Assembly (NCBI GenBank): GCA_033439255.1
Contig: CM065880.1
Location: 2,356,001-2,420,000 of the forward strand
Direction: 5' to 3'
Origin: Hericium rajendrae
Lineage: Eukaryota > Basidiomycota > Agaricomycetes > Russulales > Hericiaceae
DNA length: 64,000 bases
The notes under the pieces are model-generated. The model made no database searches, was not told where the DNA came from, and saw only the letters and a program-made list of their open reading frames with translations. Positions 1 to 64,000 of this stretch are shown in pieces. Position 1 is the first letter of the stretch; each line of letters opens with the position of its first letter. A program made the translations under genes and the position numbers.

Positions 1-1592
1 CAAGCTCTGGAATCGAGTCCAAAAAATTTCAAACTTCGTGTGCACATTATTGATAGTATCAGAAACGATTTCGCACAGCTAGATAGGTAAGAGCTTCCAA
101 AGTGAAGCCTCTGCTACATGAAATTCGAGTTAGGGTTACTGTAGGGTTACAATAAGTCACTCATTGTGGCTCGAATTACTCTCTAAATCGTTCGAAAATT
201 TGTATGTACAATGTACTATATTATAGGTACATAAAACTCGCTCCAATCAGGGAGAATACACTCCAGAAGTCGTGCGGGGTAACACCCCTGCTCCAGCATC
301 GGGCACCTCGGTCTCAGCCGCCGATTCTCGGCAGTTTCCGAGCCGCGTCACAGCACGCGTCACAGCACGTACACGGCCCGCGCCTCTCGCGCCGCTCGGT
401 TTGCGCTCGGTACCCTCTCCGCTCTGCTCCCCGTGCTTCCACCCATTCCCCGCCCTCCCGGACGCCTCTCCACACCCTTCACGGCTTCCAGCAGCCGTCC
501 GCCCTCTTCACGCGCCTCGGACACGCATAGAAGCGCGTACAAGTCGATCAGGACGCGCACGAACACGCGTGCAACGACACAGACATGCGCCCGACACCCG
601 CTGTCTCACACACGCAGCGCAGGCACTCACGGCCACGACGACACACCGCGCGCAGCCGCGCAGCCCCTACACATCACACATTGCGTCCTCGGTGCCCCTG
701 CATGCCGCGCGTCGCGTCCCCGCGGCTCTCAATACCCCTGCACGCGACGCGCAGCACCCCGGCACCGGTACGCAGAGCGCTAGGACGCGGACGAGCACGC
801 GGAGGACGCGCATGGCACGTGGAGGACGCCCACGGCACGCAGAGGATGCGCATGGCATGCAGAGAACGCGCACGGCACGTGGAGGACACGCACGGCCCAT
901 GGCCGACGAGCCACAACCCGCACACCCCAGCAACGACCCGCGTCCCCAGCGATCGCGCCGGGCTCCCAGCACCCGCACCGCACGCTCAGCACCCGCGCCG
1001 CACGCCCAGCACCCGCGCCGCACGCCCATCACCTGCACCGCATGCCCAGCACCCGCACTGCACGCCCAGCACCCCGCGCCGCACACCCATTGCCTACGTG
1101 CAACAACAACGGCGCGCGGGCCCCATCGCTCAGCCCACCCAACGCCCGCGATGCACCCTCGCGATGCAGCAGCGGCGTCGTCGGCAGCGCCAACGGCGCT
1201 GACGACACGCGTCGCGGCAGCAGTGCGGGGAGCGAGCGACGGCGGCGGGGAACGAGCGGCGTGCGACGGGGAACAAGTGGCGAGCATGGTAGCCGAGGTC
1301 GGGCGGGGCGGGCGGCGGCACGTGCGTAGCCGAAGCGGGAAGCGCGCAGGGCGGTGGACGGTGCCGAAGGGAGCCGTTCGAGTAGGTGCGCTAAGCGCAT
1401 AGGGAGTAGTGTACGGCCCAGACAGTGCCCAGACTGTATTATATTTATAATGATTTTTTCGGATTTATAATGAGCAATTTGAATGGTTCAGATTGGGTCC
1501 TGAACCCTCCCTTTTTATTGGTACAGTTTGCAACCCTCCCTCCTGTTATTACTGGTACAGGTTTAAAATGGGTTACAAGGACGCCTCCCGCT
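1..1592. mobile_element. Right part of a GC-rich repeat element (family F, copy 1)
   Basis: This segment is the homologue of about 54089-55833: both begin with caagctctgg, share the block near 240-360 and 54.30-54.44 kb, hold a long GC-rich centre and end with an AT-rich piece containing gttattactggtacagg. Homology stops after ggacgcctcc, which I take as the right end. The left end lies outside the window. The GC-rich core (about 300-1400) is rich in CACGC/GCACGG words and gives long ORFs in several frames with Arg/Pro/Ala/His-biased translations; these look like composition artefacts. No transposase or other recognisable protein is present. The family is unknown to me. Confidence 0.6.
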
Positions 1593-2554
1593 GGGTCTTG
1601 AGGGAGACAGACGTGTAGAGGGGAAAGTGAGTGTCCTACAGCGAAATCCAGGTACACACTGAATTCTACATCGACGATAGAAGGAAGGGTCTCATACCTC
1701 ATGGCCGAGTGCAAACCATGCTGGGGACAAATCTTCAAAGCCAGGATGCAAGGTGCAGACTACCGGATTATGATAAAGGTTTTGAGCATGACGAGTCAGA
1801 GACTTCATGGCTTCGGACCTCGTTCCCTTGGACCTCGAGCCTGCTGCTTGCTTCGCGGACTTGACAATGCCCGATCCTGCTGGTCCTGGATTCGTCGGCC
1901 CATTCTTTCTGTAAATTTCAGTCCAGCTCCTTTGGAAGAGGGGCTCGAGGATCTTTGCAGCATTGAACATGATGGCCTGCACAAGCAATTGATCAACACA
2001 ATGACGGGTGATGTCAAATGCGAGTTGCCACCTGTCGTTCCAGGGACAGCACACCTGGTAGGTACCACACCAGGTGATTGGTGTGTGTATCCGAGACCGT
2101 CATTGGGACATCAATCAGAGGCCACGAGGTATTGTTGGTACCCCAGGTTAGGCCCGGGTAATGCTGGTGTAGGGATGCTTCTGTCGGTGAGTTGAGTTCG
2201 GTGTATTTCTTCGGAATGCGGCTGGCGTAACGCTATGCATCCCAAGTCATCCGGACTGAAGTTACATCAGTTTTCAATCATCTCATTTTCAAATTGATAC
2301 ACATACTACAGTTTAGAAAAGCAGCAACCAACTCCCGGGCAATATAATCCAGCTCGCAGCGCAGGCTGGATGACAGCATCCAGTATGGGATCGGGGAGCC
2401 GCAGTGGTTCCATAAGTTACTATCTTGCCACTATAGTGGTACAGAGATAGTGTCTTTATCCAGTGGGTAGTAACTTTATCAGTACATAGTAACTTTACTA
2501 GAAAAGTAGGTTGAAAGTAACTTTCTTAGTAAGCCTAAGAATAAAAATTTCGGA

Positions 2555-2625
2555 AATTGAGTGTAACAAGGATTGAACCTTGAACCTTATGTTAAGGTAA
2601 CTTTAACCATTACACTAAATGGCCA
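2555..2625 (-). repeat. tRNA-like sequence inside the MITE (minus strand)
   Basis: On the minus strand an A-box-like TAGTGTAATGGTTA (revcomp of about 2604-2617) is followed about 25 bases later by a B-box-like GGTTCAATCC (revcomp of 2570-2579). The anticodon arm does not fold into a proper 5-bp stem with a 7-base loop, so this is a tRNA-derived relic rather than a functional tRNA gene. Confidence 0.5.
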
Positions 2626-2837
2626 TGTTGTTTTGATAAATTTAGTTACTTTTATATCTAATCTGATATAACTTTTTATTAGTTTCAAGACAGAAAATCA
2701 CGTTCCCTGCCAACCTACCAACCCCAACCCAACCACCAACCTCAACCAACCCAACTCAGCCCAACCTCAACTCTAACTCAACCCATCCCAACCTCAACCA
2801 GGTGACCTCAAATAAGGCTTTGTTGAAACATTAATTC

Positions 2838-2915
2838 CTTTGTGGTGTAGTGGTTGATGATATGAAATTCGAAAATATTTTCATTAGGTCATAGGTTCAA
2901 TTCCTGCTATGGCCA
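2838..2915 (+). repeat. tRNA-like sequence inside the MITE (plus strand)
   Basis: GGTGTAGTGGTTG at 2843-2855 resembles an RNA polymerase III A box and GGTTCAATTCC at 2894-2904 a B box. The interval is tRNA-like, but I cannot draw a full cloverleaf. It points opposite to the tRNA-like sequence at 2555-2625 in the same element. Confidence 0.5.
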
Positions 2916-3548
2916 GTATTACTTTTGTTTATTTATTGATAAAGTTACTTTAGTTACTTTATAATAGAACAAAGTTACTATAGTTACTTTGATACTACTA
3001 TTGATAAAGTTACTATTGTACACTTTTAATAGGCAAGATACTACCCACTGGATAAAGACACTATGCTTTACCACTATTAGTGGTGGTATAGTAACTTAAG
3101 TAATCTCTACAGTTGGATCGGGGCAGGATTGGCAAAGTCAACCTTCTGGTGGTTAGCCAAATAGCAATGAAACATGTGTTTCAGATAGATTGAGATTGCT
3201 TCGACTTCGGACATCTCACTTGGGGAATGAGCGGAAATGAGGATCAGCACGGAAAGTAAGGCTGGTTGGTCGTGGTCTTTGATGTGGCAGAGGTTTGTCA
3301 CCAAGCATTCGGCTATCCACATGTGCTTCGGCAGGAGATTGCCGGTGATGGATTCCTCATTCGGCCTGTACAGCATTGGACAAAGATCGGATCATATTGG
3401 TTACCTTTGAAGACCGTATGTCTGAGGACGTACATGAAAAACAAAAAAAAAGCCAGTCCATGTCGTTCCGCTGCACTATAATCCATTTGCTGATCAGTTT
3501 GCCTTCTTCCGCCCCTTCCCTCAGTTCGCCCCTCCTACTTTCAATTTA

Positions 3549-6382
3549 ATGCTGAGAGGTCCCCTTCCACAGAAAAAGTCCAAGTCTGTCAAGACTGATC
3601 TGTCGGAGGACGAGATTGACTTTCTCAAAACACAGTTGAAGGCCTTTAAGGAGACCGGGAAGGCTGGACGACGTCGTATCATTACGGACCTCAAGGCACC
3701 TGGTGGTCAATTCTTTGGCCGTTTTTCATACAGGGGTCTTGAGTTGACCAGGGTCCAGCAGGTATGCCTGCATCTGTTGATGAGCTGTTGCTGCTAACTC
3801 ACTTTCACTATATAGTTGATACACGAGTGGCTGCTAAAACATGGCAGGCACCGGCTTCGGAAGGCGGACTCATTTAAGTATGTCCAAACATGGACACTCA
3901 AGGCCGTAGTCCAGCACATGGAACGCGATGCCATCATGGAGCATGCCAAAGTACTATCTGGTGGTGCGCAGCCTGGAAGCAAAGCCCACATTGCGATCTA
4001 CTCCCGGGCAGTGAGTCAGGTGATGAACAACCTTACTCCGGACAAGATGACCCAATATGAGGAGTATGCTGCATTGTGGACAAAGATGGAGGCTCCTCCT
4101 GATGTGCAGGCCAGGTCCGTACTGTTGCTGTATGTCCAGTATCTGTCCTCATGTCGTCTCTATGCAGACAAGCATCTAAGCATGCTGGCGAGTACACCAA
4201 GTCGTTCGCCACACAAATGCGGTCACATCTTGGGATGTCCGTAGTGGTCCTGGGGACATGGCTAGACGAAGAGGGGACGGCGGTGGTCCAGAAGTATGAT
4301 CTAACCTTTTCCATAGTCGAGTGATATTGAATGAATCCAGGTTCGATTACAACGGTGACCTCGGACGGCCAACCCTCGCAGAAGCAGTGAAGGACTGGGA
4401 TGAGCAGCCAATGATGTCGGCCTGGACATCCTATGCCGAAGCTCTATATGGTATGCAGAATTTCATGCTTTGGTCTGCGGTGCTGACTCCAGAAGGTCCC
4501 GGGGATGATTCCAATGAACTGGGCCATGCAGTCAAGAAGTCCAGGAAACCAACTCTACAGTTGATCTACAATCCAAACGGAGGTGTTACAATACCTGCAG
4601 ATTTCGAAGAATACACGCCAGATTTGTTGATATTGCTGATAAGGGAGTTTCTAACCTTTCATTACGGTGTGTATTTTCTGTGATGAACATGCTTGGCCCG
4701 GCTAATGCATTAATTCATCAGCACGCGCCAATCCGAAGGCATCGGCAATTCCCTGGGCGAAGATAAAAGCTGATGGCTTCGAGAACTACATTGACCCGAT
4801 GTACCTTCCTACGGGATACGTTTGGGAAGATCCATCATGCATTAATAAGCAGGAACTCAAACCCATCATCGAATTCTGGCAGAACTGGGAGTCCGATGGC
4901 CTCACTGTATTAGAGTTCAAGGCGGTCGTCGTGAAGGGCGAGTGGACCCCTGTGATGGAGATTCCATCGGACAGCGAGGGCAACACCGGGGGAGGAAAGA
5001 CTGTCCGGATTCGTCGATGGAAGGAAATTCAAGCGCGGTTTGCAGACCGGGATGTGCCCAACCCTCAGGATGTCTCGGATGCGGAAGCTGAGAAGGATGT
5101 CGAGATGGTTGGCATTCCCTCGGGTCGCAAAAATGCTCGGACAAAGGATCATAATGGTTACGACGAACATGGAGAGTTTTTCGACCTGGGCTCTTTTGGA
5201 TCTGAAGAGGAGGATGTGGATGATGTCGAAGACGTTACGCCATTGGAAACCAGTCTACGAGTGACAAATGCTGGGAAAGCTAAGGCTTTGCAACAGCTTA
5301 GGGAACGGCGTGCGGGGACCATGCCTTCGAACAATAAGTCCAAAAACAAGGCTCGGATTGATCCACAAGTCGGTCTGGACTCAGATGGCAGTCCGCTGAA
5401 AACACCAGGAAACTCAGCAAAAAATGAAAAAGCCAAGTTTGCCTTCCTCAGCGGTCTTTCTGGACTGCAGTTGTATCAAGACCTCGTGCTGGAGATCTCA
5501 TTGTGCAGGGTACGCTGTCCCAAAATATATGTCATGTTGGTTATTTGATCATACCTTCAGCAGGGACATCGCACTACAGCAGACCCAGACCATCCTGACT
5601 GGGCTACATTTGACTATCCAAGGCCATGGTTGCCACGCCGTGTTCATGCCAATGTGAATCCCAAGTCTGAGATACAGTGGCTATTGGACCCCAAGACGCC
5701 TTGGCGTAATTGCGATGGAGACATCTTGAGCAAACCAGCACTGATGGAGGTGGCCTTGGCGTATGGGCAACTGCTCCGGGATCTTGAAACTGCACAGATG
5801 GGTGCATCGGACTCTGATGATGAAAGTTGGCCTGATGCAGGGGTCCCGGACTATGTTCAGAACTCTACAATTCCGTTCCGTTACCTCGGAAAGTATGTTG
5901 AACCGCAATGCATTACCATGAAGGAGGATCTAGAGAATGCTCGCACAGCATACTCTGAAACCACTGGAAAGAATATGTTGCCTGCAGCTGCACCATCTGC
6001 TGGTCCCAGCAAGAGAATTCGCAAACAGGCTCTGCCTGCTCGGGCTCAGATCGAGAAGAGGGGAAAGGTACAATCACCATCGGATGCCCCAGCTGCACCT
6101 GAGAAGCAAAAGTCACAGCATCAGTCGTCCCGGGCTGCACCCCCTCCAGCCGCCTTGTCTGAAGCCCTGCTTGGCTCTCCCAGCAAGCGGAGCGGCCGCA
6201 CATGGGTGCCCACTAAGAAGATGGCAATGTGAGTATGCCATGTCATTGACTGGTGGAAATTCGAAAATCATTGTTGTCGTAGGATCATTCCAGAGCAGAC
6301 AGCCCAACGGGAAAAGAATGCCGCTGCTTACAAGAAGAGACAGGAGACTGCGGAGAAAAAGAAGGCTGCTGCACGTCGGTGA
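3549..6382 (+). CDS. Hypothetical protein, six exons, probably disabled by an 8-bp duplication
   Basis: Exons: 3549-3761, 3816-4293, 4317-4666, 4722-5509, 5561-6228, 6283-6382. Four introns are normal (51-55 nt, GT..AG). The fifth, 4294-4316, would be only 23 nt but has GTATGA, CTAAC and ATAG and is needed to keep frame. In exon 2 (about 4168-4183) AAGCAT occurs twice, separated by CT, adding 8 bases and shifting the frame; the protein is otherwise consistent before (LYADKH) and after (GEYTKSFATQMRSHLG). Without those 8 bases the exons sum to 863 codons. The product is hydrophilic, with acidic low-complexity stretches in the middle and a Lys/Ala-rich C-terminus (SKRSGRTWVPTKKM...KKRQETAEKKKAAARR). 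No known domain is recognised; it has the look of the lineage-specific hypothetical proteins common in Agaricomycetes. It is divergent from the broken gene to its left. Confidence 0.6.
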
Positions 6383-6649
6383 GCCTTCTGATCCAAGAGC
6401 CAGGTTTTGGTGCCCTTGGACAATGTCTGCTGCATTTCTGTGAACTGCATGGGCAACCGGTCTGCGATGATGTGCTATTTGTTCCTACGGCATAGGCTTA
6501 GAGTACTTTCGAATAACACAGTCATGAGAGTACAATGCACTGGTATTGATTCGCTTGCTCCGCATCACTCTGCTCTGAGTTCCAGGACATGTCAGTGTTC
6601 ATGACAATGAGATGGTCGATGGCCATACCAAAGCCGCAGCCCGCGGCTT
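6383..6649. other. Spacer after the six-exon gene
   Basis: Presumed 3' UTR and spacer. No ORF or repeat is recognised. The adjoining LINE 3' end starts at a GAAG-rich tract near 6657. Confidence 0.4.
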
Positions 6650-8122
6650 GAGTGATGAAGGAAGGAAGAAAGGAAGGTTTATTCCGCAGTGGTCCCATTC
6701 CGGAACAGAGCGGTGTTCATACTACATAGTCAGGCACAAACTACGCTATGTACACTCAAGTCATGTAACTACTCCGATCGCTGTCAAGGATGACGCACAT
6801 AGACGACAAAGTAGAAAAGACAAACACACAGAATTGAACAGAGAGAGCAGTGTAGCGGGTGAACTGATGAAAAACCCACACCAGGAAAATCTCTTTTTGA
6901 GGGAAAAACCTGTGTGTGGGTAAACCAGGCTGCCACAAGACACATGAATCATGACCCGATGAAAGATCCATGCAAAGGAAAACCTCAGATGAGACCAAAA
7001 CCGACGCCATGGCAAAACTGGGTCAGTACCGAGCGGGGATGAGCCCGCGGCAGGAAAACCTCCCGCGAGGGTAAACCCATGCGCGCGAGAACCTCGTGGC
7101 TATGAGACCGGGTCAATCCTAGACAACGTCCCATAGAGACATGACAAGAGTGTGAGGGACCGGCCAGCACATGAGCAAACAGAGACATACCACATGCGAA
7201 ACTTGTGCAGAAGGATGAATGAACACGGGCGAGGCAGCAAAGACCTCGAGCACATCGAAGGTGAACTTCGCAAGCATGTCGAGGATGCCCCGCTCGTGCA
7301 CAAGGCTCTTCGTGATCGAGCGTGTATCGTGAGACCCGAACAGCATACGAGAGCACGTTGGACCCAGGAACTGAGAGGCACGTTCGAGGAAGGAAGTGCG
7401 GAGGGAGCAAAGTGACGGGTGAGCACAGCATTCCAACAAGGCATGTTCGGGGGATTCTACAGCTGCTTTACAGAAGCGACAAAGGCGTCAGCATCGCAGG
7501 ATGCGAGGCTGATGTGCAGAAGGACGGTGCAGGTCCTTGCAAGCCAGATGGTGGTCGGTGAAGAGGAGGCGTGTGAGGGCTAGTCGGTGTGGTGGGATTC
7601 GGACCTGGAGATAAGGCCTGAAATGGAAAACCGGCTGGCTGGGCAACTCACCGTGATGTACAATCTCCGTCCGTCCATTCAAAAGCGTCGCACGAGGGGA
7701 AGCATTGATGACAGCAGACCAATGTGTGCGCATGGAAGCGGTAACACATGCGAGAATGTCTGGTATTTGCTTTGCTGTCAATAACGGACAGCATGATGTG
7801 TACCGGGAGAGGCAGAGTGTGCAGGACATAAATAACGTCTGAAGCCCATCCGGGCATGCCATCAGCCGCCAAGTGGAGAAATGCGCGGAATGCATGGCAT
7901 ACGAGGCAGTCCAGCGGCTGCAGCGAGGCGTAGTGAACGAATGGGAGGAGGAGGAGTTGCACGCGGCGATAGTGCAGCGGTTCCAAACTTGTCTCGGTAT
8001 AGAACCGGGCGGAGAGACCTAATAAGCGGCGAAAAAATGCATGCTGAACATGCTCCAAAGATGCGAGCAAGGTTGTCTGCCTCGTGTCATCTACGTCATG
8101 CTTATTCGCCATGTATAGGCTA
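6650..8122 (-). mobile_element. 5'-truncated LINE (Tad1-like non-LTR retrotransposon), decayed
   Basis: Minus-strand frames carry the end of a LINE polymerase ORF. At 8112-7648 are LEHVQHAFFRRLLGL, PLHYRRVQLLLLPFVHY and LHLAADGMPGW. At 7895-7488 are RLALTRLLFTDHHLA and LHRPSAHQPRILR. At 7439-7119 are LLECCAHPSLCSLRTSFL and LAKFTFDVLEVFAASPVF. These match the thumb and C-terminal region of Tad-like LINEs of mushrooms as I know them. The coding sequence shifts frame at least twice and the whole catalytic 5' part is missing. The 3' UTR runs to about 6650, with AATAAA on the minus strand (about 6677) and a short CTTCC-rich tail. No full target duplication was found. Confidence 0.7.
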
Positions 8123-8258
8123 GAATTGGTCTATGTGGCGCTTGTTCGCCGTGCATTTAGGCGACAACTGTTCTATGTGGTGCTTGTTTGCTGTGTATAG
8201 GCGACAACTGTTCTATGTGGTGCTTGTTCGCCGTGTGTAGGCAACAACTGTTCATGTG
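8119..8258. repeat. Tandem repeat, about 49-bp unit, three copies
   Basis: Three consecutive units share the pattern ggTCTATGTGGYGCTTGTTYGCYGTG..TAGGCRACAACTGTTC with few changes. The array lies between the truncated 5' edge of the LINE and the promoter of the next gene, and its left end slightly overlaps the LINE edge. Confidence 0.75.
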
Positions 8259-8432
8259 TTCTTGCTCAGGACAACTGGTCCCATGTAGACGTTTCACGTT
8301 GAAGATCATTGCCGTCTGAGCTGTTGGTCCGGGTGGATTTCCAACACCTTTGCACCCTTCTTCCTGCAAGCTGCAGACGGACATTCCGGGTGTCGACCTC
8401 AAGTCATTTCGCAGTCGCCTGCTCGTGAGTAG

Positions 8433-8440
8433 TATAAATA
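8433..8440 (+). promoter_or_regulatory. TATA box of the two-exon gene
   Basis: TATAAATA lies about 90 bp upstream of the ATG at 8528 and is followed by a pyrimidine-rich leader, the usual arrangement in fungal promoters. Confidence 0.55.
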
Positions 8441-8527
8441 TGTCCCTGTTCCTCCTCTTTCTCTTCACTGCTATCTCTTCCACCTGCTGCTTCCCGTCTC
8501 CCAACCCACTCGCTCTTCGTGCTGATC

Positions 8528-9384
8528 ATGCCTTCTCTTTCTCCCTTTTCCTCACCATCTGCAACTGCCCACACTGCTCACACTGGGATCCGATGTTCAC
8601 CTTCATTCGAGCGGATGCGCGAGCAACTTTCTCAGATGGAACAAGCAGTTGCCATCGCCTCTCGCCAAGTACACCGTCTTCGCGAACAGTGTGACGAAAT
8701 GAAAGAAATCCTTGGCACTGTCATCCACAACTTCTACGATGCGCAAGACAGGATTGACATCCTCCATCTTCTCATCCGTGACCGACGTCATGGCCTAGCT
8801 CAGAATTCCGGTCAGTCTCTCCTCTGCATTTCCCTTCCCTTACCATGTTCAACCACCCCCCTCCAGACCTCCCTTGTCACAACATGCCTCCGGGAACCCC
8901 GTCCGCCCGATCCTTTCCACCACAAGACCGCGTGGAATATTGGTTATACCTCTACACAACGTATCTGCATCTCGCACCGGCTGGCATTTCTGGTCTCGAT
9001 AATACCGTAACACCGCATCTCGTTCGCGCATGGCGATTTGGCATAGAGACGGGGCCGGATGAGGGGGACGAAGGGGATGGGGTGCTCGAGATGATTTGGA
9101 TGATGGAGCTGGCCAGCATTTTCTCAGTCGCTGGGTTATTCGCCCAGATCGAAGTTGCAATGACTCATCCGCGACCGCGGTCTGACTTTGGCTTTCCCCG
9201 TCCTTATCCCAGGGACTGTGGTCACATCACCCCTCCCCAAGTCGTTGACCACCTACTTCGATGTGGCATCAACGACAACCTCATTGCTGGTCTCGAGGAG
9301 ATATTCATTTCCCGAGCGAGATCCTTTCCAACTGAGCCCACGACAATCCCGCCGGATGCACCAGATGCCGAGGATGTCATGTAG
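8528..9384 (+). CDS. Hypothetical two-exon protein with N-terminal coiled coil
   Basis: Exon 1 is 8528-8810, intron 8811-8866 (56 nt, GTCAGT...CTCCAG), exon 2 8867-9384; the frame is continuous and gives 266 residues. Residues about 20-75 are a heptad-rich helix (REQLSQMEQAVAIASRQVHR, LREQCDEMKEILGTVI), so a coiled coil is likely. The second exon is acidic to neutral, with VEYWLYLYTTYLHLAPAG and a helical segment around MIWMMELASIFSVAGLFAQI. I recognise no family. The ATG at 8528 was chosen because it is the first ATG downstream of the TATA box in this frame. It lies upstream of, and in the same orientation as, the F-box gene. Confidence 0.65.
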
Positions 9385-9705
9385 GGTCCATCCATCACGG
9401 CGCAGGCTCCACGTGGCTTTCAGAGGATCCTCATTATTAGATACGCGTCGTGTTTTGATGCACGCCTTGTTTTGATGCCCGCCTGTTTGCTTGTTATTGA
9501 TTCTCTAGGTCCGCAACTGTCAGCCCTGTCATGTCGATGTAACGTAGTGTGACTGTTATTCTCCCTTGTGTGTAAGCCGGACACTTCGTGTACTTAGTCC
9601 TCCTCCACTCAATTCCCATTTCTCTCTTCGTTACCAAATATCTGTGCGTTGAAAAGAACACCATGTCTGACGGTACAATGCAAGTCTGCTCTCGATCCGT
9701 TGTCC

Positions 9706-11625
9706 ATGAATGGTAGTGTCTCACATCCCTGTTACAGGATCCCCACGCACACCGACCCGCATGATATCGAGCGAGAGCGACGTCGGCTGGACAAATTAAT
9801 AAAAAATGTAGATGGAGAGCTCGTTGCTGTCTGTGCCTGTGGCAACGACCCGCATGGCATGGGGGACGTCATCCGAAGACTGAGGATGGACCGCACTGCC
9901 ATCTGCACCAAGCAAAATACACTATCACCTCTTGCCTGCATCCCCATTGAATTGCAAAATCGTATCTTGCACTTCTGCACTGCTAACGAGCCAGCATCCA
10001 TGAAAGGCCTGGGGTGGCTTCACATCACGCATACCTGCACCTTTCTCCGAGTCGCCGCATTACAGGATGGCAGCCTGTGGACAAATATTTGCACGGGATT
10101 ATCTCAGCCCTGGAGAAAAGCCCTGGTGGAACGCTCCCACTCACTGCCCCTGTCCTACAGGGATGTATATTGGAGGCATAACATCCCCACCCCGCATACT
10201 GTTGCACTCCTGGCGCAATGCATGCGTTGCATCCGCCATCTTTCCCTTGTCAACTTTATCTCAGGTTCCTTCAACCTGATTCGATCCCTGGTCCATCCGG
10301 CGCCGATCTTGGAATCGGTATTTCTTGCAGTCCGGTTACGGAGCGGCCGTGTGGGTATCCTCCCCGCAGACCTCTTTGAAGAGCAAGCACCTTCGCTCCG
10401 CATGATGACGCTACATTACCTTGTCCCGACATGGTCCGCATCATTCATGCGCAACCTCACCAAATTGCACATAAATAATCACTTCACGTCAATTTCCGAC
10501 GTTATGAACATTGATTCTGAACATGATGGCATTCCCTACGCTGAATCCGAGCATGAGCCACCCCCTGCTGCTGGTCCATCCCTCGAGAAGGCCTTTCTCG
10601 ATCTCATCCTTGCTTTATCGCAAATGTGTGCACTAGAGACATTGTTCATGTCTCACTGCTTCCCTTCCCAGCCTGACCCCCCTCTGGACGTGCCCATGGT
10701 CCAACTGACTCATCTCCGTCACTTCACATGTGAATCAAATTCATTCCTCCACATCGGCAATGTCATCCAGCATGTCCGCATACCTCCCTTATGCGATGTC
10801 TTCATCCTAGGCTATGCCCCTGAGGTGGACGATTTTTCCACCGTGACCCATTTTCTCAATAACCATGTTGCACCTTATCCTATGATGATGTGAGTCAAGC
10901 CTGTCTCGTCATCTGAGTCCTGGGACCTGTCTTTCTGGGCTGATGTCCCTCTCCCTCAAGACACGGACTATCCCCCTGACAGTGCAGATATCCCGTGCGC
11001 ACGTGTGGTCGCCCATGTCGCCCGCGGGAGGTCTGAGGGAGTATTGCACAGGCACCTCCTCGAGCCCTTGGACCATTGTCCAAGCCCAGAGACTAAGGTC
11101 TCCATCCGACACCTGATCATGGAGTCCGGCAAGGATCACGGTTTAAACTGGGCCCGCAAGTCCGGCCATGAGAACCTGCGGTCGAGCAACTGGATCTCCC
11201 ATTTTGCCAGTTACACCAATATTCACACTGTATCCGTCAAGGGCGACGTTGGCCGCACATTATGCATGGCACTTGCTGCCCCCTGCTCGTACATGCCGAA
11301 GCTAGAGCACGATGAAGTCCAAGAAACGATACCCCTGGACTTCCCGCATCTCTTCAGAAATGTCACCCAAATCCATTTTTCAGAAGTGGATTTTGACACT
11401 GAGCATCCGAGGATTGAAAACCGTGAATTCTTTGCCCCTCGTCCTTCTTACGCTGTTGGCTACATTCTCAAGCAATCCCTGGCCTATCACCATGCAGCGC
11501 TTGGGACATGGCTCACTCTCGTTATGCAGAACTGTGCAATCACAGTCAGCCAGGTGGAGGCCTTGCGAACCCTTGCGGATGTGGAATGGGACTCTGTGCA
11601 GTCTCCGTTGACAGCAGAGGATTAG
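9706..11625 (+). CDS. F-box protein with leucine-rich C-terminal part
   Basis: The product would be a substrate adaptor of an SCF ubiquitin ligase. Residues about 76-120 read LACIPIELQNRILHFC...LGWLHITHTCTFLRVAAL..SLWTNI, the pattern of the very large mushroom F-box family (IPxEL core, then W, HVC-like and LW positions). The N-terminus is a charged helix (DIERERRRLDKLIKNVDGEL). The rest has irregular leucine-rich strands (SLRMMTLHYLVPTWSASFM, ALETLFMSHC). A TGA at 10891 in the otherwise open frame lies exactly in GTGAGT; a 93-nt intron 10890-10982 (ending CCTGACAG) removes it in frame and gives 608 residues. An alternative start is the well-placed ATG at 9663 (context CACCATG), which needs a 25-nt intron, 9713-9737. 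Without the intron at 10890 the gene would be a nonsense allele. Confidence 0.75.
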
Positions 11626-11928
11626 GGGGGATGAGGAAGTTGCAGGGGAGCCCGGCTTGCATTATGCAATTCTGTGACCGCATGTACCTGTACCTCATGT
11701 GTCGTCTTGTCATTTTGCTGGATCGAATGTCATCTGTGATTATTCACCCTGTTACCAAAAGGACCTCCATTCTGGCTTATGATGCAAATGATGATATACA
11801 CCTCCCTCGGACCCGACGGTTGACGCTATCCTATCATTTGAATCCGAAATCATACATGGTCCGGTTATTGTCCCCCAGTGATTGCAATGTCCATTACCAC
11901 TTCCCAGGTACGCCCTTACCAGACTGAA
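11626..11928. other. 3' flank of the F-box gene, no gene seen
   Basis: Ordinary mixed-composition sequence up to the insertion site of the DNA element; downstream sequence resumes at 14598. No ORF of note. Confidence 0.4.
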
Positions 11929-12374
11929 CATCTGAAAAATTAGAAATTTATATAGCTCAGTACTAAACTATATGCCCTCATATAGTGCTATGAGGTCTAT
12001 ATAGTCACCCTTGTACCTATGCAGAGCTATGGACATTATCATAGCCTTCATAGCAGCAGGTCAAAGGTATATAGATCTATGTACCTGTGAGCCATTGCTA
12101 TCATAGCTATGTACCACCACAGGCTTGCTATGGATTCTATCAGCCCTATGTTAGGTATGGTAGACTCCATAACGAGAAGTCAAAAAATTTATTATATCTA
12201 ACTCATTACTGGTACAAGGAATTATACAATAACTACATATACAAAAAGCAAACCCCAGGCAGCCATGCGCGCATGGCTAACGTCGGGTGCACCACGCCGA
12301 GGTCCGTGCGCATAGCGTTAGGTCGCGCGCAGATGGTGACAATGCGCGCGAGGTGAAGCGAGAGCGGAGAGGGT

Positions 12375-12560
12375 GTGGACACGGCGCGGATGGCGCGGAC
12401 ACGACGCGGACGGCGCGGACACGACGCGGACGGCGCGGACACGACGCGGACGGTGCGGACATGACGCGGACGGCGCGGACGGCGTGTGACACGGCGCGGA
12501 TGGCGCGGACACGGCGCTGCGGACGGCGCAGAGCGCGTGGACACGGCGCGGACGGCGTGG
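12375..12560. repeat. GC-rich minisatellite inside copy 0
   Basis: About eight tandem units of roughly 20 bp with the word GGCGCGGACACGACGCGGAC and variants. CpG is retained throughout, which suggests little cytosine decay in this copy. Confidence 0.75.
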
Positions 12561-13006
12561 AGGCGGCGGTGAGTGCACAGACACGGCAGAAACTGCGCAT
12601 GTGCGGCAGGGAGGGCATGCATGCAGCGGCGAGCGCACTGGGGGCGCACGGATGGCGCGATGGCGGCGCGGATGGCGCGAAGACAGCGCGGAATACGCAG
12701 GCCACGGTGCAGAGGGCGCAGGCGCGGCGATGAGGACACAGGCGCGGCGCGGAGGGCGACAGCGTGGTGTGGAGGGCGACAGCGTGGTGTGGAGGGCGTC
12801 GATGGGGCGCTCGGGGCTGTCGACGTGGCGCGCGGGGGTGGACGTGGCACAAAGAGCGGGAAGGCCGAGCACGCGCAGTCTGGTGGGCAGGAGGTGGATG
12901 GGCACAGGTGCGCGCAGTCCGAGCCACGCGCGGGCGCAGACGCACGTTGTCGGGGACATACGTGCTCGTCCGCGCGCGTGCAGGAACGGGCGGACGCAGT
13001 ACCACT

Positions 13007-13036
13007 CGAGTCCCGTTGCCAAGGCAACGGGACTCG
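13007..13036. promoter_or_regulatory. Perfect palindrome containing an RFX/Crt1-type X-box
   Basis: Arms CGAGTCCCGTTGCC and GGCAACGGGACTCG flank AA. The core GTTGCC-nn-GGCAAC fits the X-box consensus GTNRCC-N0-3-RGYAAC bound by RFX proteins (Crt1/Rfx1 in yeast). The same core recurs in other copies at 28396-28422, 30995-31018, 49723-49746, about 59851-59869 and 62867-62890. Confidence 0.6.
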
Positions 13037-13269
13037 ACGTTCGGTGTCGTGGCCGTGTCGGGGGTGCTGAGGTGGGGTGTGCATGAGGGATGGCGCAGGC
13101 TGTTGAAGCCGTGCGCGGGACGTTGGGGTAAGGCCGCGGAGCGTCGGAGCCACGCGCGGAGAACATCGCGTGTTGCGACGTGGCACCGATGCGGGGGATG
13201 CGGCGAGGAGGGCGGGAATGGGGAAAGGCGGCGATGGGAGGGTGGAGGCACGAAAGAACGAGAAAAAAT

Positions 13270-13302
13270 GAGAGTATCGCTCGGATAACGAGCGATACTC
13301 TC
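13270..13302. other. Conserved 14-bp stem-loop (stem-loop A)
   Basis: GAGAGTATCGCTCG, five bases, CGAGCGATACTCTC. Counterparts sit at 22123-22155, 26241-26266, 28240-28268, 31269-31296, 49211-49235 and 60138-60169, always just beyond a TACTAAY/TACTGAT-like branch motif when read in the direction of the GC-rich domain. Confidence 0.75.
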
Positions 13303-13736
13303 GGAATCAGTACAATAGAAACAAATATAGGTGCGTTTTTACTTACCTTGAGCCCTCCAAGCTTCTAACAGATCCTACAGGCCTTCGAATTGACGAGGAA
13401 CGAGGGAAACGAGGAGAGCGAGGTGGAGAGATGAACGGGAGTCATTGAGAAGTATGGAGCACAAGTCGAACGACGCGGCGCCTTAGTGCTCGAGCTATCG
13501 ATTGCGCGAGTTCAAACATCTCAAACATTGTTAATCGAATAAAATCACTATAATTTAGAAAAAAAAGACTACACATAAAATACATTCATACCATTCTACT
13601 ATATGAGCTACATGTCTAACTTATGTTCCGTACGCTACGAATCAGCAAATACAAGTTAACGAAATCTAATACTCAGTCTCTGACGCGGCGTCGGCAACGC
13701 CCGGCAGCCACGAATCTCGGCTTCGCCCGGGAATCG

Positions 13737-13744
13737 TATATAAG
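13737..13744 (+). promoter_or_regulatory. TATA promoter of the micro-exon transcript, copy 0
   Basis: TATATAAG follows a block conserved between copies (cggcaacgcccggcagccac, then ctcggcttcgcccggg). Homologous boxes: 21670-21677 (-), 25797-25804 (-), 27786-27793 (-), 31735-31742 (+), 48759-48766 (-), 60617-60624 (+). Confidence 0.6.
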
Positions 13745-14599
13745 GCTCGCGCGACGCGCGTTGCCTCTTGCTCTCTAACCCCCACCATCTCTCGCCACGT
13801 CGGCGTCGTCGTCGTCGTCGTTGCTTGCTCGCCGTTGCTCCTTTCTTGCTCGTCGTCGCTCCTTTCTTGCTCGTCGTCGTGCTTTCTTTGCTCGTTGTTC
13901 TCTTGCTCAATTATCTTAAGGTGTGTTGACTTTAATTTAATATTCTATGTTCTTTACTAATGCTCTCTCTAGTTATGTTTTTGTTATCTTCTTAAGTTAA
14001 GGTGAGTTGATCTTTTATTGTCTCTGTCTTTATGTCTATGTTATCTAATATTTTTGATCAATAGATTTTTGCTTTTTAGATTAAAGTAGGTTTTATTCAT
14101 TTGTTATCTTTTTGAATTGTGAGTATATATTGTTGTAGTAAATGATAAAGATTATAATAGATTGTGATGTTGTAATATATTAGATTGATCAATATGATAT
14201 AAAATTGGAATAATTACTTTCAAAATCATGTTTTGATATGATGTTTTAATAGTAATAATGAATATAAGATTTGCTTTATAGCTGGACAAAAATCTTGATA
14301 GTTTTGATAGATCTTATTACTTTGATAGATGTGCTAAGTTTACATATTGAGTATAACATGAGTAGGTAACATAGCTCTGATAGATTTAATAGCTAGGTAT
14401 CCTATAGTAGCTTCATAGTTAGCTACAATAGCTATGATAGTAGTTCATAGCACCTTCTTCAGCTCTGTAGCATCTCATAGCACTCCATAGCTCTCCCTTT
14501 GGACTATGAGGGCTATGTAGTAAAGGGAGGTGCTATGGGTCCATGACTCCTATATAAGATATGTAGAACTATGTAGAACCTGCAAATTTTTCAGATGAA

Positions 14600-15075
14600 A
14601 CATCCAGTGCGACAGAGCTATATCATCCCCAGTCATACCAGTACCGCACCGGGGTATGATTCCCTAGCTATGCCAATCTCTATAACCAATTCTCTGGCAT
14701 TAATTTCTACGGTTCCACTGGGTCATTATGGTGGATGCGACACCGTGGCAGATCGAAGGACTCGGGCGATGTTCTAGATGGTGACTGAGTCAGTGGGATC
14801 CTGTCTGGAAAGCCGAAATGGTCTGCCGGATCTGGCCATGCTTCCGAAAGAATGGTTCTCTGGGACAAGCCGCTTACCGAGCGTCGTTCTAGACATGATG
14901 CTGGGGTGGCCTACATCTGAAGACAGTTGCCGTCCGGAGGAGTGTTTGCATGTCGGATCAGCTCCGGCTAGGACTAGGACCCTGACATAAGATGACCCGC
15001 AGCATGTCCCATTGCAATCTAAGGATAGCGTCCAAGCCTTTTAATAAGTTGACTGAGTCTACCAGAATATTTTAG
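14600..15075. other. Intergenic stretch, nothing recognised
   Basis: Host-like composition without a convincing ORF, repeat or RNA gene. Confidence 0.35.
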
Positions 15076-15538
15076 CTACTGCTCTTCATAGAAAAGCTCC
15101 GAGGTTTTCTGTAATTGAATATGGAGCTCGATGAGCTCCCGCAATTTCTCCGTCTTCCACGCAATCAAGCGACGCAAAACGCCAATTTCTTCTAATCGGC
15201 TCGGTCTGCTCAGTTGAGTCCGGTGTGAAGGGTAGGCGCTCACCGGTCAGGACCTGGTGCTGCCAGGCCTTCCTGTCCGGTTCTAACGGAAGGGTCAATG
15301 TCGACGTAATACGGAGCCACTGTACCAATGATGAAGATGCGGCTGTATAGCGTAATGATGAAACTTGCCTCAGGTGGGGTGATATCAGAATCATTCCGGC
15401 TCGAGGACAGAAAAGATGAATTCTGTCCAGGCTGATGGGACTCGGTTGAGACATGGTTCCAGCGGTTTGGCGACTGGCGCGAAGCAAGGGTGGAGTCCTG
15501 TACATGCAACACAAGGAGGCAGGAGCAATGGAGTCCAA
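15076..15538 (-). pseudogene. Remnant of a hypothetical gene with C-terminal coiled coil
   Basis: On the minus strand the last frame ends in LEEIGVLRRLIAWKTEKLRE...QLQKTSELFYEEQ and a stop at 15076-15078, a convincing amphipathic coiled-coil tail. Upstream, another frame continues to about 15538 with SLVQWLRITSTLTLPLEPDR and AWQHQVLTGERLPFTPD. I see no clear intron joining them, so this is either a frameshifted remnant or a gene model I cannot resolve. It is divergent from the zinc-cluster gene. Confidence 0.35.
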
Positions 15539-15847
15539 AAAGAGACATGTTTAAGTGGACTAATAGTGACAGGTTTACAAGTGCATTCTAACCTTGTTCA
15601 GGACTGTTTGTTTTGTGGTATTGTCAGACATATTGTTTTGAGAGGACAAGAACAGGACAAGCAGACGGGACCCAGTAAAGGCGTTCTCGGTCTGCATGGA
15701 GGTGTCGCCAATATGTTGTCACAGTCACGCATCACGGTCACCTCGGATCGCCCATCCAGCGGCTATTGCCGGATGCTGTGTCTGCTAGCACAGTTGTACT
15801 GTTCCCCCTCCCATGCTCACTTCGTTGACATTGTTCGCCCACCCGGT

Positions 15848-17706
15848 ATGACTACTACTTCAGAACTCCTTGGCAACCTTCAATTGCATGAGGCCCATGT
15901 GGGGTGTGCCCTGGTCGCTTTGAAGAAGGCCATTGAGATTCAGCCGATGTCGAACAAGCGCCGGGAGTGGTGGCACCGCCGATTGTTGAAAGAATGTGTA
16001 AGTTCTGTTCTAGCTTTTAGCTTGTACATTTAGCTTACTGGGGTCATGTTGTTAGGACACAGCGTCTTGCATCATTCAAATGCTCAAAGTGATGGACAAG
16101 AACAAGACATTCGCATTACCCCTGCTGATCCAGAGTGTTGGCAGGAATTTGGTTGGTCTCATAAGGGCGAAGAAATTGTTGGATCCGAAGACCTTCGCGG
16201 GCACGGTGGACTCCTTTTCGGAGGGGAGGGATGATTGGTCGAAGTGTGTGGGGAGAATTCCATTGTCAGAGCATTGGTGGGTTTCAGAAGATTTGGATCA
16301 CAACACAACCGTGCCCTCCTCCCCCCCCCCAGTCCCGGGAACATCACGTGGGGCCACAGAACGCCTTCCTACCGAGTCTGTGCGGTCTGCTGAGTCCGTT
16401 GACGGTGGAAAGATACCTGCTGCGTCAACCAGCAGACTGATCCGACCCCCTGCTGTACAATCCGCGGGACATGCCATCTTAGCAACGACTGAAATGGCCA
16501 TTAAGCCTGTCGGTTTCACATCTGCACCTCATCCGGCACCACTAAGCACTACTCAGAGCGCAACAACTGATGATCCTCTGGAGAGAAACGAGCAGAGGCC
16601 ATCTGGATCTTCGATCACATTTACAGAAGACCACCGCATCCCAGCCCAGATTCCCTCTGGAGCTCCAACGACCCTGGCCCTGACTGCGCTGGCTCCACTA
16701 GTCCAGTCCGGCCTCCAAGTCGCACATAATGAACAGCTCGATGTGGTTATGGCAGGCAGTCCGGGGGATCAGAAACTGGACCGACCCCATCACGCCGAAG
16801 CGGAGAGCTCTCCAGACGTGCAGGATCCTCCTGCAGGTAACGGAGTGAGAAAGAAGGGTAAAGGGAGTCCTATGCCCGATGGGCCCCCAGACGACCTACC
16901 TGTAGTGGTAAGCATATCTGCCTTTCTCTTGTTTGTTCCTGCATGCTAAAGTCTTCATTCAGTCCCCACCTTGTTCCCCCTGTAGTCGAAAGGGTACTCG
17001 ATGCGTACGGTCTGAAAATTCGAATGGAGCATGCTGGTGGTGTTGGAAACGCCGGGCTAAGTGTCCCTTGGCAGGTGGGCGGGGCAAGACCCGTAGAACA
17101 GGCAAGAGAGGTTCTGACGGAGAAGGCGGGGAGCGGGAAGCCGGGGAGCAAGCGGCAGAACGAGCTACCAACGTCTCGGGACAGAAACGTAAAGGTAATC
17201 CACTCCATCGCCGAGAGTATGGGGGCTCATTAACCATATTTCTAGGCCCTCTGAAGTCCGCAGAATATGTTGTCACGGACGACGATGGAGCAGAACCAAT
17301 TCCTGCTGCACCTCCTGTGGGGAAGAAACCCCGCACGCTGCCCCCACATCACCCGGACCGAGAGGGTAGTCCGTCTGCAGCTAGAGGATTGCCAGGCGCC
17401 AAGAACAGCTCTAATAGTCGTGTCACTCTGACCAGTGATGTGAGCTTGCACTCAATTCGGGACCTCGCACAACGCTCATGGTCAACGGCGCAGTCTCTCC
17501 AAAGCCAGGTTGATGACCTCAAGGAGGAAGTGTGCAAGCTCCGAGGGCTCATCAAGACTCACGCACGTGACAACAGTTTGGGGCAGCAGCGCCTGGAGGA
17601 GGACTACGTTGTGCTGCAGGGCCAGATGCAAAACCTCCAGGTGGACCAGAACACGTTGAAGGACCAGGTGGCACACGTCACAAGGATCCAGGTCGAGAGT
17701 GCGTAG
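15848..17706 (+). CDS. Zn2Cys6-like cluster protein with C-terminal coiled coil
   Basis: Exons 15848-15997, 16056-16907, 16963-17194 and 17246-17706; introns of 58, 55 and 51 nt with GTAAGT/GTAAGC/GTAATC and TAG/CAG ends; 564 residues. Residues 338-368 hold CSPCSRKGTRC and ACWWCWKRRAKC, i.e. C-x2-C-x6-C-x9-C-x2-C-x6-C, which matches the fungal binuclear zinc-cluster spacing. The N-terminus is helical (LQLHEAHVGCALVALKKAIE), the middle is Pro/Ser/Thr-rich and disordered, and the C-terminal 90 residues form a coiled coil (LQSQVDDLKEEVCKLRGL). A nuclear DNA-binding role is possible, but the cluster lies mid-protein and lacks the usual basic spacing, and this mushroom-specific family has no known function. 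The last intron is a multiple of three, so its retention would not break the frame. Confidence 0.75.
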
Positions 17707-17884
17707 TCACAGTCAGTTCCTCATTATTTACATTTTATTTAGTCAGGCATGGATTCTCGTGCGCGTTTATCAGTAGTTTCCTTCATCGTGTGGATAGTCC
17801 GGCTGAGAAAGTAGTAGTCCGCAGACAATACAATTGTATTCTGATTCTCATATACCGGTCCATTGCATGCTGAAACCGGTTGGC

Positions 17885-18035
17885 CCAAGTCCGTTGAGTG
17901 AATCCGAATCTGCAGCCAGATTTGAGCATAAGTCCGAGGCCTAAGGATCTGAGAATCTGAAATTCCGAGTCCGAATCCGAACCCTAGTCCGAATAATATA
18001 AGTCCGAATCCGAGTCCGAGTCTGAGTCCGAATGT
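17885..18035. repeat. Degenerate GTCCGA-word microsatellite
   Basis: Repeated (A)GTCCGAATCCGA-type hexamers and variants, most regular at 17985-18035. No coding capacity. Confidence 0.6.
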
Positions 18036-18339
18036 GCATGCAGTGGTCCGAGACCGGGCTGGTGAATCCGGACAGGGACGAGGCCAGTTGAGCTGGGCCG
18101 TAGTTTGCGAGGCATTAAATATGGGTGACCGAGCTGCACCGTAAACTGCGGTACATATCTATGCAAGCTGACCCGTAACCTACGGTCTATTCCCAAATCC
18201 AGCTGGTTCGTGGCTTATGGACCAAAAATGGTGATTCCAGCTGGCTTTGACCAGTCCGTAACTTACGGCCTTAGGCCACTTTTGTCTGGCCCGTAGGTTG
18301 CGGTGAAAGTCAATGTATTGTGTGGCATGGGTGTGCTGC

Positions 18340-18941
18340 TGGCCCCTGCCTTGTACAGCCTTCGACATCTCACGCCTGGCCCCAGCACCTCAAGCGTGCA
18401 CTCTGCTGCCTCGAGCCCATGCCTGGCTATCCCAAGCCCTTTGCCGCACCTCTAGCCACCCACTGACACCTCGCCACACCTTGCCCTCCTCCATGTGCCT
18501 CTCGCACAGACCCACTGCACCTCGTGTGTGTGCACAACTTGTTGCACCCTGTCAGTATGCATGTACTCACACGCGGCCTGATCTGTGCATGCCTGCAGTA
18601 TTTATGCTTGTAGTGTAGTTGTCTGTAGTAGTCAATATAATGAATATAATTAATTTTGACTTTGAAAATTTTGTACCTAAGTATCTAGTTGACTTGACAT
18701 AGTATTAGTAGTATTTATAGTACTCATAGCTCACCTTACTAAGTATGATAGTACTATATATTTCAAACTGCTGGCTATGAAAGCTATAGCAAGACTATAT
18801 AACTGACACTAGTAGCTATGGGAGCTATGGAAGCTCTCATAGCTCTACATAGCTAGATAAGCAAACTATATAGCTCTGATAGCTCAGTCATAGCACTCAT
18901 AATATAACCTGCAGCTATATAAATTTCAGTTTTCTCAGATG
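18340..18941 (+). mobile_element. Right-arm remnant of a CATCTGAG-family element
   Basis: A C-rich stretch (18340-18610) passes into AT-rich sequence with GCTAT/ATAGC words and ends in TTTTCTCAGATG at 18941, the family's right end. The arm resembles 29340-29678 of copy 1 (tgtagtagtc..., ctaagyaagtatgata). No partner left end is found upstream. Confidence 0.6.
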
Positions 18942-18943
18942 TA

Positions 18944-19195
18944 CACTATAAAGACCAACACTCCAAGATAAGATAACAAAACATACAAAGATAAGATGAG
19001 ATAAGATAAGATAGAACTTTAAAGATAAAAAAGATAAGATAAAACTTACTTCATAGATAAGAAAAAGCAAAAATAATCTAAAGGCAAAGTCAACAAATTA
19101 GTACACAAGATATAGATATAGAAAAATATAAGACTTACTAACTTAAGATAATAAAAGCAAAAATGTAAAAGTCTACAAAGAATAGTAGTGTCACA
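18944..19195 (-). mobile_element. Internal remnant of a CATCTGAG-family element (micro-exon part)
   Basis: The sequence aligns with 27415-27660 of copy 1, including AAAGCAAAAAT blocks (minus-strand TTTTTGCTTT micro-exons) and gataagataagata strings. The CpG in the micro-exon core has become CpA here, which suggests an older copy. Confidence 0.55.
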
Positions 19196-19554
19196 GATCA
19201 CTCCATTTCACTCCACCTTCTTCTCTGCCATTAAGGCATTATGTCAGTCATGTACTCTAGCTGTCTCATCACATGTTCACTTCCTCATATGACCTGGGGC
19301 TATTCTTCACCCATGCCCTTGTTTTCCTTTGGGACATTCTATTATTCTCCATTTGACCACCATTCAGTCAATGGTGTGACTTTTGCCACAACTTATAAAT
19401 CAGACAAAAGTGACCTAAGGCCATAAGTTACAGGCTGGTCAAACCCAGCTGGAATGAGGATTTTTTGTCCATAAGCTATGGGCTAGCTAGATCTGAGAAT
19501 AGATCATAAGTTATGGGTCAGCTTATATAAATGTGTACCATAGGTTATGGCACA

Positions 19555-19990
19555 TCTAAAAAATTGAAATTTTATATAGCCAGAAGGCAGACTATGTATG
19601 CTATGAGAGCTCTATGTGTGTTATGTGGCTGGCCTATTCAGCTATGTAGAGCTATGTAGACTATGATAGTTGCTATAGTAGGAAGTGCAACATATATAGA
19701 GCTATGTACTTGTAAGAGGGCACTATGAATGCTATAGAACCCCTGTAGGCAGCTTTGGTCACCATAATTGCTATAGTAAGTCATTTAGATACCAGAGTGA
19801 TCAAGTCAAAAAAAATTATATTCGAGGCTGTTGAGATATACAACAAAGTATATAAGGTAATAAGCACTGTTTAGATTATAGACATCGAGCAAAAGTCCTG
19901 TATGAGATGGACAATCAGAAACTCAGTAATGGGTATAAATCACTATGTCATTTGTCTGTACCTGTTAAGAACTGTACATTTCATTTCTTA
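19555..19990 (+). mobile_element. Left arm of a decayed CATCTGAG-family element
   Basis: It starts CATCTAAAAAATTG with the dinucleotide CA before it. Positions 19640-19830 are a close reverse-complement match of 63826-64000 (gatcaagtc near 19800 against gacttgatc at 63839). Beyond about 19.99 kb sequence of a Gypsy fragment takes over, so the rest is either displaced beyond the window or lost. Confidence 0.55.
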
Positions 19991-20696
19991 ACTTGACATC
20001 ACTCCCTTCAACATCCACACCATGGTCAATGTCTTGTTGCTTCATTTCATTTATTTAATTATATCTACATGCATGCATGGACTCTATCGCATTGTCTCAA
20101 TCCACTATTTGTTTCCATCATGATCATTGCAGTGCTTCCCTATCTACTCTCCCATCATGTTTCATCTTCATCATGTGCAGTACGATGCTGCGCAATGCAC
20201 AGTTACTACCTTAGTTGCAACTACTGGCAGCCTAGTATGTCTGTCTTCATTTGTGATTATGTTGATGGCTGTGCTGCCTGCCAGGCCATCAAGGTTCAAA
20301 ATCACTGCCCTCATGTTGAAACAATTTCCAACACCATCTCCACTCATCCCTTCCAAGACATTACCTCAGACTTCATCATCAAGCTCCCAGAATGCCAAGG
20401 CTATGACTCCATCAATGTGGTCATCAACCATTTTACAAAGCACGTCTCTTTCACTCCTTGTAAAGAGACCATTACCAGTGATGGCACAGTCAACATCCTT
20501 TTTGACAGGATTTATTGGAACTACAGCCTCTGGGAATGCCTCATCTCTGATTATGGCCCACAGTATGCAGGCAAAGTCATATGTAGCATCTTTGACAAAC
20601 TTGGTATCAAGTCTTCCCTCAGCACTGCCTATCATCCACAGACCGATGGCAAGTCAGAACGTGTCAATCAAGAACTCGAGCAGTTCCTTTGCACCT

Positions 20697-23600
20697 CATC
20701 TGAGAAATTTTGGGTAGCTATAGAGAGCTTTATATCTTATATAGGTTGCATAACTCCATAGCTACCCTCTTTTGTATATATCTGACCATAGAGAGTCCTA
20801 GTCTATAGAGTGCTATATAGCTACTAGAGATAGCTATAGAGTGTTATGATAGCTATAGAGCTACAAGGATAGCTATGATAGCTATAGAGCTATAGGCTTA
20901 GCTATGAGAGCTATGTAGTCTAACTCTACTACAAAGTCTATAAAGTCTATATTATCTACACTATGCTGGTTCACTATATATTATCTGTACACTATAAAGC
21001 TTACCTTGTCTATACTATGTTAGCTCATTATGTACTATCTGTATATTATACATTCATCATGTAAATTTGTAGCTTAAATAGAATATAAAACTTCATTATA
21101 GCACAACACAAATAGATTTATCATAACAAAAGTTAAGCACAAATTAAAATTTTATTTACTAACTACAACATCATGATACATTACTGTACTGCATTATATA
21201 AGATAGATATTAAGAAAACTTCTATAAAAATATAAGCATCAGTCAAGACTAATATAAAAGACTACAAACAGACTTACAATGACTACAAAAAGTGAAAATC
21301 TAATCAAGAAAAAAACAATACTAATATTAGAAGATAACAAAGATAACAGATAAAAGCTTACCAAAGTAATAAAAAAGCGAAAATCTAGACAACATGAAGA
21401 CATCAGTACAAGACATAACAAAGCTTACCTAGTAAATATACAAAGGTACTATAACAGATATGAAGATATTAGTACAAGATATAAGAGGCAAAGAATAAAA
21501 GCTTACCTTATAGAGATTGCAACGACGAGGAAGAAATGATGATGACAGAGAGAACAACGACAACAACGAAGCAAACGACGATGAGTGAGCAAACAACAAC
21601 AACAACGGCATCGACGTGGCACGAGATAGTGGGGGTTAAAGAGCAAGAGGGAAGGCACATCGCGCGAGCCTTATATACGAATCCCGGGCAAAGCCAAGAA
21701 TCGTGGCTGCTGGGCGCTGCTGAGAGGGACTGGCTGGCAGACTTGAGTAAGTTGATGCTGTCACTCAGGGATTCACGGTGCAGTATATCCAAAGTGTTCT
21801 CATGTATTCTAATTGAATGTATAATCTATCATTGCCATCTTTTTTCCTGAATTTATATGACTTTATTTGATTTGTTGAGGCTCGAACAATGCAACTTCGC
21901 TCGTTCGGTGGCTGAAGCACCGAACGTGCATTGACTTCCATAGTTATTCGTCCCTCTCGCTCTCATTCTTTGCAGTACCTCCTTCGCTCCTTTGCTCCCT
22001 CGCTCTTTCCTCCCTCGTTCGCCACGTCGTCCTCAATGTCGAAGACTAGGGGCTAAAGTAGCAGGCAGAGGGTAATCAGGTAAGCAAAACAAACTTATCT
22101 TTTTAGTTTCCGCACTAACAAAGAGAGTATCGCTCGTTTTTCGAGCGATACTCTCGATGTATCTCCTCCCTCGGCCCTTCATGACCCATCTGCACCCTCC
22201 GCATCCCCCTCGCACCTTCCGCGCTCCATCCACGTGACGTCCACACCTCGTTCGAGCTCTCACACCCTGCGTGGACTCCAGCATGCCACGACATCTGGCC
22301 GCAGCCCCAAACAACGGCCACGCCCCCGCTCCGCCTTTTGCGCACACCAACGTGCGCAGGGTCGCGGATTACTCACTCGTGCCCCACACACGCCGTCTGC
22401 ATGCCATCTGCATGCAGTCAACGAAGCATGCATGGGCCACGTCATCGGGCGTCGCCTCCACCTGCCCGCTTCTCTGGCAACACCCCGTCCCCGCACGTTC
22501 GAACAACACCCCGCGGCACGTTCGCGCGCCCACTCAAGGCCCACACAGCCATTCAAGGCCCCGCTTACATACACGGCACCCCGTGCGTAGTGAATGGCAT
22601 GGGTAACCCTTGGGTATTTTTGAGCTAACCCATACCCATACCCATCAAAACCCACACCCATGCTGTGGGTATGGGTTTTCTGTGGGTTGGGTATGGGTAG
22701 GATATGGGTTCATGGGTAGCTCTGGGTTTATGGGTTACCCAAGGGTTGTAACATGTATTGAGAGACTATAGTCTTGTTATGCCATAAATATCTCAATATG
22801 AGCAGACACACATCAATAACATTGTAGCAGTTAACACTGATCAGTCAAAAAAGTCAAGAAAGTTCTATTATATTGTATCTCTTTTTTATCTCAGACTCTT
22901 TATTATCTATTTTATTACCTCTTAGAGCATCTGCCATGTTAGCCACCCTTAATACATTAGTCTGATTGTTGCTTGATTTAGTATATAGTATGGTTTGTAT
23001 CTTGATAATATACTTTGAACTAATCATTCTCAATATAAAAAAACCCATGACCCATGGTATGGGTATGGGTTTTTCATGGGTTGCATAAGGCTGACCCATA
23101 CCCATACCCATGATACCCATACCCATGACCCACTGTGGGTTACCCATACCCATGCCATTCACTACCCACGTGCCCGCAACAATGCCCAGCATGCCCATCC
23201 ACGCATCTCACCGTCCCGCGTACGCCCTTGTCACCCCGCGCCCGCTTGATGCCCTCCGCGCGTGTAGAACGCGCCGCATGCTCGTTCAAGGCCCTGCGTG
23301 CACGCCGCGCACGGCCAATGCCCCGCGCGGGTCGTCGGTGGCCCTCACACCTGCATGACACCTCACACGCCCGCGCAGCACCCCCGCCCATGCACAATGC
23401 CCCGTATGCCCACTCAACATCCTCCGTGCCCGCAGAGATGCCTGTTCACGGGCGCGCACGGCCTCATTCTCGCGGCAACGCACACGTGATGCCCCGCATC
23501 CACACCATTAGCCCACCGTGCGTGCGAAACACCTCGCCCGCCCATGCCACACCCCCCTCGTGCTCAACGTCCCGTGCACCAGCTCAACGCTCTCCGTTCA

Positions 23601-24166
23601 CACAGAATGCCCCGTATCCGTGTCCAACGCCACGGCCTCGCATGCCACCCTGTACGCCCCGTCCTCGCGCACGATCCCCACCCTTGCGCACGATTTCCAC
23701 CCTCGCGCGATCCACCCCACCCCGCACGCGCCTACGCCCTCTGTGCGGTCAATAGGTGCCGGCGCTGGCGCTTGTCATAGTCATGATTAGATTTTTGTAA
23801 CTTTGTACTTAATTATGATGAGAATAAATAAATGGATTTGACTTATACCTCGGTGTGACTTATATCATATGTATACTTCGGATAATGTGTATAGTTGCTG
23901 TATATCTCATAGATGTCATAGCATATAGCTTACCCTCACAAGGTAATATATTTGACATAGGCTACATAGGCTCTATAGCATGCAGAGACATGTATATAGT
24001 TTCCATAGCTATACTAAGTAGCTATATAGCATACATAGGTGGCATATATGGCTATGTAGTCTATATAGCTACTATAGATCTATAGATCTGCATAAGACTT
24101 GTATATAGCTCATGTAGCTTAGGTAATTATGGCTGATAGCTATATAAATTTGGACTTTCTCAGATG
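20697..24166 (-). mobile_element. CATCTGAG-family element, copy 4, complete, with a nested MITE
   Basis: Ends are CATCTGAGAAATTT and TTTCTCAGATG; target duplication CT (20695-20696, 24167-24168) inside the Gypsy integrase region. The orientation is reversed: TATA promoter on the minus strand at 21670-21677, transcript toward the left end. Predicted micro-exons (minus): 21448-21429 (20 nt), 21384-21362 (23 nt) and 21299-21278 (22 nt), separated by introns with GTAAGC/GTAAGT, TACTAAT or CTGAT, and TAG. Toward the right are GTAAGC (22081 region), stem-loop A (22123-22155) and a GC-rich domain to about 23760, interrupted by a TA-flanked element. No ORF of substance. Confidence 0.8.
22590..23162. 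mobile_element. 573-bp MITE with TGGGTA-rich inverted ends, TA target duplication
   Basis: TA (22588-22589) and TA (23163-23164) flank GTGAATGGCATGGGTAACCC at the left and its inverted counterpart at the right (GGGTTACCC...ATGCCATTCAC). Subterminal parts are tandem TGGGTA/TACCCA hexamers in both orientations; the centre is AT-rich with no ORF. TA duplication fits a Tc1/mariner-type MITE. The hexamer is not the fungal telomere repeat. Confidence 0.75.
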
Positions 24167-26961
24167 CTTCTGCAACTACCGTTAGGATGATTGGGTCCAA
24201 TGGCTTCCCTATGCTGAGTTCTTGCACAACCACTGTATCCATAGCACCACTAACTGAGCTCCATTTGAAATGCTCCTTGGCTATATTCCCACTGCCATCC
24301 CCACTGTCAACCCCACATCGTCTACACCTACTGTTGAAGATTGCTTCTGTCATCTTGAACAGCTTTGTACCGAGGTCCAGGCCAGCCTTCAAACAGCTGC
24401 TGACCTCATGAAGCGTAACAACCAGGACCATATGCATGACACCATCCACTTCCAGGTTGGTGACAAGGTCTGGCTCGATGGCAAGAACATCAAAACCACA
24501 CTGCCCAAAGCTAAGCTTGCTGATTGATGCCTGAGACCTTTTGAAATCACTGATGTCCTGGGCCCAGTCTCTTATCAACTGAAGCTGCCGCCCACCTGGC
24601 ATATCCACCCAATGTTCCACACATTGCTGTTGTCCCCTTACAAGGAAACCGATGCTCATGGTCTCAACTTCCCTGCACCACCACCTGACCTCGTGGAGAG
24701 TGAGGAAGAATATGAAGTTGAGTCTGTCCTTAATGCTCATCTCACCCGGAACAAACACAGCATTGAATATCTTGTCAAATGGGCAGGCTACCCTGATTCA
24801 GAAAATCAATGGCTTTCACATACCTCCCTCTCCACATCTGATAAATCTGTCAGAGCTATATATGACTATATTGCCTACATAGCTCTAATAGCCTGATAGC
24901 AGTCCTCTTTTCTTCATAGTGCTATATAGCTTGAAGGTCATCTATATAGAGCTATAGAGCCAGATAGGACAGCTATGTAGAGCTATCATAGCTATTATAG
25001 GTATCTTACTATAAGGCATAGGTATCATAGTTTAAAGTAGCTATAGAAGCTATGCTAACTATGTATCATATGTACACTATTTATGTTATAGATTATATGT
25101 ATGCTATTTATATTATATGTTCTTATGAAGGCTATATTAACTTTCTATGCTATATTTTATTTATCTGAATAAATTTACATTTATATAAATAATCTAAAGT
25201 TTACATCATAACTTAATATACAGATCATAGATAGAACAATTGAACACAAATTTATTTGATTGTTACAACATTACATACAACTCTATATTAATATAGATTA
25301 GTTAAAAGAATGCATATTATATACTATAATATAAATACTACAACTAATAATATAATTAAACAAAACTATACTACAGGAAGAATGAAAGGTATAAGATGCT
25401 TATCAAACTGTTAGAAAAGCAAATATCTATCAAGAGCTATAAGTATAACAACACCAAAGATATAACACAACAACTTACCTAAGCATAAAGAAAAGCAAAA
25501 TTGAAACCTAAGTCAACTATAAGACTACCAAACTATAACAAAGATATTATGAGTACGAGGTGCAAGACTAAAAGTAAATGTTCACCTTTAATGAAGATAA
25601 TAAGTGACGAGCAACAACAACGAAGGAAGCAGTGATGACGACGGAGAAAGCAGATGACGACGGAGAGAGCGACGATAGAGGAAGCAACGATGGAGGGAGC
25701 AGCAACGACGAGCAGGTAGGCGACAACAATGAAGGCGTCAATGTGGCAGGAGATCGTGGGAGTAAAGAGCAAGAGGGAAAGCACGTTGCGCACTGCCTTT
25801 TATAAGAATTCCGGGAGAAGCCGGGAACTATGGCTTGCCAAGCACCGGGTCACAGACTGGGTGCCAGACTTGACTAAGTAGCTTTTGCTGTCCAGGGATA
25901 CAACATGTAGTAGATACCTAGAAGCTTCATACATTGGTGTTGTATGTACAATAGATAGCTGTCATTTTTTTTTTTTAATTTATACAGTTTTATTTGATTT
26001 GTGGGGGCTCGAGAACTAAAGCTTCGCTCATTCGGTGGCTGAAGCACCAAACTCATGTCGAGACTTGTTGTCTGTCTCTCATTCCTCCTCCTCCTCCTCC
26101 TCCTCCTCTTCCCCCTTCTCATCGTTCCCTCCTTCTCTGACCGAATCAGTCGTATTAGCGGGACTAGCAGGGATGCAGAGGGCTCAAGGTAAGCAAAAAA
26201 AAAAAAAAAAACTTTATTATATGTCTTTTTATACTAATCAAGTGTCACTCATGTTCGAGTGACACTCATTGTTCCGACACTACGACACCTCCTACCACTT
26301 TCTAAAGCCCATCCGACACCTTCACTGTCCCCGCCGCCTTCACTTCACCCTCTTCGCCTTCCCAACGACACCACCAATGCCCCTCTTTGCCCGCACGTGC
26401 AACCTCAACCCCCCGCGCCCATGTGCCACATCACCCACATCCCACGCCATGGACTACGCATGACCACCGTGCCCCGCTGTCATGCTCACAACATGTTTCG
26501 AGCGCTAACATGAAGAAAAGGGCGGCGCATCACTCATTTCGCTTATAAAATGAGAAGAAGCAACGTCATGTAAGAATTTGCCAACCTGCATCAAAACCAT
26601 CCCACAAACACGCTGCACTCTCCCTAAAGCCTTATTCACGCTCCCTCTTGACTCCGCCCCTCATGCTCCAACACATCATGGCCTGGTTTGATTCTCTTCT
26701 TAATCCTGCTCCAGAACCTCGCTGGCCTGCTCCCACTGAGAATCTCCCTCCTCTCTTCCTAGCAGTCCATCATGATTTCCTGCGAAGCGTCACTACCGAG
26801 AGACTCAATTTTTACCTCGGAAGGAATCTCATCACTACCAACCCTAGATACCGTCTAACGGTTCTCAATGGGCCAGAGCCACCTGACCCTCGACGAATTC
26901 TTGAAGGTATGCAGGACATCGCCGACCAGATATCCATCGCTGCACATCGTCAGGAGCAGGA

Positions 26962-29678
26962 CATCTGAGAAAAGCACCAGTGGTATATGATACTATATAT
27001 CCTACATAGCTCTGATAGAGCCATAGGAGTCCTCTTTTCTGCATAGCCCCTTCATAGTAGTGAGGTAATCTATATAGAGCTATGATAGCTACCATAGTTA
27101 TCATAGCATCAGGCAGTAGCTATCATAGCTATCATAGCTGCTATAGCATATAGTAACTATCATGGCTATCATGGCTATCATGACTATGTCAGCTATATAG
27201 TATATCATATCATATCTAGCTAGTAAGACTGCTATTCACTCTATGTCACCTCTGACAAATATGTTAATTATAGAATATTATAAATTTATCAAAAAGAAAA
27301 TAAGAATAGTCTATATTATATTTGAAACATTCAAAACATCGAAAATTTAAAAGCATTATATTGCAAACAATATCCAATTACATTAAGCACAAACTACAGA
27401 CATTACTACAATATAATATACTACAAAACAAAATAACACTAAAAGATAAGATAGTACTGAAGATAAGATAAGATAGACTTAAAGATAAAAGATAAGATAA
27501 GACTCACTTCAAAGATAAGAAAAAGCGAAAATGATCTACAAGACAAAGTCAACAAATTAGTATACAAGGTAAAGATATATATAAAAACATAAGACTTACT
27601 TAAGATAATAAAAGCGAAAATGTATAAGTCTACAAAGAACAGTAGGGTTAGTGAACAATGAAACAACATGATAACAACATAACAGCTTACTGAACATCAC
27701 AAAGTTGAAGCAAAAGAAGAGAGCACGACGAAAAACAGGGGATGGTGGTGGTAAGAAAGAGAGAGAGGAAGCGCGTCGTGCATGTCTTATATAGACGTGG
27801 TGATCGGAGCGTCAAATATAGCTTGGCGAGACCAGGCCGGGCATTGCCGGGCATCGTGCCAGAGGCTGGCCGTTAGATTCCACTAAGTGGATTTTGATGC
27901 CTCCGAGTATGTTGTACAGTAGCTACATAGATAGATCATTCATTGTATTTCAGCCGATGTTCTGTATCTTGTCATCTTTTTCGTGAATTAAATCGATTTT
28001 ATTTGATTTGTTAGAGTCGAAACCGCGAGACGCAACAGTCGACAGCTGTTGTGGCTGAAAGTTGTCGCGCGACTTGTGCTTGCAACACTCCCTCCATCTC
28101 TCCCTCCATCTCTCCCTTCATCTCTCTCTCTCTCCATACACGTGGCTGTCCTCAACACTCGGGAGGGGCTTATTAGATGGCTTGAGAGCTAACAGGTAAG
28201 TAAAAAAAGTCTATCATTCGCTTCTCGTACTAACACAGCGAGTATCGCTCGTTCACCGAGCGATACTCGTGCTCTCGTTCTTGCAACTGCACGTACCACG
28301 CCCCCACCCCCTTCGACACTCCGCATCCACGTCCACCAGCCTGCTGCAGCCCCGCCCTTCCGAGTTCTGACAACGCTGTCCGCATCTGCGTCGTCGTGCC
28401 TCGTTGCTGTGGCAACGGGGCACGATACATCATTTTGGCCATCTGCGCCCGTCCGCTCCTCGCATCCCCTCAACAAGCCCCTGCATGCCCTCAACAGGGC
28501 CATGCGGGCTCATCACCTCATTAGGGCCATGCCACAGCACTTCCGCCGTGTCCGCAACGTGCTGGCGGCCGTGACATGTGGCTGTGCATATACGGGCACG
28601 TATGCCCGTGGGTGGCCTCGCCAGCGCGTGCACGCCCTCACCACGCACGTCTACGCAAGAATGCAAAGGCGACACATGAACCAAGCCCACGCAGGGTCCC
28701 GGCTGCATGCACGCACTCCTGCACGCGAGTGCACGACCACCCTCGGTCCCTCTAGCGTGTGCATGCCCACGCACGGCACGCGCGAGGACCGAGCTTTCGA
28801 CTGCACCTGCAAGCCCATGCGAGCACCCCTGCGGCCATGCACCCATGTGCACCCTCGCGTGCCCGGACAGTGCGTGGACCACGTTTGCCCAGCTCTCGCA
28901 CACGACCACGTGACCACCGGGCCCATACGAGCATGAGCATGGCCATGCCAGCTCGCACATGGCCACCTACGACCCGCGCGCCTGTGCACAACCCGTGCAT
29001 CGATGCCCCGTCATGGCCCCCGCATGACCATCTCGTCCCGCGCATGCGCGCACAGCCACGCACAACCACGCCGGATGCGCGCTGCTGCGTATGGTCGCGC
29101 CGGCACATGCCAATCCTCGCCAAGCATGCATCTGCTTACGCTCGGCAGTGTGCAACATGCGTGTGTGCCTCACTCCCTCACGTGCCCCGGACCGCGCGCC
29201 CCTGCCCCCGACTGCTTGCGACAGCGGTTCGTGTCGCGCATATCCCGACATGACATCCGCTCCGGTGCGGTGACGCATATGCTGCTGTGTCTTACCGCGC
29301 GAGGATGCGAGGCCCGTTGGAGCCTTCATTTACTAGTCATCCAGTGTAACCTTTCATAGTTATCTTGCCTGTAGTAGTCTACCACTTGAATATAAGAAAT
29401 TCTTGACTTATGTCTTGACTGCCTATCTGACTTATGATAGTGGTTATAGTAGCCATAGTACCTATAGTTTTCCTAAGCAAGTATGATAATTATATGTATG
29501 TGACACCTCTGGCTATAGAGGCTATGGCACCCTATGCATTTAGCACTTCATGCTATAGAGGCTATCATAGGCCCCATAGCTCCACATAGCTGAATAGTCC
29601 AAGTTCATAGCTCCAATAGCTCTCTGATAGGGCCCATAATAGGACTTGCTGCTATATAAAAAACACATTTCTCAGATG
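26962..29678 (-). mobile_element. CATCTGAG-family element, copy 1, complete, in the left LTR
   Basis: Ends are CATCTGAGAAAAG and TTTCTCAGATG; target duplication GA (26960-26961, 29679-29680). The uninterrupted site is seen in the sister LTR near 58118. Promoter on the minus strand at 27786-27793; micro-exons on the minus strand read ACTTATACATTTTCGCTTTT and ATCATTTTCGCTTTTTC within canonical introns. On the other side lie GTAAGT (28196), TACTAAC, stem-loop A (28240-28268), an X-box-like palindrome (about 28396-28422) and a GC-rich domain to about 29340. It belongs to the same subfamily as copy 5. Confidence 0.85.
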
Positions 29679-29897
29679 GAGATCGAGACCGAACTGGTCT
29701 TCGATGACCGTTCCTTTGTAACGTTGACTGATACGGATGTAGGGGACCTCCGACTGGAGGTAAAAAGGCATGAGAATGATGACATCCCCAGCATCATGGC
29801 TGCTGCATTCCCTGCCACACTCTCTGCTGCCCAATTCCCTCCTTCCATTCTGGCCACCCCGAGTGCTCCCGCATTAGCTTCACCCCTGCCTACGCCA

Positions 29898-32687
29898 CAT
29901 CTGAGAAAGTCCAAATTTATATAGCTATCAGCTATAATTACCTAAGTTATATGAGCTATATACAAGTCTTATACAGATATATAGATCTATAGTAGCTATA
30001 TAGATTATATAGCCTTATATGCCATCTATGTATGCTATATAGCTACTTAGCATAGCTATGGGAGCTATAGACATGTCTCTACATGCTATAGAGCCTATGT
30101 AACCTATGTCAACTATAGAACCTTGTAAATGTAAGCTATATATGCTATGATATCTATGAGATGTACAGCAACTATACACATTATCCAGAGTATACATGTC
30201 ATATAATGCACACAAAAGGTGAATCAAATCCATATTTATTATTCAAGTCATGACTACTCTACTACAAAGATTTCAAAGTTCTAATTATAACGAGAACCGG
30301 CAGATGCCATTAAGCGCCATGAAGCGCCGACGCTTGTCAAGCGCGCAGGCGCAGAGGGCGCGAATACGATGACGCGTGCGCATGCGGCGGGACGCGCGGG
30401 CGCGGGGATAGCGCGCGAAAACAGGGCGTTTCGCAGGCGTGCGAGATGGCGCAGGAGCACGGCGTGTTAGACGCAGATGCGGAGTATCGCGCGGCCATGC
30501 TGGGCGGTCTGCACGCGCGTCGAGCGTTAAGCGCGCGGGGCGTGTGCGCACATGCGGCGTGTCGAGCCGGGATGCGGACCGGGAGCGGGCATTGCGGGAG
30601 AGCGCGCGGCATTGAGCGCGCGACGGGATGCGGGTGCATCCGGGGCGTAGGATACGAACGCGGCGGGGCGTTGAGTGCGCGTGCTGGGCGTTGCGTGCGT
30701 ATCCAAGGCCCGAACTGGCCGGGACACGTGAGCGCGGGCTGCTGTGCCCGTATCCGGGGCGGGGGGGACGAGCGCGGGACGTGATTCGCAGGGGCGGGCT
30801 TGAGGCGTGCATGCGGGGGCGCGGGGCACGCGTGCTGGGTGCTGTGCGCAGGCATAGGGCGTTGTGCGCGTCGGCGGGGCGTTGCGAGCACAGGGTGTTA
30901 CTCGGAGAACGGGGCTTTGCGGGGCGTGGGGCGAACGTGCGGGGCGTGGGGCGAACGTGCGGGGTCGCGGGCCATGGGCACGAACGACGTCCGAGTCCCG
31001 TTGCCACGGCAACGGGACCCTACGACGCAGATACGCGCGGACGTCGAGGGCACGGGCCGTGACATGGCCCGGGCGTGCACGTCATTGACGACGCGCAGAC
31101 TGGGGTGCCGGTGTCGTGGCACATCGGGCGCAGGGTGTTGAGGTTGCACGCGCGGGCAACCAGGGCCGTTGGCGGCGCCGTTGGGAAGGCGGCGGGGATA
31201 GCGGGGACATATGATAGGCGTCGGGGTCGTACAGGTGTCGATGGAAGGCGTGGATGTGTCGAAAGAACGAGTGTCGCTCGAAATCGAGCGACACTCTTGA
31301 TTAGTATGAAAGAACAATAATAAAAGCTTTTTTTACTCACCTATAGCCCTCTCTATCTGTTACAGATCCATCTCGGCCGTGTTGATAGTCGATAGATAAG
31401 AAAAGCAAGCGAGGAAGGCAGGAAATAGGGAGGAGGAGAAGGGAATCTGAGGGAAAGTGGGTGAGAAGAAGTAAGTCTCGACGCGTTAACTCAGGGCTTC
31501 AGCCACCGAATGCGCGAAGAGACATAACAAATCAAATAAAACAGCGAAAAATACAAAAAAAGGACCACGAGCTATGGTTTGCATATCTACATAGAATACA
31601 TGAGCCAAGTCGGTAACAAGTGGACAATATATTACTGGGCAGCAGGGTCATTTTAACGAAATCTGATAATTAGTCTCTGACGCAGCGATCGGCAACGCCC
31701 GGCAGCCACGATTCTCGGCTTCGCCCGGGATTCGTATATAAGGATCGCACGACGCGCCTTCCTCTTGCTCTTTAACCCCCATGTCCTGCCACGTCGATGC
31801 CCGTCGTCGTCATTTGCTCGCTCGTCGTTATTATTTGCTCGCTCGTCATCGTTATTGCTCTGTCGTCGTTGTTGCTACTCGCCGCTGCTGTCTTGAGTAA
31901 GGTAAGTTTTTATTCTTAGTCTCTTATAGCTTATACTAATATCTTAATCCTTATTACACTGCTTTACAGTAAGCTTTGTTATATTATATACTGATGTCTT
32001 CAAGTAGTCTTTAGCATTTCGCTTTTTTGTTAGTTTGGTAAGCTTTTATATTTTATCTTTGTTATCCTTTAACATTAATGTCTTCTTTTCTTGATTAGAT
32101 TTTCGCTTTTTGTGATCATTGTAAGTCTTTATGTAGTCTTTTATATTAGTTTTGACTAATGCTTATGTTTTATAGAAGTCTATCTAAATGTCTTATATAG
32201 TTTAGTGTAGTATATTATAATGTTGTAGTTGGTCAATGAAAATTTATGTTTATGCTTATAATGAATATGAGTATCTTGTGCTATGATGAAGCTTTATGGA
32301 ATCTAGTTGAACTATAGATTCACATGAAAAATGTATTATGTATAGATAGTACATAGTGAGCTAACATAATATAAATAGAATAGGCTCTATAATCTACAAA
32401 TAATACATAGTAAGCTAGTATAGTATAGATAATATAAGCTTTGTAGTCTTTATATTAAAGTTAGACTACATAGCTTCTATACCTAAGTCTATAGTTATAT
32501 AGTTATCATAGCAGTCCTTGTAGCTCTATAGCTATCATAGTACTCTATAGCTATCCCTAGTAGCTACATAGCACTCTATAGACTAGGGCTCTCTATGGCC
32601 AGATATATACAAAAGAGGGTAGCTATGGAGTTATGCAACCTATATAAGATATAAAGATCTCTATAGCTACCCAAAATTTCTCAGATG
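29898..32687 (+). mobile_element. CATCTGAG-family element, copy 2, complete, in the left LTR
   Basis: Ends are CATCTGAGAAAG and TTTCTCAGATG; target duplication CA (29896-29897, 32688-32689); the empty site is in the right LTR near 58341. The GC-rich domain (30290-31260) is followed by an X-box palindrome (30995-31018), stem-loop A (31269-31296, with GTGTC/GACAC in place of GTATC/GATAC), a minus-strand 5' splice-like signal (GTGAGT, about 31338), the promoter TATATAAG (31735-31742) and micro-exons such as CATTTCGCTTTTTTG and ATTTTCGCTTTTTGTG. A short ORF starting MSCHVDARRR follows the TATA box, but its ATG is not conserved in all copies. Confidence 0.85.
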
Positions 32688-33549
32688 CAACACTTCCTGA
32701 GATCAGTACCAACCCGATGTTCCATGCCCCTGGTATCATCACCATTATTCCCAAAGGGCCCTTCAGCCACATCTATGCTCGACAGTTCCATCAGTGCACC
32801 GGCTATGTCTGGGCCCCCTCCTCTGTTGATCTCCCTTTTAACTTCATGACCGTCCAGCTCATCACCGGAAACCTGCACTTCCCCTGGATCTCAGTCGTTA
32901 AGCCGATGATGCTCATTTGCAAAGGCCAGTTCATCTTGTTGATCTCGGACATCGAAGGATCCTGTGCCTATGGCACTATCAAGGAACTCCTCTCGGTGAC
33001 GGATACCTGGGCCGTTTGGAGAGTAAGACGTATGAAGGTTGTGGACGATCTCGGGCCTGATTGGGGGGAGGAGCCAGCCAGCCCTGATCCCGATTCCACT
33101 TATGGATCTGGGTGCATCACCGTGGTCGTGCCACGTCATTGGTGCATCGGAGAAGGAAGAGAGAGGCAGAGGCTTACCAGAGATGGGGCAGAGGCAAAGG
33201 ATCGGCTCAAGCCTTACGATCCACTGGACCTTTTTCACTGCATATACGAGGCCTCCACATATGCGACATCCTACAGCGGCCACTGCGAGCCTGCAGTCTT
33301 TGATCACATGCGCAAGGCCTGCCAGATCAAGAAGATCGCCATCGAGGCTGGAACTGCGAGGATGGATGTCGATGTAAAGGAGTGGGTTCGGAACGAGCCT
33401 CCTCGGGCCGAGTTTCATCCGACCATAGGAGACCCTTACGCCTAAAAGGGACTGGTCATGTTCTTTGTCATATGTTTCCTGCACTCTGTCTTCGTCATGA
33501 TGCTACATCACCTATGTTCTCTCATTTTCCTTCTGATTTGTTTGGTCTC

Positions 33550-33754
33550 TGACTCATACGTCTGAGCGTTGACTCATTATGACTCTTACCTTCGTTTGAC
33601 TCTTCCTGACTCACTATCCTGACTGACTCATCTCCTAGTCACCTACTTCGACTCACCCTTACTATACATGACTAGGAATGACTCACTCATTTCATCTATC
33701 CCTTTTGATACATTTCTTACCCACGCAGCCATAGGAGCTCTTAGGGTATATAAA
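33550..33754 (+). promoter_or_regulatory. Gypsy LTR promoter with five Gcn4/AP-1-type sites and TATA box
   Basis: Exact TGACTCA occurs at 33550-33556, 33570-33576, 33607-33613, 33624-33630 and 33679-33685, with further TGACTCT near-matches between. TATATAAA is at 33747-33754. TGACTCA is the binding site of Gcn4/Cpc1-type bZIP activators of amino-acid starvation responses and of AP-1 factors. The right LTR keeps the same arrangement (about 62127-62331). Confidence 0.7.
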
Positions 33755-34455
33755 GGCTGTTCCTGTAACACCAAATTCAAGTATCTTTGCCCCCAGTTTG
33801 TACGTCAGAATCCTCTAAGGTTCTCATCTACAATCAAATTCTGGTCAAGTTGCTTCACAAGCACTTTCAATCCACGTTATTCTACAAATTCATGTTGACG
33901 TCCAATCCATAAAGATACGAATCCAAGCAGTTATCATTCCACGTATATGCATGCTCAGTCCAATCATCAATATTCACATCCTACGAGTCATCGTACTTTT
34001 GATCATTGTCCATCGAGTGACAGTGTTCTACGAACTTCTTCATCACATCGCATACCCTTCACCTCCGTCTCTCACAGCCATAATCCTTGGCAAGTCGCAT
34101 TCACACCAGAAGTAGAAGACAAATCCATCCCTCATCGAACAACTAGGAGTTCTCGGAAAAGTTACCGGAAAACCCAGACACCCCTAGGTCGGAAACCACT
34201 TTTCAGCGTGACATCATTGGAGCCCACTGCGAGGGAGTCGGTTTGTTCTTCTGACTGGTAAACAATCTGAAAGCCAGGAACACGGCTTCATCATCGTTCA
34301 GCTTATACCATGCTCCATCACCATCTGGATCTTCTGATACCGAAGTCCCATCCAGAGGATCGACTCCAACAACACTCGCATCAGATCTCATCAGTTCTCC
34401 AAGCTCTCTAAACCCAACGTCCGGCTCAAGTGAAGCAGGAATCAGTACCCTTCCA

Positions 34456-36126
34456 TTGTCAGGATCATCACCGAGTTCGGTACCTCTGAGTACCCTTTCA
34501 AACTCTCCACCGTCTGCAGGAGCATCAATCTCGCCAGTCGGGAGCCCTGCTTCTCATCCTAGTCCAGTCCAGAATTCACCTGATTTATCCCTAGTTACTC
34601 CATTACTGCCATCACCTCCGCCCACACCTCCGATCCAGAATCCACCCGATTTATCCCTAGTTACTCCATTACTGCCATCACCTCCACCTACACCACCGAT
34701 CCTAGCCACAATGAACGTGAACATCCCAGCAGGACAAGGTATCGGTCCAGCAGTGAATCCAAATGTAGGAGGTGCACCTGTAGCTCCAGCAGGACAAGGA
34801 GTCCAGCCACAAGCTGGGCAAGGTGCTCAAGCTCAGGTTGGCCAGGGAATGCAACCCCAAGCAGTAGCCCCAGTACCATCAATCTTGACTCTCCCCCTTC
34901 CAGGAACAAAGAATGCCCCGATCAAATTCAAGGGAGAGTACAATTATGTGGAGAAGTTCGTAGACCACTTCGAGCAGCTGTGCAATCAGAACAATGTTGT
35001 CCTAGATGCTGAAAAATGCATATCTATCACTCAGTACTGTTCACGAGAAGTCACTGAGTTCATCGAGGGTCTGGAGAGTTATCGAGCAAACAATTGGAAC
35101 AATCTCAAGTCCGATCTTCTCAAGTATTATGATGCAGACCTATGTGACCAGCGATTTAAGAAGAGGGACCTAGCAAAGTACGTCAGTCAAACTAAACATA
35201 AGAGAATGGGGAACCTAGCCTCTTGGAAGAAGTACACCCAGGGATTCATCAAGATTGCAGGATGGCTCCTCCAGAAAAACAAAATCATGCAAGCAGAGCA
35301 TGCAGCATTCTTTTGGCGAGGGATCGGATGGGAATTTCGCAAGATAATAGAAGCACAATATTTGTCTTCTCATCCAAATCACAACTGTTCCCAACCCTAT
35401 GACATGCAGGCAGTCGAAGCTATCGCGGAAACCATGTTGACCCGAAATCATTTTGATGACATCCTTGATGAAAGCAGTGATGAGGACCCCACAGATTGGA
35501 GTGGGAGTGATGACTCAGAAGATGAAAACTCATCAGATGAAGATACCCACCTCAATGAGCACTGGCGTGGCAAGAAAGCAAGGCACAATCGCAAGAAGAT
35601 GACTCCTAAAAAGAAGAGAGTCAGATACGCAGATGATGAAGAAGTAGAATACAAAGCTCCATGGTCGAACACGCCGCCTCCATCCCGACAAGCCCCGAGC
35701 AATCAAGACACTATGGAAGACCTGATCCAGCAACTCAGTCAGCTCAGCATCAATGACCCTCAGTATGCAATGGTTTATTACAGGGCCTTACGGTTGGACA
35801 AGATCATAACTGAAATTATGCCACCTCCAGCAGTAAAGGGTCAGGGGGCAACTCTGAATGCTGAGCCCAGACGGCTGCCCACTCCACCTCCAAGAACCCC
35901 GTGGCCGAGAGACCCACCTCCACACATAGGAAACAATAATTCAGGAGGATCTGGGAGTACCACATTTCCACCCAACCGCAGAAATGAGATGACTTGCTAT
36001 GGATGTGGAGACCAAGGACATGGACTGAATAACTACAGAAGGTTGGAGGAATTAATCAGCCAAGGAACATTAGCCCGTGATGCTCAGAGAAGGATCACCC
36101 ATGGGAACGGAGCCTTTATTAGATGA
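34456..36126 (+). CDS. Gag-like ORF of the Gypsy element (fossil)
   Basis: The ORF has a Pro/Ser-rich N-terminus with PAGQG/QAGQG repeats, then a retrotransposon Gag core (IKFKGEYNYVEKFVDHFEQL, WNNLKSDLLKYYDAD, LASWKKYTQGFIKIAGWLL), an acidic linker and a zinc-knuckle-like CYGCGDQGHG near the C-terminus. It would form the particle shell and bind element RNA. It is followed by the protease region in the same orientation. Confidence 0.8.
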   Translation: MSGSSPSSVPLSTLSNSPPSAGASISPVGSPASHPSPVQNSPDLSLVTPLLPSPPPTPPIQNPPDLSLVTPLLPSPPPTPPILATMNVNIPAGQGIGPAVNPNVGGAPVAPAGQGVQPQAGQGAQAQVGQGMQPQAVAPVPSILTLPLPGTKNAPIKFKGEYNYVEKFVDHFEQLCNQNNVVLDAEKCISITQYCSREVTEFIEGLESYRANNWNNLKSDLLKYYDADLCDQRFKKRDLAKYVSQTKHKRMGNLASWKKYTQGFIKIAGWLLQKNKIMQAEHAAFFWRGIGWEFRKIIEAQYLSSHPNHNCSQPYDMQAVEAIAETMLTRNHFDDILDESSDEDPTDWSGSDDSEDENSSDEDTHLNEHWRGKKARHNRKKMTPKKKRVRYADDEEVEYKAPWSNTPPPSRQAPSNQDTMEDLIQQLSQLSINDPQYAMVYYRALRLDKIITEIMPPPAVKGQGATLNAEPRRLPTPPPRTPWPRDPPPHIGNNNSGGSGSTTFPPNRRNEMTCYGCGDQGHGLNNYRRLEELISQGTLARDAQRRITHGNGAFIR

Positions 36127-36579
36127 TTCCAAGATGAAACAATCATCGCAGCAGCAGCGCGAGAGCAGGCTGAACAACAAGCACCTGCGCAAAGCACACC
36201 GATCGCACGAACAAACCTGATTCAAGTGATCGAGTATGAGCGAGAATCTGACAATGAAGATGGAGGAGTGTTTTTGATGGCAGGAGATACTGACGAGGAA
36301 GACTATTTGGCTTATTCAGTGGAACGATCCCCAAAGAGCACTTCACAAGCTCGGCGAACCACCTTTGATGGAGTATATCCTCCAAAGAGACCTGCAACAG
36401 TAAAACCCTCTGGAAAGGCTACAGGAAGTACGCCTACACTCAAGAATGTGCCTCGTACTTCTCAGGCCCCACGAATTCCAGGCAAACAAGTAGGACATCC
36501 AAGAAATGGTCCTATTACGTGAAGTTCAAGAAACGAGGAAAAGGGAAAGGCACCAGAGCCACGCACAGAATGTGAGGAT

Positions 36580-37731
36580 GTGCCAATGGACTGGCGAGCA
36601 ACCAATGTGGATTCGGACTCTGATGAAGAAGACCCATTGGACAAGAAGAGGAGAGAAATGAAAGGAAAGCTGCTCATCCCACGTGTCAAGCTGAGCCCTA
36701 GTAATCCTTCCGGACAGCAGCCCATCGATACTCAGGATCGGCTGTTTGATCCTGGAGACGATGACCAGATCATGGAAGATGTAACTCCAGCCACTGCACA
36801 GTTGAAACGGGTCAAGCCATCAGCTAGTGCAAAAGGAGAAAATGAGAGGAGAAAGCCCGCACCTCGCAAATCTGCTATATTGGTGGATCCATCACAAGTA
36901 GTTAAACAAATGCTGCGTACACCCATTCAGCTCTCCATTGGTGACTTGTTAGGATCCTCATCGGAAATCCAATCTGTCTTGTCCGAAAGCATGAAAAAGC
37001 GAAACCAAACAATGAATACTACAATAATGAGAGAAGGAGCTGGTGTACATTCACTTTTTTGGCCACCCCGAGGACCTTTGATTAAGGTACAATTTCAATA
37101 TCGGGAAAAGGACATAACAGGCATCATCGACACTGGCTCTCAGCTCAATATTCTAAGTCTTGAAGCTTGGAGAAAAAAGGTCCGTTTACCCATTGACTTG
37201 AACCAGAAGATAGAGATGCACGACGCAAACGGGGAAACGGGTCAACTCATTGGCTTAGTCCAAAAAGTGCCCCTGTCTTTCGGCAAAGTAACAACTAAAG
37301 CAGACTTGTATATTGGGGAACAGGTACCATTCGAGATGCTGCTGGGAAGGCCATGGCAAAGAGGAAATTTAGTCTTGATTGATGAACGAGAAGACGGGAC
37401 TTACCTCATACAGAAAGATCCCGAGCAGCCCGACCGAGCCCTATGGGAAGTGCTAGTTGAAGAAGAAACAGCGCACTTTGGACCATTTTTGGTGGAGGCA
37501 AGTGACCCTCGAGAAAACACAGACGTCAGGACCTACTTTGCGAGCATCGGGGGGTCAACGTACCCTGTTGTCGGTGAAACAACTCAAACTCGACTTTGGA
37601 ACGACGAAGACGAAGCCCTAAATGCAGAAGTCATGGTCATTGAAAGTGATGGGACCGTCTCCGACACGAGAAACGGAGTCGCTGCTGACTTGCCTGATCC
37701 TGGCAAAGATTCGATGGATGCGGCGGATTGA
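36580..37731 (+). CDS. Retropepsin-like protease ORF of the Gypsy element (fossil)
   Basis: A charged N-terminal half is followed by an aspartic protease fold with GIIDTGSQLNILSLEAW (active-site DTG), then IGLVQKVPLSFGKV and MLLGRPWQRGN, the usual retropepsin order. It lies between Gag and the accessory region. Confidence 0.8.
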   Translation: MPMDWRATNVDSDSDEEDPLDKKRREMKGKLLIPRVKLSPSNPSGQQPIDTQDRLFDPGDDDQIMEDVTPATAQLKRVKPSASAKGENERRKPAPRKSAILVDPSQVVKQMLRTPIQLSIGDLLGSSSEIQSVLSESMKKRNQTMNTTIMREGAGVHSLFWPPRGPLIKVQFQYREKDITGIIDTGSQLNILSLEAWRKKVRLPIDLNQKIEMHDANGETGQLIGLVQKVPLSFGKVTTKADLYIGEQVPFEMLLGRPWQRGNLVLIDEREDGTYLIQKDPEQPDRALWEVLVEEETAHFGPFLVEASDPRENTDVRTYFASIGGSTYPVVGETTQTRLWNDEDEALNAEVMVIESDGTVSDTRNGVAADLPDPGKDSMDAAD

Positions 37732-37863
37732 GTCGGATGCGAAGACAGCAGGACAAAAAACCATGGAAGACCGTACCTTGGAATATCCGAAATCGGTGCT
37801 CCTGTCCGCGAAAGTGCACTTGACAGCCTGAAGCATCGAGCACCTCTGGCGATCGGTGAAGTC

Positions 37864-39891
37864 GTGAGACTACAGCTTGAAAATCAAGGAATTAATGTCT
37901 CGAATAGTGAAAGAAAGACACGGGACGAACACACCTCGAAGGATAAAGAGATCGAGGATACTAAGGGGAGCGAGGGGACGTGCCACGCCACCGATGAATG
38001 CGAAAATGTGTTCACTCGGAAAACGGTCATAGGAACGTGTTACGACGACATATGGGGGAAAACACAGCCCTCGAGTGATAAGGAAAGCGCTGTCAGCTCA
38101 AGGCTAGCGAACAAAGATCATCCGAGCATCGCATGACCCTGCGAGGGTGGGATCCACTCACCAAATGGTGAAGGAGAACCGCGGTCAGAATGCAGCCTGG
38201 CAGATGGGTCTGACAGGCTTGCTGATGCGAATGACTTGGCACGTTGTAGCGCTAGTGACGCAGGCTGTGCGCGATATTGGGGGAATATCAGAAGGTTAGA
38301 CTCTGAAGAATGGGAGAAGCAGGGACTCACCTTTGCAAACAACGTGTCCGCCGAAATAGGAAAAATCACGGACAGTCTGCCCGGATCTCGAACTCACGTT
38401 ACCAAGGAATTCTCGTGGAGGGTTGGAAACCCGGTAAGAGGAGAGCGTGTTTCGGGGAGTTCGAACGTGCTGCTCGATGTTGGAATCGAGTCAACACGTT
38501 ATGCCACCAATAGAAAAACCTGCTTGCAAAATAAGCATGGTGGAGTCAGTCTCTCAGGAACCAAGAGAAAATGCCGCGGAATACTCACCGTGGACAGCAG
38601 ATCCCGTTATCCCGGTGATGCACTGAGTGAAATAGACCATGCCGCGGGAGGATTCCAGGCAGACCGCATCTTGAACGACGAATCTGACGAGCTTCTGGAC
38701 TCGAAAGACGTGGCGTACTATGCCACACGCGATACGAGCAGGGCGCGACCCTGGGGCAATGCCGCGAAACTCGAAGAATGGGGAAAGAAAGTACTCACCA
38801 CCATGAACAATGATACTGTGAACAATGATACTGCGGTGCAGGCAACCATCGTTAGCTCCCCTGCTTCTCGAACTCATGCCACTAAGAAATTTTCGCCAGA
38901 GAACGAGGAGTCCGTGAAGGGGAAAGACGTTTTGGGAAAGTCCAACAGCCCGCTCACTGTTGCGACCGAGTCAATGCAATATGCCACCAATGGAGAAACC
39001 TGCTCGCGAGATGAGGATAGCGAAATCAGCCTCCCAGGATCTGAGAAAAAATGCCGCGGGATACTCACCATGGTCAGCGGAATCCATTGTCCAGATGGTG
39101 CGACAGGGCCAATAGGGGATGCCGTGGAAGGCATGAACAGACCGCAATGGCCAAGCGATGAGAGCGACATCTTCGGGGGTAAGAAGAGTCAGGAAAACGG
39201 ACTGATCTTGGCTGGTGAGCTAAGAACCTCTTCAAGCGCGAATCGAGAATCGAGGAGTCGCGGTCAATATATAAAAGCATGGACTAACGGGGGAACACAC
39301 CTTCCTCAGGCTTGAGTATCCTCTTCGCCTCTGCACGAACAACCCCTCTTAATTCTAAACACACCGTATGCGCTACCCTCCCCACACATCATGAATAGCG
39401 AATTACGTGTTTGCCCGATCTTGAGCAGCCCGCTCCGAGACGTGAATGGCGCAGACTTCCACGAGCTCCTAGGAATCCTGCATTGAACAAGGACCCGATT
39501 CGACGATATCTGCAACGGCGGATACCTGCATCCCGTGGTCGTTCATATGGGAAAGGGGGTCGTTGCAGGAATGGGAACAGAGGGGCAAGGTAATTTGCCC
39601 TACATCGACCTGGCCTTGGTTGACAGCAAGCTGAAAATTTACTTACCTGACATGGACAACTTCGCTCACTATCTCGGGCACGGCATAATGTGGTACTATC
39701 TAGATGAGTGCATCAAAGACCAGCCTGGGGAACCCGAGTCAGGACCCGAAGACGGAGAAATCGGAGCGCCGGAGCAAGGGACAAATCGGTCCTTTCGTAC
39801 CTTTCGGTCCTTTTGACACGAGTCACCCTTCAGCATCTCCAGTACCCCTCCCGAGACCGATCCTGCACCCTCCCTCGACTCCAACCTCAAC
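37864..39891 (+). mobile_element. Accessory region of the Gypsy element, first part
   Basis: Between protease and reverse transcriptase, where most Gypsy elements have nothing, there is sense-strand coding-like sequence. The segment 38236-39315 contains two diverged tandem repeats of roughly 150 residues (each with RTHxTKxFS, ATNxxTC, KCRGILT and a closing DESD). A TATA-like tatataaaag lies near 39270, and 39538-39816 encodes LPYIDLALVDSKLKIYLPDM. The function is unknown. It may be an extra gene set of this lineage or a further old insertion. Confidence 0.45.
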
Positions 39892-42800
39892 GGTGGAATG
39901 GGCCCAGGGGACTCTAGCTATGCCCCGAAGGAATGCAGATGAATGCTATGATGAGGCTACCTACTGTGACATGCTACAGACATGGGCTATGATGACTAAG
40001 CCCTCGGCTAAACACCACTGCTGACCCAACCTCTGGAGGGTGGGAGACCTAGTCTCCCCACTCCATGTGCCCCCCTCCGACATGGCAACGTCCGCGTTGC
40101 CTCCAAAACCTGACCTGATGAAAATGAGGAGTGAACCCACCCAAGGCCCTGCAAGACACGAGACAGCTCCGAAAGACGAGGGTCTGTTGCCCACTCAAGG
40201 TCAGAAGCATGCTGCTGCATCAAATGAACAGGATGTGCAGGTCGGAGTGATGAGCGCCAAGACAATGATGCAGATGGCGGTGACCGGTATCGACGGAACT
40301 GTGGTGCATGAGTACTGTGTCGCTGAGAACGTTGAACTCGCCGTTGTATAGACCCAAAGGGCTGGGTCACCGAGTTGGACCATAAGATGGAGAAGTCACG
40401 CAGAGGTGCTGAACATAAAGGCGGGGGAGTTAGGATCGGGAGGGAATCAGCATCGTCAGCCCACGAGAATGGTGCTAGATTGTCGGAGGTCAAAAGTGGT
40501 TTGTTCGGAGACAAAGTTGGGTGTAGTGGATCAGGTGTGCGGACGGCAGCATTAATGTGCACGGGCATGGGCAGGTCGTCCGTCTGGATAAGGCGGGACA
40601 TGCGGGCCGTACAACGTACCTCTGCACATTCGAGTTCGCGCCCAATCTTCACACCCGCAGACTTCCCCTCATCGAATCCATGCTCGCGGCCTTCTATCGT
40701 GCCAACCTTCCTCCCCGTGGCAATCCCTTCCTGCAAACCCGCATTCCGCCCTTCCGTCAAGCCCGCGGCATGGCCATCATAAAGCGCCGTCACAACAATT
40801 TCTTTGAGATGCGTGGGGTCGAGCAGGGCGGGGTCGGGATCCTCGATAAAAGGCATGATGGCCGCATGGGGCCGTTCTGGTGGTGATGACTGTGTGGCTG
40901 CATCGGTGCGCGCGGTCGGTATGGACTCAGAGGTCCGGACAGCGGCATCAACGTATGTGCGGATGGGCTGGTCGTCCGTCTGGACATGAACGGAGGGGCG
41001 CGCAATGCGACGTACCTCGACGCATTCAAGTACGCACCCTGCCTGTATCCCTGCGGCCTTCCCTTCAGCAAATCTGCAGTCTCGGCCCTCCATTACACCC
41101 ATCTTCCTTCCTACTTCCAGACCTTCCTGATATCCTGCATCTCTACCCTCTTTCCTCCCTGCCTTCCTCTCGTGCAAGAAGTTGGGATGGAACTGTGAGA
41201 GCACACGGTGTGGTGAGGCAGCAGTCGGCATGTCAGTTTGAATAAAGGCATCCGCCCGTTCAGATGTTAGCATGCTCGATCCACCGGCCACTTGTTGAGC
41301 AGCATTGAAGCCCTCCCAAAACTTCAGCAGATCCAGTTTCATCCGATCTGCAACCTTCTCGTCCGCCCAGATTCGGTACTCCTCTTCGCGGCCAGCCACA
41401 TAACCGTCCAGCCGTTTCTGGTCAAGGGCAGCCTGGAAATCCTCGCGAGCATCGTCGCCACCGTTCGCGTACCCGCGGCCATAGGCTTCGTGGCGAATCT
41501 CTTGTAGCAACCGACTGTCTATGGCATGGATGTCCGAAATACCCGATGCGTTCACGCCATGCGCGTCGCGCGATTCGTCTGCGGGACCTGCGAGGGGCTC
41601 GGATCGGCGTTGACAGCGTCCTTCCTTCAGTCCGGCAGCCTTCCCTTCCTGAATCCCTCGCTCTCTATCCTCTACTGCCCTTGTCCTCTTCCCAGCCTCA
41701 AGACCCTCCCGAAATCCCGCGTTCCGGCCTTCTTTCAAACCCGCCGCATGTTCGTCGCGCAGCGCCGTCGCCATGATACCCTTGAGGTACGCTGGATTGA
41801 GCAGCTCAGCGTCAGGTTCCTTGAAGAGTAGCGCGGTGGCCGCATGGGGCTTCCCCGGTTCGAATCCGGGCGCAGGCGATTGTGCTTCGGTTACCGCGGG
41901 CGCGGGGACGTTGAGCGCGGTCGCCGTGAGCGTGCGGAATGCAGGAGAAGTGGCGGGAGGTGCGGGGTGCATGTTTGTACCGCCCGTGCCGTGCGCGTCG
42001 CCTGGCCGAGCTCCAGCCAGGTCCGCAGACTCGTTCAAGGCGGAATATGGGCATGTGGGACTCCAGGACTGTGTAGGCGAGTCGCGTGGGGTCGTATGGG
42101 ATGCGGGAGACGAGGTGGTCGGTGCGTAGTATGTGGCTGGCTCGCGTTCACTCGCGAACGGCGTCCTGGGGTCGTCGTGGGGAGTGCCGTGCGCGGTCGC
42201 GGTGCGTGGGCACGATGCAGAAGGGGCGGGAGTGCGTACCGGGTGTGGGTGTCCACCGTGCGCGTTGCTCTCGGTGCGCACTTTATCCCCGCGCGGCCCT
42301 GAGCCCTCCTTCAACTCAATCTCCACGGCGTTTGGGCATAATGCACGGCGAGGCAGCAGCGTGGGCGAGTCGCGAGAGGTCGCGGGAGGTATCTGGGGCG
42401 CGAGAGACATGGCGGGAGGTGCGGGCTGCGGGCGCTCGTTTCGCGTTTCGCGCGGTTCGTGTGTGGTAGGTATGGGGCATCGGTGTGGCTCGCGTTCGTT
42501 CGAGAATGGCGGGGCGGGATGGCTGCAGGTTATGGGTGGGTCGTTCGAGCTTCCGATGGTCGTGTGCGACGTAACAGACGATGGGCGGGGCGCGAGATAC
42601 GTGTTACGCATGTGCGAGTCGGTTGGCTGCTGTGTGAGCGCTGGCGATGGCTCGTTCTCGGCCATTGTGCCTGACTGGTCGGCGGGTGCGACGGTGGCGA
42701 TGAGCTGGGTCGCGGGGCTCGTGATGGTGCGCAGGAGGAGTGATCCTGCTGCTGCTGCTCTCCAAGCAGCTGTGGTGGTGCGCTTCTTCTTGCCCATATC

Positions 42801-43259
42801 GGGTAAGTCGGCTTGATTCGAATCGAAAGTTCGAACGAGTTGAGGTGCTCGTTGATGGGCACGGAATGAGAGCTCGGGAGGACACCAAAGAGCACTTGAG
42901 AGCACCTGAGAGCAATAAAAACACTGGAAGAGCGCGAAGGACCTGAGAGCTGAGAACGACGAGTGGATGACACGACACGAGCGTGCGAGAGCGACGAAAG
43001 ACAACGAGAGCTCGAAACAAGACAAAAAAGGACAGAGCAAGGAGTGCAGAGCAGCGTATGTCGAACTCACACTCTCATCACCAGGTGGAATGGGCCCAGG
43101 GGACTCTAGCTATGCCCCGAAGGAATGCAGATGAATGCTATGATGAGGCTACCTACTGTGACATGCTACAGACATGGGCTATGATGACTAAGCCCTCGGC
43201 TAAACACCACTGCTGACCCAACCTCTGGAGGGTGGGAGACCTAGTCTCCCCACTCCACC
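39892..43259 (-). mobile_element. Short-LTR retroelement encoding a single 1020-residue ORF, looks whole
   Basis: Two LTRs of about 175 bp (39892-40066 and 43085-43259) read identically and have TGGA...TCCA ends. On the minus strand a TGG-starting primer-site candidate follows the 5' LTR by 2 bases, and a purine run GGAGGGGGG lies next to the 3' LTR. The ORF 43070-40008 (minus) is uninterrupted. It begins hydrophobic, has MGKKKRTTTAAWRAAAAGS after about 90 residues, a long Pro/Ser/Thr/Ala-rich middle, and three modules of GxxEGxxxG repeats (AGLKEGRNAGFREGLEAG, AGRKEGRDAGYQEGLEVG, AGLTEGRNAGLQEGIATG). No reverse transcriptase, protease or integrase is present, so it is a non-autonomous LTR element. 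Identical LTRs imply recent insertion. The target duplication is unclear (about CGG). Confidence 0.75.
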
Positions 43260-44720
43260 GGAGGACTCATCTACCCTCCAGAAGTCTTCAGTATCCCCGT
43301 ACAGAGCGACTCGATCGATAATTACCCCATATCAGAGAATCTTTCTCTCGGCCTTCCTCCGACGGGATCCCCTTCGCTCGTTAGCCCCAACACGCAAAGT
43401 GCGGCCCCTGCCGAAGAATTCGTGCGTGCGCTCGTCGAACTACAAGCTGCGAAAGATAGGGAGGAGAATAGGAGTGGCGCTACACCTGAGGGAGAGAATC
43501 TGGTGGAAGAGGGAAGACGGCTCGGTAGGTCCGATTCTGCAGGATCATCCTGCCCGTCCCTCGAGTCCATTGCCAGCGACGAAATCGATGTGCTGGTCTT
43601 CGGCCTAGGACACCTTTGTGAAGACATGCTCGAAAAGATCATCGAGCTGTACGGCAATGCCGGCATCGCCATACCCCCGCCCGATACCACCTACAAGATT
43701 GAATCCATGCTCGCTCTCCTCACGCCTACTATTCTTGACGAGATTCACTGCATGGCTGCCGACTCCGATGCCACGTCGGCAGCATCCTCAAGTAACGACT
43801 CTATGCCACGGATTGTCATGCCTGTAACCCCGCCCTCTCCTGATACCCGGTCCAGGATCGAGGCCTACATTGCAGCACACAACGGGTCGGATGCCGATGT
43901 CTCCGACACACGGTCTACCATGTCCCTTGCCTCGAGCCGCGAATACAAGGCAGCCATGGAGGTCGACAAACAGGACGAATCCGACGAGGAATGTGACTAT
44001 GAACCAGTGGAGGCCCTCGACCAGCAAATTCACGAGGTCCCCAGCAGATTCGACAATGACCACACTTACCTCGTCAACCCCCAGATCTCGCTTCCTGGAT
44101 TTCGCGCTCAAGCCAATGGGTCAGCGCACGCGGACTCGCTCACTTACCCCCATTCCTTCATGGGTTTGAAGGCCACAACCTTCATCACCAGCGAGCTTCA
44201 CGACCACTTCCTAGTACCTGACCTCATCGCGCTCGCCGACTCCCCATTCCATCCCTCGGCACTCAGAACCTACTACTATTGGCGAGGACTCTGCTGAATG
44301 GTCATTCTCAGCATGCGCGACAACGTCGCGCTAATTCGTAGGCACTTCGATCGGGGAAACCCTGAGCTTCAGGAAGCCCTTAATCATCCGGCCCTCAAGC
44401 TTATACGAGAGTATGCTGGAACTCCCGAGGCGCTGCTAAGCCCTCTCTTTCGTGATTCTGAATCTCAGTTCTTACTCATCACTGCCGACTTTTTTTGGTC
44501 CCAGAGGCGCTTCGAGTACGCCAGCGCGCTCGTGCAACTTGTGTCCACTCACTTCGCAGACGACATGCTCATCCGCAACATTATCAAGAGCGGGCTGGTC
44601 GACAGACTTCAGCTCCCCATGCTTGCTAAACTCTATGATCACGAATTCGGGGAATGGTATGACATTGTCAAGGAGTACCTCATCGATGAGCGTACTATCC
44701 TCGGGGAGGACGATGATTAA
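43260..44720 (+). mobile_element. Accessory region of the Gypsy element, second part
   Basis: Sense coding-like segments at 43422-44297 (LVFGLGHLCEDMLEKIIELY, acidic linkers) and 44298-44720 (IRRHFDRGNPELQEALNHPA, SQFLLITADFFWSQRRFEYA, ending ILGEDDD). The latter is mostly helical. No family is recognised. A sequence near 44758 (ttaagttccccgcggcc) resembles the stretch just before the right LTR (ttcaagttccccgcaga), which may mark an old junction. Confidence 0.45.
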
Positions 44721-45235
44721 GGTGCACATCTGGAACCCCCTCGAGCCGGACTCAGTATTTAAGTTCCCCGCGGCCAGACCCATCTCACCACTTTCCCCTA
44801 TCCTCACCTGCTGCTATGACTTCTCGCATTTTCTAGCGTCAATCGCTATTCCGGACTCATCTATTTTCGTGCGTTCTTATCGGTTGTTCGTTTCCCACAT
44901 ATTTCATAAAATCCAAAAACACCTTCATAATTCATGCTTAAAACCCCGAAAACATCTTCCTTATAGTCTTGTTGTCTTGAGTTCTTTGTATGATAAAATG
45001 CTGGTACCTTCTCTCCCTCTGTATGCCTCCCTTTTTTCTTTTACTACGAAATCTCCTCCCTGTAGTTTAAACTTGAACTCTCGGGCCTCGGACCTTTGCC
45101 TTAATTTCTTGTGCAGCACTCTTCGCCATCGGATATCTGGGATCCCCAATGACACATATTGCACATCATATGATTCATGTCCTGCGGCAACATGCCTCTT
45201 CGCATCGACCTCGCCACATGGTAACAATAGCCCCA

Positions 45236-47382
45236 CGAGCATGACAGGTGGGATAGCCTCAGGCCTGCTGAACTTGGTCGAAAATCATGCACAATCCTTT
45301 ACCATGTACAAACGCATTGACAAGAAGGTTAAACCAGTGCCTGGGACATTCCCGGAGTCTGCACGAGTCCATCGACGAATTCCCAAAGATCCACTTCTGA
45401 CCCTGCCACATTTACCAAAGCTACCGCCTGACTTCCAGCCGATGGCACGTATCATCGAAGAATGTCATAACATCCTAAAAATCAATACAGAGGGGTTCCT
45501 ATGGCCAGAAGAGGAAAAACTCTTCGCGCACATCATGGTACTCAATGAGGAGGCCCTTGCCTTTGAAGAGACTCAGCGCGGGACCCTCAAAGAATCCTAT
45601 TTTATGCCATACATTATTCCCACTGTACCTCATAGTCCCTGGGAGTACCGAAACATACCGATCCCACCTGGAATAAAGGACAAGGTCATTGCACTAATCA
45701 AAGAAAAAATTGCAGCCGGAGTATATGAGCTATCTCAATCAGCTTATTGTTCCCACTGGTTTTGTGTACTGAAGAAAAATGGCAAGCTCCATATTGTACA
45801 TGATCTTCAGCCACTCAACAAAGTGACCATATGAGATTCAGGAGTCCCGCCTATCTTGGATGACTTTGTTGAACCCTTTGCAGGGCAGGCATGTAACACC
45901 GTCTTTGATCTCTTCTGGGGATTCGATGCACGAAAAGTTCATCCCGAAAGCCGTGATCTCACTGCATTTCTGACGCTGTTTGGACTTCTCCGCATCACAT
46001 CAATGCCCATGGGCTTTACCAACTCCCCAGCTGAATTTCAGAATTGCATGGTGTTCATCCTGCAGCCTGAAATCCCTGAACATGCCAACATCTTCATTGA
46101 TGACTTGGCAGTTAGAGGGCCAAAGACTCAGTACCTCGATGAAAAAGGAGAACCAGAGGTGTTATCGGAAAATCCAGGAATTTGGCGATTCATCTGGGAA
46201 CATGCGCAGGATGTTCATCGGATCATGCACCGCATCAAGCATGCCAGAGCGACGTTCGCACCCAACAAAGTTCAGATTTGCCACCCGAGTGTTGATATTC
46301 TGGGGCAGACGTGCACACAGGATGGACACATACCAGAAGATAAAAAGGTTTCCAAAATTCTCAATTGGCCTCCACTAAAGACCCCAAAAGATGTGCGAGG
46401 ATTTTTAGGTCTATGTGGCACAGTCTGCATCTGGATCCCTGGATACTTCCAGATCATCCGACCACTCACCGAACTTACTCGAAAGGAAACTGAGTTTATT
46501 TGGGATGAACGGCGGCAAAAAGCCTTTGATCAGCTGAAGAAGCTTGTCACAACGGCACCTGCTTTACGAGCTATTGACTACTCATCGGACAAGCCTATCA
46601 TATTATCAGTTGACTCAAGTAAGCATGCCATTGGATTCATTCTCTCCCAGTTAGATGAAGAAGGCCGACAAAGACCTGCTCGGTATGGATCATTGCCCAT
46701 GAGCGAAGTAGAGTCTCGTTACTCTCAGCCAAAGCTGGAATTATTTGGGTTGTACCGAGCCCTCAAACATTACAGCATACATCTTATCGGTGCCACAGAT
46801 CTTTACATCGAGGTTGATGCCAAGTACATCAAGGGAATGTTAAATGCCCCAGACCTTCAGCCGAATGCCACTATCAATCGATGGATCCAAGGAATCCTCA
46901 TGTTCGACTTCACCCTTGTCCATGTACCGGCGGATAAATTTAAAGGGCCAGATGCCTTGTCACGACGAGAACCTGCTGAAGGGGAACACGAAGAGGAGGA
47001 TGATGATTCATGGCTGGACGACATTGCACTCTATGCCACGATCTCTAAAACACCCCCATCTGTTCCACATCACTATTCTGTTAGGAAGTTGCCATCATTC
47101 ATATTTTCAGCCACCATTCGACTTGACCAGGAGCTGCAGGATATTTTCAGATTTCTGAAGACTCTTCAGTATCCTGCCAAAGTCAAGACTGTACAGGATG
47201 ATCGACGCTTTCTACAAAAAGTAGCTCGGTTTTTCGTCAAAGGAGATTCCATGTATCGGAGGAATGGAAATGAACACCCCTTCAAAGTGATCTTTGGTCA
47301 CAATGAGCGTACAAAGTTGCTTACTGAAGCACATGAAGGACTTGAACATCGAGGGGAGCAATCTGTGTTCGAGACACTTTGA
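45236..47382 (+). mobile_element. Reverse transcriptase and RNase H region of the Gypsy element (fossil)
   Basis: Reverse transcriptase motifs in order: SAYCSHWFCVLKKNGKLHIV, MPMGFTNSPAEFQ, FIDDLAV (the catalytic YxDD-type box), FLGLCGTVCIW, then a connection and RNase H region with ILSVDSSKHAIGFILSQLD and FDFTLVHVPADKFKGPDALS. The arrangement is typical of Ty3/Gypsy. It is broken but easily recognised. Confidence 0.85.
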
Positions 47383-50169
47383 CTCCGATTCTATTGGCCA
47401 CATATGAGGCATGATGTATGACATCATGTGCGCTCTTGTCACGAGTGCCAAATTCGAAGTCTAAAGAGAAAGGTCATTCCACCCACGATCTCGACACCCT
47501 CAAACTTATGGGTGAAGGTGTACCTTGACCTAATGGACTTACCACAGGTAGGAGGAGACAATGGGTTTCAATACATAGTGGCAGCACGAGACGACCTTTC
47601 CCAAGCCTCGGAAGGGCGAGCCCTTTGCAACAAAAGATCTGAAAATCTTGCCAACTTCCTCTGGGAAGAAATATACTGCCGATACGGAGCAATTGGCCAG
47701 GTGGTCACAGATAACAGAAAGGAGTTCCTGGGCACATTTCGCAAGCTGACAGAAGAAATGGGAACACTGCACGTTACCATCTCCCCTTATAATTCTCGAG
47801 CAAATGGACATCTGAGAAAATCCACATGGCTATAGAGCTCTATATAGATTATATAAATGTCATAGGGCCATAGCTATGCCACCTATTCTATAGATGGCCA
47901 TAGAAGGGGGTCATCTATAGAGTGCTATAGAGCTACTTAGGATAGCTATAGAGTGCTATGATAGCTATAGAGCTACAAGACATAGCTATAAAGCTATGAG
48001 AGTAGGTATATAGAATACATTCACTATACACATTATGCAGAATATATTTGCTACAGATGTCATAAATGCTCTGGTGGTTACAATTAGCTGAGTACTCTAT
48101 ATATTTTTGATAGACTACAATGTTTTAATTGGAATTTATAGTCATACTAGACTTCATATGACTTTATAAATATCTACATATTGATAAAATAAACCATTCA
48201 CAAAGATCACACAAAAGATAAAGAAGAGCAAGATATTTTATTGACTAATTACAACATGATAATACACTACAACAATATATAACACAACAAACTAAATATT
48301 TAAAACTCTAAAATAACATGAACATTAGTCAAGATTAATATGAAACACTATAAGACTTACCATTACTACAAAAAAGCAAAATTTTCTAGGAAAAAAAGAA
48401 GATATTAATATTAGAAGATAACAAAGATAATATATAAAAGCTTACCAAACTAACAAAAAAGCAAAAACCTACAAGACAATGTGAAGGCATTAGTATAAGA
48501 CATAAGATAGCTTACCTAGTAAGCATACAAAGGTACTGTAACAAGTATGGAGACATTAGCACAAGACATAAGAGATTAAGAATGGAAGCTTACCTTGATA
48601 AAGATAGCAACGACGAGCAACAAACAGTGACGAGCGAGCGAGCAATGATGATGAGTAAGCGAGCAATGACGATGAGCAAACAAGCAACGACGACGAAGCG
48701 TCGACGTGGCAGGACATGGTGGGGATAAAGAGCAAGAGGCAAGGCGCGTCGCGCGAGCCTTATATACGAATCCCGGGCGAAGCTGAGAATCGTGGCTGCT
48801 GGGCGTTGCCGAGCGCTGCATCAGAAGCTAGGTATTAGACTTAGTTATCTTGACCTTGCTGTCCAGTACAATACTGTATGCTTGCTACAAATATGGCTCA
48901 TGTATTGTATTGAAACTCATAAAATACAATTGGTCACTTTGTTTCGTATTTTTAGCTATTTTCTTTGATTTGTTATGTCTCTTCGCGAATTCGGTGGCTG
49001 AAGCACCGAACGCGCATTGAGACTTCTCAGATCTCAACGTTCTCAACTCTTACCCTCTCCGTCTCTCATCCTCCAGGTCTTCTTCCTCTCCTCCTCCCAC
49101 TTGTCTCCCTCTCTCTCGCCGACTCGAACGTATCAGCAGGCTTGGAAGCAATGTAGAGGGGCTGAAGGTGAGTAATAAAAACACTAATATAGGTTTTTTC
49201 GTACTGATCAAGTGTCACTCGGAACGAGCGACACTCGCCTTTTTGACACCCCCAAGCCCTCCATCGACACATTCGCGCCTCTCATCGCCCGTTGGACGAG
49301 GGAGCCAGAGGCTCCCTGCATGCAGAGGTTCGGAGGATGCCAAGGCTTAGTCAGCATGTCCATAGCTAGTCTCACCTCATGTAGAGTAGCATCGTCTGCA
49401 CTATCATCACCTAGGGCATAGCTCTCGCCCTTAGGCCACTCCACCGTCCCACGTCCCCGTCGCCACCTTCGCCATCTTCGCTGTCAACACCCCCTTCCAC
49501 TTTTCCAACAACGCCGCCAACTCCCCCTGCTGCCTTCACGCGCAACCCCAACGCCCCATGCCCAAACCGTCCCATCACCGGCACCCCGGCACCCACCTTC
49601 GCGTGCACGGCGACGGACTACGCACCCGCGGCGTTCCACGCCGTCTGTGCATTGTCAACGACATGTCGCACCGGCCACTCGTCGCCAGTGCCCTCCATGT
49701 CCCCGCAAGCACGTGCCGTCGAGTCCCGTTGCCCTGGCAACGGGACTTAAACGTCGTCCGTGCCCGTTGCCTATGGCCCTGCTGCTCGCCCAATACCCGG
49801 CACCCTCGCAATGCCCCGCCTACGAGCACAACGCCTCACGCTCGCGCCCAACAAGTAGCACGCGTGCTGCATGGCCCCACATGCACGCCCTTAGCCCCAT
49901 GCGTGCGCTCACACCCCGCGCTCACGCCCTACGCCCACCAGACCCTGTAGATCAGTTGCAACCTATACCAGTAATAATAGGAGGGAGGGTTCCAACTGTA
50001 CCAGTAACACTATAAAGAGTATTTTCGGGCTAAATGCAATGTTTGGAACTTTATATGTTTTGCATAGAATATGTTTTTCATAGTACAACATATCAAAAAA
50101 ACATATTATATTCTTAAAAAAACATATCGGCCGAGATCTTAAGGATCTCGGCTACTATTACTACCTATG

Positions 50170-51240
50170 GCTTGCCGGCGCTTCCACACGCGCTCACCGG
50201 CGCTTGTCTTTGTGTTTCCTCGCGCTCGCCGGCGCTTCCCCTCGCGCTCGCCGGCGCTTCCTCCTGCGCTCGCCGGCGCTTCCTCCCGCGTTCGCCGGTG
50301 CTTTCTCTCGCACTCGCCGGTGCTGCACGCACGCTCGCCGGCGCTTTCACGCGCGCTTTCCCTCTCGCTCCCCGGCGCCTACCACGTACCGTTCCCACTC
50401 TCGCCGCACGGTTACGCACGCGCTGCACGCAGGTTGCGCGCGCTGTTCGCCGCACGCCCGCTGCAGAGCATGCACGCTGCAGTTGGTACACGCACACGCA
50501 CCATCCCCTACGCTCGCCGCACGTCCGCCGCGCACCGCCGATGGCTCCCGCGTGTGGAGTGCGCGGGCGGAATTCACGCACGGGTGCCGGGGTGGAGCGG
50601 GCTCAGGGCTGGGACGCACGGGGATGGTGCTGAAGCGCGGGCTTCGGGCTGGTGCGTGGGCGCGGGCTCGGCATTGGAGCGCGTGGGCCCGGCGCTGGGA
50701 TCGCGGGCGCGGGAACTGGGCTGGACGCAGGGTGGAGAGCACGGGCACAGCGCTGCAGCGCGCGGCCGCGGTGCTGGGATGGCGCAGACGGGGCTGGGGG
50801 CTGAGACGCGTGGAGCTGGGACGCGCGCGGGCACGGCGCTGGGACGGCACGTGCGGGGATGGGCACGGCGCGCGCGGGGCGGAGACGGCACGGGGCTGGA
50901 GACGGCACGAGGGGGCTGAATTCAGGCGTGGGAGAGCTGGAGACGGCGCGGGGGAGCTGGAGATGGCGCGGGGGACTGGAGATGGTACGGGGTGGCTGGA
51001 GACAGGCGTGCGGAGGCTGGAGACGGCGCGCGGGGGCTCAGGGACGGCGCGCGGGGGCTCGGGGACGGCGCGCGGGGGCTCGGAGATGCGCGCGGGATCT
51101 CGGGGACGGCGCACGGGGGCTCGGAGACGTGTGCGGGATCTCGGGGATGGCGCGTGGGGGCTCGGAGACGCACACGGGATCTCGGGGATGGCGCGCGGGG
51201 ACTGGAGATGGACGCAGGGACTCTGGGCTGGGATGCGGGA
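50170..51240. repeat. GC-rich minisatellites in family F element
   Basis: At 50170-50350 about eight units around CGCGCTCGCCGGCGCTTCC; at 50930-51240 repeats around GGAGACGGCGCGCGGGGGCT, some arranged as longer 48-bp units. Long ORFs across this stretch on both strands (Pro/Arg/Ala repeats) follow from the composition. Confidence 0.7.
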
Positions 51241-51589
51241 GGCTTGGACGCAGGGTCGCGGCGCTGGGGTGCATGGGCGCGGGGCTGGGAGGTGTGGGGC
51301 TGGGACGCGCTGAGCTGGGAGGTGTGGGGCTGGGAGGTGCAGGGCTGGAGGTGCGGGCGCGATGCTGGGGTGTACGGTCATGGTGGTGGGACGGCGCGTG
51401 GGGCTGGGAGGCGCGCGGGGACTCGGGGTTGGGACGCAGGGCATGGGGCTGGCAGGGGGCTGGTACACGCATGCCTTCGGGTGAGTTTGACGGCGTGCGA
51501 TTGCGAACGCGGGGTCTTGTGCACCGGCGACTGCACCTTCATGGCGCGGGGAGTCGTCACACGCTATCGCACCCAAAACCTGTTTTGAG

Positions 51590-51968
51590 CATCGACAGGG
51601 TTAATTCAGCAATCATAGGCTCTAAAAGATCGAAGCACTTACCCATCATCTACCTCTATTCCATCCACCATCATGCGCACATTACTCAATCACTCGATAA
51701 TATTATATCAATAATCTCCCAGCACGTACTTATCCATTCATTCCATTCCACCTTTTCTCTTCAAGCATGAGACAGATGCATCCCGCGTACTTCCAATACC
51801 TCGTTGCATCAAGCCTACATCTATTCCAGACATCTACTATTGACACGCACATCTCACGTCCAACGCAAAGCTTGCAGCAGATGACTCGAGTCCAGAATCA
51901 ATGCACTCGACCAGTGGCAAAATATTCACTGTGACTCTGAATAATTCTATTAATTCAGAAAACAAGTG
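51590..51968. other. Spacer inside family F element, nothing recognised
   Basis: Mixed-composition sequence between the GC-rich domain and the LTR-like block; no ORF, repeat or RNA seen. Confidence 0.35.
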
Positions 51969-53372
51969 TCATGCACATTATTCATCAATTAGTCATACTT
52001 TCAGACTAAGAGAAGTCCATGGAATGTGACAGAATGTTCTAGAAATTCCAAGAACAACATTTGCACAGCCTCGCACAGCTTTACACAGCCTCACACAGCC
52101 CCATTGCACAATGTGATTACTAAGGCAGTGATCTGCTTATTCAGCTCATTAGAAATGCGATTACCAAGCAGGATTTTGGCTTATCAATGCAGGAATCTGT
52201 ATTATAAAGCAGAGATTTGGATTACAAAGATAGAAAAAGTGGATTACAAAGCTCATTTTGCCTTATAAATCATTGGAGAAAGTGCTAGAATGTGAAAGAA
52301 TATTAGTCAGCATTCCTATAATGGGTAGTTAGTTCCCACAGTAGCATAGACATGTACATATTAGGCAGTTGGTTCTCAGGCTTCCCCAGGGTATATAAGG
52401 AGCTGAACTGAGCCATCATGCAGATGTCTTTTCCCCCCCCTTTTCCCCCTTCCCTCCAATCAACTCTCATGTTTTCCTCCATATTGATTATTTCTCACTG
52501 AGCTCTTGACTGCAGCTTTCAGTTTGAGACAGATTGACTCTATCTATCTCCTCTGACAGGAAAGGTAGTATTCTCTTGTGTTTGCTTCTAGTTACCTTAG
52601 GCAGATCCTGAGTATAAAATCTTATCTGACATAAGAAGCTCAGACTGTGACTAAGTGACTCAGTCTCTAATCATTCTCATCTGCTATTACACATTCAAGT
52701 CTAGGATCCGACATCCTACAGTCTATCAGTATCAGCCAGTCAAGTCTAGGATCCGATATCCTACAGTTCACTCCCAGTATCAATCCAGTCCATTCCCTAT
52801 TGTGGGAACATTCTGCTTTTAGTCCCCTTAGCGTGGGAACCATCAGTCCCATTACATAAGCCAGTCTCAGACCAAGTCTCGGACCAACACAGCCTCAATC
52901 ATTATTACAGCACCACTACTCAAATCCCCCAGCATAACCCTCCAGTTTCAGTATCGATAAAATCCCAGAAATTCATCGATATTAGTTCATCTTCCATCAC
53001 ACCTATTCCCATCACACCAGCTAGCCAGCACTCCAGTTACATTTACTACAGAATTTACAGTCACTTTCGAGTACTATTTAGGCCAGCATCGACACTTGAA
53101 GTTATTCAATTATCTTCCAGCCAGTCAAGTCAACTCAGCCAAGTTGATATCACATTCATTAGCTCACCTGCCGAGGTTTATTTGTGTTTGTTTGTATAAG
53201 CCTTCTTTCAACTTAGAAGCCACAACATCACATTTCTATCATTCAATAGGCTATATAGTCCACCATCAAAGAAAGAAGAACACCATCCACCTCTCCCGAA
53301 CAACTAGGTACATCCGGGAAAGTAGGAAAACCTGATCGTATCTAGGATAGTGTGTTACTGAGGTATACCAAC
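51969..53372 (+). repeat. Solo LTR-like block of a Gypsy-type element (fossil)
   Basis: It starts TGTCATGCACATTATTC, like the Gypsy LTR start TGTCATGC. It has a TATA box (gggtatataagg near 52391), a pyrimidine-rich stretch and, near its end, gaacaactaggtacatccgg, comparable to gaacaactaggagttctcgg of the 34.1-kb LTR. TTCGGAACCCATC after 53372 resembles a primer site. No internal domain or partner LTR follows. Family membership is inferred. Confidence 0.45.
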
Positions 53373-54088
53373 ATTACTTCGGAACCCATCATTGTCACGA
53401 CAACGCGCGTTTGGAAGCGTGATGGAAGTGGGTAGATGAGCAGCGGAGGCATCGTGGTGCATGCAGCGTGCCACGTCATCGCGGTACAAGGCTGAAGGAA
53501 TCGAACTTCGTTAGTAAAGATATACATGGGAGAAAAGAAAAGAAGAACTTACGAGGTATGAGGCTATTGAGCCTCGTACTACTGCACCCCGCTTGAGGGA
53601 GGGAGGGAACAGAGATAGCCTCGGCCAACAAGATTGTGGCACGGTTCGGAAGTTGCCGAATTAGGCGACGTACCTCGTCCCGAGTCGTCGAAGAGGGATT
53701 TTAAGAACAACTAAATTTACTTAAACCGTAGAAATAATAACTAGTGTGTAGATAGTATGAATACAATGAAATACAAAGTTTGGTAAGGAAAGAATGCAAT
53801 GGAGGAAAGAAAATCCCAAGCCATTGATAAGAAAGTCTAAAATGTGCGTAAAGACTAAACACGTCAAGCTCAAATCGATGCCTCGGGCACGCCGGGCACA
53901 AGATTCGAGCTGCAATTGTGCAGCGCAACATGCTCCCATGCTGCATTGGTTTATTACAGTGCACTAAAATATATATAACGAATGTACTTAGACTTTATTG
54001 TAATTTTAAGTGGCATAGATGTTTAGGATCTGGCAATATACGTGAACTTTCGGTTCCATGAGCTGTATTTTGTGCGTATCTCGGGCCT
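53373..54088. other. Unassigned part of family F element
   Basis: It contains a short inverted repeat (gaggctattgagcctc near 53562) next to a minus-strand 5' splice-like signal (acttac), then AT-rich sequence. No coding region recognised. Confidence 0.3.
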
Positions 54089-57000
54089 CAAGCTCTGGGA
54101 TCGAGTCTAAAAAATTCCAAATCTCGTACACACATTATTGAGGGCATCAAAAACGATTCTGCACAGCTAGATAGGTAAGAGTTTCCGAAGTGAAGCCTCT
54201 GCTACATGAATTCGAGTTAGGGTTACTATAGGGTTACAATAAGTCGTTCAATGTGGCTTGAATTATTCTCTAAATCATTCGAAAATTTGTATATACAATG
54301 TGTTATACTATAGGTACATAATAATCTCTCCAATCATGGGGAAGACATTCCAGAAGTCGTGCGGGGTAACACCCCTCCTCCAGCGTCGGGCACCTCGGTC
54401 TCAGTCGCCGATTCTCGGCAGTTTCCGAGCCGCGTCACAGCACGCATCACAGCACGTATGCGGCTCGCCTCACTCCCTAGCCCTCGCACTCATTCTCCTC
54501 ACTCTCTCACCCTCGCACTCACGCGCATCTCCGCGCTCTTCGCGCCCCTCGCACCTCTCGGTATCCGCTCCCCGTGCTTCCACCCATTCACCGCCCTCCC
54601 GGACGCCTCTCCACGCCCTCCACGGCTTCCAGCAGCCGTCCGCCCTCTTCCACGTGCCTCGGACACGCATAGAAGCACGTGCAAGTCGATCAGGACCAGC
54701 ACGAACACGCGTGCAACGACACAGACGCGCACCCGATACCCGCGGTCGTACACACGCAGCGCAGGCACTCACGGCCACGACAACACACCGCGCGCAGCCG
54801 CCCGGCCCCTACGCGTCGCGTATCGCATCCTCGGCACCCCTACACGCCGCATGTCACGTCCGCGCGGCTCTCAACACCCCTGCGCACAACGCACAGCACT
54901 CCGGCACCGGTACGCAGAGCGTTAGGACACGCGCGAGCACGGGAAGAATGCGCACGGGCACGCGGAGGACGCGCACGGCCCAGCGTGGCCAGTCCGCTCG
55001 ATGCATAGCACAGACCCACGACGGCCCAGCCACGGCCCATGGCCCACAAGCCGCAACCCGCACACCCCAGCAACGACCCGCGTCCCCAGCAATGGCGCCG
55101 GGCTCCCAGCACCCGCACCACATGCCCAGCACCCCGCGTCGCATACCCATTGCCTACGCGCAACAACAACGGCGCGCGGGCCCCCTCACTCAGCCCCCCA
55201 ACGTCCGCGATGCACCCTCGCGATGAGCAGCGGCGTCGTCGGCAGCGCCAACGGCGCTGACGACACGCATCGCGGCAACAGTGCAGGGAGTGAGCGACGG
55301 CGGCGGGGAACGAGCGGCGTGCGGCGGGAACGAGCGGCGTGCGGCGAGGAACGAGCATGTGCGGCGGAGAGCGAGCGGTATGCGGCGGGGAAGAGAGGCG
55401 TGCGGCGTGCGGCAGGTGCAAGCGCATGCGAGCGAGCGTGGTAGCCGAGGTCAGGCGGCGCGCGTTGACGAGGTCGGGCGAGGCGGGCAGCAGCGTGTGC
55501 GTAACCGAGGTCGGGCGGGACGGGCGGCGGCATGCGCGTAGCCGAGGTCGGGCGGGACGGGTGGCGGCATGCGCGTAGCCGAGGCGGGAAGCGCGCAGGG
55601 CGGTGGATGGTGCCGAGCGGAGCCACTTGAGTAGGCGCGCTAAGCGTGCGTAGCGAGTAGTGTACGGCCCAGACTGTATTATATTTATAATGATTTTTTT
55701 TGGATTTATAATGAGCAATTTGAATGGTTCAGATTGGGTCCTGAACCCTCCCTTATTATTGGTACAGTTTGCAACCTTCCCTCCTGTTATTACTGGTACA
55801 GGTTTATAATGGGTTACAAGGACGCCTCCTACACCCCAGACACGCGCACAACAGCCCACGCTCGCGTGCAATGCCTCGAACAGCGAGCAATGTCCCGCCC
55901 TCGTGCGCCATAACCAGCCCGCACACGGAACGCCTCGGACATTCGCCACAGTGAGCCTGCGCACGCAACATCCCGCATGCGTGCGCAACACCCCGTACGC
56001 CCGTGCCAAGCCAGCACGCGCACAAGCCAGCATGCGCGTTCAATGTCCCACCCACCTGCTCAACGTCCCACCTACCTGCTCAACCCCTCGCATGTGTGCA
56101 AAGTCCCCGCACATGCACAATACCCGCCCCCGCGTGACGATGCCCTGCAGGTCCGCGTGATGCCCCACGTCTGCATCCAACACCTCGCATTCCCATGCAC
56201 ACGCGTGCCACACCTGACATGCCCGCACACCCGCTCAACATCCCGCATGCCCGCTTAGCGCCCGGCATGCATGCGCACGTCGCTCGGTGCGTGCGTAGAA
56301 CGCCCCGCACGCTTGCGCGATGCCCCGCATCTGCAACATGGCGCGCTCGTGCCTACCCCTCGTGTATGCGTGTGACGCCTCGCCCGCGCACGCATGCCCT
56401 CCGCGCCCTCCACGCCTGCGCACTTAACGGGCGCCGGCTCCTGATGGTGCTTGACGGCAGGCGCCGGTGCTCGACATAGTAATAATTAGTTTTTTTTTAA
56501 ACCTTTGTATCTATGTAGCTATGACTAAAAATATAAATGGATTTGACTTACACTTTGTGTGACTTATACCATGTTTATACTCTGGATAATGTGTATAGTC
56601 ACTGTATATCTCACAGATGTCATAGCATATAGCTTACACTTACAATGTGATATAGTGGATGTAGGCTACATAGACTCTATAGCAAGTAGAGACATGTTCA
56701 TAGCCTCCATAGCTATGCTAACTGGCTATGTAGGCCTACATAGAAGGCATAACTGTGTTAGCTAGCTATATAGACCTACATAGATGGCATAGATGGCTAT
56801 ATAGTCTATATAGCTAATATAGACCTATATATCTGTATATGTTGAATATATAGCATCTCATAGCTTAGATAATTGTGGCTGATAGCTATATAAATTTGGG
56901 ATTTTTCAGATGGAGTTGTAGAATGTGGACACTTTATTATCCGAGAAGCCATTATCAAATCCTGTGAAGAAAAGATTCATAAATGGCCTCAAAAAGTCAC

Positions 57001-58566
57001 ACAGGCATTCTTTGCTGACCGAATTACCGTTAGTCAATCAACAGGATTTTCCCCCTACTACCTCCTTCATGGATGTCATCCGGTACTTCCATTTGACCTC
57101 ACCGAAGCCACATTCCTTGTCAAAGGATTTAAATCAGGAATGGAGGAAGCCGATCTTCTAGCACTTCAAATTTGCCAATTGGAGAAGCGGCCATCAGATG
57201 TAGCCAAAGCAGCTTTGACCCTCAAGCAGCATAGATTGGGGTCAAAAGAGAAGTTTGAACGACGATTTGCATGAAAAATGATAACAGAATACTATCAGCC
57301 CGGAGACCTAGTCCTGATGTGCAACACAGGCATAGAGCTTAGTGCTGATCGAAAGGCAAAGCCTCACTATCTTGGTCTATATGTCGTGGAAAGAAGGACA
57401 AAGGGAGGTTCATATGTGCTACAAGAACCAAGTGGAGCATACCTTAAATATGCAAGTGCAGCCTTTAGGCTCCTACCTTACATCGCTCGATCGGGATCAG
57501 AGCTTCCCAAGATAGGTCGAAAACTTGTGGAGGCCGAAAGTTCAGATTCTGAGGAATGTTCTTCCGAAGATGGATCTTCTCATGACAATTAGGACGGTCG
57601 CAACTGGGGACAGTTGCCATTCAAGTTCCCCGCAGATGTCACGCTCGCAACATGTTTCGAGTGCTAACATGAAGAAAAGGGCAGCGCATCACTCATTTCG
57701 CTTATAAAATGAGAAGAAGCAACGTCATGTAAGAATTTGCCAACCTGCATCAAAACCATCCCACAAACATGCTGCACTCTCCCTAAAGCCTTATTCACGC
57801 TCCCTCTTGACTCCACCCCTCATGCTCCAACGCATCATGGCCTGGTTCGATTCTCTTCTTAATCCTGCTCCAGAACCTCGCCAGCCTGCTCCCACTGAGA
57901 ATCTCCCTCCTCTCTTCCTAGCAGTCCATCATGATTCCCTGCGAAGCGTCACTACCGAGAGACTCAATTTTTACCTCGGAAGGAATCTCATCACTACCAA
58001 CCCTAGATACCGTCTAACGGTTCTCGACGGGCCAGAGCCACCTGACCCTCGACGAATTCTTGAAGGTATGCAGGACATCGCCGACCAGATATCCATCACT
58101 GCACATCGTCAGGAGCAGGAGATCGAGACCGAACTGGTCTTCGATGACCGTTCCTTTGTAACGTTGACTGATACGGATGTAGGGGACCTCCGACTGGAGG
58201 TAGAAAGGCATGAGAATGACGACATCCCCAGCATCATGGCCGCTGCATTCCCTGCCACGCTCTCTGCTGCCCAATTCCCTCCTTCCATTCCGGCCACCCC
58301 GAGCGCTCCCGCATTAGCTCCACCCCCGCCTACGCCAACACTTCCTGAGATCAGTACCGACCCGATGTTCCATGCCCCTGGTATCATCACCATTATTCCC
58401 AAAGGGCCCTTCAGCCACATCTACGCTCGACAGTTCCATCAGTGCACCGGCTATGTCTGGGCCCCCTCCTCTGTTGATCTCCTTTTTAACTTCATGACCG
58501 TCCGGCTCATCACCGGAAACCTGCACTTCCCCTGGATCTCAGTCGTTAAGCCGATGATGCTCATTT

Positions 58567-61493
58567 CAAATGAGAAAATGAAAATTTATATAGCAGCAAG
58601 TGCTATTATGGGTCCTATGGATAAGCTATAGAGGCTATGTGGCTAAGCTATGCAGCTATGAAGGGCTATGGGAGCTATGGTAGTCCCCATAGCATGAAGT
58701 GTCAAAGACATAGGGTGACATAGCCTTCATAGCCAGGAGTGTCACATACATAGGACTATCATACTTACTTAAGGAAGCTACATGTACTATAGCTACTATA
58801 ACCACTATCATAAGTCAAGTAGGCACACAAGATACTGAATCAAAATTGTACTATATTCAAGGCTAGACTATGACAAAGTGGCTACGAAATCTAGCAGACT
58901 AGTAAGGAAAGGTCCCAAATGGACCTCGCACCCTCGCGCACCTTGTGCATCGCTAGTTATTGCATGCGCACGGTCGCGCATGGCCAAACATGAGTTGGCG
59001 CGATCGTGCGTGGCCGTGCGCATGGCGGAGCCGCCGTCTGCGGGCGGAGCGTCGGCGCACAGGTCATGCGCGGTACGGGGCGAGGTGCGCAGGTCGTGCA
59101 AGGCCCGCGCGCAAGCTGGTGACCATGCGCGGACTCTACGGACTGCGTGGTCGCGAGCTTGCATGCGGATGCTGGCGCGGACGTGCCTGCGCCCCCGCGC
59201 GCCGTTGTGGGGCAAGCGCGCGTTCGCGGGACCGGCGCCGTCACGTATTCACATGCAAGAGCGCATGCGCGCGCTAGAGGCCGTTCGCGGCGTGCGCGTG
59301 CAGCTAGGATCTCGCTTGGACTTGCAACCGTGCGTCGCCGTGCGCGCGTTCGGGAGTGCGTGCGTGCGCTGACGAGGCCATTCGCGCGCGCACGGCCACG
59401 TGTCGTGTCCGCGAGCGTGGTGCCGAGGGCGCGGGCGTGCTGGAGCATAAAGCTCGTGAGATGGGGGTCGCGCGGGGGCCCGGGCCTGTTGAGGGTGCGC
59501 GGATGGGCATGCGAGGGGCGCAAAGGGCGCGGCAGGCCGAGCACTACGCCAGCGAGGTGCAGCGGCCGTGGCGAGGATGCGCGCGCAGTCAGGGCCTCGT
59601 GCGGGTTTGCACGCCGTTCGTCACCATGCACGATCGCACGCGGGAGTGCGTGCACGCGCTGACTAGGGCTGTCCGTGGGGGTGTGTGGCCGTGCCTAGCC
59701 ACGCGTCGTGGCCGCGAGCTTCTTGTCGACGGTGCGGACGTGTTGGTGAGCGGAAATGGTCAGATGATGGACCCGCACACCCTGTTGAAGGCGTGCGCGG
59801 GTTGTTGATGGGATGCAAGGACGCGGGAGGCCAAGCGAACGACGTCGCGCCCCGTTGCCACGGCAACGAGGCAACGACAACGCGGACGTGGATGCCGTCG
59901 TCGGCGAATGGGGCAACGGGAGGCTGGGAGCGTGGACGTGGGCAAAATGGGTCGACGCGCGAGCAGTCGAGCTTGCGCGCACTTGGTCGGGTCCGTACGC
60001 AGCTGTTGGTGACGCGCAGGGCGTTGGGGCTGCCGGCGACGTGTTCGAGATGCGGGTGGGGTGCTAGCGACGTGGCGGAAAGAAGGCGATGGGGGAGGGG
60101 AGGTCGACGATGGGGCGCGTCGCGGGTGTCGAAGAACGAGAGTATCGCTCGAAAACGAGCGATACTCTCTTTATTAGTACGAATAATATCAGTAAAAAGT
60201 CTGAATAAACTTACCTTTACCCCTCTATCCCCTATCGAGACCCTCCCGCGTTCGATCCGATGAGTTGGTGAGAAGAGAGACAGCGGAGGAACGAGGAGAG
60301 AGGAAGGTGGTGGTAAGAATACTATGAGAGTCGAACTTCGACGCGCCTTCGAGTGCTTCAGCTGCCGAACGCGCGCGAGTTCGAACGTTTCGAACTTAGT
60401 AAATCGAATAAAATCTATTAAATTCTGAGAAAACGATGGCAGCCAGCTTTCATTTATTCAATTGGATCATATGAGCTGAATATCTAACTAAGCTACGATA
60501 ACCTACCGGGCAACGAAGTGAACCTAGGGAAATCTGGCACTTAGCCTCTGACGCGAGTGCTCGGCACCGCCCGGCCCGGTCTCGGCAGCAACATTTGGCG
60601 CTCCGATCGCCACGTCTATATAAGGCGTGCGCGGCGCGCTTTCTCTCTCTCTTCCCTACCACTATCATCCCTCGTCTTTCGTTGCTCTCTCTTCTCTTGC
60701 CTCAACTCTCTAATGCTTGGTAAGTTATTGTGTTGTTGCTTTATTGTTTCATTGTTCACTAACCCTATTGTTCTTTGTAGACTTGTATATTTTCGCTTTT
60801 ATTATCTTAAGTAAGTCTTATGTTTTTCTATATCTGTATCTTATATACTAATTTGTTGACTTTGCCTTAGATTATTTTCGCTTTTTCTTATCTATGAAGT
60901 AAGTTTTATCTTATCTTTTTATTATTATTGATCTTTAAGCTTTAAGTCTTATCTTATCTTATTTTTGAATCTTATCTCATCTTATCTTTGATATATTTTG
61001 TTATCTTATATTTGGTGCATTTTGTTATCTTATCTTGAAGTGTTGGTATTAATAGAGTAGTATAGCTATGTAATGATGCTTGTAGCTTTGTATTAAATGT
61101 GTTGTAATTTAATATTGTTTGAAATATAATGCTTTTAAATTTTCGATGTTTTGAATGTTTATTTTTATATTTGAATGAAAATTTTGGCACTCTTGAGCAG
61201 CATACAAGACATAGGTGATATAGAGTAGATAGCAGCCTTACTAGCTAGACATAATATGATAACAGAGATATACCACATAGCTGACATAGCTATGATAGCT
61301 GTTATATGCTATAGCAGCTATGATAGCTATGATAGCTTATAGTCTATACTATGATAGCTATGATAGCTATGATAGCTCTATATAGATTACCTCACTACTA
61401 TGGAGTAGCTATGTAGAAAAGAGGACTCCTATGGCCCTATCAGAGCTATGTAGGCTACATAGTGTCATATACCACTGGTCCTTTTCTCAGATG
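58567..61493 (+). mobile_element. CATCTGAG-family element, copy 5, complete, in the right LTR
   Basis: Ends are CAAATGAGAAAATG and TTTTCTCAGATG; target duplication TT (58565-58566, 61494-61495); the empty site is in the left LTR near 32919. The GC-rich domain (58900-60070) is followed by an X-box-like palindrome (about 59851-59869), stem-loop A (60138-60169), a minus-strand 5' splice-like signal (about 60211) and promoter TATATAAG (60617-60624). The clearest micro-exon series is here: intron 60720-60780 (61 nt, CACTAAC, TAG), exon 60781-60810 (30 nt), intron 60811-60870 (60 nt, TACTAAT, TAG), exon 60871-60898 (28 nt), then GTAAGT. Confidence 0.85.
60617..60898 (+). ncRNA. Predicted spliced micro-exon transcript, copy 5
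   Basis: A TATA box, a pyrimidine-rich leader, and then two canonical introns bracketing 30- and 28-nt exons, each containing TTTTCGCTTTT. Copy 1 has the same structure on the minus strand with only a few changes in the exons. An ATG just before the first intron would open a short hydrophobic frame (M[L/F][D/N]LYIFAFIIL) in copies 1 and 5, but other copies lack an equivalent frame, so a non-coding RNA is more likely. Predicted only from splice signals and conservation. Confidence 0.45.
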
Positions 61494-62929
61494 TTGCAAA
61501 GGCCAGTTCATCTTGTTGATCTCGGACATCGAAGGATCCTGCACCTATGGCGCTATCAAGGAACTCCTCTCGGTGACGGATACCTGGGCCGTTTGGAGAG
61601 TAAGACGTATGAAGGTTGTGGACGATCTCGGGCCTGATTGGGGGGAGGAGCCAGCCAGCCCTGATCCCGATTCCACTTATGGATCTGGGTGCATCACCGT
61701 GGTCGTGCCACGTCATTGGTGCATCGGAGAAGGAAGAGAGAGGCAGAGGCTTACCAGAGACGGGGCAGAGGCAAAGGATCGGCTCAAGCCTTACGATCCA
61801 CTGGACCTTTTTCACTGCATATACGAGGCCTCCACATATGCGACATCCTACAGCGGCCACTGCGAGCCTGCAGTCTTTGATCACATGCGCAAGGCCTGCC
61901 AGATCAAGAAGATCACCATCGAGGCTGGAACTGCGAGGATGGATGTCGATGTAAAGGAGTGGGTTCGGAACGAGCCTCCTCGGGCCGAGTTTCATCCGAC
62001 CATAGGAGACCCTTACGCCTAAAAGGGACTGGTCATGTTCTTTGTCGTATGTTTCCTGCACTCTGTCTTCGTCATGATGCTACATCACCTATGTTCTCTC
62101 ATTTTCCTTCTGATTTGTTTGGTCTCTGACTCATACGTCTGAGCGTTGACTCATTATGACTCTTACCTTCGTTTGACTCTTCCTGACTCACTATCCTGAC
62201 TGACTCATCTCCTAGTCACCTACTTCGACTCACCCTTACTATACATGACTAGGAATGACTCACTCATTTCATCTATCCCTTTTGATACATTTCTTACCCA
62301 CGCAGCCATAGGAGCTCTTAGGGTATATAAAGGCTGTTCCTGTAACACCAAATTCAAGTATCTTTGCCCCCAGTTTGTACGTCAGAATCCTCTAAGGTTC
62401 TCATCTACAATCAAATTCTGGTCAAGTTGCTTCACAAGCGCTTTCAATCCACGTTATTCTATGCATTCACATTGATGTCCAATCCACAAAGATACGAATC
62501 CAAGCAGTTATCATTCCACGTATACGCACGCTCAGTCCAATCATCAATATTCACATCCTACGAGTCATCGTACTTTTGATCATTGTCCATCGAGTGACAG
62601 TGTTCTACGAACTTCTTCATCGCATCACATACCCTCCACCTCTGTCTCTCACAGCCATAATCCTTGGCAAGTCGCATTCACACCAGAAGTAGAAGACAAA
62701 TCCATCCCTCATCGAACAACTAGGAGTTCTCGGAAAAGTTACCGGAAAACTCAGACACCCCTAGGTCGGAAACCACTTTTCGGCGTGACACCGCCATCTG
62801 CACATTGTGTGTGTAGGCAATGTCGCAGCCTGCACTGTTGACGTCCACTGGTCACTGCATGGTAGTGTCCCATTGCTATGGCAATGGGACTCAGGACGTC
62901 ATTCACATGCACGCTCAGCAACCTGCATG

Positions 62930-63720
62930 CACGTCCAGTACCCCGTGCCCATGCTCAATGCCCCACACACATGCTCGACACTCTGCACCTGCACTCGACG
63001 TGCAGCATCCACGCTCGATGTGCCACACCTCCTCGCAGCACCTCGTGCCCATGCTCAACACCCTGCACATGTGCTCAACGCCCTGCACACGTGCTTGATG
63101 CCCTGCACCTGCACTTGACGTGCAGCATCTGCGCTTGACATGCTGCACCTCCTCGCAGCACCTCGTGCCTGTGCTCAACACCCCGCATGTGTGCTCAATG
63201 GGTCGCACATGCACTCAATGCCCTGCACATGCACTTGACGCCTCGCACACATGCTCGACACCCCACACACATGCTCTGCCCCACACATGCACTCGATGCA
63301 CAGCATCTGTGCTCGATGTGCTGCACCTCTCCGCAGCACCTCACGCCCGTGCTCAATGCCCTGCACACATGCTCAACACCCTGCATGTGCGCTTGACGCC
63401 CTGCACAATGCTCGATGCCCTGCACACATGCTCAATGCCCCGCACCTGCACTCGACGTGCAGCATCCGTGCTTGATGTGCCGCACTTCCCCGCAGCATCC
63501 CGTGCACATGTATAATGCCCCAACATGCACGCTCAATGACTCGCATGCAGCTCCATATGCCACATGCATGTGCAGCATGCCGTGCATACCCAATGTCCTG
63601 CGCACATATCCAACGACCTGCACGCATACCCAACAACCCGCGCCCATGTTCAATGACCCGCACCCATGCTCAATGTGCTGCACCTGCAGTCGATGTGCTG
63701 CATGTGCGCGCAGCACTCGC
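62930..63720. repeat. Degenerate 20-bp tandem array in the GC-rich domain of copy X
   Basis: Some 35 loosely conserved units around CACATGCTCAACGCCCTGCA. The same word pattern, with CpG retained, forms the GC-rich domains at 23.2-23.75 kb and 55.84-56.44 kb. Here CpG is largely replaced by TpG/CpA. Confidence 0.65.
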
Positions 63721-64000
63721 GTGGAGGTAGAATGCCCCCAGACGCTTCTTGAAGACTCCGCGTGTGCATACGATGTGCTTATTATATACCTTATATACCT
63801 TGTCATAATGTAATGGCCTCGAATATAATTTTTTTTTGGACTTGATCACTCTGGTATCTAGATGGCTTACTATAGGAATCATGGTGACCAAAGCTGCCTA
63901 TAGGGACCCTATAGCATTCTATAGTATTCATAGTGCCCTCTTACAAGTACATAGCTCTATATATGTTGCACTTCCTGCTATGGCAACTATCATAGTCTAC

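Follow-up and report, generated by a model that had tools for sequence, protein, structure and literature searches.

Non-autonomous DNA transposons with CATC-type ends in Hericium rajendrae share a conserved internal unit that may encode a structured RNA

Introduction

Non-autonomous DNA transposons, which are usually derived from autonomous ones, are usually seen as passengers that play no active part and are recognised by their ends. Defective CACTA/EnSpm elements (such as dSpm) possess short terminal repeats, subterminal word arrays and short target duplications (2-3 bp for CACTA), and are mobilised in trans; Pack-type elements are non-autonomous and carry captured host genes, while MITEs are short (under about 800 bp) and internally featureless. 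PlavakaB, a fungal, CACTA-related group of the CMCT clade, is described in section 3.2.2 of Kojima 2025 (PMC12730594) as having 5'-CATCA..TGATG-3' termini and duplications of 2 or 3 bp, and the passages of that source on related groups assign CAC..GTG ends and 3-bp duplications to fungal EnSpm families, and 7-8 bp duplications to KDZ members.

The elements analysed here, in a 64-kb stretch of Hericium rajendrae DNA (hereafter “the window”) and elsewhere in the genome, resemble dSpm-type elements in their short terminal repeats, subterminal arrays, short duplications and presumed mobilisation in trans, but differ from these in their CATC rather than CAC ends, in duplications of mostly 2 bp, in the absence of CpG from their ends and in an interior which, as far as tested, holds no trace of a transposase gene. 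Like Pack-type elements they are non-autonomous and have a GC-rich interior that differs among copies, yet the one copy tested (E4) shows no sign of recent gene capture; unlike MITEs, they measure 2.6-3.5 kb and contain a conserved unit. Two short elements of the same genome, one of 401 bp (CATCAGGAACC) and a 585 bp palindrome, share CATCAG ends and 2-bp duplications, but remain below 0.6 kb, whereas the unit-carrying elements are mostly of 2.6-3.5 kb. The likeness to PlavakaB as portrayed in the consulted sections of PMC12730594 encompasses CATC-type ends, 2/3 bp duplications, fungal hosts and the abundance of Plavaka genes in this genome; the main family differs in that it has CATCT rather than CATCA and no transposase, and in carrying a TATA-intron-hairpin unit which the PlavakaB description in those sections does not mention. 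A literature search of partial coverage, exclusive of Repbase, retrieved no description of the end sequence or of such elements.

Results

Copies, ends and target duplications

The original prediction placed six complete copies in the window, all of which are present, although the fifth starts at 47809 and not at 47819, a position 10 bases inside the element. These copies are E1 (11929-14597, minus strand, 2669 bp, CATCTGAAAAA ends, its unit on the minus strand), E2 (20697-24166, plus strand, 3470 bp), E3 (26962-29678, plus strand, 2717 bp), E4 (29898-32687, minus strand, 2790 bp), the enlarged E5 (47809-56912, plus strand, 9104 bp) and E6 (58567-61493, minus strand, 2927 bp), and their respective duplications AA, CT, GA, CA, GA and TT are exactly those that had been predicted. 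For E3, E4 and E6 (starting at 26962, 29898 and 58567), sister sequence within the window crosses the join gap-free with 97.0-98.5% identity (empty sites at 57921-58319, 58138-58537 and 32719-33118, respectively), three of the six copies; no sister empty site for E1, E2 or E5 was found in the DNA compared. Exact empty sites and a TT duplication also accompany an element located inside a Plavaka gene (L045:5394-8773). Each element possesses two distinct end types, designated A and B, and the window furthermore contains a B-type end of a partial copy (18685-18941, strand unassigned) adjoining an internal piece (18962-19188), and the conserved unit of another partial copy with no recognised ends (25771-26281, plus strand; hairpin 1 at 26241-26266; nhmmer E 1.1e-77).

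The terminal 11-mer CATCTGAGAAA occurs at 547 places (269 + 278) in the 46.8 Mb genome as compared to 4 (1 + 3) for its backwards-read control, though 547 places do not equate to 547 element ends because the 11-mer is also found inside the unrelated repeat CATCTGAGAAAGTTGCTCGCGC (window 8628; L033:589). As had been predicted, the family is a real, numerous and non-autonomous one with short terminal repeats. It has many copies, mostly of 2.6-3.5 kb (about 3 kb), including near-identical ones: the copy in L029 and one seen in L003/L004 share 99.1-99.4% identity, which reflects recent movement. A longer, transposase-encoding copy, for which a search had been proposed, was not found among the elements examined.

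Target duplications were scored for neighbouring perfect CATCTGAGAAA ends in plus/minus arrangement less than 10.2 kb apart on contigs 1-2, drawn from the first 100 of the 547 places. This yielded 28 pairs, of which 25 entered a first set, two were added and one (C2:282788/292907) was excluded as its left 11-mer is part of another repeat; the element within the latter interval (L033:7627 to L034:1008) has a TC duplication. Within the first 31 pairs (6 from the window and 25 genomic), 30 display an exact 2-bp and none a 3-bp duplication (P ~2e-35 at 1/16 per pair, the pairs being not all independent). The two added pairs comprise C1:56705/63527, with a 2-bp AA duplication, which is not independent because its left flank is identical to that of the C1:44609 copy, and C1:296510/304864, with a 3-bp match (ATT) and no 2-bp one. 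Over all 33 end pairs, 31 therefore have exactly 2 bp, one has 3 bp and one (L071/L072) has neither, such that the predicted 2-bp duplication holds for nearly all pairs but was worded too strictly. The prediction that no fixed target word exists is borne out by twelve different dinucleotides in the first 31 pairs (TT being commonest, 8/30); beyond the duplication, the preferred flanking base is C on its left and G on its right (14/31 each, P = 0.0006).

CATC termini are present at 61 of the 62 ends of the first 31 pairs, the sole exception being CAAATGAG, the left end of E6. The element termini are CATCTGAG/CATCAG and not CAC; terminal CATCA is seen in the sister copies L045 and L090 and at one end of L091/L089, while the main family (CATCTGAG, CATCT) is not letter-for-letter PlavakaB. 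GCTAT/ATAGC words peak subterminally at both ends of the profiled copies and in both orientations, as had been noted before.

Distribution of CpG

The original prediction had missed the two end types, the absence of CpG from both of these and the conserved internal unit. In 40 ends of 50 bases, no CpG was observed against 61 expected; in the shoulders of nine copies the CpG values are 8/115 and 2/89, without TpG/CpA excess, and in the centre 1157/970. Deamination as the present cause of the CpG-free ends is disfavoured, since the ends lack the TpG/CpA excess that is seen in the centre of the L029 copy (CpG 0.60, TpG 2.58), an argument which concerns a present cause and not an old, equilibrated loss. 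CpG-free ends would permit transposase binding whatever their methylation state.

A conserved internal unit

A TATA box is common to all nine full copies, as are a stretch resembling an intron, a hairpin that shows compensatory changes, and a GC-rich tail that seems not to code for protein. Read from end A to end B, the order is TATA, approximately 400 bases, GTRAGY...TACTAAY-like motifs, hairpin 1, often hairpin 2, and a CpG-rich, C-rich tail. Recognition of the TATA, splice and branch motifs is by sequence match alone; the distance from TATA to splice site is 389-417 in nine of nine copies (for L045 after leaving out a 585-bp insert), the hairpin site lies 10-14 bases past the branch-like motif, and GT is absent from the 5' splice site in two of 22 aligned copies (AT in L006, GC in L008).

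In the window the unit is located at 13244-13769 of E1 (minus strand; TATA 13737-13743, 5' splice-like 13340-13347, hairpin 1 13273-13299, hairpin 2 13015-13028), at 21645-22180 of E2 (plus strand; TATA 21671-21677, 5' splice-like 22079-22086, hairpin 1 22126-22152, hairpin 2 not found) and at 27761-28297 of E3 (plus strand; TATA 27787-27793, 5' splice-like 28195-28202, hairpin 1 28241-28267, hairpin 2 28403-28416). E4 carries it at 31242-31766 (minus strand; TATA 31735-31741, 5' splice-like 31334-31341, hairpin 1 31270-31295, hairpin 2 31000-31013), E5 at 48734-49254 (plus strand; TATA 48760-48766, 5' splice-like 49167-49174, hairpin 1 49211-49235, hairpin 2 49728-49741) and E6 at 60112-60649 (minus strand; TATA 60617-60623, hairpin 1 60141-60166, hairpin 2 59854-59867). 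An nhmmer search with the unit gave 24 matches that reach the hairpin, representing 23 distinct places (the L005 match, being the L006 site cut by the locus end, was dropped), and hairpin 1 is present in all 23, though decayed in some. A sister family whose ends are likewise of the CATC type has the whole unit, and a third family has the intron-hairpin part of it. No Rfam match at gathering score was obtained in the window; positions 30200-32000 gave a single match of E 0.086 (19.9 bits versus a cut-off of 49).

Genome-wide, the hairpin 1 pattern was detected at 337 sites versus 0 in the control, and the hairpin 2 core at 109/124 versus 0/0. In the hairpin 1 alignment (A1, which omits L003, a copy of L029 at 99%), 93.4% of cells are paired, falling to 27-52% when the alignment is slid by 1-3 columns, and 23 two-sided changes are seen as opposed to 7.2 in shuffled alignments, with none of 500 shuffles reaching the covariation score; further pair types do not exceed shuffles (14 versus 14.1, reached by 358/500). 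For hairpin 2, 14 of 23 instances were accepted; among the misses, L003 and L008 end soon past hairpin 1. The hairpin 2 alignment (A2) is 91.8% paired, a percentage that leans towards the hairpin because nine of 23 candidates were excluded (seven with fewer than 8 of 12 core letters; L008 and L031, with 8 of 12, as unrelated by eye), and it has 18 two-sided changes versus 6.9 shuffled, again with 0/500 shuffles reaching the score, while further pair types are barely above shuffles (31/500). Copying from a few masters could mimic conservation.

These hairpins might alternatively be palindromic DNA sites for a dimeric protein (the transposase or a host factor) instead of RNA structures, a reading which we regard as unlikely. 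Perfect dyads co-vary at the DNA level too, and hairpin 1 shows no G-U excess (in columns 77-87, 6 G-U versus 10 mismatched cells), but neither the length nor the sequence of the loops is constant, the site is positioned 10-14 bases past the branch-like motif, and the inner 11 pairs of hairpin 2 hold 14 G-U cells versus 2 mismatches.

Contents of the GC-rich centre

That the GC-rich second exon encodes a fast-evolving protein appears very improbable. Sense-strand open frames of 412 and 341 codons, each from a different copy, do exceed the 95% point of shuffles, all three sense frames of E1 are open throughout, and the E1 and L033 frames have residues in common around hairpin 2. However, stops are not depleted (109 seen versus 116 expected), indels are mostly of 1-2 bases, with one-base events dominant and no period of 3, and six of eight copies lie within the 95% point of a rough 4-base-block shuffle that is uninformative for E1. 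These tests of stops, indels and period gave no sign of protein constraint, and a coding second exon was rejected on stops and indels, the two long-frame copies being exceptions by ORF length.

Of ten ORFs, one taken from window 40008-43070 and nine from window elements or longer copies, none matched a Pfam transposase. The long open frames of L032 and L033 proved to be part of nested LTR-flanked elements. Captured host genes were likewise unsupported for E4, the one centre tested: most of its 46 matches are confined to the hairpin 2 area, and the long non-self matches reach no more than 76-78% identity; of the four places that extend over 750 bases or more, the fourth has 69%.

Transposase partner and superfamily placement

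As judged from sequence, the ends combined with 2-3 bp duplications match PlavakaB best; the predicted CACTA-like nature holds for the wider CMCT clade but no more narrowly, and no formal PlavakaB membership is claimed. Duplications of 2 bp in 31 and 3 bp in one of 33 pairs agree with the 2 or 3 bp of PlavakaB, for which reason the single 3-bp pair leaves the likelihood of that match unchanged. Subterminal repeats in both orientations are shared with EnSpm. A true CACTA/EnSpm (Transposase_21) or KDZ transposase as mobilising enzyme seems very unlikely: both are found in the genome (at least 31 and at least 172 matches, respectively) and one of 33 pairs would suit the 2-3 bp of CACTA, yet CATC ends and 2 bp in 31 of 33 pairs depart from the CAC..GTG ends and 3 bp given for EnSpm, and from the 7-8 bp for KDZ, in the relevant parts of PMC12730594. 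No Transposase_21 lies between perfect paired ends on contigs 1-2 or, among the matches listed, on contig 3. One Transposase_21 gene neighbours an unpaired end (C2:4510991), at a distance of 18 bases.

The genome contains at least 132 Plavaka matches; none falls in the window, where PF18759 (Plavaka transposase), PF18758 and PF02992 are absent among the matches listed (best candidates scored only); together with the absence of a Plavaka protein trace from 12 elements (best tblastn E 0.23), this accords with the predicted lack of a transposase. No element combining these ends with a transposase was found: none of five Plavaka loci on contigs 1-2 lies between perfect paired CATCTGAGAAA ends (mutated ends would escape), and an automatic terminal-repeat search around Plavaka genes was uninformative. 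In ATAGC profiles of five 10-kb Plavaka loci, L036, L037 and L042 show no array, while L043 and L045 show arrays at element ends. In L039, a CATCAGCAAAGGC end that is also present at another Plavaka locus, L038, begins exactly where the flank ceases to match L045, at approximately 2 kb from a Plavaka gene; no counterpart on the other side was found.

The elements could also be ordinary non-autonomous derivatives, the unit being a remnant of the 5' leader that once preceded a transposase gene, since lost, and a functionless hitch-hiker. TATA and intron would be expected of such a leader, the origin of non-autonomous elements from autonomous ones is the established rule, and an intron-hairpin piece in L047 (7632-7800) lies ~1.2 kb downstream of Plavaka homology on the same strand. 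We consider this origin improbable, given that hairpin pairing is kept through compensatory changes, that three families differing in their ends contain the intron-hairpin part (in one case as two divergent pieces), that the unit or a piece thereof in seven of 13 ten-kb Plavaka loci is by position never directly ahead of the transposase frame, and that the 12 elements lack a Plavaka protein trace.

Discussion

We consider it likely that these elements are non-autonomous cut-and-paste DNA transposons which are moved in trans by a PlavakaB-kind transposase encoded elsewhere, and which carry a structured RNA gene. The Plavaka transposase would recognise the ATAGC words and the element ends, and the unit may constitute a Pol II gene with a spliced intron, the product of which would act as a structured RNA. 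Such a gene would consist of a promoter, an intron, one or two compensatory hairpins and a CpG-rich tail, placed between CpG-free, putatively transposase-binding ends. Absence of a transposase is not absence of content, because the interior holds a conserved TATA-intron-hairpin unit with compensatory changes. It is possible, if doubtful, that the RNA helps the element, either by maintaining both transcription and an unmethylated state of the centre, or through interference with RNA-based silencing.

Tentatively, we propose that a clade of fungal non-autonomous transposons without a protein of its own keeps an RNA gene. The RNA would be a selfish trait, for example a structured anti-silencing or chromatin-opening RNA, which three or more families of differing ends have in whole or in part. 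Gene capture by other fungal transposons, of TET/JBP genes, is reported in the abstract of PMC12730594.

The hairpin signature, with its 337 sites, offers a simple handle by which to follow the family, and the combination of CpG-free ends with a CpG-rich centre allows the response of fungal transposons to DNA methylation to be tested directly. If true, a structured RNA gene under selection would represent a novel means by which a passenger acts to its own benefit.

Copies, termini and target site duplications

Five of the six complete copies that the original prediction had placed in the window lie where it put them, namely E1 (11929-14597), E2 (20697-24166), E3 (26962-29678), E4 (29898-32687) and E6 (58567-61493), while the remaining one, E5 (47809-56912), exists with a left boundary that had been misplaced, its true start being 47809. 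Each element possesses an A end and a B end, these being two terminal types which share only approximately 11 bases (31 end pairs compared), and the density of ATAGC/GCTAT words peaks in the outermost few hundred bases at both ends. A genome search with the end sequence covered the whole assembly (46.8 Mb, 19 contigs; the window corresponds to G000:C3:2356001-2420000), whose abundant Plavaka and KDZ genes suggest a mushroom-type fungus, and retrieved CATCTGAGAAA at 547 places versus 4 for the reversed control. This count overstates the true element ends, because an unrelated repeat, CATCTGAGAAAGTTGCTCGCGC (window 8628; genomic locus L033:589), carries the same 11-mer.

Flanks were compared for a first set of 31 end pairs (6 from the window, 5 from longer loci and 20 others, all genomic pairs being from contigs 1-2), in 30 of which the two flanks carried the same dinucleotide; a shared trinucleotide was seen in none. 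The duplicated words in these 30 pairs were TT (8), GA (4), TG (4), TA (3), AA (2), TC (2), CG (2) and, once each, GC, AC, GT, CT and CA, so that tabulation reveals 12 different dinucleotides and no fixed word. Two further pairs presented AA and a 3-bp match (ATT), respectively; the predicted 2-bp duplication of variable sequence is thus borne out by 31 of 33 pairs, the exceptions being the ATT pair and one pair (L071/L072) with neither length. Immediately outside the duplication, C is found on the left in 14/31 and G on the right in 14/31 (P 0.0006), i.e. a weak C-NN-G insertion preference.

Uninterrupted sister sites for E3, E4 and E6 are present within the window, since all three lie in a repeat that is present twice (26.7-33.1 kb and 57.9-61.9 kb), each copy providing the empty sites for the other. 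For the element at genomic locus L045, empty sites occur in many other Plavaka loci, the filled site reading AAAAATTT, element, TTGACTTG versus AAAAATTTGACTTG when empty.

The window also holds an LTR-flanked element (39892-43257) whose direct repeats (39892-40065 and 43084-43257; 174 bp, 100% identical) enclose one long frame of 1020 aa on the minus strand with Yae1_N-type matches, which we would guess to be 'Gag-like'; nested in loci L032 and L033 are related frames flanked by repeats of 159 and 167 bp. Between elements lies a retrotransposon remnant, a frame (45856-47382) encoding reverse transcriptase and RNase H domains (PF00078, PF17917, PF17919).

Element layout and base composition

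Read from the A end, eight aligned copies share one order: first an AT-rich shoulder (600-800 bases), then a conserved block and an intermediate stretch, next a C-skewed, CpG-rich GC-rich part of approximately 1 kb or more that is scarcely alignable among these copies, and last an AT-rich B shoulder. In nine copies the two shoulders contain 8 CpG where 115 are expected and 2 where 89 are expected, and 40 further 50-base ends contain none versus 61 expected. TpG and CpA are not elevated in the shoulders, and the CpG dearth is therefore unlike ongoing methylation-driven loss; the centre of the copy at locus L029, unlike the shoulders, does show methylation-type CpG loss.

A conserved intron-like unit with two hairpins

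The conserved block contains a TATA box (TTATA[TA]A) in 9/9 copies, with AGGTRAGY located 389-417 bases past it in 9/9, followed in 8/9 by a TACTAAY-like branch motif, hairpin 1 beginning 10-14 bases further; in a wider alignment of 22 copies, two are without GT at the 5' splice-like site. A profile search with the block yielded 24 matches extending to the hairpin, representing 23 distinct places (including the eight copies that built the profile), where hairpin 1 is present at all 23, in some cases decayed, and hairpin 2 (core GTTGCC.TGGCAAC) was accepted in 14. Pairing in the 14-bp stem of hairpin 1 is maintained through two-sided changes (columns 81/104 being AU in 13, GC in 6 and CG in 3 sequences), and hairpin 2 exhibits the same compensatory type of change.

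For covariation score and cells with two-sided change, both hairpins beat 500/500 shuffles and every slid version, though kinship between copies can inflate the shuffle test and the hairpin 2 alignment (A2) had been selected for the core of that hairpin. The count of further pair types was not above shuffles for hairpin 1 (358/500 match it) and barely above them for hairpin 2 (31/500). Genome-wide, a relaxed hairpin 1 pattern was found at 337 places versus 0 in the reversed control, and the hairpin 2 core 109 and 124 times on the two strands versus 0; on contig 1, 10/27 hairpin 1 sites are located 1.25-1.64 kb inward of a perfect CATCTGAGAAA end and 17/27 are not.

Indels among related copies are mainly of 1-2 bases, substitutions among them lack a period of three, and the number of stop triplets in the centre agrees with expectation (109 observed, 116 expected). 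In 2/8 copies a sense frame surpasses the 95% point obtained with a rough shuffle, and E1 is open in each of its three sense frames. The ORFs tested against Pfam gave no transposase match, a search for a Plavaka protein trace in 12 elements found none, and no Rfam match reached family thresholds.

Sister families with other ends

Two sites without the CATCTGAGAAA end were analysed. The L090 element (2613 bp, left end CATCAGAAAAATC, duplication TG) harbours the entire unit, and the element across L091 and L089 (4015 bp, ends CATC[AT]GGAAAAAGTG, duplication GA) contains the intron-hairpin part twice (model positions 416-531 and 417-515), as two pieces pointing outward from the centre, the TATA part of the model being unmatched in both and the hairpin of the second being imperfect; each is followed by a GC-rich stretch, mostly C-rich in that piece's direction. 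At least three families, all ending in CATC[AT]G and making 2-bp duplications, therefore share the intron-hairpin part. Another repeated hairpin, GTGGGA..TTTTGCTGCAGCAAAA..TCCCAC, occurs near both inner borders (L089 203-239 and 3437-3473) of this double-unit element, with a variant form at its centre.

Candidate mobilising enzyme

Kojima 2025 (PMC12730594) describes ends CATCA..TGATG with 2 or 3 bp duplications for PlavakaB, TGT..ACA with 2 bp for PlavakaA, CAC..GTG with 3 bp for fungal EnSpm, and 7-8 bp duplications for KDZ members; among these four groups as there described, PlavakaB is nearest to the present family. A CATCAGCAAAGGC end approximately 2 kb from a Plavaka gene starts exactly where the flank ceases to match L045; no counterpart on its other side was found. 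Short elements ending in CATCAGG likewise generate 2-bp duplications. No transposase was found between CATCTGAG ends, so that mobilisation in trans by PlavakaB is an inference and the family is not formally assigned to that group.

A 401-bp element (L040:8859-9259 and L044:904-1304; ends CATCAGGAACC, duplications CA and TG) sits, in its L040 copy, within a CATCTGAG-type element, the empty site being visible in L029. A near-palindromic element of approximately 585 bp (L045:6397-6977, L048:9178-9758 and L040:2518-3099; ends CATCAGGAAGGTTG) is 98-99% identical between copies, with duplication TA in all three. One CATCTGAGAAA end (G000:C2:4510962-4510972) is separated by 18 bases from a Transposase_21 match (C2:4510991-4511332) in a 485-aa open frame, which may reflect insertion at a transposase gene.

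Proposed working of the element

Non-autonomous elements and PlavakaB ends are already known, and none of the papers searched was found to describe an element of this kind in which an intron-hairpin unit is conserved. For M. oreades, PMC8290104 and PMC9674265 report Plavaka and KDZ elements, nonautonomous relatives, and active copies with low CpG methylation, the former paper including a supplementary figure on terminal motifs.

Judging from the ends and duplications, a transposase would bind the CpG-free, ATAGC-rich shoulders and cleave at the CATC ends, with insertion at cuts staggered by 2, occasionally 3, bp. The motifs and covariation point to a promoter between the shoulders whose transcript would be spliced once and fold at hairpins 1 and 2. 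The CpG richness of the centre suggests that young copies normally keep it unmethylated and active, and that it decays upon methylation, as in L029. The RNA may be maintained by selection, and we favour for it a part in expressing the element itself or in evading silencing.
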